Part shown: piece after piece, positions 1-64,000 of the stretch | Numbering within the stretch: position 1 is the stretch's first letter | Layout: every line of letters starts with the position of its first letter | DNA from: Tetradesmus obliquus | Taxonomy: Eukaryota; Chlorophyta; Chlorophyceae; Sphaeropleales; Scenedesmaceae | Direction: 5' to 3' | NCBI GenBank assembly: GCA_030272155.1 | Contig: CP126203.1 | Location: 248,001-312,000 of the forward strand | Length of the DNA stretch: 64,000 nucleotides | Position numbers and translations under genes: made by a program | The notes under the pieces: generated by a model | Seen by the model: only the letters and a program-made list of their open reading frames with translations | Databases searched by the model: none | Told to the model about the DNA's origin: nothing

Positions 1-2193
1 CAAAGCGGCAGTGTAGCATGGAAAGCATGCAGCATGCAGCAGTGCATCTGGTCGGGCATCTTCCTGTGCATGTCCTTTGTTGCTGGCGCATGCGTCACAC
101 TGTGTTCTGCAGCCATCCAGCGCTGCTACTGCAGGCTTGGATGCACGGCTGCCAGTGACGGACAGTGAAAACAGCATACACAGACTTGCGCTGTTGGAGT
201 CGCACATCCACGTATGCTGCATACCCTGAAGCAGCGCCGGCACAACCAGCTGATTGCCAGCAGCGGCCCCAGCAAAACCAGCACGTGCCTTCACGTGTGC
301 GCTTGGTCATGAACACTGCTGCTGCTGTGTGTGTTTTTGTTGCTGTGTGTTTCTGTTGCTACTGTCAGGCTCACACACCAGCCGTATCCCTGACACACGC
401 GCACCAGGCTGCGAAACCTGAGCAAACCACAGTGCCTGACAGCATTCAACACAATGAGCGCTGCCAGCAGCTGGCTGTGCTGTGTGCCCCAGCTGTGCGC
501 CGCGCCCTCACCTGGTTGCAGCATGCGCCCCTCTGATTGTTTACATCCGCTGGCAGGGGGATGGTGCCTAGGTCGGCTTTGGGGTCATAGCCGCCAGGGC
601 ATTCATATTCTGTCACGCCGTCTGCGGCACCATTCATGTCGGCACACGTGGCACCCTGGGGCAGGCAGCCAGCGCAGCAGCACAACGGCATAGCTTTCAA
701 AGCAGAAATGCAGGCTGCAACGCCGTCAGCAGTTTTGAGCGCCACACAGCATTGTGCAGTGGGAAGGGACAGCATCTGCCACCCACTATCTTGGTGCAAG
801 GACCCACGTGTAACCATCATGTCTCATTGCTAGCCTCCAACCTACACCTGTCACCGCCGACATGCAGTGTGGAGTGCAGCTCCGGCGGCGCAAGGAGCCA
901 AGCCTTTCATCAATGGATGGGTGCTGAGCACTCACCTGATCGCAGCACGTGGCCACCCAGCGATCACTCGCTATGACTGTCAGCTCAATGGTGGAGTAGC
1001 CGGTCTTTTGGGTGGAGCCGCCAGGGCAGGTGACGGCTGTCCCACCGTCATCAGCGCCATTGGTGTCAGCACACGTTGGGACCTGTCACGGGACAGCAGC
1101 AAAGCGGCAGTGTAGCATGGAAAGCATGCAGCATGCAGCAGTGCATCTGGTCGGGCATCTTCCTGTGCATGTCCTTTGTTGCTGGCGCATGCGTCACACT
1201 GTGTTCTGCAGCCATCCAGCGCTGCTACTGCAGGCTTGGATGCACGGCTGCCAGTGACGGACAGTGAAAACAGCATACACAGACTTGCGCTGTTGGAGTC
1301 GCACATCCACGTATGCTGCATACCCTGAAGCAGCGCCGGCACAACCAGCTGATTGCCAGCAGCGGCCCCAGCAAAACCAGCACGTGCCTTCACGTGTGCG
1401 CTTGGTCATGAACACTGCTGCTGCTGTGTGTGTTTTTGTTGCTGTGTGTTTCTGTTGCTACTGTCAGGCTCACACACCAGCCGTATCCCTGACACACGCG
1501 CACCAGGCTGCGAAACCTGAGCAAACCACAGTGCCTGACAGCATTCAACACAATGAGCGCTGCCAGCAGCTGGCTGTGCTGTGTGCCCCAGCTGTGCGCC
1601 CTCACCTGGTTGCAGCATGCGCCCCTCTGACTGTTTACATCCGCTGGCAGGGGGATGGTGCCTAGGTCGGCTTTGGGGTCATAGCCGCCAGGGCATTCAT
1701 ATTCTGTCACGCCGTCTGCGGCACCATTCATGTCGGCACACGTGGCACCCTGGGGCAGGCAGCCAGCGCAGCAGCACAACGGCATAGCTTTCAAAGCAGA
1801 AATGCAGGCTGCAACGCCGTCAGCAGTTTTGAGCGCCACACAGCATTGTGCAGTGGGAAGGGACAGCATCTGCCACCCACTATCTTGGTGCAAGGACCCA
1901 CGTGTAACCATCATGTCTCATTGCTAGCCTCCAACCTACACCTGTCACCGCCGACATGCAGTGTGGAGTGCAGCTCCGGCAGCGCAAGGAGCCAAGCCTT
2001 TCATCAATGGATGGGTGCTGAGCACTCACCTGATCGCAGCACGTGGCCACCCAGCGATCACTCGCTATGACTGTCAGCTCAATGGTGGAGTAGCCGGTCT
2101 TTTGGGTGGAGCCGCCAGGGCAGGTGACGGCTGTCCCACCGTCATCAGCGCCATTGGTGTCAGCACACGTGGCAACCTGTCGCGGGACAGCAG
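1..2193. repeat. 1.1 kb tandem duplication of an exon pair
   Basis: Positions 1-1099 and 1100-2193 are nearly identical; the main difference is a 5-nt indel near 499-506, next to the splice donor at 511. Each unit holds two Cys-module exons and their introns. A third, much more diverged unit follows at about 2194-3300. The array runs off the left edge, so the copy number is unknown. Because each module exon is phase 0 and a multiple of three, adding units lengthens the protein without frameshift. Confidence 0.95.
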
Positions 2194-3564
2194 CAAAGCG
2201 GCAGTGTAGCACGGAGCGCAAGCAACACGTAGCAGTGCAGTTTGTTCGGCGTCTCCCTTTGCATTTCTTGTGTTGCTGGCGCATGCTTCACACGGTGTGC
2301 TGCAGTCAAGTGGCGCTGCTGTTGCAGGCGTGGACGCACGAAGGCCAGTGGTAGACAGTGATTACACGTGTGCTGCAGTACTCTGAGCCAGCACCAGCAC
2401 CGGCAGGCTATCGCCAGCAGCAGCTCCAGTCACATCAGCACGGGACTCCATGAATGCACATGGTCGTGCGTGCAGCAGCACGGCCGCTACTGTATGCTGT
2501 GGATGCTGCTGTGAGCCCCCTGAGCAGTAGTGCACCCTGATGTACCAGTGGCAGGGCTGCAAAACAGCAACCACACTGGCTGGCAGCAGCTCACCAAAAA
2601 GAGCGCTGCCAGCAGCTGCCTGTGTTGTGTGCCCAAGCTGAGCGCCGCGCCCTCACCTGAACGCAGCATGCGTCCCTGCGATTGTTGAGCTCATCTGCTG
2701 GCAGGGCAGTAGTATCCGCAGTGCCTTTGAGGTCATAGCCATCAGGACATTCATATTCTGTCACGCCATCCGTAGCACCATTGATGTCGGCGCATGTGGG
2801 AGCCTGGGCAGGCAGCCAGCACAGCAGCACAGTTGCAAGGCTCAGTGGGGATAATTACAAGCTTACGCACCATCAGCAGCCATGTATGCTGCTCAGTGTG
2901 TGCGCTCGGGAGCAGCTGCATGTTGTCACTGACAAACCTCTTGCACCTCATCCAAGCAGCAATGAATACCACCCTGCTAAAGCCTATTGCTGCTTGTATG
3001 TCTGCTGCAGCTGTGTCACACGGTGTGCAAGAATTTGTTCCAGCTTGAAACAGCATACTGCAGCACACGGCGGGGCCAATGTTGCCCGCGCATGCAAAGT
3101 GTGAACCCACCTCATCGCAGCATTTGTCTCTCCAGGCGTTGTTGTCGTTGGCTATGCCTGTAAGGTCGATGGCACCAGCATCGGCCTTGGGGCTGTAGAC
3201 GCCAGTACAGATGAAGGCAATCACTCCGTCTCCATCGCCGTTGGTGTCGGCACACGTGGGGACCTGCCGCAGGGCGTAGTGCGGCGGCAGCAAATTGTGA
3301 AACATACGCCAGCAGCATGCACAAGTGAACAGGGTTGTCTCTTCAAGCAGTATATGCGTCGCTTACATTTGCACGTTTGCTGTTGTCATGCTTCCAGACA
3401 GTGCTGGAAACCTAGCTGCGCTGCCATAAGCAATCAGATGGCTGTAAAGCTGCGATGGCCAGGAAATCCCAAAACTTTGGCGGCTGTTGGTGGTGCTTAC
3501 CGAGCCTGTAAAGGAGTTTGAAGTGGGCGCATGTGCGTGATTGATGGCGCCCGCAGCAGCAAGT

Positions 3565-3606
<42 letters not shown>

Positions 3607-5976
3607 AATGTCAGCAGGGCGGCCGGCCTGCAAAGGGCTTAAAAGTGTATGCAACTTTCAGCAGAGCAAGCCGCGTGAGGGCATCACCCTGCTTGGTGAT
3701 GCAGCAGACAAGCGAAGGACTTCCCTGCACTGAACCAGGCAACAGTGATGCAGGGCCGAACATAAGAATTGCATTCCACGCACACAAATACTCTTAAAAT
3801 ATGTAATGCAAGTAACTGCAGCAACAGCAGACAGCAACCCCACCAAGCGAATGTAAGCGCGCAAACAAACTTACAGCCAGGAATGGTGCCTATGGCACCA
3901 GTGGTCTTGGCAGAGCCCCCTCCGCCATTGGTGCTCTGTGACCGCACAAACCAGTCGGTGTTCGACAGCAGCGATGACGCGTCCAAGGCAACATCTGCCG
4001 TCAGTATGAAGCTGAACGCCTGCACTGTGCCGTCAGCCATGCCACCCTTGTTTGACTTGACGGCTGGAAAGCAGCACCAGGCAGGGGACAGAAAGCAGTT
4101 GGTTTGTAACTGTGTAACCTCTGCATTGTGTTGAATCACGCTGCCTGATTCGTGCGGTTTTGGCACTGCTTAGTTGATGCTGAATCTGGCATGGTAGAAA
4201 GAAGGGAAACTTCTTCAAGACATCAGAACTGTTAGGCGCTGCACGCTGCTAGCAAGTGCTACGGCAGCATAGGTATTCTTGCCAGCGTTGAAACTGCTCC
4301 TCAGCAGCTGATGCTATAGCAACCACACTGAACAAGCCTCTTAAGGTGGCAACTAGCCACCCCAAGCCTTGTGGTGAGTGCCGGTCTGTGCATGCACGCC
4401 GGCACTGCACGGTGCTCACCGACGTCAAATGGCGACTTGATGTTGGCATCACCATTGATGTCCAGGCCAAGGATGTTGCCTGTGATTTGATCTCTGTCTA
4501 TCAGGAACGCCGGCGCCTCAAAACGCTTTGTGCCAGCCCCGAAGGTCTCACGGGTGATCGAGGCAACAGTGAGGCCAGCCGGCCAGGTGTCACCCTGTAG
4601 GTCGAAAGCCACTCCCTCACAGTCTTCGGTGCCTGAAAAGGAGCCTTGATTGATGGCGACGGTGATCTGCAGGGCGGATGTTTTGCAGCAGTGTGGCACG
4701 ACTCACACGTGTGCCGCACATGTAAGGCTGATAGCACAGTCAGGATGGCATCCACCCCGCTGGCTGCAGCCCCTGCGGCAGCTGACACATGTAGCACGTG
4801 TCAAGAGTGTACGGTGATGGCGGAAAGTGCTGAGCACTTGATGCTTGCACAGTATGCTGGGCGGTGAGGGGCCAACGGCCAGAGGGGGGCAGACAGATGG
4901 TACACATGGCAGCATTGTCAGAAGCCGCCTCAAAGCAGCCGAGGGCTGGTTGCACAGCCACACAGCTGGTCAAAGCATTGCACTGCCCTGGCAGTCGGTC
5001 GGCAAACCGGTCAGAGGCGACTGGTGTAAAGTATACCACTGTTCATGCACACAGCATGAGTGGCTGGCACTACCCACCAGAACATCCACAGGATTGCAAG
5101 CACAAGCGGTGGTGGCTGCAGCACAGCATTTATAGGCATGCGTGCTTATTTATGCAACATTTCTATGGCTTCAGCTTCCTTGTTGCAGGGCCCATGCCAT
5201 CTCATTGCGAGTTCCAGTGCGAAGTGCTCTGAGGTCACACAGCAGCAACGCACACTACACCCATTAGACTACACAGCAGACAACAGTGTGCACACAAGCA
5301 TACAATGACAGCATGTAGCTGTACAGCTCAACATGCGCAGTGTGTGATCGCATGTGGGGCAACATGTGACACTACCATGACATGTGACACTGACGTGACC
5401 TTTGACAACAATGCGATTTCAACAGCCTGCTGGACGTGCAGCGCGGCGCTCACCTTGATGTCATCCTTGCCATCATCCGTGAAGTCCTTGCAGTACTCGA
5501 CTTTCAGACTGTACTTCTCATCAGTAGTGCCGGACTTCCCTATCAACTGGGTGCTGTAAGACTTGCCTGCTGTGATGACTGCAGGCAGCAAACAGGCCGG
5601 AGGTCAGCGTGTTGCAGTACGATCAGCTAGGTAGCACGCACGGCGCCATTGACGGCATGAGACATGCAGGACAATCGAATATTTCAGGCGCAGCTAGGAC
5701 ATTGCAGACCGTGACAGGTGTGAGATGCTGTTCCAAACAATTGATGCGATTGAAGCTTGAAATCCGCTGCAAAGACCTGCATCAGTTACAATCAGCAGCA
5801 TCAACTCGACTGCCAGCGCTGCCACAGCACCAGCACCAGCACCAGCAACAGTGACAGCAGCAGCAGCAGCAGTCCAGGTAGCAATGCCAATGTCATTCAA
5901 TATTGGATGTTGTCTGCTCACCTGCCACTGCGTGGACGGCTGCAGGCAGCAGCAGCACCAGCAGGCCAGCCCACAT
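1..5976 (-). CDS. secreted Cys-rich repeat protein (3' end beyond window)
   Basis: Exons in coding order: 5976-5922, 5578-5454, 4666-4420, 4063-3875, 3505-3501 (5 nt, inferred), 3263-3111, 2803-2657, 2176-2030, 1749-1606, 1082-936 and 655-512, totalling 501 codons in one open frame; more exons must follow beyond position 1. The ATG at 5976 opens a hydrophobic signal peptide (about 18 residues, leucine/valine run). Exons 2-4 encode a Gly/Thr/Asp-rich region of about 185 residues that looks like an extracellular beta domain; I do not recognise the family. From exon 6 on, each exon of 48-51 codons encodes one copy of a module beginning P/A-T-C-A-D-x-N-G, with a middle Cys and a closing Cys-Cys, so each module is one phase-0 exon. 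The module resembles repeats seen in algal wall or extracellular proteins (family knowledge, unnamed). Six modules are in the window. Role inferred as extracellular or wall-associated. Confidence 0.72.
3501..3505 (-). other. candidate 5-nt microexon
   Basis: On the minus strand five bases lie between a TTTACAG acceptor and a GTAAGC donor. Exon 4 (ending 3875) leaves one base over, while the next exon (starting 3263) must enter in phase 0 to read P-T-C-A-D. A 2 mod 3 exon is therefore required, and this 5-nt piece supplies it, giving Cys-Ser at the join. Inferred from phase arithmetic only. Confidence 0.45.
3565..3603. repeat. (CAG)n microsatellite
   Basis: About 12 consecutive CAG units inside an intron of the Cys-rich repeat gene. 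The poly-Ser and poly-Cys frames across it are not coding. Confidence 0.95.
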
Positions 5977-7753
5977 CAGCTTGGCTGACTGCAAGCAGCA
6001 GCAAGAGCAGCAGCAGCAGCAGTGCGACGGCAGATGTTTCAGAACCATACGCAGTTCCTGTTCAGTACAGGCAAAGCAGTAGACACCAGGTCGTGGGGGA
6101 AAACAGCACACTGTGAGCACTCCGCCGTGTGCTGTTTCATTCGACATGGCATGACAGTGTCACCACTCAGCGGCTAAGACATATGAGACCTCTCTTCCTC
6201 CTTCTGCAGTGCGTCAAATCAGCAGAGGGCCAAGGCGTTACAATTGTTGTTACTAACGCTGAGCCTTGCCAGCGGTTCATCGCTGTACGGCATCCACTGC
6301 GTGCTCGACAGGTCACCCCATGCCGTGAAACTGCAGTCATGGTTATGGCAGCTGCCAGCTGTGTGGCACACAGCTGATGAGCTGACTCAGCTCATGTCGG
6401 GCAGTGACAGGTACGAGTTCTGCAGATTTGCAAGTTTCAAGAAGCGAAATTACCCCTATTTGAAGTAAGTTCAGTTTTATGTATTTTCCTCAAGTTCTGC
6501 AACCTAGGCAGCAGCTTGCAATCGACTCACCGACACGGCCATGCTCGTGGGTCTTAGTGACGCGCCAGGCTTCGTCGCAAGCCTACAGTCAACCATGCAA
6601 GGTTGGTAAATCGTTCACAAGATTGCTACTTATGTTGGAAAAACACGAAGCGCTCCCCGTACGCACATCAGTTCTCCATCATCTGGCATTGCTGCTAGCA
6701 GCGCTGCAGGCAACCACCACCACTGGCACCACTGGCACACCTGATTATACGCCTCTACTCACCTGAAAGAGTTATGATGGATACTATACCTTTGGCTTCA
6801 GAAGCTGCAGCAATTGTCCACCTCAACCAACTCTCGAAAGTATCGTGTTGTGCTCACTGTGCCTCATGCACAATAAGATGTTTGGTAAAGGATTCACTGT
6901 TTTAAACTTTGTTTTCCGTTTGTTCTGTTGCGGCTTTTTCCGTGTCGTTCCCTGCAGCAGCATGTGTTATGCAGGTGATGACTTGTACAGCGAGCATGAC
7001 GACCATGCACAAGTGCTGCCAAACAGCTGCTTTACAGCACGAAATACTCTTTATTGACCTTCTTATTGTATCTGCAAGGTTTTTCACTGCTGATCATATG
7101 TCTGGTCAGCACGCATGCGGGCGATGATGGGCGACGTTGTGCAATTTGTTCTTTGATCGGCGCGAAAATCATCTCATAGGAGGCGATTTACAACTGTTTA
7201 GTTTATGGCATTGAATGTTCATGCAAAGGAATGTGTGGTCGTTGTTGGGCAGAGCGCCCGTATGTATTGCCTCGGGCGAGTGCTGTGTGCAAGCAGCAGA
7301 GAGCAAACAGGTTGCTTTGATTATGTAAAGCATGTTGCTACCTTGCTTTAGCAGTCGGACACAGGACCAGAAGGGAGCTGTCAACATGGTCAGCACCATC
7401 AAGCTGGTTACTCTGCAGCTGCAGACTCTGCCACGCCGTGACGGTGGTCGGACCACCAGCAGTGCTGCAGGCCAGCCTTTTTGTTGCGCAAGCAAAGGTT
7501 CACAAACAATACATTCGTGCTGCGTGCGCGAACTATATCATCTGTGCACAGCAACTCTCCGACACAACAATGCAGGGGTTAAAAGCACTCCATCCAAGGG
7601 CTCTGAACACAGCTGCGTCTGTGAAGATGCCACCTTAGGATTAGGATTAGGAATAAGACTAGTCACATGCGACATATGCGCATGGCAGGAATGGACACCT
7701 GCTCAGAGAGAACACACCTGGCTGCACTCAACCACATGTCCCGATGATACTGT
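5977..7753. other. no supported gene
   Basis: This is the upstream region of the Cys-rich repeat gene and the downstream region of the golgin gene. On the minus strand 6585-6534 has an acceptor, a short open frame (ACDEAWRVTKTHEHGRV) and a donor, so it may be an exon, but I could not join it in phase to a neighbour. At 7636-7653 there are three TTAGGA units, too few to call telomeric. A TTACA at 7186-7190 (TGTAA on the minus strand) could serve golgin polyadenylation. Confidence 0.4.
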
Positions 7754-8323
7754 TCAAGACAGCCAGCCTCCTGCAGCAGCTGCTGCTGGCTTGCCAGGCT
7801 CCTGCTGCTTGCCTCCTGCTGCTGCATCGCCTGCTGCCCCCTGCTGCTCGCTGCTGCCACCCAGCCAGCTGCTCCACCCAGTAAACAAGCTGCCTGTGAT
7901 GTCCACAGCTGCTGCTGCTGCCGGCAGCGGCGTCTCGCCAGCATTCAACTTCTCAAGGCCCTGCAGCATGACATGGCAGACGTGCCAAGGGGACATGAGC
8001 AAACATTTGCTGCAGGTTGACGAACAGCAGCCTCAACACACAGATAATGCACGTGCACATAGAAAGCAACGAACTTCAGCAAGCAGCCAGTTAGAAGACA
8101 ATTAGGCAGAAAACAGCCGCGGCCGGAGATGTGCATTGTGCTGCTGTCCACTCCCTCGACACAGCAACAACAGCAGCAGCAGCAGCAGTAGCGCGCACCT
8201 GCTTGCAGCGCTGCATCTCCGAAGGCCCAAAAGCCAGCAGAGCCGCAAACACCGGCAGCAGCGCCTCCGCCTCCCCCGTGGTGTACAGCTGCAGCACCAG
8301 GTTCTTCAGGTACTCCATGTCCA

Positions 8324-8355
<32 letters not shown>

Positions 8356-8424
8356 TGGAGCAGCAGTAGCAGCAGCAGCAGCATGATATTTGCAGCACCA
8401 GGTTCCTGAGGTACTCCATGTCCC

Positions 8425-8476
<52 letters not shown>

Positions 8477-8624
8477 GCGGCAGTGTCAGCACCAGGTTCT
8501 TCAGGTACTCCATGTCCACCTGGCAGCAGCAGCAGCAGCAAGCAGCAGTAGCAGCAGAAAGCAGCAGTAGCAGCACCATGATATTTGCAGCACCAGGTTC
8601 TTCAGGTACACCATGTCCACACGG

Positions 8625-8665
<41 letters not shown>

Positions 8666-9615
8666 GCGTGTGCATGCATGTGCCTGCGTCATTTGTGTCA
8701 TTACTGCACCTGCACAGCATCACAGCTCACACGCACACCCAACACCGCTCTCACCAACTTAGCCCATACGGCACTCCTCTACGCAAGACAAGCCCCGACA
8801 GACGCCCTACTCATGCCGTGCTGTCCTGAACTGCCCTGTGCTGCAATCCCCGCGCTGTATGCAACCACCACCAAACACCCAGTCATACACACCTGTCGCC
8901 CGCCAGTATCCTGCCGCGCTGCTTTGAGCTCCAGCTCCCTCAGCGTGGTGACCACACAGTTCAAGCCAACAATCCCTAACTATCAGTCAAACACATCAAC
9001 CACCTTCAAACTATCAGTCAAACGCACCTGCCGCCCGCCAGTATCTTGCCGTGCTGCTTTGCGCTCCAGCTCCCTTAGTGTGTCCTTGAGTGCTGCTTCC
9101 ATCTCGGAGCGCAGCGCAAGCTCCTTTTCAAGATCTGCCACCTCCGACTCCAGCAGCTGCACCTGTGGTACGCAAATGCAGGCAGAAAAGCAAGCATTAT
9201 GAGTTGTAAGGAGACATAAGCTTATCTTCAGGGTCCGCCACCTCCGACTCAAGCAGCTGCATCTGCAGCAGGGAATTGCAGGCACAAAGGGACAAGACAT
9301 TGGGTTGGTGAGAGCCGAAAGCTCCTTCTTGATATTAGCCAACTCCGAATCCAGCAGCCGCACCTGTTGGCTGCAGGAATAACAAAAGCAACACCAAGTG
9401 TTGAGAAGCAAGCCACGTATTGCCGCCATGGGCTGCCAAGTTGCGCATCCGCTGTAGCAGCAGACCGTGCACACTTCAGCAGCACAGATGCGGCTGGCTG
9501 CCGAAGCCCCTTTTGCTTACCTGTGTCCTTGCTGCTGCCAGCTCCTCCTCCTTTGCAGCCTGCTTGGCAGCAAGGCTGACCAGCGACTCCATATCTGCTG
9601 CTGACATGCCCAGCC

Positions 9616-9646
<31 letters not shown>

Positions 9647-12600
9647 TCGCAGGCCAGCTTGCTGCTGCAGAGCTGCTGCTGCTGCTGCTGAGCTGGGGCT
9701 GTGCACCAGCCCGGATTGCAGGAGGTCGCTGCCGCTGGCTGCTTCGGTCAGTGCCTGGCTGCCGCTGGTTGCGGGGGGCGGTGCTGCTGCAAAGATGCTC
9801 TCCAGGATGTCTGCGCAAGTGCAGCACATTGGTACACACACAAGTGGCGTTGCGACTGGCTACAGCTGTGCTGACGTAAAGCTAAAGACGCTTATCAGAA
9901 ATGGCTGCACAGGTACACAAAGAAGGCACTACGAGCTCGACAGGCAAGCAGGGTAGAGCACATCAGCAACTGCGCTCCAAGCACTTGCAACCATGCCGGC
10001 CAGAACCACCCCTGCATCACAATTTGTTCCACACAAACACATCAGCCACAAGCACATATGCACTGCTGCGCAACCGGCACTGAAAACACCACACTCAAAC
10101 ACACAGCTTCATCCAAGCTGGATTCACATTGCGCAGCATGCCCACCTGGCTCAGAAGCCACGTAGCTGCCCAGCAACTGCTGGCTGCCCGCCACGCCCTG
10201 CATCACAGAACTGCCAGCCCCATGCCGGCTCTGCATAAGCCCCATGCTGCCTGTCACGCTGCTCGCGTCAAACCCTGAACCCTCATCACCACCAGCGCCA
10301 GCGCCAGTCGGCCCTGCTGAAGCACCCCCAAGCATGCCAGTGTCGCCGTCGCGCGCTGACGCAGATGCTGCCATTCCAGCCACCCGCTGCTGCTGCTGCT
10401 GCTGCTGCTGCTGCCGCAGCTGGCTGAGCTCCTCGGTGAGTGTGGCGTTTTTGCGCAGCGCTGCGAGCAGCTCGTTGTCTTTGGCCTCCATCATGGCCTC
10501 AGTAGTGGCGCGGTATGCGCGCTGCTCCTCCTGTTGGTTTGCAGGACATGATGCAGATCAGCATCAAGAACATGGTCAGCACGCGCAACATGGAAGTGTA
10601 CTGATGCCTCCGCCATGGGGTCAGTAGTGGCGCAGTAGGTGCGTTGCTCCTCCTGCAACAAAGCAAACAAGACCAGCGTGATTGGGCAGCGTCTTGCACG
10701 CATGAAGCCGACCTTTGCCGTCATCATGGCCTCAGTAGACGCGCGCTGCACGCACTGTTCCTCCTGCAGAATCCCAATAGACGCATGTGAGAACAGTGAA
10801 GACAGCAATCTGCACACGCAATGTGAGCACACCCAGGACGAGGTTGCACGGTTGCATGCAGTACGTGTGCTGCCCCATGGCGGCGGGGCACGCGCGCTGG
10901 TCCTCCTGCAGGGCTGCTCGATACATGCTAGCATGCCCTTCCCCCAATTCACACGGACGCGCGCATACAGGCGTATGCGCGCACACACGCACACACCTAC
11001 AGCTGCGCATACCGCGCTCGCACGTGCACTCGCACGCCAGCACACATGCAGGCGCGCAAGCCAACACTGTTGCATACTGTGACACGCGCTCACATGCACA
11101 CGCGCACGCCCATGATTGGGGCACGCCCAAGCGTACGCACAAGCACAGAGTTGCACACACCAACATGTGCGCGCGCACTCGCGCACTTATGCAAACGTCA
11201 GCAAGCATGCAGGCGTGTGAACACAACGAACACGTACGCGCACACATGGACAACCACGCATGCACACCAGCACGCCTACAGCCGCGCAAAGCGCACAGGC
11301 GCACACCCATGCAAGCATTCAGGCACGCAAATCAATGTGCGAGGTCACACGCGCAAGCGTACACACGCGCACATACTCAGCGAGCAAACATGCGCGCGCA
11401 CCCTGTGCCCACTCATTCACATACACGTCAGCAAGCATGCAGATGAGGCAACCAAAACCACTCGCACACCTACGCGCCGGCGCCAGCACGCGTGCGCGCA
11501 TGCACGAGCGCAGGCACACTTACATGCACACGCAAACATGCACACGCAAACATGCACACGCAAACATGCACACGCCGGAACACATGCAGACGCGGGAACC
11601 AAACCGCGCAGGCACACGGGCACGGCCAATCACACATGTACTTGCCAGCACACATGCACGCGCGCGCAAGCACACGACACGCAAACATGCACACGGCGGC
11701 ACGCATGAAGGTGTGTGTACAAACACGTGCGCGCACAGGCGCACACGCATATGTACACACGCACGCGCACATGCGCCATGCCAGCAGGCATATGCCATGC
11801 CATGCATGCACGCGCAGGCATACGACATGCATGCACGCGCGCTAACAGACATGTGTGTCGATCGCGCCCACACCCATGCACGCGCACGCACGTGCACATG
11901 CACCAGCACATACACACGCACAGGCACGCTCACACATGCACAGTTGCACGCGCCAACTCACATGCATGCGCGTGAACAAACACACGCGCGCGTACGCACA
12001 CGCGCGCAAGCTGAACACGCGCACGCACACGCACACATGCACACCCCAGCATGCATGCAGGCGCGCGAACAAACAAGTTCCCACACATGTGCACGCATGC
12101 ACGCACATTGCCCCACATCTCCTAGCACACTGCACTGCAATGTTACCCCCCCCCCCCCCCACTTGGTATGCAGTGCACTAAGCGCCCACCCCACCCCACC
12201 CCACCCCACCCCACACCAACCAAACCCAGCAAGCCACCCATACCGCGCGTCTCACCTGTAGCTTGCCCAGCTGCATCTCCAGCAGCTCACACCGCTGCTG
12301 CCATTGCTGCTGCTGTGCCCCGCCGCCTCCCAGCAGCATCGCATGGCCATGGCCAGCCCCTCCCTGCTGCTGCTGCTGCTGCTGGCTTGCCGCTGCTGTT
12401 GCCGCTGCCTTGGCCTGCCGCTTTGCTTCTATCAGCTCCTCCTGTGCCTCTGCCAGCGCCTGCCGAGCCTCATCAAGGCTGGCCTGGGCGTCCTGTGAGA
12501 GCTGCTGGTAGTGGCTGCCTGAGCTCCTGGCCTGAGACAGCTGAGCCTCCAGGGACTTGACCTGCAAAAGGCAAGAAAGCAGGGGCAATCGAGGCAGGCA

Positions 12601-15600
12601 GGCAGGTGGGGGGCCGATGGTGTGAGCCTCAACTGTTGGCCTGAGAGGGCTGCGTCAAGAGACTTGACCTGCAGCCAGACAGGCAAAGGAGGAGGAGAGC
12701 AGGCAGGTGAGGGGCTGGTAGTGGCTGCCTGAGCTCCTGTCCTGAGACAGTTGAGCTTCTAAGGACTTGACCTGCGGGCAGCCGAGCAGGCAGGCAACAG
12801 GTGAAGTAAAATTGGGACGATGGAAGCAGGCACGATGTGAAGGAAGGCAGCGCATAGGCTGGGCGCGCGGATGGCGTTTGCTCAGAGCCGCGGGCATCAA
12901 AGCGGTCGCTAAAGCTCTTAAACAAGCAACTGTGCATATGTGCTACTGCGCATGCACTGAAACATGCTGTGTTGGTAATGATCAGCTTTTGCTGTGCCTG
13001 CCTTCTTGCACGTGTTGGTCGAACCACGCCTCTCCCCTCAGCGGCATACACCCCTGCGCCTTACCTGCTGCTCGTAGCTCTGCTGCTGCTGCTCCAGCTG
13101 CTTGTGTGCCGCCTCAGCAGCAGCCTCCATCAGCTGCTTCAACTGCGCCACCTCGGACTGCAGGCTGCTGCTGCTGCTGCTGTTCGCGCTGCTGATGGAT
13201 GCTGATGCTGCCTCCGACTTGGCTGCAGCCACTTCTGCATCCTTGGCCCGCAGCAGCGCCTGCAGCAGCAGCAGCAGCAGCAGCAGCAGCGCCATGGCAG
13301 TTGTAAGAAAGCTGGGTTGATGCCATGCGTACTTAGCCAGCACGCTGCTTGCGCAGTACGTCGGCAAATCAGCAGCCAAGCATGTTGTGTGGCACGCATC
13401 ACATCAGGCAGCAAGCTCCTCAAACCATTCTTGACATGCAAGAATATGCAAGCAATGCTGTGGGCAAATTGATCGCAAGCTCTACAAGCAGCACAGCGCC
13501 AGCAGCCGCACCGTTGCGCGCCCCTTGTAATCGCGCAGGTCTGCCTCCAGCCTCGCCACTTGCGCCCGCGAGGACTCCAGCTGCTGCAACGCCATCTGCA
13601 CCTGCACACACAATGATAGAAATACATGCATGTAACAGCGTGCAAAGGTCTGGCAAAATGCACTCGCGAGGACTCCAGGTACTGCAGTGCCAGCTGTACC
13701 TGCACACACAGTGACATAAACACACAATTGCATAGACCTGGCAACCTGTGCCCGTGCCGACTCCAGCTGCTGCAGCGCTAGCTGCACATGCATATGCCAT
13801 TGTTCAGGGCACACGCATCCTTGCAGGTGCAGAATTGATGATGCAAAAGCCGAACACCTCATCAGGAAGCTGCGCACGCTCTGTACCTCAGTGCAGCGGC
13901 CAGGCCATGCTCAGCACAACCGGCAAGGCCCCAAACCCTGCAGTGTGTGCACTGCAGCATGCAGAAGCACCAGCTGCCCGCCGCACCTCCATGCGCTGCC
14001 CGTCGCGCTCCGCCTCTGCTTTGCCGCGCAGCTCGGCAGCAGCCAGGTCAGCTGCGTGCTTCTCCTTCTGCGCCTTGGCGGCACGCCGCTTGGCCTCCTC
14101 CAGCGTGCGCAGCAGCCTGTAGGAGATGCGGCAGCAGTGCAGCAGCAGCAGCCACGTCAAATGTGTCCTGCACTTTAGATGCGTTACTGCGCGCGGCTTC
14201 GCCTCCTCCAGTGCGCACCGCAGTGCAGCAGCAGCAGCAGCAGCATTAAAGAGGTGCTGCAGCAACAAAGACATGTGAGATATGGTGCCCTGATGCACGC
14301 GCTGTGAGCTGTAACAAAGGTGCCCCCAGCTCAGCACATCAGCAGTTAGCCTCCTCCACCACAAGTCCCACCATAAAGAAGGCAGAGTGCGGAAGCAGGT
14401 CACTTGAAAACAGCAGTAGCTAGGCGCATCTGAGCAGTGACCCGCGCACATCCGGTTTTGAGCACAACCGTGCCCCCAGATCTGCATACTCCACATCAGC
14501 CGAACACAACCGCAGCTCACTTGTTCTTCTCCGCCTCTGCGTCCCGCTTCGCTGCAGCCAGCTCGCCCCGCACCGCCTCCGCATCTGCCTTTGCAGCCGC
14601 CACCTCGCTACTGGCGCTGCTGGCAGCATTGTTGGCTGCGCTGCTGGCGTTGGCCACTGCTAGTTCGGCTGCTGCCAGCTGCGCTGTCAATGACTCCAGC
14701 TTGGCTTCTGCTGCATCTGCTCGGCGCGTGAGGTGCGATACGCGCTGCTCGTGTTGTGCCTGCATATTCAACGACAGAAGCGACAGAATCAGGGCAGCCA
14801 CAAGGACAATTGCTCCCTGTATGCATGCGCTCAGCACGCGGTACACAAAGTTCTGCAGTATGTGGCTCCGTGTCACTGCCACCAGTTGTTGCCACCCAAT
14901 GCCACGCAACACCACCAGCCCTGCATCTCCCTACTTACTGTGATGTGTGACAGGTGCTGCGCAGCCTGCTCCTTGTCAGCCGGCGCTGCCGCGTCCGCCT
15001 GTCTCCGCAACCTTGCTGGCAGCCCCCTCCAGCCGGCCCACTACATTGCTCCTAACCACCATGAAACTGACCAGCAAGCTAACAAAGCCGAACAAAACAA
15101 ATGAAGTCTTTGTACAAACCGCAAACTCACCGTGATGTGTGACAGGTGTTGCGCGGCCTGCTCCCGGTCAGCCAGCGCAGCTGCATCCGCCTGCCGCAGC
15201 TGCAGCCCGGCCTCAGCAGCCTTGCTGTTGGCCTCTTCTAGCTGCACAATCAGCGCCTGCATCTTCATGGCAGCCTCTGCCTTATCAGCAGCAGCCTCCG
15301 CTAGCTTGGCTTTCAGGTTTGCCAGCTGCTTGTTTGCTGCCTCGTGGTGCTGGGGAGGCCCTGCAGTGACAGCAACACCCTTGCTGCTGCTGCTGCTGTT
15401 GCTGCTGGCCTCAACTTGCTGCTGCTGTGCGGCTTCTAGTTGCGCTTGCAGCGCCTTGATGCTAGCGTTGAACTCTGCTTGCTTCTTCTTGGCCACCAGC
15501 ACGAAGCGCTTCTTGCTCTCTGCCAGCTCACTCTTGGCAGCAGCAGCGGCAGCAGCAGCAGCGTCCAGCTCTGCAGACAGCCTGGCCACGTCTGCTGCAA

Positions 15601-17950
15601 GCGCCTCTGAGCCAGCTGCTGATGCAGCTGCAGTTTCAGATGGTGCTGCCGGCTGCTCGGTTGCGGTGCTGCTAGCATCAGCCCTGTCTGCCGCAGCAGC
15701 ACCACCAGCAAGGCCTGCTTGAGCAGCTGCGGTCTGGCTGGCAGCTGCATCTGCTGCTGCTGCTGCCAGCTGCTCCTCCAGCTCTGCAATGCGTTGCCGC
15801 GCCTCACTCAGCTGCTGCTGCAGAGCAGCAGATGCCTCATTGAGCGCAGCAGCATCGCGTTGCAGCTGCTCCTGCTGCTGTAGCAGCACTGCTGACTGGC
15901 TTGCTGCCTCAACCAGCTGCTGCTCAAGCTCTGCAACGCGCTGCTGCGCAGCTGCCAGGTCTTGCTGCTGCTCTTGCTGCTGCGCCTGCGTCTGCTCTGC
16001 TTCTGCTGACTGAACAGCTGGTGCCCCCAGCTGCTGCTCCAGATCTGCTATGCGCTGCTGTGCAGCTGCAAGATCCTGCTGCTGCTGTTGGTCCTGCTGC
16101 TGGTCCCATTCTGCACACTGTATGGCTGCTGCTGCCAGCTGCTGCTCTAGATCTGCGATGCGCTGCTGTGCAGCTTCCAGATCCTGCTCCTGCTGCTGTT
16201 GATCCAGTTCTGCAGCCTCTATAGCTGCTGCCGCCAACTGCTGCTCAAGCACTGCTATGCGCTGCTGAGCCTGGTCCAGTTGCTGCTGCAGTTCTGATAC
16301 CCTGTCAGCCGAAACCGCCAGCTCCTGCTGCTGCTCCTGCTGCGCCGCAGCTGCACCGGTCTCACTTGGAGCTGCACTGGCAGCACCTCCGCTGCTCTCA
16401 TCCAGGGATGCGCGCATGCCGTGCTGCTGCTTCAGCTGGCGTAGCTGCTGCTGCAGGTCCTGCGACGCAGCAGAAGCAGCAACAAGACACACACATTCAC
16501 TTGCCCAGCCCATGCGCTCAACACGAACCCCACCGGTACGATGCCAGCAAACCACATATAAAACAGCTTGCCTTGCAGCTTGGCACACAAGTCAGCTATG
16601 GCAATCCACCAAACACGCACGCCAACTGTAACGGAACCACTAATAGGCAATGCTATTAGGTGGGATTTCGCCCATATAAGTCATACGAGGGTGACCATCC
16701 CGTTACACCAACCATGCGCACCTGTATGCGCTCGTCTGCTGCTGCCTGCTGCTCCTCCAGGTGCGCCGCCTGCTGCTGCTTGGCCTGCAGGCTCTCACGC
16801 AGCTTGCCGGCCTCCGACATGCGCACAGACAGCTCGCCTGCGTGGTCAGAGCAGGCAGCAAAACCAGTACGTACACAAAGCAAAGCAAGTGGGAGGATGT
16901 GTGGCAAGTGCACAAGCATGCCTGCCTCTGACATGCGCACAGACAGCTAGACTGAATGGCCAGGGACAGGCAGCACAGTCAGTGCGTACGCATGGCAAAG
17001 CACGTAAGTGCACGTGTTGCAATTGCACCAACATGCTTGCGGGTTAATGCGGGACACAGCATGCAGTGGTTTTGAGTTGCAACAGTGCTAGCCATTGCCA
17101 TGGAGGCCTGTAAAGCTTCCTACAGCAGCAGCATGCCGCTACCAAGTGTAGCTGTGCATGCTGCATGCCTGCCGCACCTGACAGCTGGTCATGCAGCTCC
17201 TGCAGCTGCTCATTTGCCTTCTGCAGTGCCTCATTACTCTCCTGCAGCTCTGACAAGCGCGCCTGCAATGCTGCTGCCTCTGCTGCTGCTGCCTGCTCTT
17301 GCTGCTGCTGCACATCCTGCCGACTGTGCTGCTGTAGCTGTTGCTGCAACTCCTCGTTTGCTGCCTGCTGCTCCGACACCTGCAGCTGCAGCTGCTGCAG
17401 CTGAGCGCAGAGCTGCTCCTTGTCAGCAGCAAGGCCCTGCAGCTGCTGAGAGCTGAGCTCCTGCTGCTGCTGCTGCGCTGCGTCAAGCTGCTGCTCCAGC
17501 TCCTGCAGCTGCATGGCCAAGCATTTGTTGTCAGCTGTGAGCGGTTGACACTGGCCTTTGTCAGCTGCTGCTGGTGGTTGCGCTTCAGCCGTGCTGTCGC
17601 CAGCATCCGCTGCTCCATTTGCTACATCCTGCTGCTGCTGCGCTTGCTGCTTTAGCTGTGCCAGCGCAGCATCAAGCTGCTCCTGCAGCACCTGCTGCTG
17701 CTGCAGCGCCGCCTGCTGTTGCTCATCTGCACCAGCCAGCCTGCTGTTTGCTGCCTCTAGCTCAGCAGCAGCAGCAGCCTTGGCATCCTGCGCTTCTGAC
17801 AGCTGCTGCTCCAGCTGCTGCAGCTGCTGCTGCGCCTGCTCTGCAGCTGCTAGCTCTGCCATGGCACCTGCCAGCTGCGCAGTCAGGTCTGCATTTGCTT
17901 GTGTAAGAGCATCGATGTGCACTGCCTGGTGGCCATCATCATTGTCATAA

Positions 17951-17998
<48 letters not shown>

Positions 17999-19989
17999 CT
18001 GGCCTGTACTTGAGCAGCCAAGTCTGCCCTCTCTGCCTCAGCTGCCTGCAGCTGCTGCTGCGCCTGCTCTGCCTGCTGCTGCGCCTGCTGCAGCTGCTGC
18101 TGTGCATCCTCAAGCTCCTGCAGGGCCTGCTGCAGCTGCTGCTGCTGCTCTGCTGCAGAGCCTTGCTGCTCTCCCTGCTGGGACAGCTGCTGCTGCATCT
18201 CCTGCTGTGCTGCCTCCAGTTGCGCCTTTTCTGATGCAACTTGCTCCAGCTGCTGCTGCAGCTCCTGCGCTGCTGCCTCAAGCTGCGCCTTATCTGCTGC
18301 TGCCTGCTCCAGCTGCTGCTGCAGCTCTTGCAAGGCACCTGCATGGCCCTGCTGCTGCTGCTCATGCTGCTGCAGCTGCTGCTGCGCGTCCTGCAGCTGA
18401 GCATGCACCACCTGCAGCTGCTGCTGCAACTCCTCTGCTGCACCCTGCTGCAAGTGCTGCTCCTGCGCGGCGCGCTGCAGCTGTTGGTTGGAGTCCTGCG
18501 AAGTTGCCAGCTCCTGCTGCAGCTGCTGCCTTGCAGCCTCTGCATCTCCAGCTTGCTGCTGTGCTGCTGCCAGGGACTGCTGTAGCTCATCCCTGGCTGC
18601 TGCCAGCTGCTGCAGCTGCTGCTCGGTGCTGCTGCGCATGGCATGCAGCTGCGTGTTGGCCTCTGTGAGGGCATCCTCAAGTTCTGCGGCTCGCTCCCGT
18701 TCCTCACCTGCATGGATATATATATGTTTGCAGCAGGGTTGTTGTTCATGTTGTGGGTGTTTGTGTTGAAGCAGCACCGAAGGATGTAAATGTTGGCAGC
18801 AGCATATGTCAGCTCAGGCAGAATGTGTCCACAAGGCTGTGATATGCCCAGCAGATGGTATGCAGGGTGCGTCTGATAATAGGAGGAGATAAACACAGCA
18901 GACTGTGGTATTTAGGCGTACACTCCGCGCAATGTGCACTATCATTACGCGCTGAGAACTGCAGGCCGCTGCTTGCTTGAGCGTTGCAGCCGATCCTGCA
19001 ATATTTTTCTGACAAAGGTGCTGCGCGCAGCTGCTTGCACTCACCTAGCCGTGTGAACGCCGCGTCCTTCTCTCCTGCTGCTTCCTGCAAGCCGTCCTGC
19101 AAGGACGCCAGCTGCCGCTGCAGCGCCTCCTTGCTGTCTGCTGCCTCTGCCAGTTGCTGCCGAGCATCCGACAGCTGCTGCGCTGCTGCCTGCAGCTGCT
19201 GCTGCACTGCATGCAGCTCTGCCTTGGCAGCTGCTGCTTCATCTGCTGCAGCAGCATGCTGCGAGCGCAGCTTCTGCAGCTCTGCTTGCGCTGCCTGCAG
19301 CTGCTGGGCGGCTTCCTGCGGCACTGCTGCTGCATCGCTGCTAGGGGTTGCTGCTGCAGATAGCTCTGCAGAAGTAAAAGTGAAAATATGAGCAGGCAGT
19401 GCTTGCTTGATGTGCTGGATATGGGCTGAGTGCAGGGGCTGTGTATTTGTTGTGTGCACATGTGCTTGGTGTATACACTTGGAGCGGAAGGACAGCGCTG
19501 CAGAGAGTGCAGCCAATGCAATGACTGCCATGACATCTTTTTGTTCAAATGAATGCTGCAGGCAATATTGTGGAACGCCGAGGCAGTACTCACCTGCTAT
19601 CTTCTTGTCCCGCTGCTTGAGTGTTTTGAGCAGGTTGACTGCCAGCACCTCAAGCTCCTCCCGGGACTTGCTGGCAATGCTTGCTGGCACTTTACGGACC
19701 TGGTCAAATTTAATGATTGTTGACAAGCAGGAGCAGATCAGCACATGTGTGTGCTAGGTCATGCACAGCAGCATGAATGATCAGCAGCAGGGGCCTTGCA
19801 GGACGCAACAGCAGGCGGTTGTGAGGCTCCTTTGCAGCAGCACTGCCTGAGGAAGCGTAGCAATAGTCTAACACACACTATGGTACGTAGTTGGGGCATT
19901 GTGTGCTGTGTCCGGCACTTTGGTGCTCGTAGGGATGGTCTGGTGTCCTGCCCAGCAGAACCCACCTCATCTCTCTCTGCTTCCGCCAT
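7754..19989 (-). CDS. GRIP-domain golgin (trans-Golgi coiled-coil tether)
   Basis: Exons: 19989-19966, 19699-19594, 19365-19045, 18707-17178, 16837-16722, 16459-15131, 14998-14939 (optional), 14759-14521, 14116-13987, 13601-13512, 13259-13065, 12561-12256, 10530-10146, 9810-9521, 9162-9028, 8324-8199 and 7960-7754. All phases agree, giving 1,862 aa. The N-terminus (MAEAERDE, then KSREELEVLAVNLLKTLKQ) leads into about 1,600 residues of Gln/Ala/Glu-rich heptad coiled coil. Residues about 1753-1794 are a GRIP domain: MEYLKNLVLQLY, then EALLPVFAALLAFGPSEMQRC, with the conserved Tyr that binds Arl1-GTP in this family. A Gly/Ala/Ser-rich tail follows. Family knowledge: GRIP golgins dock on trans-Golgi membranes through ARL1 and capture vesicles. 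Many introns carry extra copies of neighbouring exon ends. The extreme Gln content comes from CAG/CTG tracts. Skipping exon 7 (60 nt) would also keep frame. Confidence 0.9.
8391..8630 (-). repeat. three extra copies of the GRIP exon start with acceptor
   Basis: Upstream (in gene sense) of the real GRIP exon (8324-8199), copies at about 8432-8398, 8526-8491 and 8626-8592 repeat the acceptor and the first roughly 35 bases encoding VDMEYLKNLVL. Each is preceded by a CTG tract. They then diverge and soon hit stops or low complexity, so they are not full exons. Confidence 0.9.
8895..9372 (-). repeat. partial copies of golgin exon 15
   Basis: The real exon is 9162-9028. A copy of its 3' part plus donor (LRELELKAARQDTGGRQ) lies at about 8960-8900. 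Copies of its 5' part plus acceptor (a LLxSExA-type start) lie at about 9270-9230 and 9362-9310. Confidence 0.85.
10615..10925 (-). repeat. three partial copies of golgin exon 13 start
   Basis: The real exon starts at 10530 with EEQRAYRATTEAMMEAK. Related starts preceded by CTGCAG or CAG acceptors occur near 10655, 10770 and 10915 (EEQRTYCATTDPM, EEQCVQRASTEAMM, EDQRACPAAM). They degenerate after about 15 codons. Confidence 0.85.
10930..12120. repeat. alternating purine-pyrimidine (CA/CG-rich) intronic tract
   Basis: About 1.2 kb made almost entirely of ACACGCGCATGC-like alternation inside golgin intron 12. It keeps several frames open on both strands (a Thr/His/Ala-rich frame to 333 codons), but composition, lack of splice logic and two-strand openness mark it as non-coding low complexity. 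Alternating CG/CA tracts are classic Z-DNA formers. Confidence 0.85.
12146..12214. repeat. poly-C run and (CCCCA)n tract
   Basis: Fifteen C at 12146-12160 and a CCACCCCACCCC-type repeat at about 12187-12214, both within golgin intron 12. G-rich on the transcribed RNA, so a quadruplex or a splicing element is possible. Confidence 0.9.
12605..12780 (-). repeat. two partial copies of golgin exon 12 start
   Basis: The real exon begins at 12561 with VKSLEAQLSQARSSGSHYQ. Copies with acceptor start near 12669 (VKSLDAALSGQQL) and 12775 (VKSLEAQLSQDRSSGSHYQ), then diverge. Confidence 0.88.
13655..13795 (-). repeat. two partial copies of golgin exon 10 start
   Basis: The real exon begins at 13601 with VQMALQQLESSRAQVARLE. 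Copies near 13700 (VQLALQYLESSRV) and 13785 (LALQQLESARAQVAR) keep a GTGTGCAG-type acceptor. Confidence 0.88.
14190..14240 (-). repeat. partial copy of golgin exon 9 start
   Basis: A stretch encoding R-C-A-L-E-E-A-K-P-R-A after a CTG tract repeats the LLRTLEEAKRRA start of the real exon at 14116. Confidence 0.75.
14939..14998 (-). repeat. 60-nt in-frame duplicated cassette of golgin exon 6 end
   Basis: Encodes ADAAAPADKEQAAQHLSHIT between a CAG acceptor and a GTAAGT donor. It repeats, with two changes, the last 20 codons of the preceding exon (end at 15131). Unlike the other copies it is intact with both splice sites and phase 0, so it can be included or skipped. Confidence 0.75.
16905..16955 (-). 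repeat. partial copy of golgin exon 5 start
   Basis: Repeats the S-V-R-M-S-E-A-G segment found at the start of the exon at 16837-16722, then diverges. It lacks a clean acceptor. Confidence 0.7.
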
Positions 19990-21013
19990 GTCCACACCTC
20001 GTCGTCAGCGTAGCAACAACTGACCTATTACATCATTTTAAAGTCCCCAGTGAGCGCTGAGCCAGTCACTCTTGGCTCGCTTTGCCGAGAAGTACGGGGG
20101 GTTGGCAGCAGCAAGCCGTCCGATCAGTTTATGCAAGAGACAGTTGAAGCAGGAGTCTATCAGTTCAGCTGTATGTTGAGGGTATGCTGTCAGGATGCCC
20201 AGGCACGAACCCCATGCACGCCATGGCACGGTTTGACGGTGGATGGCACAAAGGTAATTGATCTAATGTCACTTGTAGCGTCAGCTCGCGATGGTCACAA
20301 TGTGCGGCAAGCTCCAGGTGGGCAGCTGCACTTTTCATCGCTGGTTTGCAGGGCATGGAGTGAGGGTGACAGGAGGAGAAGGCTGCATAAGAGCTTAAGA
20401 TATGTCTATACAGTAGTATCACTGGGTTGGTGGTATCTCTGGCACCAGGGAAGGCAATGACTGCGCACAAATGTGTCCCAGCTGATTGGCGTGGACTTGT
20501 GTCCCACTGCAGCGTATGGCGCACAGCGTGTGCCGGGGCAGGCCCTCCTGGAGTTGGGCTGCAGTTTCGAATCCTACTAGAGGGCCTCTAGTACAGGCAG
20601 CTGCATAACGTTGCATGCTGCCGGCGTGCTGTTAAATGGGTTGTGCTTTAGTGCTGCACTGGTGCCCAACTTCGGACAGGGGTGTGGCCAGCCCTTTCAC
20701 GTGCTGCTGTTGCTGCTCCTCTTGCACCGTCACATGTTGTGCATGCTGGTAATAGTTGTTGTTTTCCTGGTACTGAACTCCATGTTGACACCTGCGGCGG
20801 AACACCCATGTTGAAAACCTAGCTGCAGGTTTGGGGGAGGTGGACTCATCAATGACACCAGGGCTTGAAGTACTGTTCATGCCTTTACTTTAAGTGTACC
20901 TGCAACGTTCAAGCAGTTTATACACGTTGGGTTGGACGCTGCCAGCACCTTGTGTCTGTACACGGAAAACGTTGCTGCGGGAGGTCTCCGTTTGTTTGCT
21001 TCCACTGGCAACC
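19990..21013. other. intergenic, divergent promoters
   Basis: Lies between the golgin start (minus) and the Ycf45-like gene (plus), so both promoters should be here. A GGCCCTC...GAGGGCC inverted repeat is at about 20548-20586. From about 20610 onward the sequence is shared with about 36980-38090 as part of the segmental duplication. No convincing coding exon seen. Confidence 0.5.
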
Positions 21014-21722
21014 ATGCGCAGCTTGCTTCAGCCGTCTATGCGAGGTTTTGCAGCACATCATGTGTCCTGCCCGAGCAGGCAAGGCTGTGCTCGGCGCCAT
21101 CTGCTGTGTGTGGCAGCAGCAGCCAAGCAGCAGCCACAACCAAGCAGCAACCCAAGCCTTAATGATGTCCTACAGCAATACCGAGGGCTTGTAGTAGATA
21201 AACCCAAGCAGTCGAAGAAAGCAGCAGGCAGCAGCAGTGGCGCAGGGGCTGGCAAAAGCCAGCCCTCTGCAAAGCGTGATGCTGCTGGGCCTGACAGAGC
21301 AGAAAAGAAGTCAAGGCCTGGCGCTGGAGCAAAAGCATCAGCAGGAGCAGCAGCAGGCTCAAGGAGCAGGCCAGCTGCAGGTGCAGCCGCTGACAAGCGA
21401 AGCAGCAGCAGGAGCAGCACAAGCAGGAGCAGCAGCAACACCAGCCGTAGCAAGCAGGACGGCAGCAGCAGCAGCAGCAGCAGCAGCAACGCCAGCCGTA
21501 GCAAGCAGGACAGCAGCAGCAGCAGCAGCAGCAGCAGCACAAAGGACGGCAGCGAAAAACGTGCCACGCCAGCTGCAGCTGCGAAGCCGCCACCCCCACC
21601 AGCCCCTCCGGCCTCCAGCCTCTTACCAAGCAATGGCAAAGGCTTTGGCAGCCTTGCCAGCAGCAGCACTTCCCGCGCAGCAGCTGCTGCCACAAGCACT
21701 CCCAGCAGCAGCAACCCCAGCG

Positions 21723-21762
<40 letters not shown>

Positions 21763-22820
21763 ACGTGTTGTGAAGGTGTTTCGCTTTGGTGTCGAGGCTG
21801 CAGCAGTGCAGCGCGCAGTGAATGCATGCGGCTGGCAGGAGCGGGTGCTGCAGGTGGATTCTATAGGGCAGGCTGACCTGCTGATTGCTGTCAAGGACAC
21901 TGCTGGTGGCAAGCACCAAAACTTGACACAGGTGAGTTGCTCAACAGCATTTGGGCAGCATATGTGGCTGCAGAACGAGGGGAGCAGGGGCATGTTCAGC
22001 GTTGTCTTGGGTTGTGGATGCAGCAGCAGCAGCAGCAGCAGCAGCAGAGGAGCATGCCTGGGACACCCGCAGGCAGTGTATCACTGCTGCCACAGCCTGC
22101 TGCAGGTTATGTAGCAGCGCGCATGGAGTGTTCAGCGCTGCAGCAGCACAAGCGGAAGTGGCACACTGCTGTTGATGTAACAGCTGCAGTGGCCTGCCCA
22201 GCAGCGTGTGGGCGCCTGCACCTTAGCAGCATGCTTGCAAGCTTCCTCCGGACACATTACGGTGACGCGGTCTTTTTGCAACGTGATCATTTATCAACCC
22301 TTCAGTCTCTCTAACATTGCGTGTATCTGCACACATGCCTTCTGTAAGCAACTCCCTTTCATTCTCTGCTGATGTATGTTGTTTTCCTGTCTGCCTGTAT
22401 TGATTTCTCTTTTTGCAGGGCGAGCGGTCTGCCAAGAACTTGGGCATCCCATTTGTGGTGGTGGGCCGCCGCATGACAAAAGACAGCCTGCAAAAAGCCC
22501 TAAACCCCTTCCTGAACGAAATCACCCCAGCAGAAGCAGCAGCACGCAAAGCAGCGCTTGCAGAAGAAGCCGAGCGCAAGGCCTTTGCAGACGCCTTTTT
22601 TTCATCTGCAGCAACAGCAAAGTTCAGTGGAGCGCCGCTGCCTGCTGCTGCTGCTGCCGCTGCTGGCGGCAGCATGGGGCGGCTGCAGCAGCTGCAGCAG
22701 CAGCAGGCGCGGATCAGCAAGAGCGGCGGCGCGGCTGCCGCTGCTGGTGGCGGCGGCAGCAGCAGCAGCAGAGCGGCTGGTGGCGCGCCTGGCAGCCGAG
22801 GCAACAGGGGTGCAGCCTAA
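20610..22820. repeat. segmental duplication, copy 1
   Basis: Matches the segment ending at 39826 over upstream sequence, both exons and most of the intron, same strand, about 17 kb apart. Copy 1 keeps an intact reading frame. Confidence 0.92.
21014..22820 (+). CDS. plastid-type protein with Ycf45 C-terminus-like domain (copy 1)
   Basis: Two exons, 21014-21931 and 22419-22820, phase 0, 439 aa. The ATG is in an ACC-ATG context. The N-terminus is Arg/Ser-rich, lacks acidic residues and looks like a chloroplast transit peptide. After a short conserved block (NPSLNDVLQQYRGLVVDKPK) comes a long Lys/Ser/Ala linker from CAG repeats. The folded part spans the splice: VKVFRFGVEAAAVQRAV, then QADLLIAVKDT, then SAKNLGIPFVVVGR and a KALNPFL helix. 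This order (strand, helix, D/A-D-A/L-LLA, then nearby IP-F-V-V) resembles the C-terminal domain of Ycf45/R3H-associated plastid ATPases; that is a pattern match from memory, with no ATPase part present. The C-terminus is Ala/Gln-rich. TGTAA follows at 22985-22989. The function is unknown. Confidence 0.6.
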
Positions 22821-23965
22821 GCTTCTTTACTGATGCGCAGTACTGATGCGCAGTAGGCGGCTTGCACTCCCTTGCGCAGCAGGCAGTGCTGTGTTGTGAC
22901 TCAGCGAAGCGGTACTTGCTGTAGCAATCGCTGACTGGAAGCTTGGGGCACACGGAATAATATGTTGGATCTTCTTGTGTTGGTTGTAAGGGAGAGTTGT
23001 GATCACTTGTGATGCCTCCCGCGAGTTCCTGCCAGCCGCCATTTAGACACTACCTGCTGTACAAATTCATACGTCCTTTTAGGGGGCGATTTATTTGAGA
23101 CTGAGACACCGAGTTAATATGAAAGGGGGTAAGCGACACGCGAGCTCGAATTTCATGTGCTCCAGGGGGGGTAAGCGGGAAGCAAAATGGTCACTGCCAG
23201 TCAGCACACTGAACAGGTGGGGAAAGCCTACCAGGGGAGGGAGGGGGGGTCAGCGGCAAGCGGCTTTGATCAGCGTGTAGGCAAGAGCTTGACCCCCCGT
23301 AAGCGGCTGTACCCCTCCAAAGATTAACTGGGTGTCTCAGTCTCAAATAAACCGCCCCCTCCTTTTACACTTGATCTGGGTGTGTTACGGGGGTGCGCAG
23401 CAATGCGGTTTTGGCATGCTGCTTGCAATGTCCTGGCGAGGCAGTAGTCTTTACAGGTTTATCGTCAATAATTCTGCCAGCATTCAAGAAACACCAAGTT
23501 GTCACGTCCCCACATGCTGTATGTCACAGCTTAGAGCTGCACAGGTGTGTTACTGCTGCTGCTGGTGCTGCTCAAAACGTGTGCTGCTGCTTTGAGCTGA
23601 TCACCTATTCACACCACAAGTATTATACGATCATAAAGCTGCATATAGTATCAACAAAAACGGCATATGAAACCGCTTTAGCGATTGAACAAAATGCTCC
23701 GACATGCACTGTCGTGCCTCCCAGTGGCGATTTGCACGCTGCTGAACAGCCTACTCATCATTCATCTGAAACTAACGGGTGAGCTTGTTGTATGCGAAGC
23801 CGTGCAACGCGCAACGCTGCGGAAGACCAAGCCTGCTGCATTTGATCACGGCACTGTGTGAACAGGCTATTCCGACATCTTGGCACAAGCCCTAGGATGA
23901 CTGAGCATCTTCAGCTGCACCAGCTCACTAAACCTGTGCCCTGGTGCTGCTGAGCAAAGAGCTGC
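22821..23965. other. intergenic with a transposon
   Basis: Apart from the inverted-repeat element at 23082-23359 I see no gene. Several GGGGGTAAGCG-like motifs are inside that element. The remainder is unstructured. Confidence 0.5.
23074..23367. mobile_element. non-autonomous hAT-like MITE with 8-bp target duplication
   Basis: The element is 23082-23359 (278 bp). Its ends are a 36-bp inverted repeat starting GGGGGCG and continuing TTTATTTGAGACTGAG, with two mismatches (A/G at base 8 and G/C at base 30). It is flanked by a perfect 8-bp direct repeat TCCTTTTA at 23074-23081 and 23360-23367. Eight-bp duplications are typical of hAT transposons. The interior has no coding capacity and carries several G5-6(T)AAGCG repeats on both strands, which may be subterminal transposase sites. 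The source transposase is not in this window. Confidence 0.9.
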
Positions 23966-26900
23966 ATGGCCTATCAGCAGTACTTTGCACTCGGCCGCTC
24001 ATCATCAGCAGTACTTGGGCCACAAGTAGCGGCCGTGTGCTCTGCATACTGTACACGTGCAGATGCACAGGGCCTGCTTGGTCCTCCGGCCTTCCTGCGT
24101 GCGTCAGAGACCCGGGCCCATCTATTCGCGCAGCTCAATGCAGCAACAGCAAGGGACGCAAGGAAGCTGGGCCTGCTGTACCAGCCCCGCAGGGCCAGCA
24201 GCTGCAGGGCCATCCCAAGAGCAGGAGCAGCAGGACAGGCTGCCGTACCAGCAGGCACACTGTGTGGTGTGGATGTTGCGTCGGTACAGGGCAAGGCTGC
24301 CCTGACTGTCGCGACGTCGCCGGCAGCATATGACTCCAGGAGCCTGCAGGCCACAGGAGGGCTCAACCTGGTGCGGCCAGCACGCAACCAGGGACAGTGG
24401 TGTGGGGCATGCGTCGCGTTTGCGGTGACGTCTGCTGCAGAGACAGCAATGGCGGCCAGGCTTGGAGTCAACGCCACAGACCTGCCGGCCCTCAGTGAGA
24501 GGGACCTCATGTACTGCAGCACAAAGAGTGCTGGCTGTGGGTGAGTTGGTGCTGCAGCAAGCCGTACATGCATGTGTGTGACATCAATGTGTGCCCTGTC
24601 ACGCTTGTTGGAAGAGGCAACTGCTCGAACCAAAGCTACTCCCACCATGAAACAGTAGTGATGTTTTGCCCAGCATGGTGGGAATCTCTGCGCCAGACCT
24701 CAGGTATCCAGTAGATACTGCGCAGCCATTCTGGCCAGCAACAGCAGGAGGGGGAAGGATCGTGCATGGCAGGGCCCTGCCCAGCAGAGCCAGGGGATGA
24801 TTGTCACCTCACTGTGCAACAAAGGTGCCTGGCCTGGCAATCTGTGTAGTGTGTGCAGTATGTACGAGTGGATTGTGCACACGTACCGGCACAGCTGTTG
24901 GCTGGACAGAACTGTCCTTGCAGCACAGAACAATCCAAGGCTGCTAGAGCCCCTATGCACATGCATGCCGTAACTGACAGAAGTGCCATTTAACTTCGAT
25001 GCACGCGCGCACTGTGCATTTGGGTGCACTCCTGTGGCAGCAGCCCAGTTTGCAGCTTGCTCACTCCTGCTGTCTGCTGTTGCATCATGTCTGCAGTGGC
25101 TGGCTGTTCCAAGATGCGCTGGAAAACCTGCGCGGGCGGTCATTGCAGCCGCTGCAGCCGTTAGACTGCATGCCCTTCCCGGTGCAGGAAGAAGTTCAGG
25201 GAGGTGGGCACACAGGGTGATGCTCACGTCATGCTTTGTGTTCAGCGCTCCATGTTGCTGCTGCTGGGTTTTGTCTCCGCTCAGTGTCCACTCGTAACCC
25301 ACAGAACAAGCAGCTGTTGCATGCTTAAGCACATACCCAATCTGCGCCACCACCTGCAACCATTTCCCGCAGCATGCTGTGGTGCAGTATGCAAGGTGCT
25401 TAAGGTTGCATCTCATGCCCGTTGCAGCACCAGCGACAATTTGACGCCAACATTCGAGAGAAACAACACAACCGTTGCTTTGCCGCACCGCAGACCTGTG
25501 CAGTTCAAAGTGTGAGGGTGACAACCCTGTGCAGCGTGGCACCTTTGAGTGGACGCGTGCACAGCCCCTGGAAACACTGTGGCAGGTTCAGCGGCACATC
25601 CGTGTGTGGGGCTCAGTTGTCACCAGTTTCAACGTCTACCCTGACTTCCGGCCATTTATGAAGGCCCACCCAAAAGGTGTCTATGAACACACACCCAGCC
25701 GCAATGACAGCTCGGAGGACGTCATCGCTCACGCTGTTGCTGTGGTGGGGTACAACGCAAAGCAGGATTACCTCATCTGCAAGAACAGCTGGGGCAGTCA
25801 GTTTGGTGACCAAGGCTTCTTCAAGGCAAGCGGTGCGCCCTGCTCACCTTGTTTGCACTGCAGGTTTCAAGAGGTAGATCACTTTGCGGAACAGTCCATT
25901 ACTGATCCTTTGAAAGGAGCGTGGCGCTGCACCTTGAGTGCCCCAAAAACACATGCATACTGCGTGGCAGCGGCTGCGCAAGACAACTTGGGCAGCAAAC
26001 ACCCTAGGATGCGTCCCCAGCTCGATGCACACGTGTCAATGTTGATGTGTGCGTGCATCTGACGCTGCAGCAGGGTGCGCGCTTTGCTTGCTGTGCAGGT
26101 ACGGACATGCCATGCCGGCACGCTGGATCCTGCACAAACATTTGGCGTCATGTGGACGCCGTTTGACCCGTCCCTCAGTTCTAAACCTGCTGTTGCAGCT
26201 GACAAAGACCACCCTGACTGCTACGTATACACAGTGAGCGCCAAGCAATCGGTACAAAAGACCAAGCAAAACCGCTGCAATCGCGCGCAGCTATAGCTGT
26301 GGAAGGATGCATGCACAGCTGCATCACGCGCTTACAGCACACATGCGATTTTATAACGATGAGACGCAACAATTAAAGCCATGCACAGTGCTGCATGCAC
26401 GGCAGCGGCATCATAGGCAACCCTGCTGATGTCATCAATCAGCGCCACCAAAAGTTCCTCCAAACATGTAGTTTGGCAAACAGATAGCACGTGTTCCACA
26501 AATCAGCCGGCTGCAATTCGGCCCCCTTCATGCATCACATGACAGCACGTCGCCTGCGTGTGAAAGCCACGCTTGCTGCTGCTGGCTTGCTGCAGGGAGT
26601 GGCAGGCGACTACTTGGATAAGGTAGCAAGGCGGCTGGGCGTTGGTGCTGAGGCTGTTGCTGCACTCAATGCTGACGGCATTCCTGGCGGCCGCTTGGAT
26701 GCTGACCTGGCTGGAGTGAGGCTGCTGGTGTGTGGCATTGACACGGGTGCGTGCAGGGCTGCGCAGCGCCTGTTTACGGATTATTGGCAGGCATTGTACA
26801 GCAAAGCTGTCAGCCCTGCCAGGACGGAGGAGTGATGCCAGTCCTGCATCACTGGTTGGGTGCAGAAATCGTGTGTCGCCATCATGTATGCTGCTCACAC

Positions 26901-29900
26901 TGTTGATCCTGCAGTCACTTTTGCAAGTTGAATCATGTGAAGTTTTGTCTGGCAATATGCGTGGTGTCCCTGCATTGCTTCTGCACTGACACAGACGCGC
27001 TGTGTGCATGCTCTGCCGCCACCTGCTGCTGCGCGCTACGATGATGTTGCAGCCAATGTTGTGCTCACCGCCCAAGGCAACCAGCCTGCTACTAGCAGTG
27101 GCAGCGCTGCTGGCATGCATGCTGAGCAGCAGGCAGCATTGCTGGCCTTCAAGTCACTGCTGAAAACCTCGGATGGCAGCAGCTCTGATCTGAATGGCTG
27201 GGCACCATCCCAGCCCTTTTGTACCTGGCCAGGCATCAAGTGTGATGAGGAAGGCTATGTCACCAATATGTGAGGACCGTGCAGCCTGAAATGACTATTA
27301 CATGACTATTACATGACTATTACATGACTATTACATGACTATTACATGACTATTACATGACTATTACATGACTATTACATGACTATTACATGACTATTAC
27401 ATGACTATTACATGACTATTACATGACTATTACATGACTATTACATGACTATTACATGACTATTACATGACTATTACATGACTGTTTTCCTGACGCGACG
27501 ACTGCTGCTGCTTGACGCTACAGTCGTTTATGGCCGGCACAGCAGGTGTGGTGGCCTTGCTTTTACAGAGCCGCAGCATCTGTGCATTCGGCTGTGAGGT
27601 GCTGGCACGTCTACTTCGCATGGCAGCATAACAAGGAGAGGTTCAAGCACAGACACTGTGCAGCAGCCATGCGCACAATGAATGACAGCTGTGCTTGCCA
27701 CTGACCACCCAAGCTCATGGATGATTGTGCTGGCTCTGCCCTGCTGTCTGCAGTTTGCTGAGAGACAACAAGCTTGTGGGTGCATTCAGCAAGCTGGCTG
27801 AGCAGGTGATCCGGCTGCCAAGGCTGCATGAGCTGTGAGTGCAAAGCTCCGACAGACCCTTGCAGTATGGCATTGCCAGCATGCAATTACGCTCATCATT
27901 GCACTTATGTGTATGATTGCTAGCACAGCAAATGCGGCCGAGTGCGGCGCAGCTTTCCGGGACTGCAAATACTCTGACCTTGCAACACATCACACCATGC
28001 AACACAACGGCGGCTGATACACACCCAAATGATTGCCCTATCGCTGCGCTGTGTTGCCGTACATGTGCCCAACCCTGCCACCGGGGCAGTGACCTCACCA
28101 GGAACCACCTCTGGGGCGGCCTGGGCCCTGCGCTGAGCCGCTCCCAGTCCATTCTGGCGCTGGGCCTTGGCGGCAACAACCTCACAGGTGCTGCTGCTGC
28201 TGTCGCTGGGGTGGCTGCTGCTGCTGCTGCTGCTTTCACAAAAAGCTATCTGTGTTGAGTACTTGACAATGACGCAGTGTATGTTGTCTTGAAGGTGACA
28301 CCAATTGTGCGAGCCTTTAGGGTTGGTAGGGCATGGTAGCAGCACAGCAGCAGCTCGACCTCTGGAGCTGTTGCATTGAGAGGAGGTGGTTACGTGTGGG
28401 TACTGGCACCATGTCAGACGTCGCATTGCTGCGATAACTCTCCGAATGCAAGAGCTGCCGTACAAGCCACTGCCTGCTGCACACCAGCTGTTTCCCAAGG
28501 CTCGGGCGACGCCCTGTCACTGCCTCACCACTGTTTGCACTGGACTGTGTGTGCTGCTGCAGGAACGCTTCCGAAAGAGTTTGGCGCACTGCGCCAGATT
28601 GGGGACTTGTGGCTGTGGGGTAATCACCTCACTGGCACACTGCCGCCAGAGTGGCGCAGCATGAAGAGCCTTGGGCGGGCAGGTGTGGTGGCAGCACCTG
28701 TGCAGCACATCATGTCGGGTTGTAGGGCAGGCTGCAAGACGTCGCGCAACAGACAGACAGAATCATAGGTGCTCCTGCCGTCAGCATTCGTTGCAGTGCT
28801 CCTGCAACATGGGTGCTCGGCCGGGCTTGCTGTTGCTGCGCGAGGCGCGTGACTATACCTGCCTGCTGTTTGGGTGCAGGGCTGGACGACAACTTGCTTA
28901 TCGGCACGCTGCCACTTGAGTATGGCTCCCTGGCCAAGCTACGCCACTTCACAATTGCACGCAACAAGCTGCGCGGCACGCTGCCCGCCAGCTGGTCTGG
29001 CATGCGCAGCATGATGATCTTCATTGCATCAGGCAACCGCCTGGAAGGCCAGCTGCCAGACTCGCTTTCATCCTGGACGTGGCTGCAGCAGCTGCTGCTG
29101 CAGGACAACAAATTCAGCGGCACGCTGCCTCCATCCTGGTCAGCCCTGGTCAGCTTGGAGCAGCTCTCGCTGTTCGGCAACAGCCAGTTGCGAGGCCCCG
29201 TTCCTGCAAGCTGGGGGCTTATGTCATCGCTGCAGTGGGTGGAGATCTTTGGCACGCAGCTGCAGGGCTGCTTGCCATCAGAGTGGAAGGCAATGCGCGT
29301 GTCGCTGCCGCGGCCGGCATACAAAGCATCCAGCATCCCAGGCTTGGCTGGAACGAGTATCTCTGGCTACTGCGGCAGCGCAGCGCTGCCTGCAAACAGC
29401 CGGGACATTGTGGCACCCACAAACCGGCCTGCAGGTGGGTGTAGGCACTTGACGCGTGGTGGGAAAGAGTGTGGCATGCTGGCGTAGCACATCTGTGAAG
29501 CACATACTGCAGGATTGCCGGCAGCTCTGGGCCAGCCCTTGGCACAGGTAGAGGGTGTGGAGCCCAGGGGTGCCGCCCCTGGCCACACACACCCGTTCAG
29601 CCTTAACTTACCCAGGAGCTGCAGAGCTGCCTGGGTAGTCACTCACTGACTGACTGACTCACTCACTCACTCACTCACACACTCACTCACTCACTCACAC
29701 ACTCACTCACTCACTCACTCACTCGCCCTTGGCTGGACCGCTGCTGATGTGTACATGATGCTCACACGCTGGCACGAATGCTGCCCAGGCTGGTATGGAG
29801 ATAGTGCAGACAGGCAGGCACCAAATGCCAAACTTGCAATGGCGATTCAGATCTTCAAGTAAAACCTGCTGCTGCAGGAGATGCCTTGCTGGACGGCAGC

Positions 29901-32584
29901 ATTGTCAGGTGCCCAGACACAGGGGCAGTGTACCGCATCAGTGGCAGTCACAAGTTCCGATTCGCCAGCCCTGGTGCAATGGCAGCACACGGGGCGGCAG
30001 GCTCCAAAGATGTTGCAAACTGCAGTGCGCTAGCACGGATCCCTGATGGCAAGCCACCCATAATTGGTGAGTGTGTTTTGCTGCTGTACTGCAGTGTAGT
30101 ACACCATTTGTTGAGCGCTGTTGTTTGGAACCGCCGCCCCGTACCAACAGCATGTGTTTTGCGTCGCGTTGCAAGCAGCAACTCTGCAGCGGCAGCTGAC
30201 TAGTGCCTCAAGTCGGGCTCATTCCCAGATAACCATCCTACAATATCACAGCAATAAAATGCCTGACACACCGGAAACACACTCATCAATGCATGCATAG
30301 CAAAAACTGTCAGCCGGCAGTTACACGTGTGGCTGCACAACAACCTGTACTGCCGTCTGTCTCTGTGCAGGCTGCCCATCCGCGCCGCAAGGCTACTATT
30401 ACGTACAAGGCAAGGATGCCGGCGGCGAAAAGCTCAGCACATTTGTTCGCGGAGCCGCAAGCTGGGCGGCGGCTGCCATCCTGTGTGATCTGAGCACAGG
30501 CTGCGAGGCTGCGCTTGTAGATACGGCTCAAGATGAGATCAGTCTCCGACGGAAGCTTCTGCCACGGGAGAAGTGGGGCGCAGTGCCTGGTGGAGCAGAT
30601 TGTGCGGGCATGCTGGTCAAACAAGCCCCAGGCTCAGCAAGCACCAAACGTAAGCAGTCATTGCGGAGCAGATTGCACGGCATGTACCAAATACGTACTA
30701 TGTATGTACGCTTTCACTTACACCTATCTACCAGTGCTTGCATGCACTGGTAGGTCAGTGTATTATGTATACACATGGGCTACAGCTAGATGCTTGCAGT
30801 CAGTGCAGCCACTCTAGTTGCTTGTGCCCTCCTCTGGCCTAAACATGAGCAAGCAAGCCTGATTCGTGTTGTGCATGCGGCAGGCGCGTTGTTTGCATGC
30901 GGCTGGTACGACTGGCTATCGCTGCTCAACAAATTTCAAAGGTACTTGTCTCTTGCTAGTATGTGCTGTTACGAAAGACATGCAGGGCAGCTCTGATTTA
31001 CATTGTTTGTTGCCTGTTGTTACCTCCTCTGCCAACAACGTAAATGAGCAGCGGGGCTGGTTAATTGCTGGTGCTGTCAACAGACTGAAAAACCTTGCTT
31101 TGCCTTGCTTTATGCTATATTGTGCGCAGAGGCGGCGGCAAGGGTCATGCAGCTTATGACTCAAGGTCAGTGGCATGCGCAATGCATGCTTCTGCTACTA
31201 TGCAAGCCATGCTCATCAGCAATGCTCATCGTGCAATGCTCATTGTGCAATGCTCATCAGCAATGCTCATCGTGCAATGCTCATCATGCAATGCTCATCA
31301 GCAATGCTCATCGTGGGGCGGTTCGTGCCATTTGAAGTGATAGATTGAACCAAGTGTCGCCACTCTCTGTTTCAACAGTAAGCTGGTACTTCCACGCACA
31401 TTCAAACCCCATTGCATGGTTCCCTGCAATTACTGCGTACGCGGTGAACTTACTCTGCCCCGAAGTGCGATGGAAGCACCACCGGCCCCTGCTGACTATA
31501 ACTGCACGTGCAAGGCATTGCCTCTACATGCTGTCAAGGTACAACAAGCATTGCAGCAGGGCCAGAGAGAGTCTCATGCGCTGTATAAGTTTTCTTCGAG
31601 CGTTATATAAGCCCCACGCCGCGTCAATCAGAACAGATAAGCTCACGTGTGTTCTGTTGTTGTTCTGCCCCTCCTGCCGATGTTTGAACATTGTTACAAC
31701 ACATCCACAGTGAAATATCAGTGCTGGCAGGGCTGGAATGTGGAGGGCACAGATTTGCGCCGGCTGACAGATATTTTTCAGCAGGAAGTTTGTGAGGTGA
31801 TGTGCTCTCTGATGCGGCCCCAATGCACCTTCTTTGTCCTCAACTCGGACGGTACCTGCTACCTCAAGCGCAGCTTTGACAATGGGCCGGATGGCGCAAC
31901 AGCAGAAGACTCGGCCAACCCTGGGTCCCAGGTCACATGTGCACAGCAGGCAGAGGTAGCAACTGCAGGTGCGTGCAATATGTTGTCATTCCTTAGGATG
32001 TACTGCTCTCCTGCTAGCAGAATCTTGATGCAGTGTCTCTGTGTTGACAAAGATGTCCCATGAGGATGCATGCAAAAGCACGAGAGCAGTACTTTCTACG
32101 GAACCCACGGATCTCTGCCACATCATGTGTTGCAGCTTATTGTCTGCCTGGCCAAGGCGAGTCCAGCAGGTGCCGGTCAAGTTCATCCAAATCTGGGTGT
32201 GTATATGACCAAGCTGAGCTAGAGGAGCTCGACCTGGATTCTATGCTAATGCGTATGCAGCAGCGATAGCGTGGACATCAGCTCTGTGAATGTCAGCAGT
32301 AGGCCAGCCCATGTACCCCACTATTGCTCAGGATTTGCACTAGTCAATTGCCCAGCCAAGCAGCACAAACGTGAAACAACGGCACACTACCTGTGTTAAT
32401 GCACTGCGATTGGACCGCAGGGCCGTGCCCTGCAGGCAGCGGCGGCCCTGGCTGCAGGCCCTGTGCTGCAGGCAGGTGGAGCCTGGGGGGCGCCCCCGCA
32501 GTGCCGCGGCCCTCCTGCCAGCGCTGCCCACCTGCTGGTGTCAACGGCAAGCAGCTGCAGGCGGCAAAGGCGCAGTGCGCCTGA
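23966..32584 (+). CDS. papain-like peptidase / LysM / LRR / PAN mosaic protein
   Basis: Exons: 23966-24540, 25097-25203, 25494-25825, 26099-26233, 26596-26746, 27053-27269, 27754-27834, 28090-28187, 28563-28682, 28880-29434, 29878-30066, 30371-30649, 31711-31968 and 32421-32584; 1,086 aa, all phases consistent. Residues about 120-345 are a C1A (papain) domain: NQGQWCGACVAF with Cys149, GWLFQDALENL, HAVAVVGYN with His307, CKNSWG with Asn325. The loop before Cys149 is one residue longer than usual and Trp after Cys is Val. Residues about 378-433 are LysM-like (YVYTGVAGDYLDKVARRLGV...ALN). From about 457 comes a plant-type LRRNT (ALLAFKSLL...WPGIKCD), then about eight LRRs (LxxNxLxGxLP) to 780. 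After that: a DGS...GAVYRI module, a PAN/Apple-like Cys module (CWQGWNVEG...CTFFVLN) and a GPGCRPC-type Cys-rich end. The exon 3 donor is GC. The LysM-LRR junction rests on acceptor 27052, so two adjacent genes cannot be excluded. An extracellular role is inferred; no clear signal peptide is seen. Confidence 0.72.
27291..27480. repeat. 11-bp minisatellite (ATGACTATTAC), about 17 units
   Basis: Nearly perfect tandem repeat in the intron directly after the LRRNT exon of the mosaic peptidase gene. It starts 21 bases after the splice donor. Confidence 0.97.
29639..29724. repeat. (ACTC)n tetranucleotide repeat
   Basis: Interrupted ACTC/ACTG/ACAC repeat in the intron between LRR exon 10 and exon 11 of the mosaic peptidase gene. 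Confidence 0.95.
31205..31318. repeat. 15-bp minisatellite (CAATGCTCATCxxxx)
   Basis: About seven imperfect units of CAATGCTCATC plus four variable bases, in the intron before the PAN-like exon. Confidence 0.93.
32136..32269 (+). other. alternative terminal exon of the mosaic gene
   Basis: Has a TGTTGCAG acceptor and enters in the same phase as the exon at 32421. It reads AYCLPGQGESS... to a TAG at 32267-32269 (1,076 aa in total). It is Ser-rich and less domain-like than the Cys-rich 32421 exon, which I prefer. Both keep frame, so alternative splicing is possible. Confidence 0.4.
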
Positions 32585-33897
32585 TGTGACGTCAGCGACA
32601 TCTTGATGATCAGCCGCAGTCGCTGGCGCTGTCCCTGTGGCGCGATGTGACACCCCAAGTGGGGCGTAAGGCTTATAGCCTATACTGAGTGCTGCCACTG
32701 TGGCTGATTGGAAACTTGGGTGATGATCAGCAGATGGACAGGGTTGATGGTCAGCAGATTACCCCCGCTGCCTTGCAAATCATGCAAAGAGGACGCAGCT
32801 ATGCTGCCCTCACCCATGTCAGCTGTGTGCCAGCATGCTTCTGGCTTTGTGGTGGTGGAGATTCAAGTATTTGCTTATTGAAGCCGTCTACTTGAAATGC
32901 ATTCACTGGACTATTCCAGTACTGGAGTAGGTGCCGCTGCTTTGCCTGAGCGGCTTGAGCCAACTTGCAACGCGTTGGTGTTGTATATATACTCTGTACT
33001 CTGTACTCTGGTTCCTCAGAGTGCTGTATATAGGAGACGCTTTGTAAAAGGACGACTGGTTTGGCCCAGGATCCCAATCATTATCCCACACAGCAGCAAA
33101 TAATCAACCAACCATATCCAGGCTTAAGCATATGTTGGTTGCTAACCTTGCAAACTGTTGTTATGTTCAGTATTTGTGCTTGCGAAATGTTGAACTGTTG
33201 TAGTGAACGGCACAACAGCACGAAATGGCACATGCAGTATGCACATGCAGTATTGCTTACCTGCTCCTTCAAAAAAACTTACCTTATGCCCCGCCGCCTT
33301 TTGGGCGGAAGCATCGCTTGTCAGATGCCCCGCCACGTGCACTGTCAACTGACCCCCCCTGTTTCAGCAACTTTCAGCCACTGGCAGCTGGTGAATCCAG
33401 CAGTATTCAGTGCTGAATCTGTGCACTTAATGTTGCTTAATGTTGCTCAAAACGCTGAATTTGCTGAACAGCGTAGCTTTTTCAGTGTGCTTTCAGTGTT
33501 TTTAAGCAATATCCACTGCCTGCTGCTGAAAAATTCACCGCGAGTAAAAGCGCGCGATAATTCAGCGGCGTATTTCAGCACTGAAGGAACGTTGATAATC
33601 GAGTAATATCGAGTAATAATTCACCTCTTTCTGCCGCTGATAATGGCGGAAATCTTCACTGGGACTGGATTATTCACTGTCTTTCCCTGCCGAATTCTGC
33701 GCACAAATTCACCAAAATTTCGGGGATTTCTGGGGACGGCTGATAATTCAGCAAATACGGGGCAGCGGGGGTGATCAGGGGCTTGCCATGCAGGTGCTGC
33801 TTGGGATCTGGGTGACTTTACCGCTCAGGCTGCAAACACCTGCTCCAACTACAGTACAACACCCATTGCACCATATGGCATGCATGCCGTGCGCACA

Positions 33898-33954
33898 AAT
33901 GGTGCATGTGCACGCCAAGTGCACATCTTCATCATCATCATCATCAAGCTCATA
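33898..33954. repeat. (ATC)n/(CATCAT)n short run
   Basis: A short trinucleotide run at about 33927-33947 (Asp codons on the minus strand), in non-coding sequence. Confidence 0.7.
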
Positions 33955-34197
33955 TTTTGCAGCAGTACTAGTCCTGCTCAGCATGTGCGCATGCACATGC
34001 GCTGATCGTGCTGCATGTGATGAAGCGATGTGAGTGCGCAGCCGCGACATCAGCCAGCGCTGCTAGCAAACTATAGTCTAAGTGTAGCTACACTTCAGTG
34101 ATCGAGCTGACATGGTGTGCGGCTCACAACCAGGAGCTCATGGCCTCACAGAGACAACACATAACACATGATCAGCCACAAGAACATCACATGTTTG

Positions 34198-34237
34198 TAT
34201 ACGATGCATACGATGCATACGATGCATACGATGCATA
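34198..34237. repeat. 9-bp tandem repeat (ACGATGCAT), four units
   Basis: Near-perfect tandem units in intergenic sequence. Confidence 0.95.
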
Positions 34238-35228
34238 TGCCTTGGCGTAACGTGCATATCATGAGTCATAAATATAAGATGCGGCAAGCAATATGTGAGC
34301 TCATTGGACCAGCTGCATGTTCTTGCCCCCAAGCACCATGAGTGGCCAAGGCGCAGCAGCAGCTGGGCCGCGTGGCAGCTGGGCCGTGTGGGCGCAAGCA
34401 TCCTACTTACTGATGCCCCGCCACGTGTGGGCGCAAGCATCATCTGTAGTCTACGCTATCTATAGTCTAAGGCTATCGATGCAAGGCCACGGGTGATCGC
34501 ACGCATCATTGAGTGGCGCACGTCACGGGTATGGTGAAACGCAAGCATCGCGCCGCCGCCTTGCCACCCACGGGCGAAGGCGGATACTCACCTGGACGCA
34601 TCGCCACGGGTACCCACCGGTGGGCGTAGCATGCAGGTGAGTATAGCATTTGTTGCATGATGATGGATATATACCAAGTGTTGAAGAATGCAACCTTAGT
34701 TGCTGGCTCCATCTATTTCCCTTACTGATACAGACTTCTGCTGGAAGTGCTGATATACCCCCTCACCAGGCCTGCGGCCGACTACGACGCAATCACTAGC
34801 TATATATAGCTGCGCAGCTTCTACTCCTAGAGGCTGCTGCACAACGTTAGCCATGTGCCTTTGCCTGTGCTGAAGGCTGAGGTGCAAGGCAGCCTCACCG
34901 TCAGTCGGCTGGAACGTCAATAGTTGAGCCAACAAAGGCGCATAGAAGCAGGATGATTTACACCCCTGCCCAGGCTCATGAGCATGGTGCAGTCACACAT
35001 ACGTCATGCAACAGCATCCGATATCTCTATACCTGTCTGTAGCAATAAGTTAATTTTAGATGCAGCCCAGTACAGGGGAACTTCAAGTTGCTCAAGTTGA
35101 GCACCATGCCACAAGCTGTCACAGCGTCACTGATGCACCAGAGGGGGCGCCGCGCCAACACACAGGGCCTGTGCTGGGATAGCCACCCAGCTCAGCCTGC
35201 TGCAACGCGCCTCTACAACCTACTGGAT

Positions 35229-35657
35229 CTAGTAGAAGTCGTATTCGCCAGGCCCCCAGTAGTGGTTGCTGTCCTTATATGCGCCACCCCTGGGCATTGC
35301 CCCCCACTGCGTGTCTATGTCATGCAGAATGCTGCGGGCATCCCATGCATCTGACGCTGCCTCAACATCTTCCTCGCTGACATAGTCATTGCGTGACCAA
35401 GCCACGCCTGCGTCTTCGTAGGCTTGCAGGGGAATCTCGTACAGGTGGCCGTAGTGCTTCTTAACATCTCGCACTCGCACTTTCCCAGTAGCACGTGCTG
35501 GTGCACCAGCTGCTGCAGCTGCTGGTTGCTGGCTCCCAGCTGCAACACACTGAATGCACCGGCGCTCTGCACTGCGCTTGCTTCGCTGGGTTTTTGTGAA
35601 GGCGTCCCTGCACTTGATCTCTCCACAGGAGCAGCATGAAATTGTCCTACACGCCAA
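35229..35657 (-). CDS. small Stc1-like zinc-finger protein (5' end unresolved)
   Basis: Open frame on the minus strand ending TAG at 35229-35231. It begins RTISCCSCGEIKCRDAFTK, followed by RRCIQC: a CxxC...CxxC zinc ribbon with a D-A/E-F-x-x-x-Q core as in Stc1-type domains. An Ala-rich linker follows, then an acidic/aromatic tail (HYGHLYEIPLQAYEDAGV, GGAYKDSNHYWGPGEYDFY). The first codon in the open frame is TTG, so the true start lies in an upstream exon. A GTGTAG acceptor just before GACAATTTC (about 35649) fits this, but I could not place the first exon. Family knowledge: such ribbons mediate protein or RNA contacts. The function here is unknown. Confidence 0.6.
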   Translation of the reverse strand: MACRTISCCSCGEIKCRDAFTKTQRSKRSAERRCIQCVAAGSQQPAAAAAGAPARATGKVRVRDVKKHYGHLYEIPLQAYEDAGVAWSRNDYVSEEDVEAASDAWDARSILHDIDTQWGAMPRGGAYKDSNHYWGPGEYDFY

Positions 35658-38097
35658 GGCTCAGCAGCAGGCAGCAGCACCGCCAGTGAGGGCCAACAGC
35701 AAGCAAAGCCGTGTAAAGGCACACATACAACACAGCAACAGCAAAAGGGCTGATTAACGGTCTAAAAGGCATTCAGATGAAAACCATACAGGCTGGATCG
35801 TCAGCATTGGTTTGATATTCTATGGTGACAGTGGGCACAGATAACAGGTGCCACAGAGGATGTGGCCACCACGGCATGCAACTGTTGTATTGCGCTGCGC
35901 CACTGCAACACCGTCTTTATTGAATTCAGATATAAAGAGCTTCTGCGTTACATAGCGCACAGGTATGCTTTGGCTTCCTCGGTCACCAGTCAGGACACGC
36001 GACGGGGTTAACGAAAGAGGTGCTCGCCAGGACACAAATTGGCTCTTGACTGGTTACATTGCTCGCCGAATAAAGCATCCTTGTTGCCGTTTGGGTAATT
36101 GCTGGCTGCGTACGCACGCCCTAATGTTCACAACAACCTGAACCCTGATATAAAGCCAATGTACACAAGTATGATTTTTGAACTAATTGCATTGTTGCCA
36201 AAATATCAAACTAATACTTAGACATCTTCACATCATTTGTTGGAAAATGATTGTAATTTGGATGAAACCTGTTTAAGGAAAAGTTGCAGACTTTTGCCTT
36301 CAGGACCTGGGCGCATACCGGTCTCAAGCATTTCAATCATTGAATGCATTGATGGTATGAGAGTGTGTAATATAGGAGCCTGACTTGCGGTGACGCCTTG
36401 TCTCTGCTGCCAGCCCCTTATGTGTGTAATATGGAGCTGCGCTAAAAATAAAAATGCACATGGTTTGTGTAACAATGAATGCTGCACTTAGGAGCAAAAT
36501 AATAGGCCACCAGGTTAGGAGATATAGCTATTATTTTTAGTGTTGCGCAGTTTAACCTAATATGGCCCATTTGCTCATTTGACCATCCTGCGTATACGTA
36601 CGGCAAACTGCAGCACTCATCTGGAGAAGCCCAGCTAAAAGAGCATGCCACAGCGAGTTGCCGAGCAGTGGGATACAGTACAACACCTTGGACGGCAAGG
36701 CGGGGTTATCATGTACATGTGAGACACACCACGCGGTCAACGCTGGAAGTTTCCACAACAGTCAGCACTCGGAAGGCACATAACTCGTACAGCATGTGAA
36801 TAAGGACATCCAGCTGGGCTGCTGGGTAGCCCAGCATGTAGCTGGTCACTGCAGCAGTGCTGTTGTGTCCAGCTGGCATGCTGCGCAGCACAGCCAGTGG
36901 CACACGGTGTGCGCCGCACGTTGGCAATTGCAGGGGCAGGTAATCATGCGTGACCGCCACACGATGCAGCAACAGCAGCCTCTGTTGCATGCTGCCGTGC
37001 GTGCTGCTGAATGGATTATGATTCAGTGCTGCGTAGTGCATGCCTTGAACAGGGGGCTTGTGCTGCGTAGTGCATGCCTTGAACAGGGGGCTTGTGCTGC
37101 CACTGGTGCCCAACTCACCCCCCCCTGAAGGTCTCCCCCAAGACCTGACTCTGGCAGTCCCGATGTCTCTTGCGTGCAGCACACGCATCGGTCAGTTACG
37201 CTAAAGCATAATATAAAAGATAACATACTTAAGTTTCATTCTCTGTCTTTAAGTTGTGGATAAAGGTGTGACATCTGGAGCATTGCTGTCATTTGTGTCA
37301 TGACGAGTGGATGTTTCAAGGTACCGTCGTCTTCCCGTCGAGGTCACAGAAAAGCGTTCACGGAGTGATGGTTTAAACATATAAGCTCACGATGGTGCAA
37401 TGAAAGCAGTCAAGCTGTGACATGTGGAGAAATCGGTGCCGATCGTATTTTGCAAACTGCGAGATCTGTCAGCGCTGCTGTTGCCGCATTGGTTGCTTGA
37501 ATTGTTTATTTATATGAAATAGCTGTCTTAGGCCGCTGTAAAAGCCTAGTGGCTAGCCACTTGGCCACCACAACCGAAGTCAGCTTGCTGACAGCACTGC
37601 ATTTTAGCACATCGGTCGATCCTGACAAGCGACCTATCGCAAGCTTTAGACCCTTCAAATTGTCGAATATAGTGTCAGGTATCGTATTCAGCCTTAGGAG
37701 ACATCGGCCCGGAAGTTTGAAATGTATGACTGGGGCAGGATTGAACCTTCAGGGGGGGTGGCCCAACTTTGGACAGGGGTGTGGCCTGTCCATCAACATG
37801 GTGCTGTTGCTGCTCCTCTTGCACCTTCACATGTTTTGCATGCTGGTAATGGTGGTTTCCCCTGGGACTGAACACCTGGGGCGGAACACCCATGTTGAAA
37901 ACCTAGCTGCAGGTTTGGGCGAGGTGGACTTATCTATGACACCAGGGCTTCAATTACTGTCCATGCGTTTAGTTCAAGTATACGTGCAACTTTCAAGCAG
38001 TTCATACACGTTAAATTGGACGCTGCCAGCACCTTGTGTCTGTACACGGAAAACGTTGCTGCGGGAGGTCTCGGTTTGTTTGCTTCCACTGGCAACC
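35658..38097. other. intergenic
   Basis: AT-rich at 36080-36560. At 37030-37095 the phrase GTAGTGCATGCCTTGAAC is tandemly duplicated. A minus-strand open stretch at 37188-36709 (with LAVLRSMPAGHNSTAA) shows no known domain. From about 36980 and clearly from 37745 the sequence matches the upstream part of the segmental duplication. Confidence 0.45.
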
Positions 38098-38544
38098 ATG
38101 CGCAGCTTACTTCAGCCGTCTATGCGAGGTCATGTCGCACAGCATGTGGCGAGTTCGAGCAGGCAAGGCTACGCTCCGCGCCACCTGCTGTATGTGGCAG
38201 CAGAGCCAAGCAGCAGCCACAACCAAGCAGCAACCCAAGCCTTAATGATGTCCTACAGCAATACCGAGGGCTTGTCGTAGATAAACCCAAGCAGTCGAAG
38301 AAAGCAGCAGGCAGCAGCAGTGGAGCAGGCGCTGGCAAAAGCCAGCCCGCTGCAAAACGTGATGCTGCTGGGCCTGACAGAGCTGAAAAGAAATCAAGGC
38401 CTGGTGCTGGAGCAAAAGCATCAGCAGGAGCAGCAGCAGGCTCAAGGATCAGGCCAGCTGCAGACGCACCCGCTGACAAGCGAAGCAGCAGCAGGAGCAG
38501 CACAAGCAGGAGCAGCAGCAGCAACACCAGCCGTAGCAAGCAGG

Positions 38545-38580
<36 letters not shown>

Positions 38581-39042
38581 ACAGCAGTGAAAAACGTGCC
38601 AAGCCAGCTGCAGCTGCCAAGCCGCCACCCCCACAACCGGCACCGGCCTCCAGCCTCCTACCAAGCAATGGCAAAGGCTTTGGCAGCCTCGCCAGCAGCA
38701 GCACCTCCCGCGCAGCAGCTGCTGCCACAAGCACTCCTAGCAGCAGCAACCCCAGCAGCAGCAGCAGCGGCAGCAGCAGCAGCAAGCGTGTTGTGAAGGT
38801 GTTCCGCTTTGGTGTCGAGGCTGCAGCAGTGCAGCGCGCAGTGAATGCATGCGGCTGGCAGGAGCGGGTGCTGCAGGTGGATGCCATAGGCCAGGCTGAC
38901 CTGCTGATTGCTGTCAAGGACACTGCTGGTGGCAAGCACCAAAACCTGACACAGGTGTGTTACTAAACAGCATCGGGGCAGCATATGTGGCTGCAGAATG
39001 AGAAGAGCAGGGGCATGTTCAGCGTTGTCTTGGGTTGTGGAT

Positions 39043-39080
<38 letters not shown>

Positions 39081-39826
39081 GGAGCATTGGGCATGCCTGG
39101 GACACGTGTAAGCAGTGCATCACTGTTGCAACAGCCTGCTGCATGCTTTATGACACCGCGCATGGAGTGCTCAGCGCTGCAGCAGTACAAGCGGAAGTGG
39201 CACACTGCTGTCGATGTGACAGCTGCAGTGGCATGCCCAGCAGAGTATGGGCCCCTGCACCGTAGCAACATGCTTGCTAGCTGACGCTGAACACATCACT
39301 TCTGCACCACTCACCATGCAACACGGCATCAACCCGTCAACCACATGCTGTGACTGCTTCCATTTTTGTTGATTTGTGTGTGCCCTGGCTGCTTTGTCTG
39401 GTGTTGTTGCAGGGTGAGCGGTCTGCTAAGAACCTAGGCATCTCCTTTGTGGTGGTGGGGAGCCGCATGACGAAAGACAGCCTGCAAAAAGCCCTAAACC
39501 CCTTCCTGAACGAAATCACCCCAGCAGAAGCAGCAGCACGCGAGGCAGCGCTTGCGAAAGAAGCAGAGCGCAAGGCCTTTGCAGACGCGTTCTTTTCATC
39601 TGCGGCAACAGCAAAGTTCAGTGGCGCGCCGCTGCCTGCTGCTGCTGCTGCCGCTGCTGGCGGCAGCATGGGGCGGCTGCAGCAGCTGCAGCAGCAGCAG
39701 GCGCGGATCAGCAAGACAAGCGGCGCGGCTGCCGCTGCTGGCGGCGGCGGCAGCAGCAGCAGCAGCAGCAGCAGCAGGGCGGTTGGCGGCGCGCCTGGCA
39801 GCCGAGGCAACAGGGGTCCTGCCTAA
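37745..39826. repeat. segmental duplication, copy 2
   Basis: Second copy of 20640-22820. The exons are highly similar; the introns have diverged more. Confidence 0.92.
38098..39826 (+). pseudogene. frameshifted duplicate of the Ycf45-like gene (copy 2)
   Basis: Exons correspond to 38098-38954 and 39413-39826. The ATG and transit-peptide codons match copy 1, but one base is missing at about 38203 (CAGCAGAGCC here, CAGCAGCAGCC in copy 1). The ATG frame therefore stops at 38280 after 60 codons. The downstream frame is intact from 38204 to the donor and through exon 2 to TAA at 39824-39826, and it contains no Met before the splice. The exon 1 donor is GTGTGT rather than GTGAGT. Either it is a young pseudogene, or another upstream exon or start restores the frame. 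The domain residues are nearly unchanged, suggesting a recent event. TGTAA lies at 40007-40011. Confidence 0.7.
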
Positions 39827-41096
39827 GCTGCTTTTGTGCATTGTGGGCTGCTGGCACCTTGCTAGGCAGGCTGCAGGCAGGGCTGCGTAAGCAAATGAAA
39901 TGAGGCGTGCCAATCATAGAGGTGTGGGGCGTGGTCAGCAGTCACTGTTAAGCGCTAAGCGCTCGTTGTCAGCCTTCTGTTGGCTGGCCAGCCAGCCATC
40001 TGTACATGTAACACCTGGCTGGTCACTGTGGCGTGCTGTCTCAACTTGAAAATTCATATCAAGGCTCAAGTTCACCTGGGCCAGCAGCCGATTATGTGTG
40101 GTGGCTGCCGCGCTGGTTGGAGGCCTGCACTTGCGTTGTGGCTCTAGCAAGTGTAACCGCCGGTGCTAGCAGCGTCAGGCCGGCGAGCCATGTTGGCCGG
40201 GATCAGGTCAGCGTTACACAGTTGATTGTTGTTACATGATGAAAACCCTGCCCGGCAGGGCTGGGATCAGGTCAGCGTTACACAGTTGATTGTTGTTACC
40301 TGATGAAAACATTGGCAATGTCAACGTTGGTGAGACCTTAACACGTACAACACTGCGTCACGTGCTTGCATGCAACAAATTGCAATATCTCAGTTCCCTC
40401 TGAGCAGGCACAGGTGTGCTCAATGGGTGCACCATCCAGCAATGTTCTGTTGTTCACAGAGAGTTTGCATATAGTTTGCATATATGTTCTGTTGTGTGAT
40501 GCACCATGCAGGTGTTGCAGTCATTGTGCCACCAACAACAACTGTTGCAGTCACTGACGTTCAGAACGAGGCAGTCACGTGGCGATAAGGCGCGTGCGAC
40601 AGCATGACCTGCATGACAGCATGACCTGTCATGTATGGTTTTTTAGGGACGTACCAACCCAGCTGCTGCAGCATGACATATGATAGGTGTTTCCAAAGGT
40701 GTTTCCTTTGGAGCCAGTGCTAGCCTAACACCTAGTAGGCGCGCCACTCATCTGCCTTTGCCTCCCTGCTGCAGCATGTTACACAGCTGCCGGCTGCACA
40801 GGCACCAGCTGAGACGGCGCAGCCAGCCAGGTACAGCTGCCAGTGGCAGCAAGAGGGGACTGCCCCCTTCTGGCAGCTATTATGCACTGCATTGTGGCAC
40901 AACAATCCAATGGCCTGCAAGCAAAGCAGCAGCTGCCCTTGTCGCATCCCGCACCATGCAACTGTCGAACAGCTACTAGTAGTACTCAATATCCCCATAT
41001 CTGCAACTGCCACACTGACACATCAACACGCACCACAGCCTTGGCACAAGCCCTCGCAGGGACCACAGGCATGCTTAGATCTAAGCACAGGGCCCT
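39827..41096. other. intergenic between convergent genes
   Basis: A 48-bp sequence is tandemly duplicated at 40199-40246 and 40263-40310 with one mismatch. TTACA at 40776-40780 may be the minus-strand TGTAA of the helical-repeat gene. Nothing coding is supported. Confidence 0.6.
40199..40310. repeat. 64-bp-period tandem duplication
   Basis: GGGATCAGGTCAGCGTTACA and about 28 further bases occur twice with a 64-bp offset. Confidence 0.95.
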
Positions 41097-44000
41097 CTAG
41101 ATCAAAGCCATCATGTCCCACACTTCACAGCAGGCTGCCACCTGCTGATCATATAGTGGGGCAGCCGGCAGCAGCCTCAGCCAGTCAAACACGGCCCACT
41201 GCTGCTGCTCATACGACAACAGCAGCAGCTGCCGCAGAGCAGCAGCGTCCAGAGCACCCTGCCGCGCCGCTGGCAGCTGGTCGCACAGCAGCTGCAGCAG
41301 CTGCAGCGGCAGGCTGCACTCAATGCCTGCCCTCAACAACCGCGCAAGTGCAGGTCCTGCAAGGCGCTTTGCAGCTGGCAGCTGCAGCAGCGAGCACAAC
41401 AGCTCATTGGCACCGAACTTCCTGTGCTTCTGCAGCGCTGCTTGCAGCAGCTGCTCCGCACTCTGCTGGTCCACCTGCGCTGCTGCTGGCAGCTGCCCAA
41501 CCAGCTGCACACCAGATACAGGGCCTCGCTCCACACAAGCTGTCAGGAGCTCTGCAACTGCACCTGGCCCAATCGCCTGCGCAGCACGCAGCTGAAGCAG
41601 CTGCTGAGCAGCAGCTGCAGTGATGCGCCCAGCATCCAGCTGGCGCAGCGCGCTGCGCAGCAGCTGCTGCATGGCGTCACTGCTGATGCTGATGCCGTGC
41701 TCTGTTATGGCTGCACATGCTCCAACTACATCGTCGCTGGCTCCTGCTGCGATGCTCGACTGTAGCAACAGCAAGTGCGCATCATCACGACCCGGCAGGT
41801 TGCAGTCTTGCAGTGTGACTCCAGAAGCTTGTGGCAGCTCCGTCAAGAATCTGAAGATACCCATGTGACCTGCCTGCAGTGCCTGGCTGCATAAGTCAGT
41901 CATTGCCTGCTTGCTCAGCTGCTGTGCTGCTGGCAGTGTTGACATGCTGCTCACTGCTGCTTCATTGCCTGCTTTGACTGCTGCTGCTAGGATGCTTGCT
42001 ACTGCATCTGCTGGCAGCTGCTGCACAGCTGTCAGCGCCAGAAGCTGCTGCTGCACCTCATCCTGAAAGACAAACTGCTGCTTGTCCCACATATGCTGCT
42101 GCTGATGCGGCTCCTGCACTGCATACGCGAGCACAGCTTTTACTGTCCCCACAGACAGCTGCCCAGCTGCAGGAGCTTTCAGCAGAAGTGCAATACTGGT
42201 CAGCGCCGGTCGCTGCTGTTGCTCCTGCTGCTGCAAAACTGCCTGCAGCAGCTGTTCAATGGCTGCTGTGCTGAACCTGCTCACTGCTGGCAGCTCAAAC
42301 AGGAGCTCCAACAAGCATATGTCACCCTTGATGCCTTGCAGGCACAAGTCCAGCACTGCCTCTACCGGCAGCTGCTGTGTTACTGGCAGCTCCTGGGCCG
42401 CGCGGTCTATAACGTAATATTCAATGTTGCTGCGCATTGCCTCTTGCACGAAAGCTGCGTAGCCTTCAATGTCATCGATCTCATGCGCTGCTGGCGTCAG
42501 CTGCACAATATCGCCCACTGCGCCGTCACTGCCACATTTAACGGCTGCACGCAGCAGCTGCAGCACCTCACCGCCTGACAGCTGGCTGCCTAGCTGCATT
42601 GGCTCCAGATCCTCCAACACGTCAATCATGCTACCATTGCTAAGGCTGACCAGCAGCTGCTGCAGCAGCCATGCAGCATCGCCAGCTGCAAGCTGCTGCG
42701 CTGCCTGCAGCCCAGCCAGCTCCCGCACCAACTGCCGGTGTCGCTGCTGCGTGTCTGCTGCACCTGCGGCCAGTGCTTCACACAGCGCGCGAGACGGCAG
42801 CTGCTGCACGGCCGGCACTTCGCGGATAATGCGCTGCACAAAGTGCAGGTGGCCGCGCTTGCAGGCGAGGCTGATAAGGCTTGCTAGGCTGTCTGGCTGC
42901 ATTGCCCTGGCGCCAGGCAGATTCAGCAATGCTGCAAAGCCCGACTCATCCAATTCAGCATCAGCGTCGTCATCGGCTGCCTGCTGCTGCTGCTGCTGCT
43001 GTGGTTGCTCCAGTTGGATGCGCAGGCACAACAGCTTTGCCACTGCCTGGGGGCTGAGCTGCTGAGCTGGCGGTGTGTCTGTCAAGCAAACTAAAACATC
43101 GTGCCCGCGTATTATGGCTGTGGTGAGCAGGTGCTCCACTAGTTGCATGGTGCTGTTGTTGCTGCTGCTATCGCTGCTGCTGCTGCCCTCAGCAGCACTG
43201 TCGCTGCTGCTGCTGTCACCCAGCAGCACGTCGTTTGCAAAGCAGAAGAGCAGTATGGAGAGCGACTGCATTGTCGTGGGCAGGTTGAGCGCGATCAACA
43301 GCAGGTCTCCCAGCTGCTCTGATGTCAGCTTGCGCATCAAGGCCTCATCCCTTTTGCTCTGCAGCAGCAATCACAGCGCAGTTGCAGCGGCGGCGAACCA
43401 GTTGATACCTACCTTGCCCACAATGTGCCAGGGCCGATCCTACAGAACCTAGTAAATACATGTTCGATCACATGCATCATGTTTGCAGCAGCACACGCAC
43501 TGACCTTGCAACAGTTGTCATATGTGTTTTGCACACCCGTCTGCTAGCCAGTGGAGCAAGCGCACGCGTCAGCCTGCAGTCATTTGCAGCAAAGAGCCTG
43601 GACGCACACAGCAGCCAATGGAGTAGAAGTCCTACTACTGCTTCTAATGGCTACTCACCCTTTCTGATGGTGGGCCGCATATCCATACGATGTAGTGAAG
43701 CATGGTGGCCTTGTCCCCCAGGATCTTTGGGTTGCTGCAGGGTAGCTGCCGGGCGACTGCAGCAATCCAGCTGCCCATGCCCCGCAGCCGCTGCTTTGAT
43801 GCAGCTATTAGCTGCTCAGCTGACAGCTGCATGCCGCGTTTACACGCGACGTCTGCCATGGTATCCTGCAAGTCGGCAGGCATGTCCTGGCACAGCTGCA
43901 TCAGCGTTTGCGTCACTGGCAGCGCAGCAACCACTGCAGGCCCAGCTACAGCCAGCAGCCACTCCAGAGGCTGCATCAAGTAGTCTTTGAGCTTGTCGAA

Positions 44001-44351
44001 TGCCGTGCAGTAGTGGGGACCCGCCTGCTTCAGAGACTCTGGCCAGAACTGCAGGGCTCTTGAAGCAGCAGTAGCCAGCAGGCTGGCTAGCTGCCGCTGC
44101 ACATGCCTCTGCACGTCCTCCTGCGTCAGCTTGCTGACGGTGCGCAAGTTTGCGAGCGTCTTTACATCGTGCACGTACTCTATGCACAATCCAAGCACCT
44201 GATGCAGCTGCAGCTTTGCTGCAGCACAGGTCCGGGCGCCCGTCACACAGGCCATCGGTATCGGTGCGGAACCAGCGCTTTCATCAAGACCACAAGCAGG
44301 GTGTGTTACTTGACGGCTGCGAATGTTCGACGTCGCACATCTAGAAAGCAT
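41097..44351 (-). CDS. alpha-helical repeat protein (about 35-aa repeats)
   Basis: Two exons, 44351-43659 and 43358-41097, phase 0, 984 aa. The start is the first ATG (44351); a second in-frame ATG lies 32 codons on. The first 230 residues hold a segment LGLCIEYVHDVKTLANLRTV whose spacing is faintly F-box-like (weak). The rest is a solenoid of repeats of about 35 residues with the signature LPAAQQLSxxAxxxLLxxAL followed by a second helix (for example LPAAQQLSKQAMTDLCSQAL). Helix-turn-helix repeats of this length resemble PPR/ankyrin-type scaffolds, but the consensus matches neither exactly. Ser and Gln runs come from CTG repeats. No catalytic motif is visible. A binding or scaffold role is inferred. 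Related fragments lie at 44650-45020 on the other strand. Confidence 0.7.
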
Positions 44352-45404
44352 GCCAGGTCACCTGAGGTGTAAGAGGGGCCCGCGGTGTCAATCAAACCAG
44401 GGTCAATGTCAGATGTTTATGTTTGCGAAGAGTTATTCGCTGCCGAACCTTGTCTCCTTACTGCCGTATGCAATGGCGTCTTGTGCGTAAGATGCACGGG
44501 TGTATGACGCGACGCATGGAGAATTGCGTTGCGAACTCACACTTCGCAGCAAACCTGCAGCAGGGACAGCAGTACTATCGCTCCCAATAGTGTAAATGCT
44601 GTTGGCTGACAATAGACAAGCGTCCTCGCAGCAGCAGTCAGAGCAGGCAACGCTGCAGCAGTTTGCAGCATGGTCACCCTGCCAGCAGTGCAACAGGTCA
44701 GCAGTAAGACGGCCGCAGAACTTGAAATGCTGGCAATGCAGCATGGACACTTTCTCAAGGCAAGGCAGCTACAGCAGGTGCTGCAGCTGACGCACGACCA
44801 TTTGCAAACACTGCGCTCTGCCAGGCTGGGCAGCTGCAGGAGCTGCTGCTGGCTGCAGTCACAGCAGCAGACCGCAAAGCAATCTTGAGTTTGTGCAGGA
44901 TGCGTGCCTCAGCCGCAGAGTCGGCAGAAACAGCAGCTGCACATCAGCCAAACTCGGTGATGATGGAAGCAAGCTCTTTCTCAGGCCACAGGTACCTGTA
45001 CGCAGCAGCACTTGGCTGACGCACACACTGTAACAATGCACAGCTTCGTGCTCGTCTTGTATCCCCGATGGTGCGGGGATTCAGCCGGGGAATTTTAGAG
45101 CTGGGGATAGGGTACTAGACACAGTGCAGTGTAACAGGGGTCAGGTCTTAGCTGTTGTGTCAGAACAGGGCCCCACCCGCCAACATCCCACCCTAGTCAG
45201 TGAACTCTGCTCTATGCTACAGCGGGGGATGTTCTTTTGCTGACTACAGAGATACATATCACGTTTGCTGACCTGTAGATCAGTGTCTTGGGTGTCCTGC
45301 ACAGCTGCTGTTTGTACAGCACGCCCTCGGTTCTTGGCGCGTGTACCGTCCTTGTTTACTCACTGTTCGAGGTTTCCTTTGTTGTGATCAGGTGGCATAG
45401 GACC
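44352..45404. other. intergenic, divergent gene heads
   Basis: Contains the paralogue remnant above. The promoters of the helical-repeat gene (minus) and the splicing factor (plus) should lie here. No other feature seen. Confidence 0.4.
44650..45019 (+). pseudogene. remnant of a helical-repeat paralogue
   Basis: LPAVQQVSSKTAAELEMLAM repeats the signature of the neighbouring minus-strand gene, here on the plus strand. After about 44830 the protein-like reading moves to another frame (ELLLAAVTAADRKAILSLCR...LYAAALG, then TGA), so a frameshift or an unrecognised intron separates the halves. No start codon was found. Confidence 0.4.
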
Positions 45405-46039
45405 ATGTACAACAACGTGAGCAGCCAACAGCAACCCTGTGCTCATTACGCCGAGCTCCGTTCTATCGCTTGCACGCCTTCAGGCTGCTGTTTCACTATC
45501 ATAGCTATGTAATTACTGAGTTAGTATCGCTGCACTAGCGCTCCCCTCACTGAGCATGTCTCTTTCTGCCCTCTGCAGATTGGTATTCTCACCCCGCGTG
45601 GGACAGGCACAAGCGGCCATGTGCAGGCCAACAAGTTCAACCTTACCCGAGCACCTGTTCCTCGGTTTGGCGAGGGCCAGGCTGCGGCGCCTGCAGCAGC
45701 AGACAAAAAGCCCAACCAGGCCATTTTGGAGCACAACAGGAAGCGTCAGATAGAGGTCAAGCTGTTGGAGCTGCAGGATGAACTGGAGGAGCAGGGGTGA
45801 GCAGGGGCAGCAGCAGCTGGAGAAGTGGGAGCTTTGGGGCAGATAGGCAGGCCCAAAATTCCGCCAGCAGCAGCAGTAGCAGCAATTTTGTATGCAACTG
45901 GTGGATGGCGCATAAGCGAACTTGCCACCTGCTGTTGCTGTCGATCAAGATACCATAGCTTCAAGTTGTGCGAGGTTTCCGCAGCACGGAGGCCCTCCGT
46001 GCCAACAGCATCGGCAAGGTGCACTGCCCTCACTGCGTG

Positions 46040-46070
<31 letters not shown>

Positions 46071-46668
46071 TGTCCTGCAGGCTGTCTGCAGAGGAAGTGG
46101 AGGCAGCACTGGCCAGCAAGCGCACCGAGCTGCTGGCAGAATATGAGCAGGAGAAGGAGCAGGGCGAGGCCAGCAAGTGAGCAGCAGCAGAAGAGCTTCT
46201 GCACTTTCGCAGTACTAGGATCCACTCTATGGTATTGCAACAGCAAGACACAAGGCATCCTCTACGCCTCAGTCGATCAATATTTGATCCATATCTGATA
46301 CAACCTTGCACGCCTCCTTGCCTGCTGCCTGCCTCTGGCTGTGCAGCATGGGCAACGAGACGCACGCTGTCGCGCAGCGCAAGCAGGAGCAGATGGAGCG
46401 CATGCGCAAGGCATTCGGCCTGGGAGAGGTGCGCAGCAGCAGCAGCAGCGGAACCAGCTGCGTCAACCAGTGGCAGCAGCAGCAGCGAAGTAGGGCCAGC
46501 AAACAGTACTGCAGTGAAGGCAGCACTATATGTCTGTCTGGTCTCCTGCATGCTGTTCCTGCATGCCGCCACACAGCCTGAGTGTCTTTATGGCAGTCTG
46601 CACCTTGCACTTGCGTCCGAATCTATCTGGCCCAGCTGCTCATGCTTGACAAGTGCTGTGCCGCCTCC

Positions 46669-46702
<34 letters not shown>

Positions 46703-46704
46703 CC

Positions 46705-46758
<54 letters not shown>

Positions 46759-47944
46759 TGGTGTGGGGCGAAGCGTTTGACCCCGAGGTGCAGGAGCGCA
46801 AGAAGCAGGAGCGCATCGAGGCGCAACGGGCAGCAGAGAAGGAGGCCTTTGAGAAGCGCGAGGCGTGAGTTGCTGCTGTGCTGTTGCGGTTTGTTCACTG
46901 GTCGCTGGTGTGCTGGTTGTTGACAGCAGCTGTTGCCGTAGCGCAACGGAGAAGGGGGTCTTCGAGAAGGGCGAGGCATGAGGGGGATTCTGCTGTAGCG
47001 TGTCATGCAGCTGGGAGGCTGCTGCAGCAGCTCATACAACAGCTTCCTGCTGTGCTGCATTGATTGACAACCGTAGTTGTCACACACAAAACAGCAGCAC
47101 TGCTGTTGTGGCAGCGCACTCACACCCGCTCGCCATCACCTGCTGCATTCTGATCCATCTTACCTATTGTTAATCTCGCTGCTGCTTGCAGCGCGCAAGG
47201 AGCACGGGCAGCGCCTGCAGCGTTCATGCTGATGTGTGTGGCAGTGCACTCACACCTGACAGCTGTTAACTGCTGCATGCTGAAATGTCCTGCATGTTGT
47301 TTTGCTGCTAATGCTGTTGCTGCTGCTGCAGGGCGCGCAAGGAGCGCGAGGAGCGCCTGCAGCGTTCATGCTGCTGTGTGTGGCAGCGTCCTCACACCTG
47401 ACAGCTACAACTTCCTTCATGCTGACATGTCTTTCATGTTTGCTGCTGGTGCTGTTGCTGCTGCTGCAGGGCACGCAAGGAGCGCGAGGAGCGCCTGCAG
47501 CGGCAGGAGCAGCAACGCGCCGAGCGCGAGGCAGCAGCAGCAGAAGCAGAGCAGCGCCGCCGTGAGCGCGAGCAGCAGCGGCGCGACGGCAGGGCCGGCG
47601 AGGGCGGCAGCAGCAGAGGCTTTGATGATGGCAGGGGCCATGGAAGAGGCTATGGTGATGGCAGGCGGGGTGGGGAGTACGGCAGTGAGGGTGGCAGGGG
47701 CCGGCGGGGGCAGTACCTGCCTAGTGGCGAGGGCTACTACTCGCGTGGGGATGCAGCACCTGACAGGTACAACCCTGATGCGGAGAGGGAAGACATGGAC
47801 AGGGACAGGCAGGGTGCAGATCGGGCAGACAAGGGGAAAGGCAGGGGCAGGGAGGATGCGGCTGCAGCTGACCGCGGCAGGGAGAAAGCTAAGGACAGCA
47901 AGCAGCAGAAGCGGCGCCGGCGCAGCCCTAGCAGCAGCAGTGGC

Positions 47945-47993
<49 letters not shown>

Positions 47994-49503
47994 GCAGCGG
48001 CTCATCGTCGTCGTCTGGCAGCGACAGCAGCAGCAGCAGCGGCACCAGCAGCAGCAGCAGCAGCGGCTCGGAGGACCCTGCCGACAGCGGCAGGCGTGGC
48101 AGGCGGCAGGAGCAGCAGCAGCGGCCGGCTGGCTTGAAGCGCGGCAGGGAGGCTGAGCCTGCTGCTGCTGTTGCAGCTGCTGCTTCTGGCGGCCGTGGCG
48201 GCTCCCCAAAGCGTGTGCGTGGGGAGGAGCCGCAGCAGCGGCAGCAGCATGGCAGCAGGGATGGGCAGGAGGCTGGCCGGCCTGAGCAGCGCGCTGCCAG
48301 GTGAGCAGCGGGCTGCATGGGGTGCATGTGCTTTGTGTGCAAGTGCAGGGGCTGTGTAGCGCTGGGTGCGAATGAAAACTGGGCATGGCTGACGCTGCAT
48401 GTACATCTGCATGTACAAGCACATGTGCTTGCAGGACGCCGCTACATTTTGCAGTCTGGGATGCAACAGGCAGTTGCGCTGTATGTGTCTGTGGAAGCGA
48501 CCACTGGACTGCAGTAGCTGCCTGTGAAGGGCTTTCTATGCATGCTGTCGGTGGAGGCAAAGATTGCCATGCTGTGACGCTGCAGCGGACTCAGCACACT
48601 CTGTTATCATCGCTGAACGTGCTGTGCTGCTGCTGCTGCTTGTGGTGGTCCAGGGATGAGGCTGGCAGGGACAGGGACAGGGGCTATGACAGTGGCAGGG
48701 ACAGCGGCAGGGACAGGGGCAGGGCTTACGACAACAGCAGGGACAGCGGCAGGGACAGGGGCTACCCTGGCCGGGACCGTGAGCCACCCCGCAGGGAGGA
48801 CAGCAGGGAGGCAGCTGCAGGCAGGGACAGGGACGGTGAGAGGGGCCGTGAGCCACCACGCAGGGATGACAGCGGCCGGGAGGCAGCTGCAGGCAGGGAC
48901 AGAAACAGGGACGGGGACAGAGGCCGTGAGCCACCGCGCAGGGATGACAGTGGCAGGGAGGCAGCTGCAGGCAGGGACAGGGACAGGGACGGTGAGAGGG
49001 GCCGTGAGCCACCACGCAGGGATGACAGCGGCAGGGATGCAGCTGTAGGCAGGGACAGGGACAGGGACAGGGACGGGGACAGAGGCCGTGAGCCACCGCG
49101 CAGGGATGACAGTGGCAGGGAGGCAGCTGCAGGCAGGGACAGGGAGGGGGAGGGGGACAGAGGCCGTGCAGGCGGTGCGCGGGAGCCGGAGCCCCGCATG
49201 AGACACGACAGCAGTGGCAGGGACCATGTCAGGGAGGACGAGGCAGGCAGGGAGCTGCGGCAGCGCAGCAGCGGCGGCAGGGGCAGGGAGGCGTCGCCGC
49301 GCAGCGGGGAAGACAGGAGGGAGCGGCAGCAGGAGCAGCGGCGGCCAGCTGGCGGGGGCAGGCGTGAGGGTGGGGACAGGCGTGATGATGAGAGGCGCGG
49401 GCGGTCACGCAGCCGCAGCAGGAGCGTGAGCAGTAGCGACTCCGGCAGCAGCCGCAGTAGCAGCAGCAGCCGTAGCAGGAGCAGGAGCCGTGGGCGGTCG
49501 TGA
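45405..49503 (+). CDS. CWC21: Cwc21/SRRM2-type spliceosomal RS protein
   Basis: Exons 45405-45416, 45579-45796, 46081-46176, 46347-46428, 46758-46864, 47470-48300 and 48654-49503, all in phase, 731 aa. The start MYNN-IGILTPRGTGTSGHVQ is the hallmark N-terminus of SRRM2/Cwc21, with a 12-nt first coding exon. The cwf21 domain follows: KPNQAILEHNRKRQIEVK, LELQDELEEQG, LSAEEVEAAL. After it come HAVAQRKQEQMERMRKAFGL and a charged helix, then an RS-type tail: Arg/Gly/Asp-rich, a long CAG-encoded Ser tract with SGSEDP, and four to five repeats of about 27 residues (GREPPRRDDSGREAAAGRDR) before an RSRSRS-like end. Family knowledge: Cwc21 binds Prp8/Snu114 in the catalytic spliceosome and affects splice-site choice. 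TGTAA lies at about 49691. Its own introns carry decoy exon copies. Confidence 0.93.
46668..46753. repeat. (CTG)n tract abutting a 3' splice site
   Basis: Two CTG runs separated by a short interruption end in CCAG at the acceptor of the exon starting 46758. Confidence 0.95.
46936..46983 (+). repeat. copy of CWC21 exon 5 end
   Basis: GCAACGGAGAAGG...GAGGC repeats the 3' end of the exon ending at 46864. The former donor now reads ATGAGG (GT lost). Confidence 0.8.
47186..47380 (+). repeat. two copies of CWC21 exon 6 start with acceptor
   Basis: The real exon begins at 47470 (ARKEREERLQRQEQ). Copies after acceptors at about 47191 (ARKEHGQRLQRS) and 47332 (ARKEREERLQRS) share about 35-40 bases, then both read into CATGCTG and diverge. 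The phase is the same as the real exon's; inclusion without a donor would lead to an early stop. Confidence 0.9.
48780..49170 (+). repeat. coding tandem repeat of about 80 bp in CWC21
   Basis: Four to five imperfect units encoding GREPPRRDDSGREAAAGRDR with variable DRDRDG linkers, all in frame. Confidence 0.9.
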
Positions 49504-50872
49504 AGGGCGTAGCTGGAGCAGCTTTGATACCAGCCTGAGATGTTGTGTTGGTTAGTTCATGCATTTCGTTGGGTTTTGTCAGGTGTCGGCAGCAGGCTGA
49601 TTTGCGTGCCAGTTGCTGCTCTTGCTACTGTCTATAAGCACGCATGCCTTGCGTGACAGTGATGCAGCTCAGCAAACTTTGCTGTTTTTTTGTAACCGTT
49701 ACTTCACGAATCTGCAGTCGCAAAATTGTGAGCAAGGCAGAGCTGTTCAGGTCGACTGCTGCTAGCCTAGCAGGACTGAGTCTCAGCAGGCGCATGTAAG
49801 TGGAAGAGCGCTAAGAGCAAATAGGGGACGAAACGAGGGGCTTCAACCAACTTCAGTTCGTCCTTTTACATGTCAGCATTGGTTAGCGCGCCACACTCAG
49901 AGATGTAGTCACAAAAAGTAGCCTGGCGTGCAATCTTGTTGTCAACCCCTCCCTGTCTCACCCGAAATGCTTTGCTCTCACTTGCACAACACTGTGTATA
50001 GCAGGTCGCAGCATGACAGCCCCCAAGCAATTGCTGTGGTGCAGCTCAACAGAAGCATGTCAGCAACGGCACACCAAGACACAACAGCAACTGCGCTAGC
50101 TGTTGTGCTGCAAGCGAACTTCCTTCATCCTTCAAACCCATGCAACCCATCAATGCGCCGTCCACCCCACCCGGTCCCTGCAGCACCCCTGCTACATGCC
50201 CAAGACCCAGGCTCTTCCTAACGCCCCGCCTCTTGCACCTTCTTCCTGCTAGACAGCTTCGCTGCGGGCCCTGTCCAACAGCAAAAGCTTGCAACACTTG
50301 CTGCTGGCCCTACACTAGCGCATAGCTCCACAAACCAGCAGCTGCTGCTGCCTGAAAACCCTTGCAGCAGTCCACGCGCCCGCTGCTGCCACACCCAACA
50401 CACACCATCTCATCCGCTTTCCTCGTCACCCCCGCTGCAGCAAGCGCGCCGTTGCAGTGCGCACTAGCGTTGCGTCGCGATGCTACGCTGCTGCTGCACA
50501 GGTCAGGCTGTCCTGCCAGCAGCTGGCTGACCTCTTGCTGCTGCCATGCCTCTTGGCAGCGCGCCAAGCGCGCATGCTGTGCTGCTGCTACTGCAGCGCA
50601 CAGGCCCTCTGCTAACGCTGCGCTGCTGCTTGAAGCACCTTCAGGCCTTCCAGCCCAGCAGCTGGCTGACCAGCTGCGCCACGCTCTCATGCCCTGCTGC
50701 CACTGCTGCTGACGCTGCGCTGATGCTGGGCGGCTGCTGCAGAACTCAAGCCTTGCTGGGCTACTGCTGCTATGCTTTGATCCTCCCTGCCCAGCAGCTG
50801 GCTGAGCAGCGGCACGTGCTGCAGCATGCATGCTGCTGCTGCTGCGCCGAGCCCGTACACCCTTGCTGCCCT
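49504..50872. other. intergenic between convergent genes
   Basis: Holds the 3' ends of CWC21 and the VAP gene. The part from 50500 to 50872 consists of decayed copies of the VAP last-exon tail. Confidence 0.6.
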
Positions 50873-50925
50873 CTAGGCCTTCCTGCCCAGCAGCTGGCTG
50901 AGCAGCGGCACGTGCTGCAGGTAGT
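50500..50925 (-). repeat. tail copies of the VAP terminal exon
   Basis: The real coding end (50873-50925) contains CCCAGCAGCTGGCTGAGCAG on the plus strand. Similar segments recur at about 50518-50545, 50655-50680 and 50785-50830, downstream of the gene. Confidence 0.85.
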
Positions 50926-53278
50926 GGCCCACCAGGAAGGCCAGCAGCCCCACCAGCAGCACCGGCAGCAGCGAGGCGGGCGACAGCGCGCCGCCGCCGG
51001 AGCCTACGCTGCCTGCGCCTGCTGCTGAGCCGCGGTCCGCCTTCTTGAGCTGCGGCGGCGCGTGCGAAGATGAGCGTTTGCAGGACAGGAGAGGGGAGAG
51101 CAGAGCAGGTGGTGGCATCAGGCGAGGCATGGCGCAAGGAGCAGGTGTGGCAGAGTACACAGATGCGCCATGGGGCGCGTGTGTGCATGCGAGTTGGTTT
51201 ACCAGCTGCTGTGGCACTGGTGCAGCATGCTGGTCACAGACAAGCTGCTGCTGGCGTTGATGCAGCTGCAACTAGCATCATGTGTTGCAGCGCACTCTAC
51301 TGGCCGGCTCGGCTTTGCACTATGTGTTGCAGCACGCTCTGCTGGTCAGCTACAGCTTTGAACTCCATGAACAAGTTTCACAACTATCACTAAACAAAAC
51401 ATGAACAAAGCCGCAAGCTGTCAGCGCCGCACCTCGCGTGACAGCCTCTCCTTCTCGTCCCTCAGCTTCTGCAGCTCCGCCCGCAGCGCACGGTTCTCGT
51501 GGCTCAGCGAGGACGCGTCACCACCTGGCGGCAGCAGCGGCGGCATCGACGGCAGCATATTGAGCCCAGCACACCAGTCACGGCGAAGCCACAACACTCT
51601 GCCCTCAAATCATGTGTCCAGTCTTGCTAAGCCTCATGCCATATGTTCTGGTGCCAGGACCCGCATGAATCACCTCTCATGTAGGATGACTTGTGTACCG
51701 CAAGAGCTGCAGTGAGCCTCACCTGCACTGCCGCCGAGTGCTGCTGCGCTGCTAAAGGTGTCCGTGGTTGGCGCTGCGCCGCCGGCTGTGCGCATGCTGG
51801 CGTTGTCCTCATCACCCTCATTCACCTCCGGCACTGGAGAGGGAGGGGCAGGCGGGCCCTCCAGCAGCACACGGATCTTGGTGTCCTGCAAGCAAGAATA
51901 GTGTGAGAAAGGAGTCAGAAAGGTGAAAAACAATACAGTTGAGTTCCAAAATATGGATGAAATGGGGAAACAGGCATGTACATGCTGCTGCTATGTAGGG
52001 GTGTGTTGGGGCATGTGAGGTGAGGTACGTGGGACACAGGGGAGACGCAGAGGGGTAGCCGCGGGGGCACGCCGGGATGCGTATTCAGACATCGTGACAC
52101 AGAAGTAGGCTGTGTGGCGCCAGCAAGTCAGCAGATGCCACCCAGTTGTGCTGCGATGCTTCATGAAGGGCTTGCAACGCCAGCTGCTTCGCTGCTTCGC
52201 TGCACACATGCAGTGACGGAAAGCTGCAAGCTTCAAGTTCATGCCGCACTGCAGCGTGCCCAAGCAGCTGCCTGCTACAGCTGTTGCTGTGTCAACTTCT
52301 GCTGCCCTTTGCTGCGCTTGCTCCCCACCTTGACTCCCTTGGCTGCCTTGAACGTATCTGCTCCCACATCCTGCAAGCACGTGCAGCAGAGAACCCAGCA
52401 GCATGCTTGTCAGCAGCACTTGATCCCGCGCGCTTTGCACCACGGGCAGATCATGAGCAGCTAAACCATCAAGTGCTGAAAAGAGATGACATGCATAAGT
52501 CAAACGCACGGCGCATAATTGTCTGATACAATTGAAGGCTGTCGCATGCGTGCTGTCAGAGCAGCATGGAACTGCCTGTGCATGCCTCACCTCTCCCGCC
52601 TCCAGCCCCTTCACTTGCACCAGGAACTTGTCTTTGCAGTTGGCAAAGTCTGAAGGAATCTCCTTCTGCGCCTGCGGGTAAATATAAGGCATTGCACTGT
52701 TGACACTTGACACACCCCCGGAAACACAGGTGCTGCACACTCATACTGCTGTTGCTTGCACGTGGGCCCTGCTCCTTGCTTGGCAACGACTGCCGCTGCT
52801 GCTTGAGCTTACCTGCATGATGACCTGCACGTTTGCGGTGCTCCTGGCATCAACCACGCCCTGCAGAGGCAATGAGGTTGAACGTCAACCAACCCATCAA
52901 GCAGCAGAAGCGGGTGATTCCTGAAACTGCCGGCTCCGTGCTGTACTTACCGAGCTGGGACGAACAACATATTTCTTGGGCGTCGTGGTCTTGACCTGCA
53001 CGCAGCAGGATCGTCAGCACGCGCACAGCTGCACAGCTCGCAGGCGTTCAACTGCCCACGCACCTTGAAAGCCAGCCGATCTCCTGTGGGATTGTGGATG
53101 CTAATCGCCGTAGGCAGCTGCTTGTTTAGTTGAACTGCAAGCAAAGGGAAGACATAGCACGAGCGCGTGAGCACTAGCCTGCACTGCTTTGGGCACCTGC
53201 TGAGGCTACAGCACGCCAGCACGCCCGCTCACATCTGAACTTCAGTTCTGAGGGGGTGACTTCAGCCTGCTCTGCCAT
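50873..53278 (-). CDS. VAP homologue (MSP domain, tail-anchored ER protein)
   Basis: Exons 53278-53233, 53134-53064, 52995-52951, 52860-52813, 52671-52591, 51885-51723, 51524-51433 and 51049-50873, all in phase, 240 aa. Residues 1-about 105 are a major sperm protein domain: ELKFRFQLNKQLPTAISIHN, then LAFKVKTTTPKKYVVRPSSG, VIMQAQKEIP and CKDKFLVQ. The Lys/Thr-rich strand that binds FFAT motifs in VAPs is present. A Pro/Ala/Gly linker follows, then a coiled coil (SHENRALRAELQKLRDEKER) and a C-terminal membrane anchor at about residues 207-226 (LLPVLLVGLLAFLVGHYL). Family knowledge: VAPs sit in the ER membrane and recruit lipid-transfer and contact-site proteins. Length and order match plant and animal VAPs. 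The terminal exon is followed by several tail copies. Confidence 0.94.
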
Positions 53279-53990
53279 GATCAACGCTGCTGGCTCTGCA
53301 GTAAGTGCGGGGTGGGACGTGCGAATGCTCAGTGAAAGGTCACTGCAGCTGGCAGCAGAGAGCCTGTCAGTCTCAAGTGGAGAAATTACAACCCAGATCG
53401 GATGCGTACAGGTGGCGGGATGCAGCAAGGTAGCCACAATGCACGCTTGCTGTCATTGCCTGGTCATTCTCCTGCAAGTACCAACACAACAACAGGGTTT
53501 GGGGGCCTGTTGAGATGGCTGCCCTTGCACAGCAAAGTTAATCTTTGTAGTTTAGACAGCTCCCTTGTGCGGTATTGATGTTGCGATGGCGGTCTGAGCA
53601 TGTGCATCATGTGTACCAGCCCCAGCACAGGCTTAGACCAGTCCAAGGCAAACCGCCAACTGCCAGTACGCCACTTGCCAGTACTCCTGCAACTGCATGT
53701 GCCTCTCCGCAATGATAAAAAAAGCAGGGCCAGCGTCAACATACAGCTGGTATATGTTGGTTTGTGGCCCACCCTGCCAAGGGAAGGGGGGGGGGGGTCT
53801 AGCGCAAGGGACTCCCTTGCTGGGGTCGGACTTCAGCCCGGGGCTGGACGCACCGGGTGTGCATGTTCATGCTGTACGCAGCTGAGTGGTTGCATGGCAG
53901 CCTGCTGAAGCACTTGAGAGACTGCGCGACGCCATGCTGTGCGAGGTTGCTGCCGCCTGCACCAGCTTCCGCCATCCCAGCTTCAGTTTT
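53279..53990. other. intergenic
   Basis: VAP promoter side. A run of nine G is at about 53788-53798. No supported gene. Confidence 0.4.
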
Positions 53991-54045
53991 ATAGGCTTGA
54001 GTTGAAGAGACCACAAAAGACAAGCCGTTTCAATTGGCGGGCAGA

Positions 54046-54372
54046 CAGGCTCCTGCAAGCTGCGCAGCAGTCCGCCATGGGCCTCTCAGCGGCTGCGCCG
54101 CACTGACCCAAGCTGTGGCGGTTGAGCGCCTGCCGCAACCCTTTGCTTTCTGTGACGGAGGCTGGGTGCCTGCCGCCGCACCCATGCGCTACCAGGGCCA
54201 GTACAAGGTACAGCCCTGATCTGTGGCTGTGCCTGCTGCTGCTGCTGCTGCTGCTGTTGCAGTGCTGGTGACGCGCGAGGCGCTGGCTGCCAAGCTGAGC
54301 CAGAGCATCACGCCAAAGGTGGCGGACGCCAACATTACCATCATGCGCTCACACCTGGAGAGGCACACATGA
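54046..54372 (+). CDS. unidentified gene fragment, two exon-like pieces
   Basis: Piece 1 reads ALTQAVAVERLPQPFAFC and DGGWVPAAAPMRYQGQYK up to an AAG|GTACAG donor at 54207. Piece 2 starts after a (CTG)nTTGCAG acceptor at 54263 and reads LVTREALAAKLSQSITPKV through IMRSHLERHT to a TGA near 54372. Both look like protein, but piece 1 ends in phase 0 while piece 2 needs phase 1, so either an exon is missing or the gene is broken. No start codon found and the family is not recognised. The last 45 bases are repeated at about 54468-54512. Confidence 0.4.
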
Positions 54373-54464
54373 GCACAGCAGCAGAGCTGCAGCTGCAGCC
54401 CAGCTGCTGTTGCAGCTGCACAGCAGTAGTGCAGCCAGATGCAGGGCAGCTAGCTGTAGGACGG

Positions 54465-54515
54465 CAACATTGCCATCCTGCGCTGACACCTGGAGAGGCA
54501 CACATGAGCCAGCAT
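54465..54515 (+). repeat. copy of the 3' end of the 54.3 kb fragment
   Basis: GACGGCAACATTGCCATC...GAGAGGCACACATGAGC repeats 54327-54373 with an extra stop inside. Confidence 0.85.
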
Positions 54516-55859
54516 GTAGAGCTGCAGCCCAGCTGTTGTTAAGCAGTACAGCAGCAGTGCAGGCAGCTGTAGAGCAGCACGTTGCATGTCGAACAGCAGC
54601 ATCGCTCTCACCTGGAGCGTCTGCAACTGGTCCAGCGACTGCAGATGTGGCCACCAGCTGGACGCGCCAACGAGCCTTATAGTGGAGTCCAGAGGCAGGG
54701 AGCTGGCTAAACCTGCAGAGCATGCTTGAGCTCGCAGTTTGCCAGTCACAGGGCCTTGCAGCGTACTGATTACTCAAGGCTTGTGCACACTTTTGGCCAG
54801 TGCTGTGCCGGCAGCCGCCAGACACAACTATAACATTTTTTACTGGCAGGACTCATGGCCGCCACGTTGAACGTTACTCAGGAGCCCAAACCCGGAACAG
54901 TCTTCGGGACCAGCTGTGCTTGACATGCGCTGCGCTGTAACATGCGCAGTTCAATTCGTTCTTACACAGTGGCCAGCTCATAGCTAGCTGTGCTGCGGCT
55001 ATGGCACAGCTCACTGCGCCAGGCACGCTTACTAGCTCCTCTCCTTGCTTTGCCTGCATTGCCAGCCTAAGTGTGTTGTCTTCCCCTAACATTGCACACG
55101 CATGCATGCAATGCTGTGTTGGTTCACGAGTACTCAAGTCATAACCTGGCATGCTGGCAATAATTTTTTGGCAATTATTGGATCCGCAGTGCAACGAGTC
55201 TACTGTGCTTCTCGCTCCGTGTTGTACTGCGTGGGTGCAGCAGAGCTTACATTCCAGGTGGGACTAGGTCTGTGTTTCGTCCTCTGCATGCACACAGTGC
55301 TGTCCTGTTACTCAAAGGTGATGACAGAGCCACCTCAACCAGCGTCATCATAACAGTGTGACACCCATTTGAACGCAGCACGCTTCCTGCAGAGCAGTGG
55401 CACACACCTAAGTCCATTGGCATGCAACCCACGCCACGAGACCAGACATCAGTTGGAGGCATATAACAGCCAGCCATATCACTCACAGACGAGTTTCTTG
55501 TGGTCAGCCAAGCACAACTCATCACGTGCGGTTAGCAGGTGGATCAGCTGCAGCCAATTCCCTATTTTACATAGCCTTGCCAAGTAAGGCAGCGTACAGC
55601 ACACCAAAATTGCCTCTCACGCGTTCGCCTAATGCAGTTGCAGCGCTGTGAATGCTTGCTAGCTGATGTGGAGGGTCTAAGCTGGACCCTGCATATGTGG
55701 TTCGATGGTGAGGGGTCCGCAGGTATGGTTGCCGAACGTCACGCCTGACAACGCACATTGATTGTTGCATCTTTGAAGTTTCAACAAGAAGAGAACGCCT
55801 GGCTGTGCTTCTGCTCCACCGCCTTCACATTGGCCTGGCGATCAGGCAAGGCCAGCAGT
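54516..55859. other. intergenic
   Basis: No exon with supported splice sites. Probably carries the promoter of the stromal processing peptidase gene. Confidence 0.4.
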
Positions 55860-58800
55860 ATGTACCAGCTGCAAAGAACTCCTGGTGCTCAGCTATGTAA
55901 TAAAAAGCAGTCTCAGCGTGTCCATGCGCGCGTGGCGAGCGCTGGTCCCTCAAGAGGATTGCTTGGAGCACGCCGTACATGTGCTACAGTGGTGAACTCG
56001 GCTGCTGGAGCTAGGTAAGAAGTTTGAAAGGGGCAGCGAATGCTTCATCCTATGCTGGTGGTCTGCGTGAGCAATGGGTAGAACTCGGCCTGGCAGTTCC
56101 ATGCTTGATCTTGAACGCATGTGCTTTTATCGCTCTTGCTATTACGAAAAACGCATGTTGCATGCGTTATGCGCAGGCTGACCTTCACCAGCGGAGCAGC
56201 TCGCCCAAGGGTCAGCAGCAGTAGCAGCAGCAGGTCCTACGCACAGCAGCATGCCTGGAGCCCGTATAGGCAAGGCCCTAAGCCCGCAGGGCCGCACATC
56301 GCAGCGTCTGTGCACGTGCGGGGCAGGCGTGTGATCATCTGTGCCTCTCTGGTGAGCATGCAGTGTGTTCAGGCAGCCCAAAGATCAGCAGCATGACAGT
56401 AGCAGGCTGTGCGTGTGCTAGTTTTGTTGCCGCATGCATGCATTCACAGCCACACAGTTGCACTACAGTAACACATACCTTGCTGGCTGGAGTGTGCATG
56501 CAGTTGGGGCCTTTGCCCCGTGTCAGACGCCGCAGCAGCATTCATCGAGCAGCGTGCTGTGCTGGCATGTGCAGAAAGCAAACCACATGCATTGTCGTTG
56601 TGGAGTCGCATGGTTGTTGCTTCACAAAGGCTCTTTTTTGTGCATACAGGAGCAGGTGGTGTGATGCATGGTTTACATGAATGCAAATGTACAGCAGTTT
56701 TGTGTGTCGCATTGCAGCACCCATAGCACCGCATGCATATCTGCTTGCTGCCCACAGAACAGCAGACGTCATTTCACTGGTTTGGCGGCACGCCCTGCAA
56801 CCCTTGGTTGGATTTCACCCGCGTGCCGGCATACCGGTGATGCTCATGTCGCTACACTGCATATTCTTGTCTTCGCCAATTGTTGTTTGTTATGTGCTGA
56901 TGTTCACGACCACTGCTTCTGCATGCATCCTGCCATATCCTGTCCTGCAGGCTGGCGTCGCAGACAGCCCCACTGGCACAGACAGCGGCAGCGGCAGCAG
57001 CAGCGGCAGCGGCAGCAGCAGCGAGCTGCTGTCGCAGCGCGTGAAGGGCAACCAGCAGCTGGTTACAGGCCAGCTCAGCAACGGCCTGCGCTACGTGCTG
57101 CTGCCCAACCGCACGCCGCCGCAGCGCTTTGAGGCACACTTGGAGGTGCATGCAGGCAGCGTGGACGAGCGGGAGCACGAGCAGGTGCGTTGACATGTTT
57201 GTGTTTGTTCAGTGTATTGTTTGTCCTGCAGTTCAAGCCGTGGACCCTACACCCATGGTGTTGCTGTGCACATACATGGTAGCGGGGCGAGGCTGTGTGG
57301 TTGTTAGAGGCTGCGGCTGCCTGGCGGGCCCAAGGTGAAGTTGCATGCTGCTGCCCAGCAGCAGCCCTTCTAGGTGCATGCGGAGGTGCATATCAGCAGT
57401 GTTGATGATTGGGAGCACCAGCAGGTGTTTGATGTATCGCATGTGTTGGCTGGTGCTGGCTTGGGCTTTGCTGCTTGCAGTTTCTGGTCTTTTTGGTATT
57501 TGTGCACATGGCAACAGTGCGAGGCTGACTGGGGCAGCTGAGGTGATGCCGCAGCAGCTGCTTGTACGCGGCGCACCTGTATGTCAAGGCGGGAGCCGAG
57601 CATATTCACCAGGGGGGCAGCAGCAGGCGCAGTGGGGCAGCTGGTGTGCAAGTCTGACTGAATTGTGGTCTCACACAGCCCACACAGCACGATGCAACGC
57701 AGTTCAGTGAGACATGCACTGTATTCATGGAAGGCCGTGGCACATCTGGTTCAGTGACATGACTGGGCTGGCATCATCACCCATTTGTCGCACACACACC
57801 TAGCAATTTTGCATCGTATCACCCCTCATCTATGCATGCTTGCAGGGGGTGGCGCACGTGATGGAGCACATGACTGTCATGTGCTTGCACCATCACCCAT
57901 CCGTCCATCCATCCATTCAATCGTGTATTTGTTATGAACTTCGTCACTTTGCAGGGCGTGGCGCACCTGGTGGAGCACGTGACCTTCCTGGGCAGCAAGC
58001 GGCGTGAGAGTCTGCTGGGCACGGGGGCACGGGCCAACGCGTACACCGACTTCCACCACACCGTGTTCCACGTGCACGCGCCGCTCACCAACTGCATCAC
58101 AGGCACACCCATGCTGCCCCAGGTAAGGCCTAGATGACAGCTGTTGGTGTGTTTTCTATTCTGTGCTGCTGTTGTCAGTCGTTTCTACTAGCATGCGCCG
58201 CTCACCAACTGCATCACAGGCACACCCATGCTGCCCCAGGTGAGATTGAGATTGTTGCTGCTGGTTTGTTTCCTATGCTCTGCTGCTGTTGCCAGTAGTT
58301 TTTGTCAGGTTCTAGCAGCACGCGCCGCTCATTAACTGCATCACAGGCACACCCATGCTGCCCCAGGTGAGGTGTTGATCACAGCTGAATATGTTTGGCT
58401 TGAAGCAAGGCAGTGTTAATGTGCTGCATTGTCACTGCTTGTGATTGGTGCCGGCGGTGATGCTAGCGCAGCACGAGGAGCAGGCATTGCAACACAGCAG
58501 GGGCAGCAGTGTGCTGGAGGCGCTCGCTGAGATCCACTGCCGCACATCTCGCTGCTGCAACTCGTGCTCTGTTGTGCCATTTTCATGCTGTTCACGCTGC
58601 ACTCTCGCCGCAGGTGCTGGAGGCGCCGGCTGATATCGGCTGTGAGCCTCATTTCTTGCGCTTGCCACTCATGCTCCTCTACTGCTGCCTTACAAAACAT
58701 TGCTGCACTCTCGCTGCAGGTGCTGGAGGCGCTGGCTGAGATTGCGTTTGTGCCTCAGTTCCTGCCCATGCGGCTGGAGAAGGAGCGCAAGGCGGTGCTG

Positions 58801-59713
58801 GCGGAGGCGCAGATGATGAACACGATCGAGTACCGCATCGACTGCCAGCTGCTTACGCACCTGCACGCAGAAAACAACCTGGGCTGCAGGTGCGAAAAGT
58901 TTGTCGGAATGGTGACGGAAAAGAACTTGTGCGGACTTGTAAAGTATGTGTGGGCATTGCAGCTGCTGACGCACCTGCACGTGGAGAACAACCCGGGCTG
59001 CAGGTGGGAGCTGTGTAGGAGTGCCAGTTCGTTGTCAGTTTGTTGTCAGCTTGTATTTTGTTGCACTGTCGGCTGCTGATGCACCTCTACACGGAGAACA
59101 ACATGAACTGCAGGTGCGGGGCAGCAGGTTGAAGGACTGTTGCTGGTCTGTTGTCAGTGCGTGTACTCCTCTGCGGGCAACGGCAGCATAGACATCGGTG
59201 CTCACCACACGCATGCATACAACGCCAAGCTACACCAGCGGATGCTTTCTCTTCTTCATCTGCTGACCAGTGCATTTTCAACACCTTGTTGGCTACTTTG
59301 CACTGCATCAAAACAGGTTCCCCATCGGCAAGACCGAGCAGGTCAAGGCCTGGGAGCACGCCATCGTGCAGCACTTCTGGGCCAAGTGGTACTTCCCGGG
59401 CAACGTGACGCTGTACATCGTGGGAGACCTGGACAGGCCCAACGAGGAGGTCATCGGCCTGATCGAGGCGTCATTCGGGCGCTTCCCGGCAGGTGCGGGA
59501 GTAATTCTTGTGTGGGATTATGCACACGCGAGTATGCATGTGATGCATGGTGCCCGGCCTTGGCTGGTAAAAGCATTAACTTCGTAATCCACTCTGCCGA
59601 TGACGCACGTGATGATGGAGGGCATGATGACCACCATGACACAGTGGAGATGGTGGAGTACAAGCATGCATACAGCTGTGGGTATCACCATGAAGTTGAC
59701 CACTTTGGATATT

Positions 59714-59798
<85 letters not shown>

Positions 59799-61073
59799 AG
59801 GCAATCTGGCTGACCACGGAGCGGATGTGGCAACAGCAGTGCTGGAGCGCCTCACCGCCAACGGCAGCAGCAGCAGCAACGGCGCCGCCAGCCACGGCAG
59901 CAGCAGCAACGGCAATGGCACCGCTGCGCTCGCAGCAGCAGTCGACTCACTGCCTGCGCAGCTGGTCCCTGCTGCCGCTGCTGCTGCCGCTGCCGGCGCC
60001 GCCGAGCCGGGCGCCTACGTGGCGTCCGCCGACGGCTCGTGGGCCCGCAACATAATAATCAACGGCGATGACGCCACTGTGTTAGGCCCTGGGGTGATGG
60101 CGGTGACGCCTGACGGCCGCAAGTTACGCCACCCGGTGCGGCCGCCGGTGGTGCACCGGCACGGCTGCGGCCCGCTGATGCCGAGTGAGCCGCCGGCTCC
60201 TCCCGTGAGCATCTTCCGGCACCCGCTGCTGCAGCACTTCATGCTGACGGTGTTCTGCAAGCTGCCGGTGGTGACGCTGAGCAGCATGGGCGACTTGAAG
60301 TACAGCTTCATGGTGCGGCTGCTGCTGAGCGCCTTCCAGTTCAGGATCAACCAACGGTGGGTGGCTTTGTGTTCGTTTTGGTGTTATTTTGTTACATGTT
60401 ATTGTTGTTTTGAGCAGCATGGGCGATCTGAAGTACAGCTTCATGGTGCGGCTGCTGCTGAGCGCGTTTCGTTCAGGATCAACCAGAGGTGGGTGGCACT
60501 GTGTCATTTTTGTGTCACTGTGTTACTGTGTAACCGTGTTACGTGTCGTTGTTATTTTGGGCAGGATGGTCGACCTGAAGTACAGCTTCATGGTGACATC
60601 ATTGGTCGGAGGAGCGGAGTGAGGCACTGGCGCTTCTCTCTGTGTCATCTTGGCTACATGCCGTGCACGATGCGTCAATGCTGTTGACTGACTGCGTGCT
60701 GCCCCTGCTGCTGCTGCTGCTGCAGGTATGTGCGTGCGGACCCTCCCTTCATCGGCATTGAGCTGGACATCAGCGACAGCGGGCGTGAGGGCTGCAGCGT
60801 GTCCATGCTCACCATCACAGCACAGCCCGTGCACTGGCAGGAGACGGTGCAGGTGCGCTGTTGCAACAAAGTAACATGTTACATGGGTGCTACATGGGTT
60901 GAGGGCTGCAGCGTGTCCATGCCTCACCGTCTCTGTGCAGCCCGTGCACTGGCAGGAGACGGTACAGGAGCGTTGGTTGATATGACAAGTCAACATGTTG
61001 GATGGGTTGTGGGTGCTGGTCACGCGTTTGTTGCCAACACTTGCGAGCTGGAGCGCTACATCCCGACTCACTG

Positions 61074-61112
<39 letters not shown>

Positions 61113-62409
61113 CTGCTGTTGAGGAGATGCGGCGGCTGCAGCGCTTCGGGCTGACCCCCAGCGAGCTGGAGCGCTACATCCTGGCCATCATGCGGGACAG
61201 CGCGCAGCTGAGTGAGCAGGCCAACAGCATCCCCAGCATCAACAGCCTGGACTTTGTCATGGAGAGCCTGGCGCTGGGCCACACCGTGATGAGCCACGGG
61301 TGAGGGTTGTTACTTCATATGTATTTTTTATTTTTCTTATTGGTGTGCTCAAAATCAACAGCCTGACTTTGTTATGGAGAGCCTGGCGCTGGGCCACGCC
61401 GTGATGAGCCGTGGGGCGAGTATGTTATTTTACATGTTTTTTATTGTTGTTTTTATTGGTGTGCTCAGAAATAACAGCTTGGACTTTGTCATGGAGAGCC
61501 TGGCGCTTGGACATACTGTGGATGAGCCATGGGCGAGTTTGTTACTTGATGTGTTATTTGGCTTCTTTTGTTGTTGATGTTACTGGAGTCAACAGCCTGG
61601 ACTTTGTGAAGGAGGGCGCTGGGCCACACCGTGACGAGCCACGGGCGAGATATCAATGCTAGCAGTCCTTGTAAGCCGTACCTGCTGTTATTGGCGCCGC
61701 GGGGGTGAAACATGGAGTGTTGTGAACCATGATACATTGAGTGCCATGATGGCGGTGGCAGGCACCAAGCAGATGTTCCCTTTCATTCACCCTGCTGGCC
61801 TCTCGTGCTGTCACATGCATTTTGTTACCTTGTTGCTGCAGCGAAGGCTCGAGTCCATCATGGCTGTGGCAGCAGACATCAAACTGGAGTAGATCAACCA
61901 GCACATGCTCATTCACTCATCCTCACATGCTGCTGTGCCCATCCCCACCTCTTTGCTACCGCTGCCTTTGTCATGTTATTGCAGCGAGGCGCACGAGGCC
62001 ATGATGGCAGTGGCCGCAGACATCAAGCTGGAGGAGGTCAACGCAGTGGCAGCCAGCCTGCTCACCTTTGCCAGCGATGTGGGCAGAGAAGCAGACATGC
62101 TGGCAGAGGCGGCACAGCCGGGCCAGGAGGGCAAGTGGGCGCGGCCTGGACCCACACGGTGCGTGGTTGTGTGCTGCTTTTGCTGTGTTTGGAAGTCGTT
62201 TGCTTTGGTGGTTTCCTCATGCTGTTGCTGGGCGTGGTTGGGGCGCATTATTTGCTGTGGCAGCTGTGTGGTTGCACGCTGTTGTTGACTGCGCTGTCTT
62301 GCATGCTGCTGTTGTTCTTAATGCTGCGCTGGATTGCCGGGTGGTAATTCCTGCATCTTGTGTGGCAGCATGTTGTGTGACAAAGCACGGAGACTCACCA
62401 GACTGCTGG

Positions 62410-62448
<39 letters not shown>

Positions 62449-64000
62449 GCAGGGCTACCTCTGTGGTGGCGTGCATCCCTGCCTACGTGTCAGCAGCAGG
62501 CGATGTGGTGAGTGGCGCACCCCCAGTACGTGTTGGCGCACAGCTGCTTCCTGACTGTGCTCGGTGTGTATGCATCACCTGCTGTGCGGCGTCTTGCACC
62601 CCAGCTTGCAATGCACATCTCTTGTCTGTGTGTCTGGTTGCTGTAGCACCTGTGCGGATGCCGGATCGGTCTAGCCATCCTGTTGTGCATAATGGTGATG
62701 GCTGCCTCATGATTGTCTTGCTGCTTGTGCCTGCTGCTTCCGCTTGGTCTTGTGTTGCTGCAGGTGTCTGTGGGTGGCGGCATGGGCCATGGCCGTGGAG
62801 GCATGGGCGCCAGCGGGCACCTGGACGCAGGTGAGGCGGCAGCAGCAGCAGCAGCAGCAGCAGCGGCCACCTGGATGCAGGTGAGGCAGCTGCAGCAGGG
62901 GCAGCAGCAGCAGGGGCAGCAGCAGCAGCAGCAGCAGCAGGGGCAGCAGCAGCAGCAGCGGCAGCAGCAGCAGCAGGGGCAGGGGCAGCAGCAGCGGCAG
63001 CAGCAGCGGGCACCTGGATGCAGGTGTGATAGCGGCAGCAGCAGTGGCAGCAGCAGGCGGTGTGCGCTTTTGGCAGGCACTGGTTTTCCATCCTATGCTG
63101 CTGCCACAGTTGCCCATCGCACTTGATGTTGCACTGTTGCTGTGTGTTGCTGTATGACGGCTGCCGCTAGTTATGCTTTGCAGCGAGTGCTGCGGGTGCT
63201 GCCCGTGTCCAGCAGCCGCCAACTGACTGCTGAGTCAGCAATCTAGCATGCTGCATGCATGTGTTATATGGGGTGTTATTAATATGTTACATGACATGTT
63301 ACATGCAGACGCCATCAATCTGGAGGAGCTGGAGTCGCAGGGCCGCCAGCTGGATGCCCTGCAGGACATGGAGGCGCCAGAGGGCGCATACAGGTGGGCT
63401 GTTATGTAACATGTTCCATTAAGCAGCAAGTAAGTAACAGTCATGCTCTATTGAAGCAGTAAAAGCGATGCGCACAGCTGGCCGTGCCCAAATCTTGTGC
63501 AACCTGCTTTGTCGTCGTGCTTGATGTTTGCCGTGGTCCGCAGCACTGAGCCGCGTCGACCTCTCACATGCACCACATCTCCTCCTGCTGTTATTTTCTG
63601 TGTGTTGTGACAGGTTTGACCTGAGCCCCGAGCAGATCCTGTCCGCGCTGGCATCGCCGGACCTGGTCATCGAGCCTGCGCCTGATGTGGAGCTGCCGCA
63701 GCACCTGGTGGACCCACAGGAGATTGAAGCTACCATGCAGGTGCGTTCAATATCACTTTGTGTAACTATGATCACTTGTGCTAGGGAAAGCTGCCATGCT
63801 GTCTTGTGTTGGCAGCACCTGGTAGGCAGCTGACCCCTTTGGGGCCACTCAGACATATCTTAACTGTGATGTGTGCTGCATCACTTTTATGCCCCTGCAG
63901 GAGCTGCAGCCTCGCTTCATCCCGCTGCAGGGCGAGCTGGAGCAGCTGCTGGCCACGCCGCCCGAGGCGCTGGAGCCTGCGCTGTGCTGCCCTCCCACTG
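55860..64000 (+). CDS. SPP: chloroplast stromal processing peptidase, M16 family (3' end beyond window)
   Basis: Exons: 55860-56014 joined to 56177-56351 (or a start at ATG 56169), 56951-57184, 57955-58122, 58720-58889, 59317-59492, 59801-60356, 60726-60852, 61112-61299, 61985-62158, 62453-62507, 62764-62830, 63309-63393, 63614-63740 and 63901-beyond the end; all in phase. A basic Ser/Ala/Arg transit peptide precedes LSNGLRYVLLPNRTPPQRFE and the inverted zinc motif HLVEH (HxxEH), then LGSKRRESLLGTGARANAY and TDFHHTVFHVHAP, which is diagnostic of SPP. The distal zinc-ligand region QMMNTIEYRIDCQLLTHLH follows, then WYFPGNVTLYIVGDLDRPNE, DSGREGCSVSMLTITAQP and NSLDFVMESLALGHTVM. Family knowledge: SPP removes transit peptides from imported preproteins in the stroma. 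An Ala/Ser/Gly-rich stretch at 59801-59999 is an extra insertion. The C-terminal half is missing only because the window ends. Seven or more introns carry partial exon copies. Confidence 0.92.
57352..57427 (+). repeat. copy of SPP exon 2 end with donor
   Basis: Repeats the region encoding AHLEVHAGSVDEREHEQ and the CAG|GTG donor, with substitutions and a stop. Confidence 0.8.
57838..57890 (+). repeat. copy of the zinc-motif exon start with acceptor
   Basis: TTGCAG followed by GVAHVMEHMTVM mirrors the real GVAHLVEHVTFL exon at 57955. Even HxxEH is kept, but it breaks after 14 codons. Confidence 0.88.
58188..58370 (+). repeat. two copies of SPP exon 3 end with donor
   Basis: Both encode NCITGTPMLPQ and keep a CAG|GTGAG donor. 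They lie at about 58196-58240 and 58321-58370. Confidence 0.92.
58500..58655 (+). repeat. two copies of SPP exon 4 start
   Basis: VLEALAEI-type sequence at about 58512-58545 and 58613-58645 (the latter after a CCGCAG acceptor) precedes the real exon at 58720. Confidence 0.88.
58958..59118 (+). repeat. two copies of SPP exon 4 end with donor
   Basis: LLTHLHVENNPGC and LLMHLYTENNMNC, each with an AG|GT donor, follow the real LLTHLHAENNLGC at 58847-58889. Confidence 0.92.
59717..59799. repeat. (CTG)27 tract at a 3' splice site
   Basis: An uninterrupted run of about 27 CTG units ends in CTGCAG at the acceptor of the SPP exon at 59801. It gives poly-Ala, poly-Leu and poly-Gln frames that are not coding. 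Confidence 0.97.
60412..60605 (+). repeat. two copies of SPP exon 6 end
   Basis: SSMGDLKYSFMVRLLLSAF with donor at about 60415-60489, and a shorter MVDLKYSFMV copy at 60563-60600. Confidence 0.92.
60893..60972 (+). repeat. copy of SPP exon 7 end
   Basis: GAGGGCTGCAGCGTGTCCATG through CACTGGCAGGAGACGGTACAG repeats 60787-60852. Confidence 0.92.
61345..61652 (+). repeat. three copies of SPP exon 8 end
   Basis: Segments at about 61346-61420, 61470-61537 and 61588-61650 repeat NSLDFVMESLALGHTVMS from 61236-61299 with progressive decay. The period is about 120 bp. The donor GGGTGAGG decays to GGGCGAG. Confidence 0.95.
61735..61895 (+). repeat. two copies of SPP exon 9 start
   Basis: AMMAVAGTKQ at about 61746-61775, and an acceptor-bearing copy at 61842-61892 (SIMAVAADIKLE then TAG), before the real exon at 61985. 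Confidence 0.9.
62408..62449. repeat. (CTG)n tract at a 3' splice site
   Basis: About 14 CTG units just before the acceptor of the SPP exon at 62453. Confidence 0.95.
62834..63030 (+). repeat. CAG-rich tract with two copies of SPP exon 11 end
   Basis: CACCTGGATGCAGGTG recurs at about 62869-62884 and 63010-63025 after the real 62817-62832. CAG/GGGCAG repeats separate them. Confidence 0.9.

Follow-up and report, generated by a model that had tools for sequence, protein, structure and literature searches.

The window considered here, 64,000 nucleotides of Tetradesmus obliquus contig CP126203.1, raises the question of why pieces of exons recur in worn form inside the introns next to them. A first-pass annotation had reported serial tandem duplication spanning exon-intron borders among unrelated genes of this window, and had connected it with the generation or lengthening of introns, decoy sites or optional mini-exons. 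Two matters have to be separated: whether such copies exceed chance, and whether the duplications behind them create introns, lengthen existing ones or leave splice sites with a function.

Junction copies in the M16 metalloprotease gene

The gene first labeled "SPP" is an M16 metalloprotease gene of the stromal-processing-peptidase type (56951..64000, forward strand), of which the window contains 13 exons with 12 introns and which runs on beyond position 64000. Eleven of the 13 exons are backed by tblastn with homologues and the first exons match Pfam PF00675/PF05193; the exact splice edges, like exons 10 and 13, were placed by eye. With these homology-guided exons, 60-nt exon ends were compared with their own intron, and 11 of 24 junctions outscored all but at most one of 200 windows from the gene's other introns. 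Against 200 shuffles, the control proposed by the first-pass annotation for such comparisons, again 11/24 junctions outscored all but at most one. The two passing sets differ by one member, the acceptor of intron 10 passing only the windows test and the donor of intron 12 only the shuffle test. A wider, model-based test found own-edge copies at 11/23 junctions of this gene.

All copies described here lie on the forward strand. Intron 1 holds a decayed copy of the exon 1 end with its donor (57336..57424, period about 240) and a copy of the acceptor and exon 2 start (57846..57874, period 109). In intron 2, the exon 2 end is followed by a copy with a GTGAG donor (58179..58239, period 117) and by a second copy with donor (58319..58366), and the exon 3 start is preceded by a copy with acceptor (58614..58665, period 106) and an older one further upstream (about 58503-58534). 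The exon 3 end and donor recur in intron 3 (58960..59003, period 114), where a third decayed copy of this exon end finishes at about 59114. Intron 5 contains a frameshifted copy of the exon 5 end and donor (60410..60488, period 132) and a partial third copy at about 60565, and the exon 6 end copy in intron 6 (60901..60967, period 115) is also frameshifted, with its donor GT changed to GA. The exon 7 end is found threefold in intron 7, forming an array with the exon (61353..61649, period about 115, with indels), and the same intron carries a frameshifted copy of the acceptor and exon 8 start (61841..61902, period 144) as well as a possible older one near 61741. From 56 kb onward, the spacers, i.e. 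the intron halves, measure at least 47 bases in all 18 pairs, 11 from the M16 gene in the window and seven from its continuation (L021), whose exons are model calls taken to belong to the same gene.

Copies in the other genes of the window

The golgin gene, on the reverse strand, has own-edge copies at 8/29 junctions. Exon-start copies lie at 9218..9256 (period 100), 10606..10652 (period 122), 12705..12771 (period 210), 13737..13787 (period 186), 14136..14224 (period 108; weak, with several indels) and 16915..16951 (period 114), and exon-end copies at 8893..8947 (with donor, period 135) and 14939..15029 (frameshifted, period 192). The CWC21 gene, which has a cwf21 domain, shows copies at 2/12 junctions, both on the forward strand: an intronic exon-end copy that has lost its donor (46943..46977) and a copy of an acceptor and exon start (47332..47364, period 138). 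No own-edge copy was found in the VAP gene (MSP domain; 50933..53134, reverse strand), either at its six model junctions (0/6) or at 14 hand-set ones (0/14). Of the four genes originally named, three contain junction copies; for VAP they were not confirmed. For the window alone, the own-edge count is 22/91 junctions. Three of these matches are doubtful, two lying in CAG-rich sequence (5945 and 62976) and one resting on a model acceptor at 61141 that disagrees with the homology-set acceptor at 61112, so that the earlier figure of at least 20 exon ends becomes 19 to 22.

Frequency of junction copies

The wider test covered 329 splice junctions in 270 kb, made up of the window, its continuation and 20 other loci taken at round, non-random positions (17 at base 1,000,001, one at 1,500,001 and two at 2,000,001). 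Junctions entered the test if the flank lay within the locus and reached at least 120 bp, the exon at least 50 bp, and the edge held no more than 20 masked bases. Exons outside the M16, CWC21 and VAP genes came from our own sequence-based statistical model, which, set against the 13 M16 exons, was right at every known edge for nine and at one edge for two, and missed two. GC is 0.57 and the mean intron length 451 (introns of 90-1500 bp between model exons), and an excerpt of the published description of T. obliquus gives 57% and 462 (PMC5966456).

A copy of the own exon edge was found inside the adjoining intron at 65/329 junctions (35/163 donors and 30/166 acceptors); about one tested exon edge in five thus has a worn copy in the neighbouring intron, usually including the splice site. 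By comparison, reverse-complemented flanks gave 0/329, exon-interior segments 5/168 and flanks from other loci 6/3290, the last being also the figure for introner-type sharing as far as exon edges are concerned. Serial tandem duplication across exon-intron borders of unrelated genes, on both strands and far above controls, is confirmed, as are the one to three copies per border and the copy lengths (mostly 30-90 exonic bases). It also extends past the window, with matches in 11 of 19 further loci containing testable junctions. The process is patchy, some loci or segments showing copies at none of 14-19 junctions and others at 8/19 or 6/12 (heterogeneity P=2.8e-6 among groups with at least five junctions).

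Shape of the duplicated unit

A single duplicated unit measures 123±15 bp with the junction near its middle, comprising 57±16 exonic and 66±16 intronic bases (n=47; units with a non-zero spacer and a period of 90-160). Donor and acceptor units are alike in shape. Random breakpoints are rejected (P=3e-8), spacers shorter than 47 being found in 2/47 units against 23.9 expected. Among local repeats at 50-300 bp, direct ones are frequent and inverted ones nearly absent. Pairs of exon and non-exon repeats number 56, against 25.5±4.9 under circular shifts, and 0/500 shifts reach 56; together with the centring on junctions, this departs from the placement independent of gene structure expected of ordinary minisatellites.

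Spacers could be compared in 63 pairs, two of the 65 matches having spacers under 25 bases. In 42/63 pairs they are related at z>=3 against single-letter shuffles, and the tandem unit joins a stretch of exon, the splice site and a stretch of intron. Pasting of exon copies devoid of intron sequence was consequently rejected as a general account, and is possible for a minority: in 21/63 pairs the spacers have no detectable relation, including 6/21 among pairs with exon identity >=0.93. One such case (L011:591) combines a 98% exon copy with an unrelated spacer. A unit consisting of the exon end and the whole intron up to the acceptor AG was likewise rejected, as neither a sharp AG at copy starts nor a sharp GT at copy ends was seen in 26 donor-type and 23 acceptor-type pairs.

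Effect on intron length

Introns with copies have a median length of 507, compared to 290 for copy-free introns; after subtraction of the copies the median is 294 (P=0.96 versus copy-free). These values concern introns of 90-1500 bp between model exons, with repeat distances scanned up to 300 bp. One residual length is negative (-72), and ancient undetected duplications could inflate both the 294 and the 290 medians. The suggestion that duplication lengthens introns is thus supported. Short ancestral introns were rejected as the reason for border-crossing duplications, the residual length equalling that of copy-free introns. A crossing match is present in 36/121 introns and any match in 41, so that only five have matches without a crossing one; in our reading, most of the 43 intron-only matches reflect junction-attached arrays or weakly predicted exons.

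Decay of the copies

The copies had been described as keeping their acceptor or donor, which is true for about two thirds (GT in 22/34 donor copies, AG in 21/29 acceptor copies). Splice dinucleotides are retained in 41/61 copies under strict counting (P=0.016 for so few) and in 45/61 when a one-base shift is allowed (P=0.17), with 48.4 expected from decay; kept decoys were rejected, as retention is no better than decay predicts. Frameshifts are present in 23/67 copies (44/67 have none) and stops in 8/67, and periods divide as 26/21/16 by remainder modulo 3, multiples of three not being clearly enriched. No sharp acceptor or donor motif was seen at the far edge of copies, where a weak AG excess (6/26) lies one base inside the copy start. 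At group level, the lack of a sharp far-edge motif, the frameshifts and the periods do not fit duplicated or mutually exclusive exons, single copies with an intact frame being possible cases. Decoys or optional mini-exons, proposed earlier as possible products of a genome-wide process, are therefore exceptions at most.

In 24 pairs with spacer z>=5, divergence is 0.078 in the exon part and 0.177 in the intron part, a corrected ratio of 2.4 (1.8-3.4) that is biased downward because pairs were chosen for alignable spacers. This ratio is close to the 2 that would be expected for a constrained exon with a drifting copy and drifting remainder. Indels in the same pairs amount to 0.057 per base in intron parts versus 0.010 in exon parts. 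By codon position, copy-exon differences number 5/1/25 below 6% divergence (25/31 third) and 22/28/91 at 6-12% (91/141 third), and the third-position share falls to 84/204 in diverged pairs; the excess over all 67 pairs is a ratio of 2.3. At low divergence, this bias exceeds the 2:1 allowed by neutral decay. In 20 triples, the changes confined to the younger copy number 14/8/19 (P=0.09), and a strong claim of coding constraint was rejected on that count. Another count, over 36 overlapping triples (51/50/94), was set aside as it mixes in exon-lineage changes. The 100-bp array of L011 was kept apart from the codon-position, frameshift and splice-retention counts.

Origin of the junction copies

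The explanation that we favour, and regard as probably correct, is recurrent junction-straddling tandem duplication that lengthens introns while the inner copies decay. Local tandem duplication would repeatedly copy about 100-150 bp across a splice junction, some 57 bp of exon and 66 bp of intron, and the original outer splice site would remain in use, which would leave the protein unchanged and the intron longer by one unit. Repeated events would pile up copies at one border, and the inner copies, being intronic, would decay at about the neutral rate. Events may survive where they leave splicing undisturbed: the acceptor in use would retain its branch-point region, and after the donor in use about 50 nt of genuine intron would precede the return of exon-like sequence.

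Intron gain, with the intron itself as a duplicated AGGT-containing exon segment, would account for CAG|GT at many borders and for tandem units of intron-like size, and single cases are described in excerpts of published work (PMC4974935, PMC2891723). However, where the first-pass annotation saw CAG|GT on both sides as fitting AGGT duplication, CAG|GTG at donors is no more than the consensus of this genome. An intron created in this way should finish, at its extreme 3' side, with a copy of the upstream exon end, or open, at its 5' side, with a copy of the downstream exon start; this geometry was found in 0/65 crossing matches (36/121 introns). Furthermore, many units hold intron sequence beside the splice site, meaning that the intron was already there, and residual intron length is the same as in copy-free introns. 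Intron gain by the junction duplications is unsupported, and this model is very improbable; instead, judging from the sequence, the tandem duplications seem to cross existing splice sites, making existing introns longer. An assembly artefact is scarcely credible: short tandem units in arrays are recognised as hazardous to assemble, but errors would yield near-identical copies, whereas divergence here reaches about 20%, with indels, and matches recur in 11/19 other testable loci.

The alternative, in which tandem duplication of about 100-150 bp is neutral and uniform and shows up chiefly at junctions because selection anchors the exon halves while the intron halves vanish, agrees with the divergence ratio near 2 where measurable, with the denser indels of intron parts and with the similar size range of non-exon repeat pairs. 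It is nevertheless unlikely in view of the junction centring and the scarcity of pure-intron events, although intron halves alone are detectable in 18/63 pairs at score 45. In a 290-bp intron, start positions in the interior outnumber those across the two borders about 1.7-fold, and roughly more than 15 introns with matches but no crossing one would be expected, against the five seen; a neutral, uniform process fails on this scarcity, and junctions may be struck more often than intron interiors. That the copies were functional for a time, as redundant exon ends or starts spliced in under coding constraint before decaying, would suit the third-position excess and copies with several third-position changes only, such as the acceptor copy at L006 7509-7727 (0/0/7). 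Frameshifts, stops, the distribution of periods, the absent far-edge motif, splice sites retained no more often than decay would leave them and the younger-copy changes all weigh against it, and the same bias would follow from high polymorphism at synonymous sites or from replacement of the exon by another allele. As a general account it is improbable; in view of the low-divergence bias, a minority of used copies is possible.

For junction-straddling duplication with decaying inner copies, the low-divergence third-position bias counts against neutral decay. Unrelated spacers beside near-identical exon copies are unexpected from plain common-clock tandem duplication without later deletion, and a splicing filter by itself would not predict that donor and acceptor units match in shape. 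A bolder version, which we put forward only tentatively, places splice junctions at the centre of duplication: a border-linked cause would copy about 60 bp on each side, spare junctions might be used under coding constraint before decaying, and the process would be a main source of long introns here. Candidate causes are chromatin spacing, RNA-DNA hybrids and nicks at the composition step.

Relation to known systems and significance

Staggered-nick tandem duplications in plants are a possible source of tandem units in this size class, although we know of no tie between them and splice junctions. Intron growth is usually ascribed to transposons and random insertions. Among the titles and abstract beginnings of the literature matches listed, junction-centred duplication in an alga was not found.

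In the potato RdRp gene, a segment spanning an intron-exon boundary was duplicated in tandem, taking with it the 3' part of an intron, the beginning of the following exon and splice signals, and a new intron was shown by comparison with relatives (PMC4974935); in the present genome, copying of borders is frequent on both the donor and the acceptor side, and the intron apparently just becomes longer. The AGGT exon-duplication model (Rogers 1989; Hellsten 2011; as described in PMC4974935) shares tandem duplication and splice consensus but requires the creating geometry, found here in none of the 65 crossing matches. Internal gene duplication (Gao and Lynch 2009, cited in PMC4974935 and PMC2809761) likewise concerns short within-gene duplications, some with introns, whereas each of the present units is centred on a single junction, apparently with no gain of coding sequence. 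A few novel intron positions in Drosophila also arose by regional tandem duplication near proto-splice sites (PMC2891723), but there the duplicated coding sequence becomes intron.

The exon-edge copies are a countable footprint of a local process that adds about 120 bp per event at splice borders. Roughly three of every ten introns analysed are affected, and the added sequence suffices to explain their excess length. Since every copy brings a clock of its own and can be set against a matched functional exon, intron growth could be timed with this system. Junction copies could furthermore be used to measure selection against duplicate splice sites and to test splice borders as mutational hot spots.

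Presence and distribution of junction copies

When the window is compared with itself, direct repeats cluster at distances of 50–300 bp and inverted repeats are almost absent, and both features are also found in 20 10-kb loci covering all 17 contigs. The genome amounts to 104.66 Mb, and its GC content (0.57) and the mean length of the sampled introns (451 bp) are close to the values tabulated for Tetradesmus obliquus (57% and 462 bp; table in PMC5966456), which suggests a green alga of this kind.

For wider counts, a small trained exon model was employed, calling 194 exons in 270 kb (the window, its continuation and the 20 other loci). Compared with the 13 exons of the M16 gene, 11 of which are backed by tblastn while the other two and the exact edges were placed by eye, the model is right at every known edge of nine, at one edge of two, and misses two. 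Junction copies, i.e. decayed copies of an exon edge within the adjoining intron, are present at 65 of 329 junctions, compared to 0/329 for reverse-complemented flanks, 6/3290 for flanks from other loci and 5/168 for exon-interior segments. The rate is similar for donors (35/163) and acceptors (30/166). In the M16 gene, 11 of the 24 exon edges show a match to their own intron that no more than 1 of 200 windows from the other introns equals, and 11 of 24 one equalled by no more than 1 of 200 shuffles.

The genes named in the first-pass annotation are confirmed: SPP encodes an M16 metalloprotease (stromal processing peptidase type), CWC21 contains a cwf21 domain, and an MSP domain is present in VAP, while the golgin is assigned as a coiled-coil gene on its translation alone. 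Copies occur at 22 of the window's 91 junctions, those at 5945, 61141 and 62976 being doubtful, and are distributed over M16 (11/23), golgin (8/29), CWC21 (2/12) and the start of the window (1/2). VAP had been listed as a further carrier, but has none at the 6 junctions of the exon model or the 14 of a hand-made model. The segment between 20 and 45 kb (0/19) includes two similar gene-like stretches on the same strand, ~17 kb apart (20894–22850 and 37900–39900). Copies are unevenly spread between genes (P = 2.8e-6): loci L006, L011, L014 and L016 are copy-rich (0.29 to 0.50 of junctions), and L002, L003, L007, L008, L015 and L017 have none at 10–16 junctions each.

Repeats of other kinds are present as well. 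A ~1.1-kb segment with Cys-rich reading frames lies twice in tandem at window 1–1080 and about 1098–2180, nearly identical by eye, and a perfect 11-bp satellite, ATGACTATTAC, occupies 27291–27483 in 17.5 copies. In the continuation of the M16 gene past the window (L021), an intron contains, at about 560–950 (joined 64560–64950), a perfect short satellite with a period of ~47 bp (hits at 94, 141, 188, 235 and 282). Positions 1–3670 of L017 are a satellite of ~275 bp period and 95–96% identity. CAG/CTG tracts, many uninterrupted, are very frequent across exons, introns and intergenic DNA of the window.

Structure and placement of the duplicated units

In alignments, the units consist of an exon edge, its splice site and adjoining intron, arranged in tandem with one to three extra copies. 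The intron halves are related in 42 of 63 pairs (z ≥ 3 versus single-letter shuffles), with no detectable relation in 21. Single units (period 90–160 bp, n = 47) have a period of 123 ± 15 bp, comprising 57 ± 16 exonic and 66 ± 16 intronic bases, with donors (124.8) and acceptors (120.2) in agreement. There are almost no periods below ~97 bp: a single case among 65 (36 bp), to which the intron scan adds border-crossing hits at 77, 86 and 95. Fewer than 47 intronic bases are found in 2 of the 47 units versus 23.9 expected with breakpoints anywhere over the border (KS P = 3e-8), under a null in which the exon part is uniform from 28, the analyst-chosen detection limit, to the period. Each of the 18 pairs located at or beyond 56 kb (7 lie in the continuation) has an intron half of at least 47 bases. 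No sharp splice motif was found at the far edges of copies, where a weak AG excess lies one base inside the copy start (6/26).

Pairs of one exonic and one non-exonic repeat number 56 versus 25.5 ± 4.9 with the exon map shifted (0/500 shifts reach 56). Another 40 pairs lack a strong exon, and many of the 24 inspected fall on or close to weakly predicted exons. A crossing hit is present in 36 of the 121 introns, and a hit of any kind in 41. Since the intron halves of 18 of 63 pairs pass the threshold used here even on their own, wholly intronic duplications should be visible. A 290-bp intron offers 1.7 times as many start positions inside as over its two borders; by a rough estimate, more than 15 introns with internal duplications only are expected versus at most 5 seen. 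This shortage favours a preference for junctions, short of proof.

Decay and possible use of the copies

Several features of the copies argue against their use. Frameshifts occur in 28 of 62 copies (23 of 67 under other alignment settings) and stop codons in 8 of 67, and periods modulo 3 are distributed 26/21/16. Splice dinucleotides are retained in 41 of 61 copies versus 48.4 expected from each pair's divergence (P = 0.016 for so few), or 45 of 61 when a one-base shift is allowed (P = 0.17). Divergence is 0.078 in the exon part and 0.177 in the intron part, a corrected ratio of 2.4 (1.8–3.4) that is near the neutral expectation, in 24 pairs selected for alignable, well-related introns. In favour of use, exon-copy mismatches at codon positions 1/2/3 number 5/1/25 in the 18 pairs below 6% divergence and 22/28/91 in the 28 pairs at 6–12%; above 12% (21 pairs) they are 71/49/84. 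With all pairs combined, mismatches are 2.3 times as frequent at third positions as at first and second positions, where neutral copy decay with silent exon change sets a ceiling of about 2. Either the low-divergence copies were under past coding constraint, or the exons differ by additional silent changes, as would result from old polymorphism of ~7% or replacement by another allele. Changes unique to the younger copy are distributed 14/8/19 over codon positions (20 triples, P = 0.09).

Origin and effect on introns

Recurrent tandem duplication of 100–150 bp over exon-intron borders, with retention as long as the outer splice site still functions, is the most likely origin. Since a working acceptor needs its branch point and pyrimidine tract beside it, such a splicing filter would account for the ~47-base intronic minimum at acceptors, and perhaps at donors. 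It leaves unaccounted, however, the scarcity of periods below ~97 bp, the equal shape of donor and acceptor units and the shortage inside introns. A border-centred duplication process, the most far-reaching reading compatible with the data, would explain the latter two.

Introns with copies have a median length of 507 bp versus 290 bp for copy-free introns (P = 8e-8). After subtraction of the duplicated length the median is 294 bp (P = 0.96 versus copy-free introns); thus, copies lengthen otherwise ordinary introns. The chief departure from the first-pass interpretation, in which duplication creates introns, is that 0 of 65 crossing hits show the arrangement expected of a duplication-made intron. 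The single duplication described for a potato gene (PMC4974935) likewise crosses an intron-exon border, but there gave a new intron, and the fruit-fly cases described in PMC2891723 are of duplicated coding sequence. Relative to the literature found, the frequency of the duplications, their narrow size range, their centring on junctions and their effect on intron length seem to be new.
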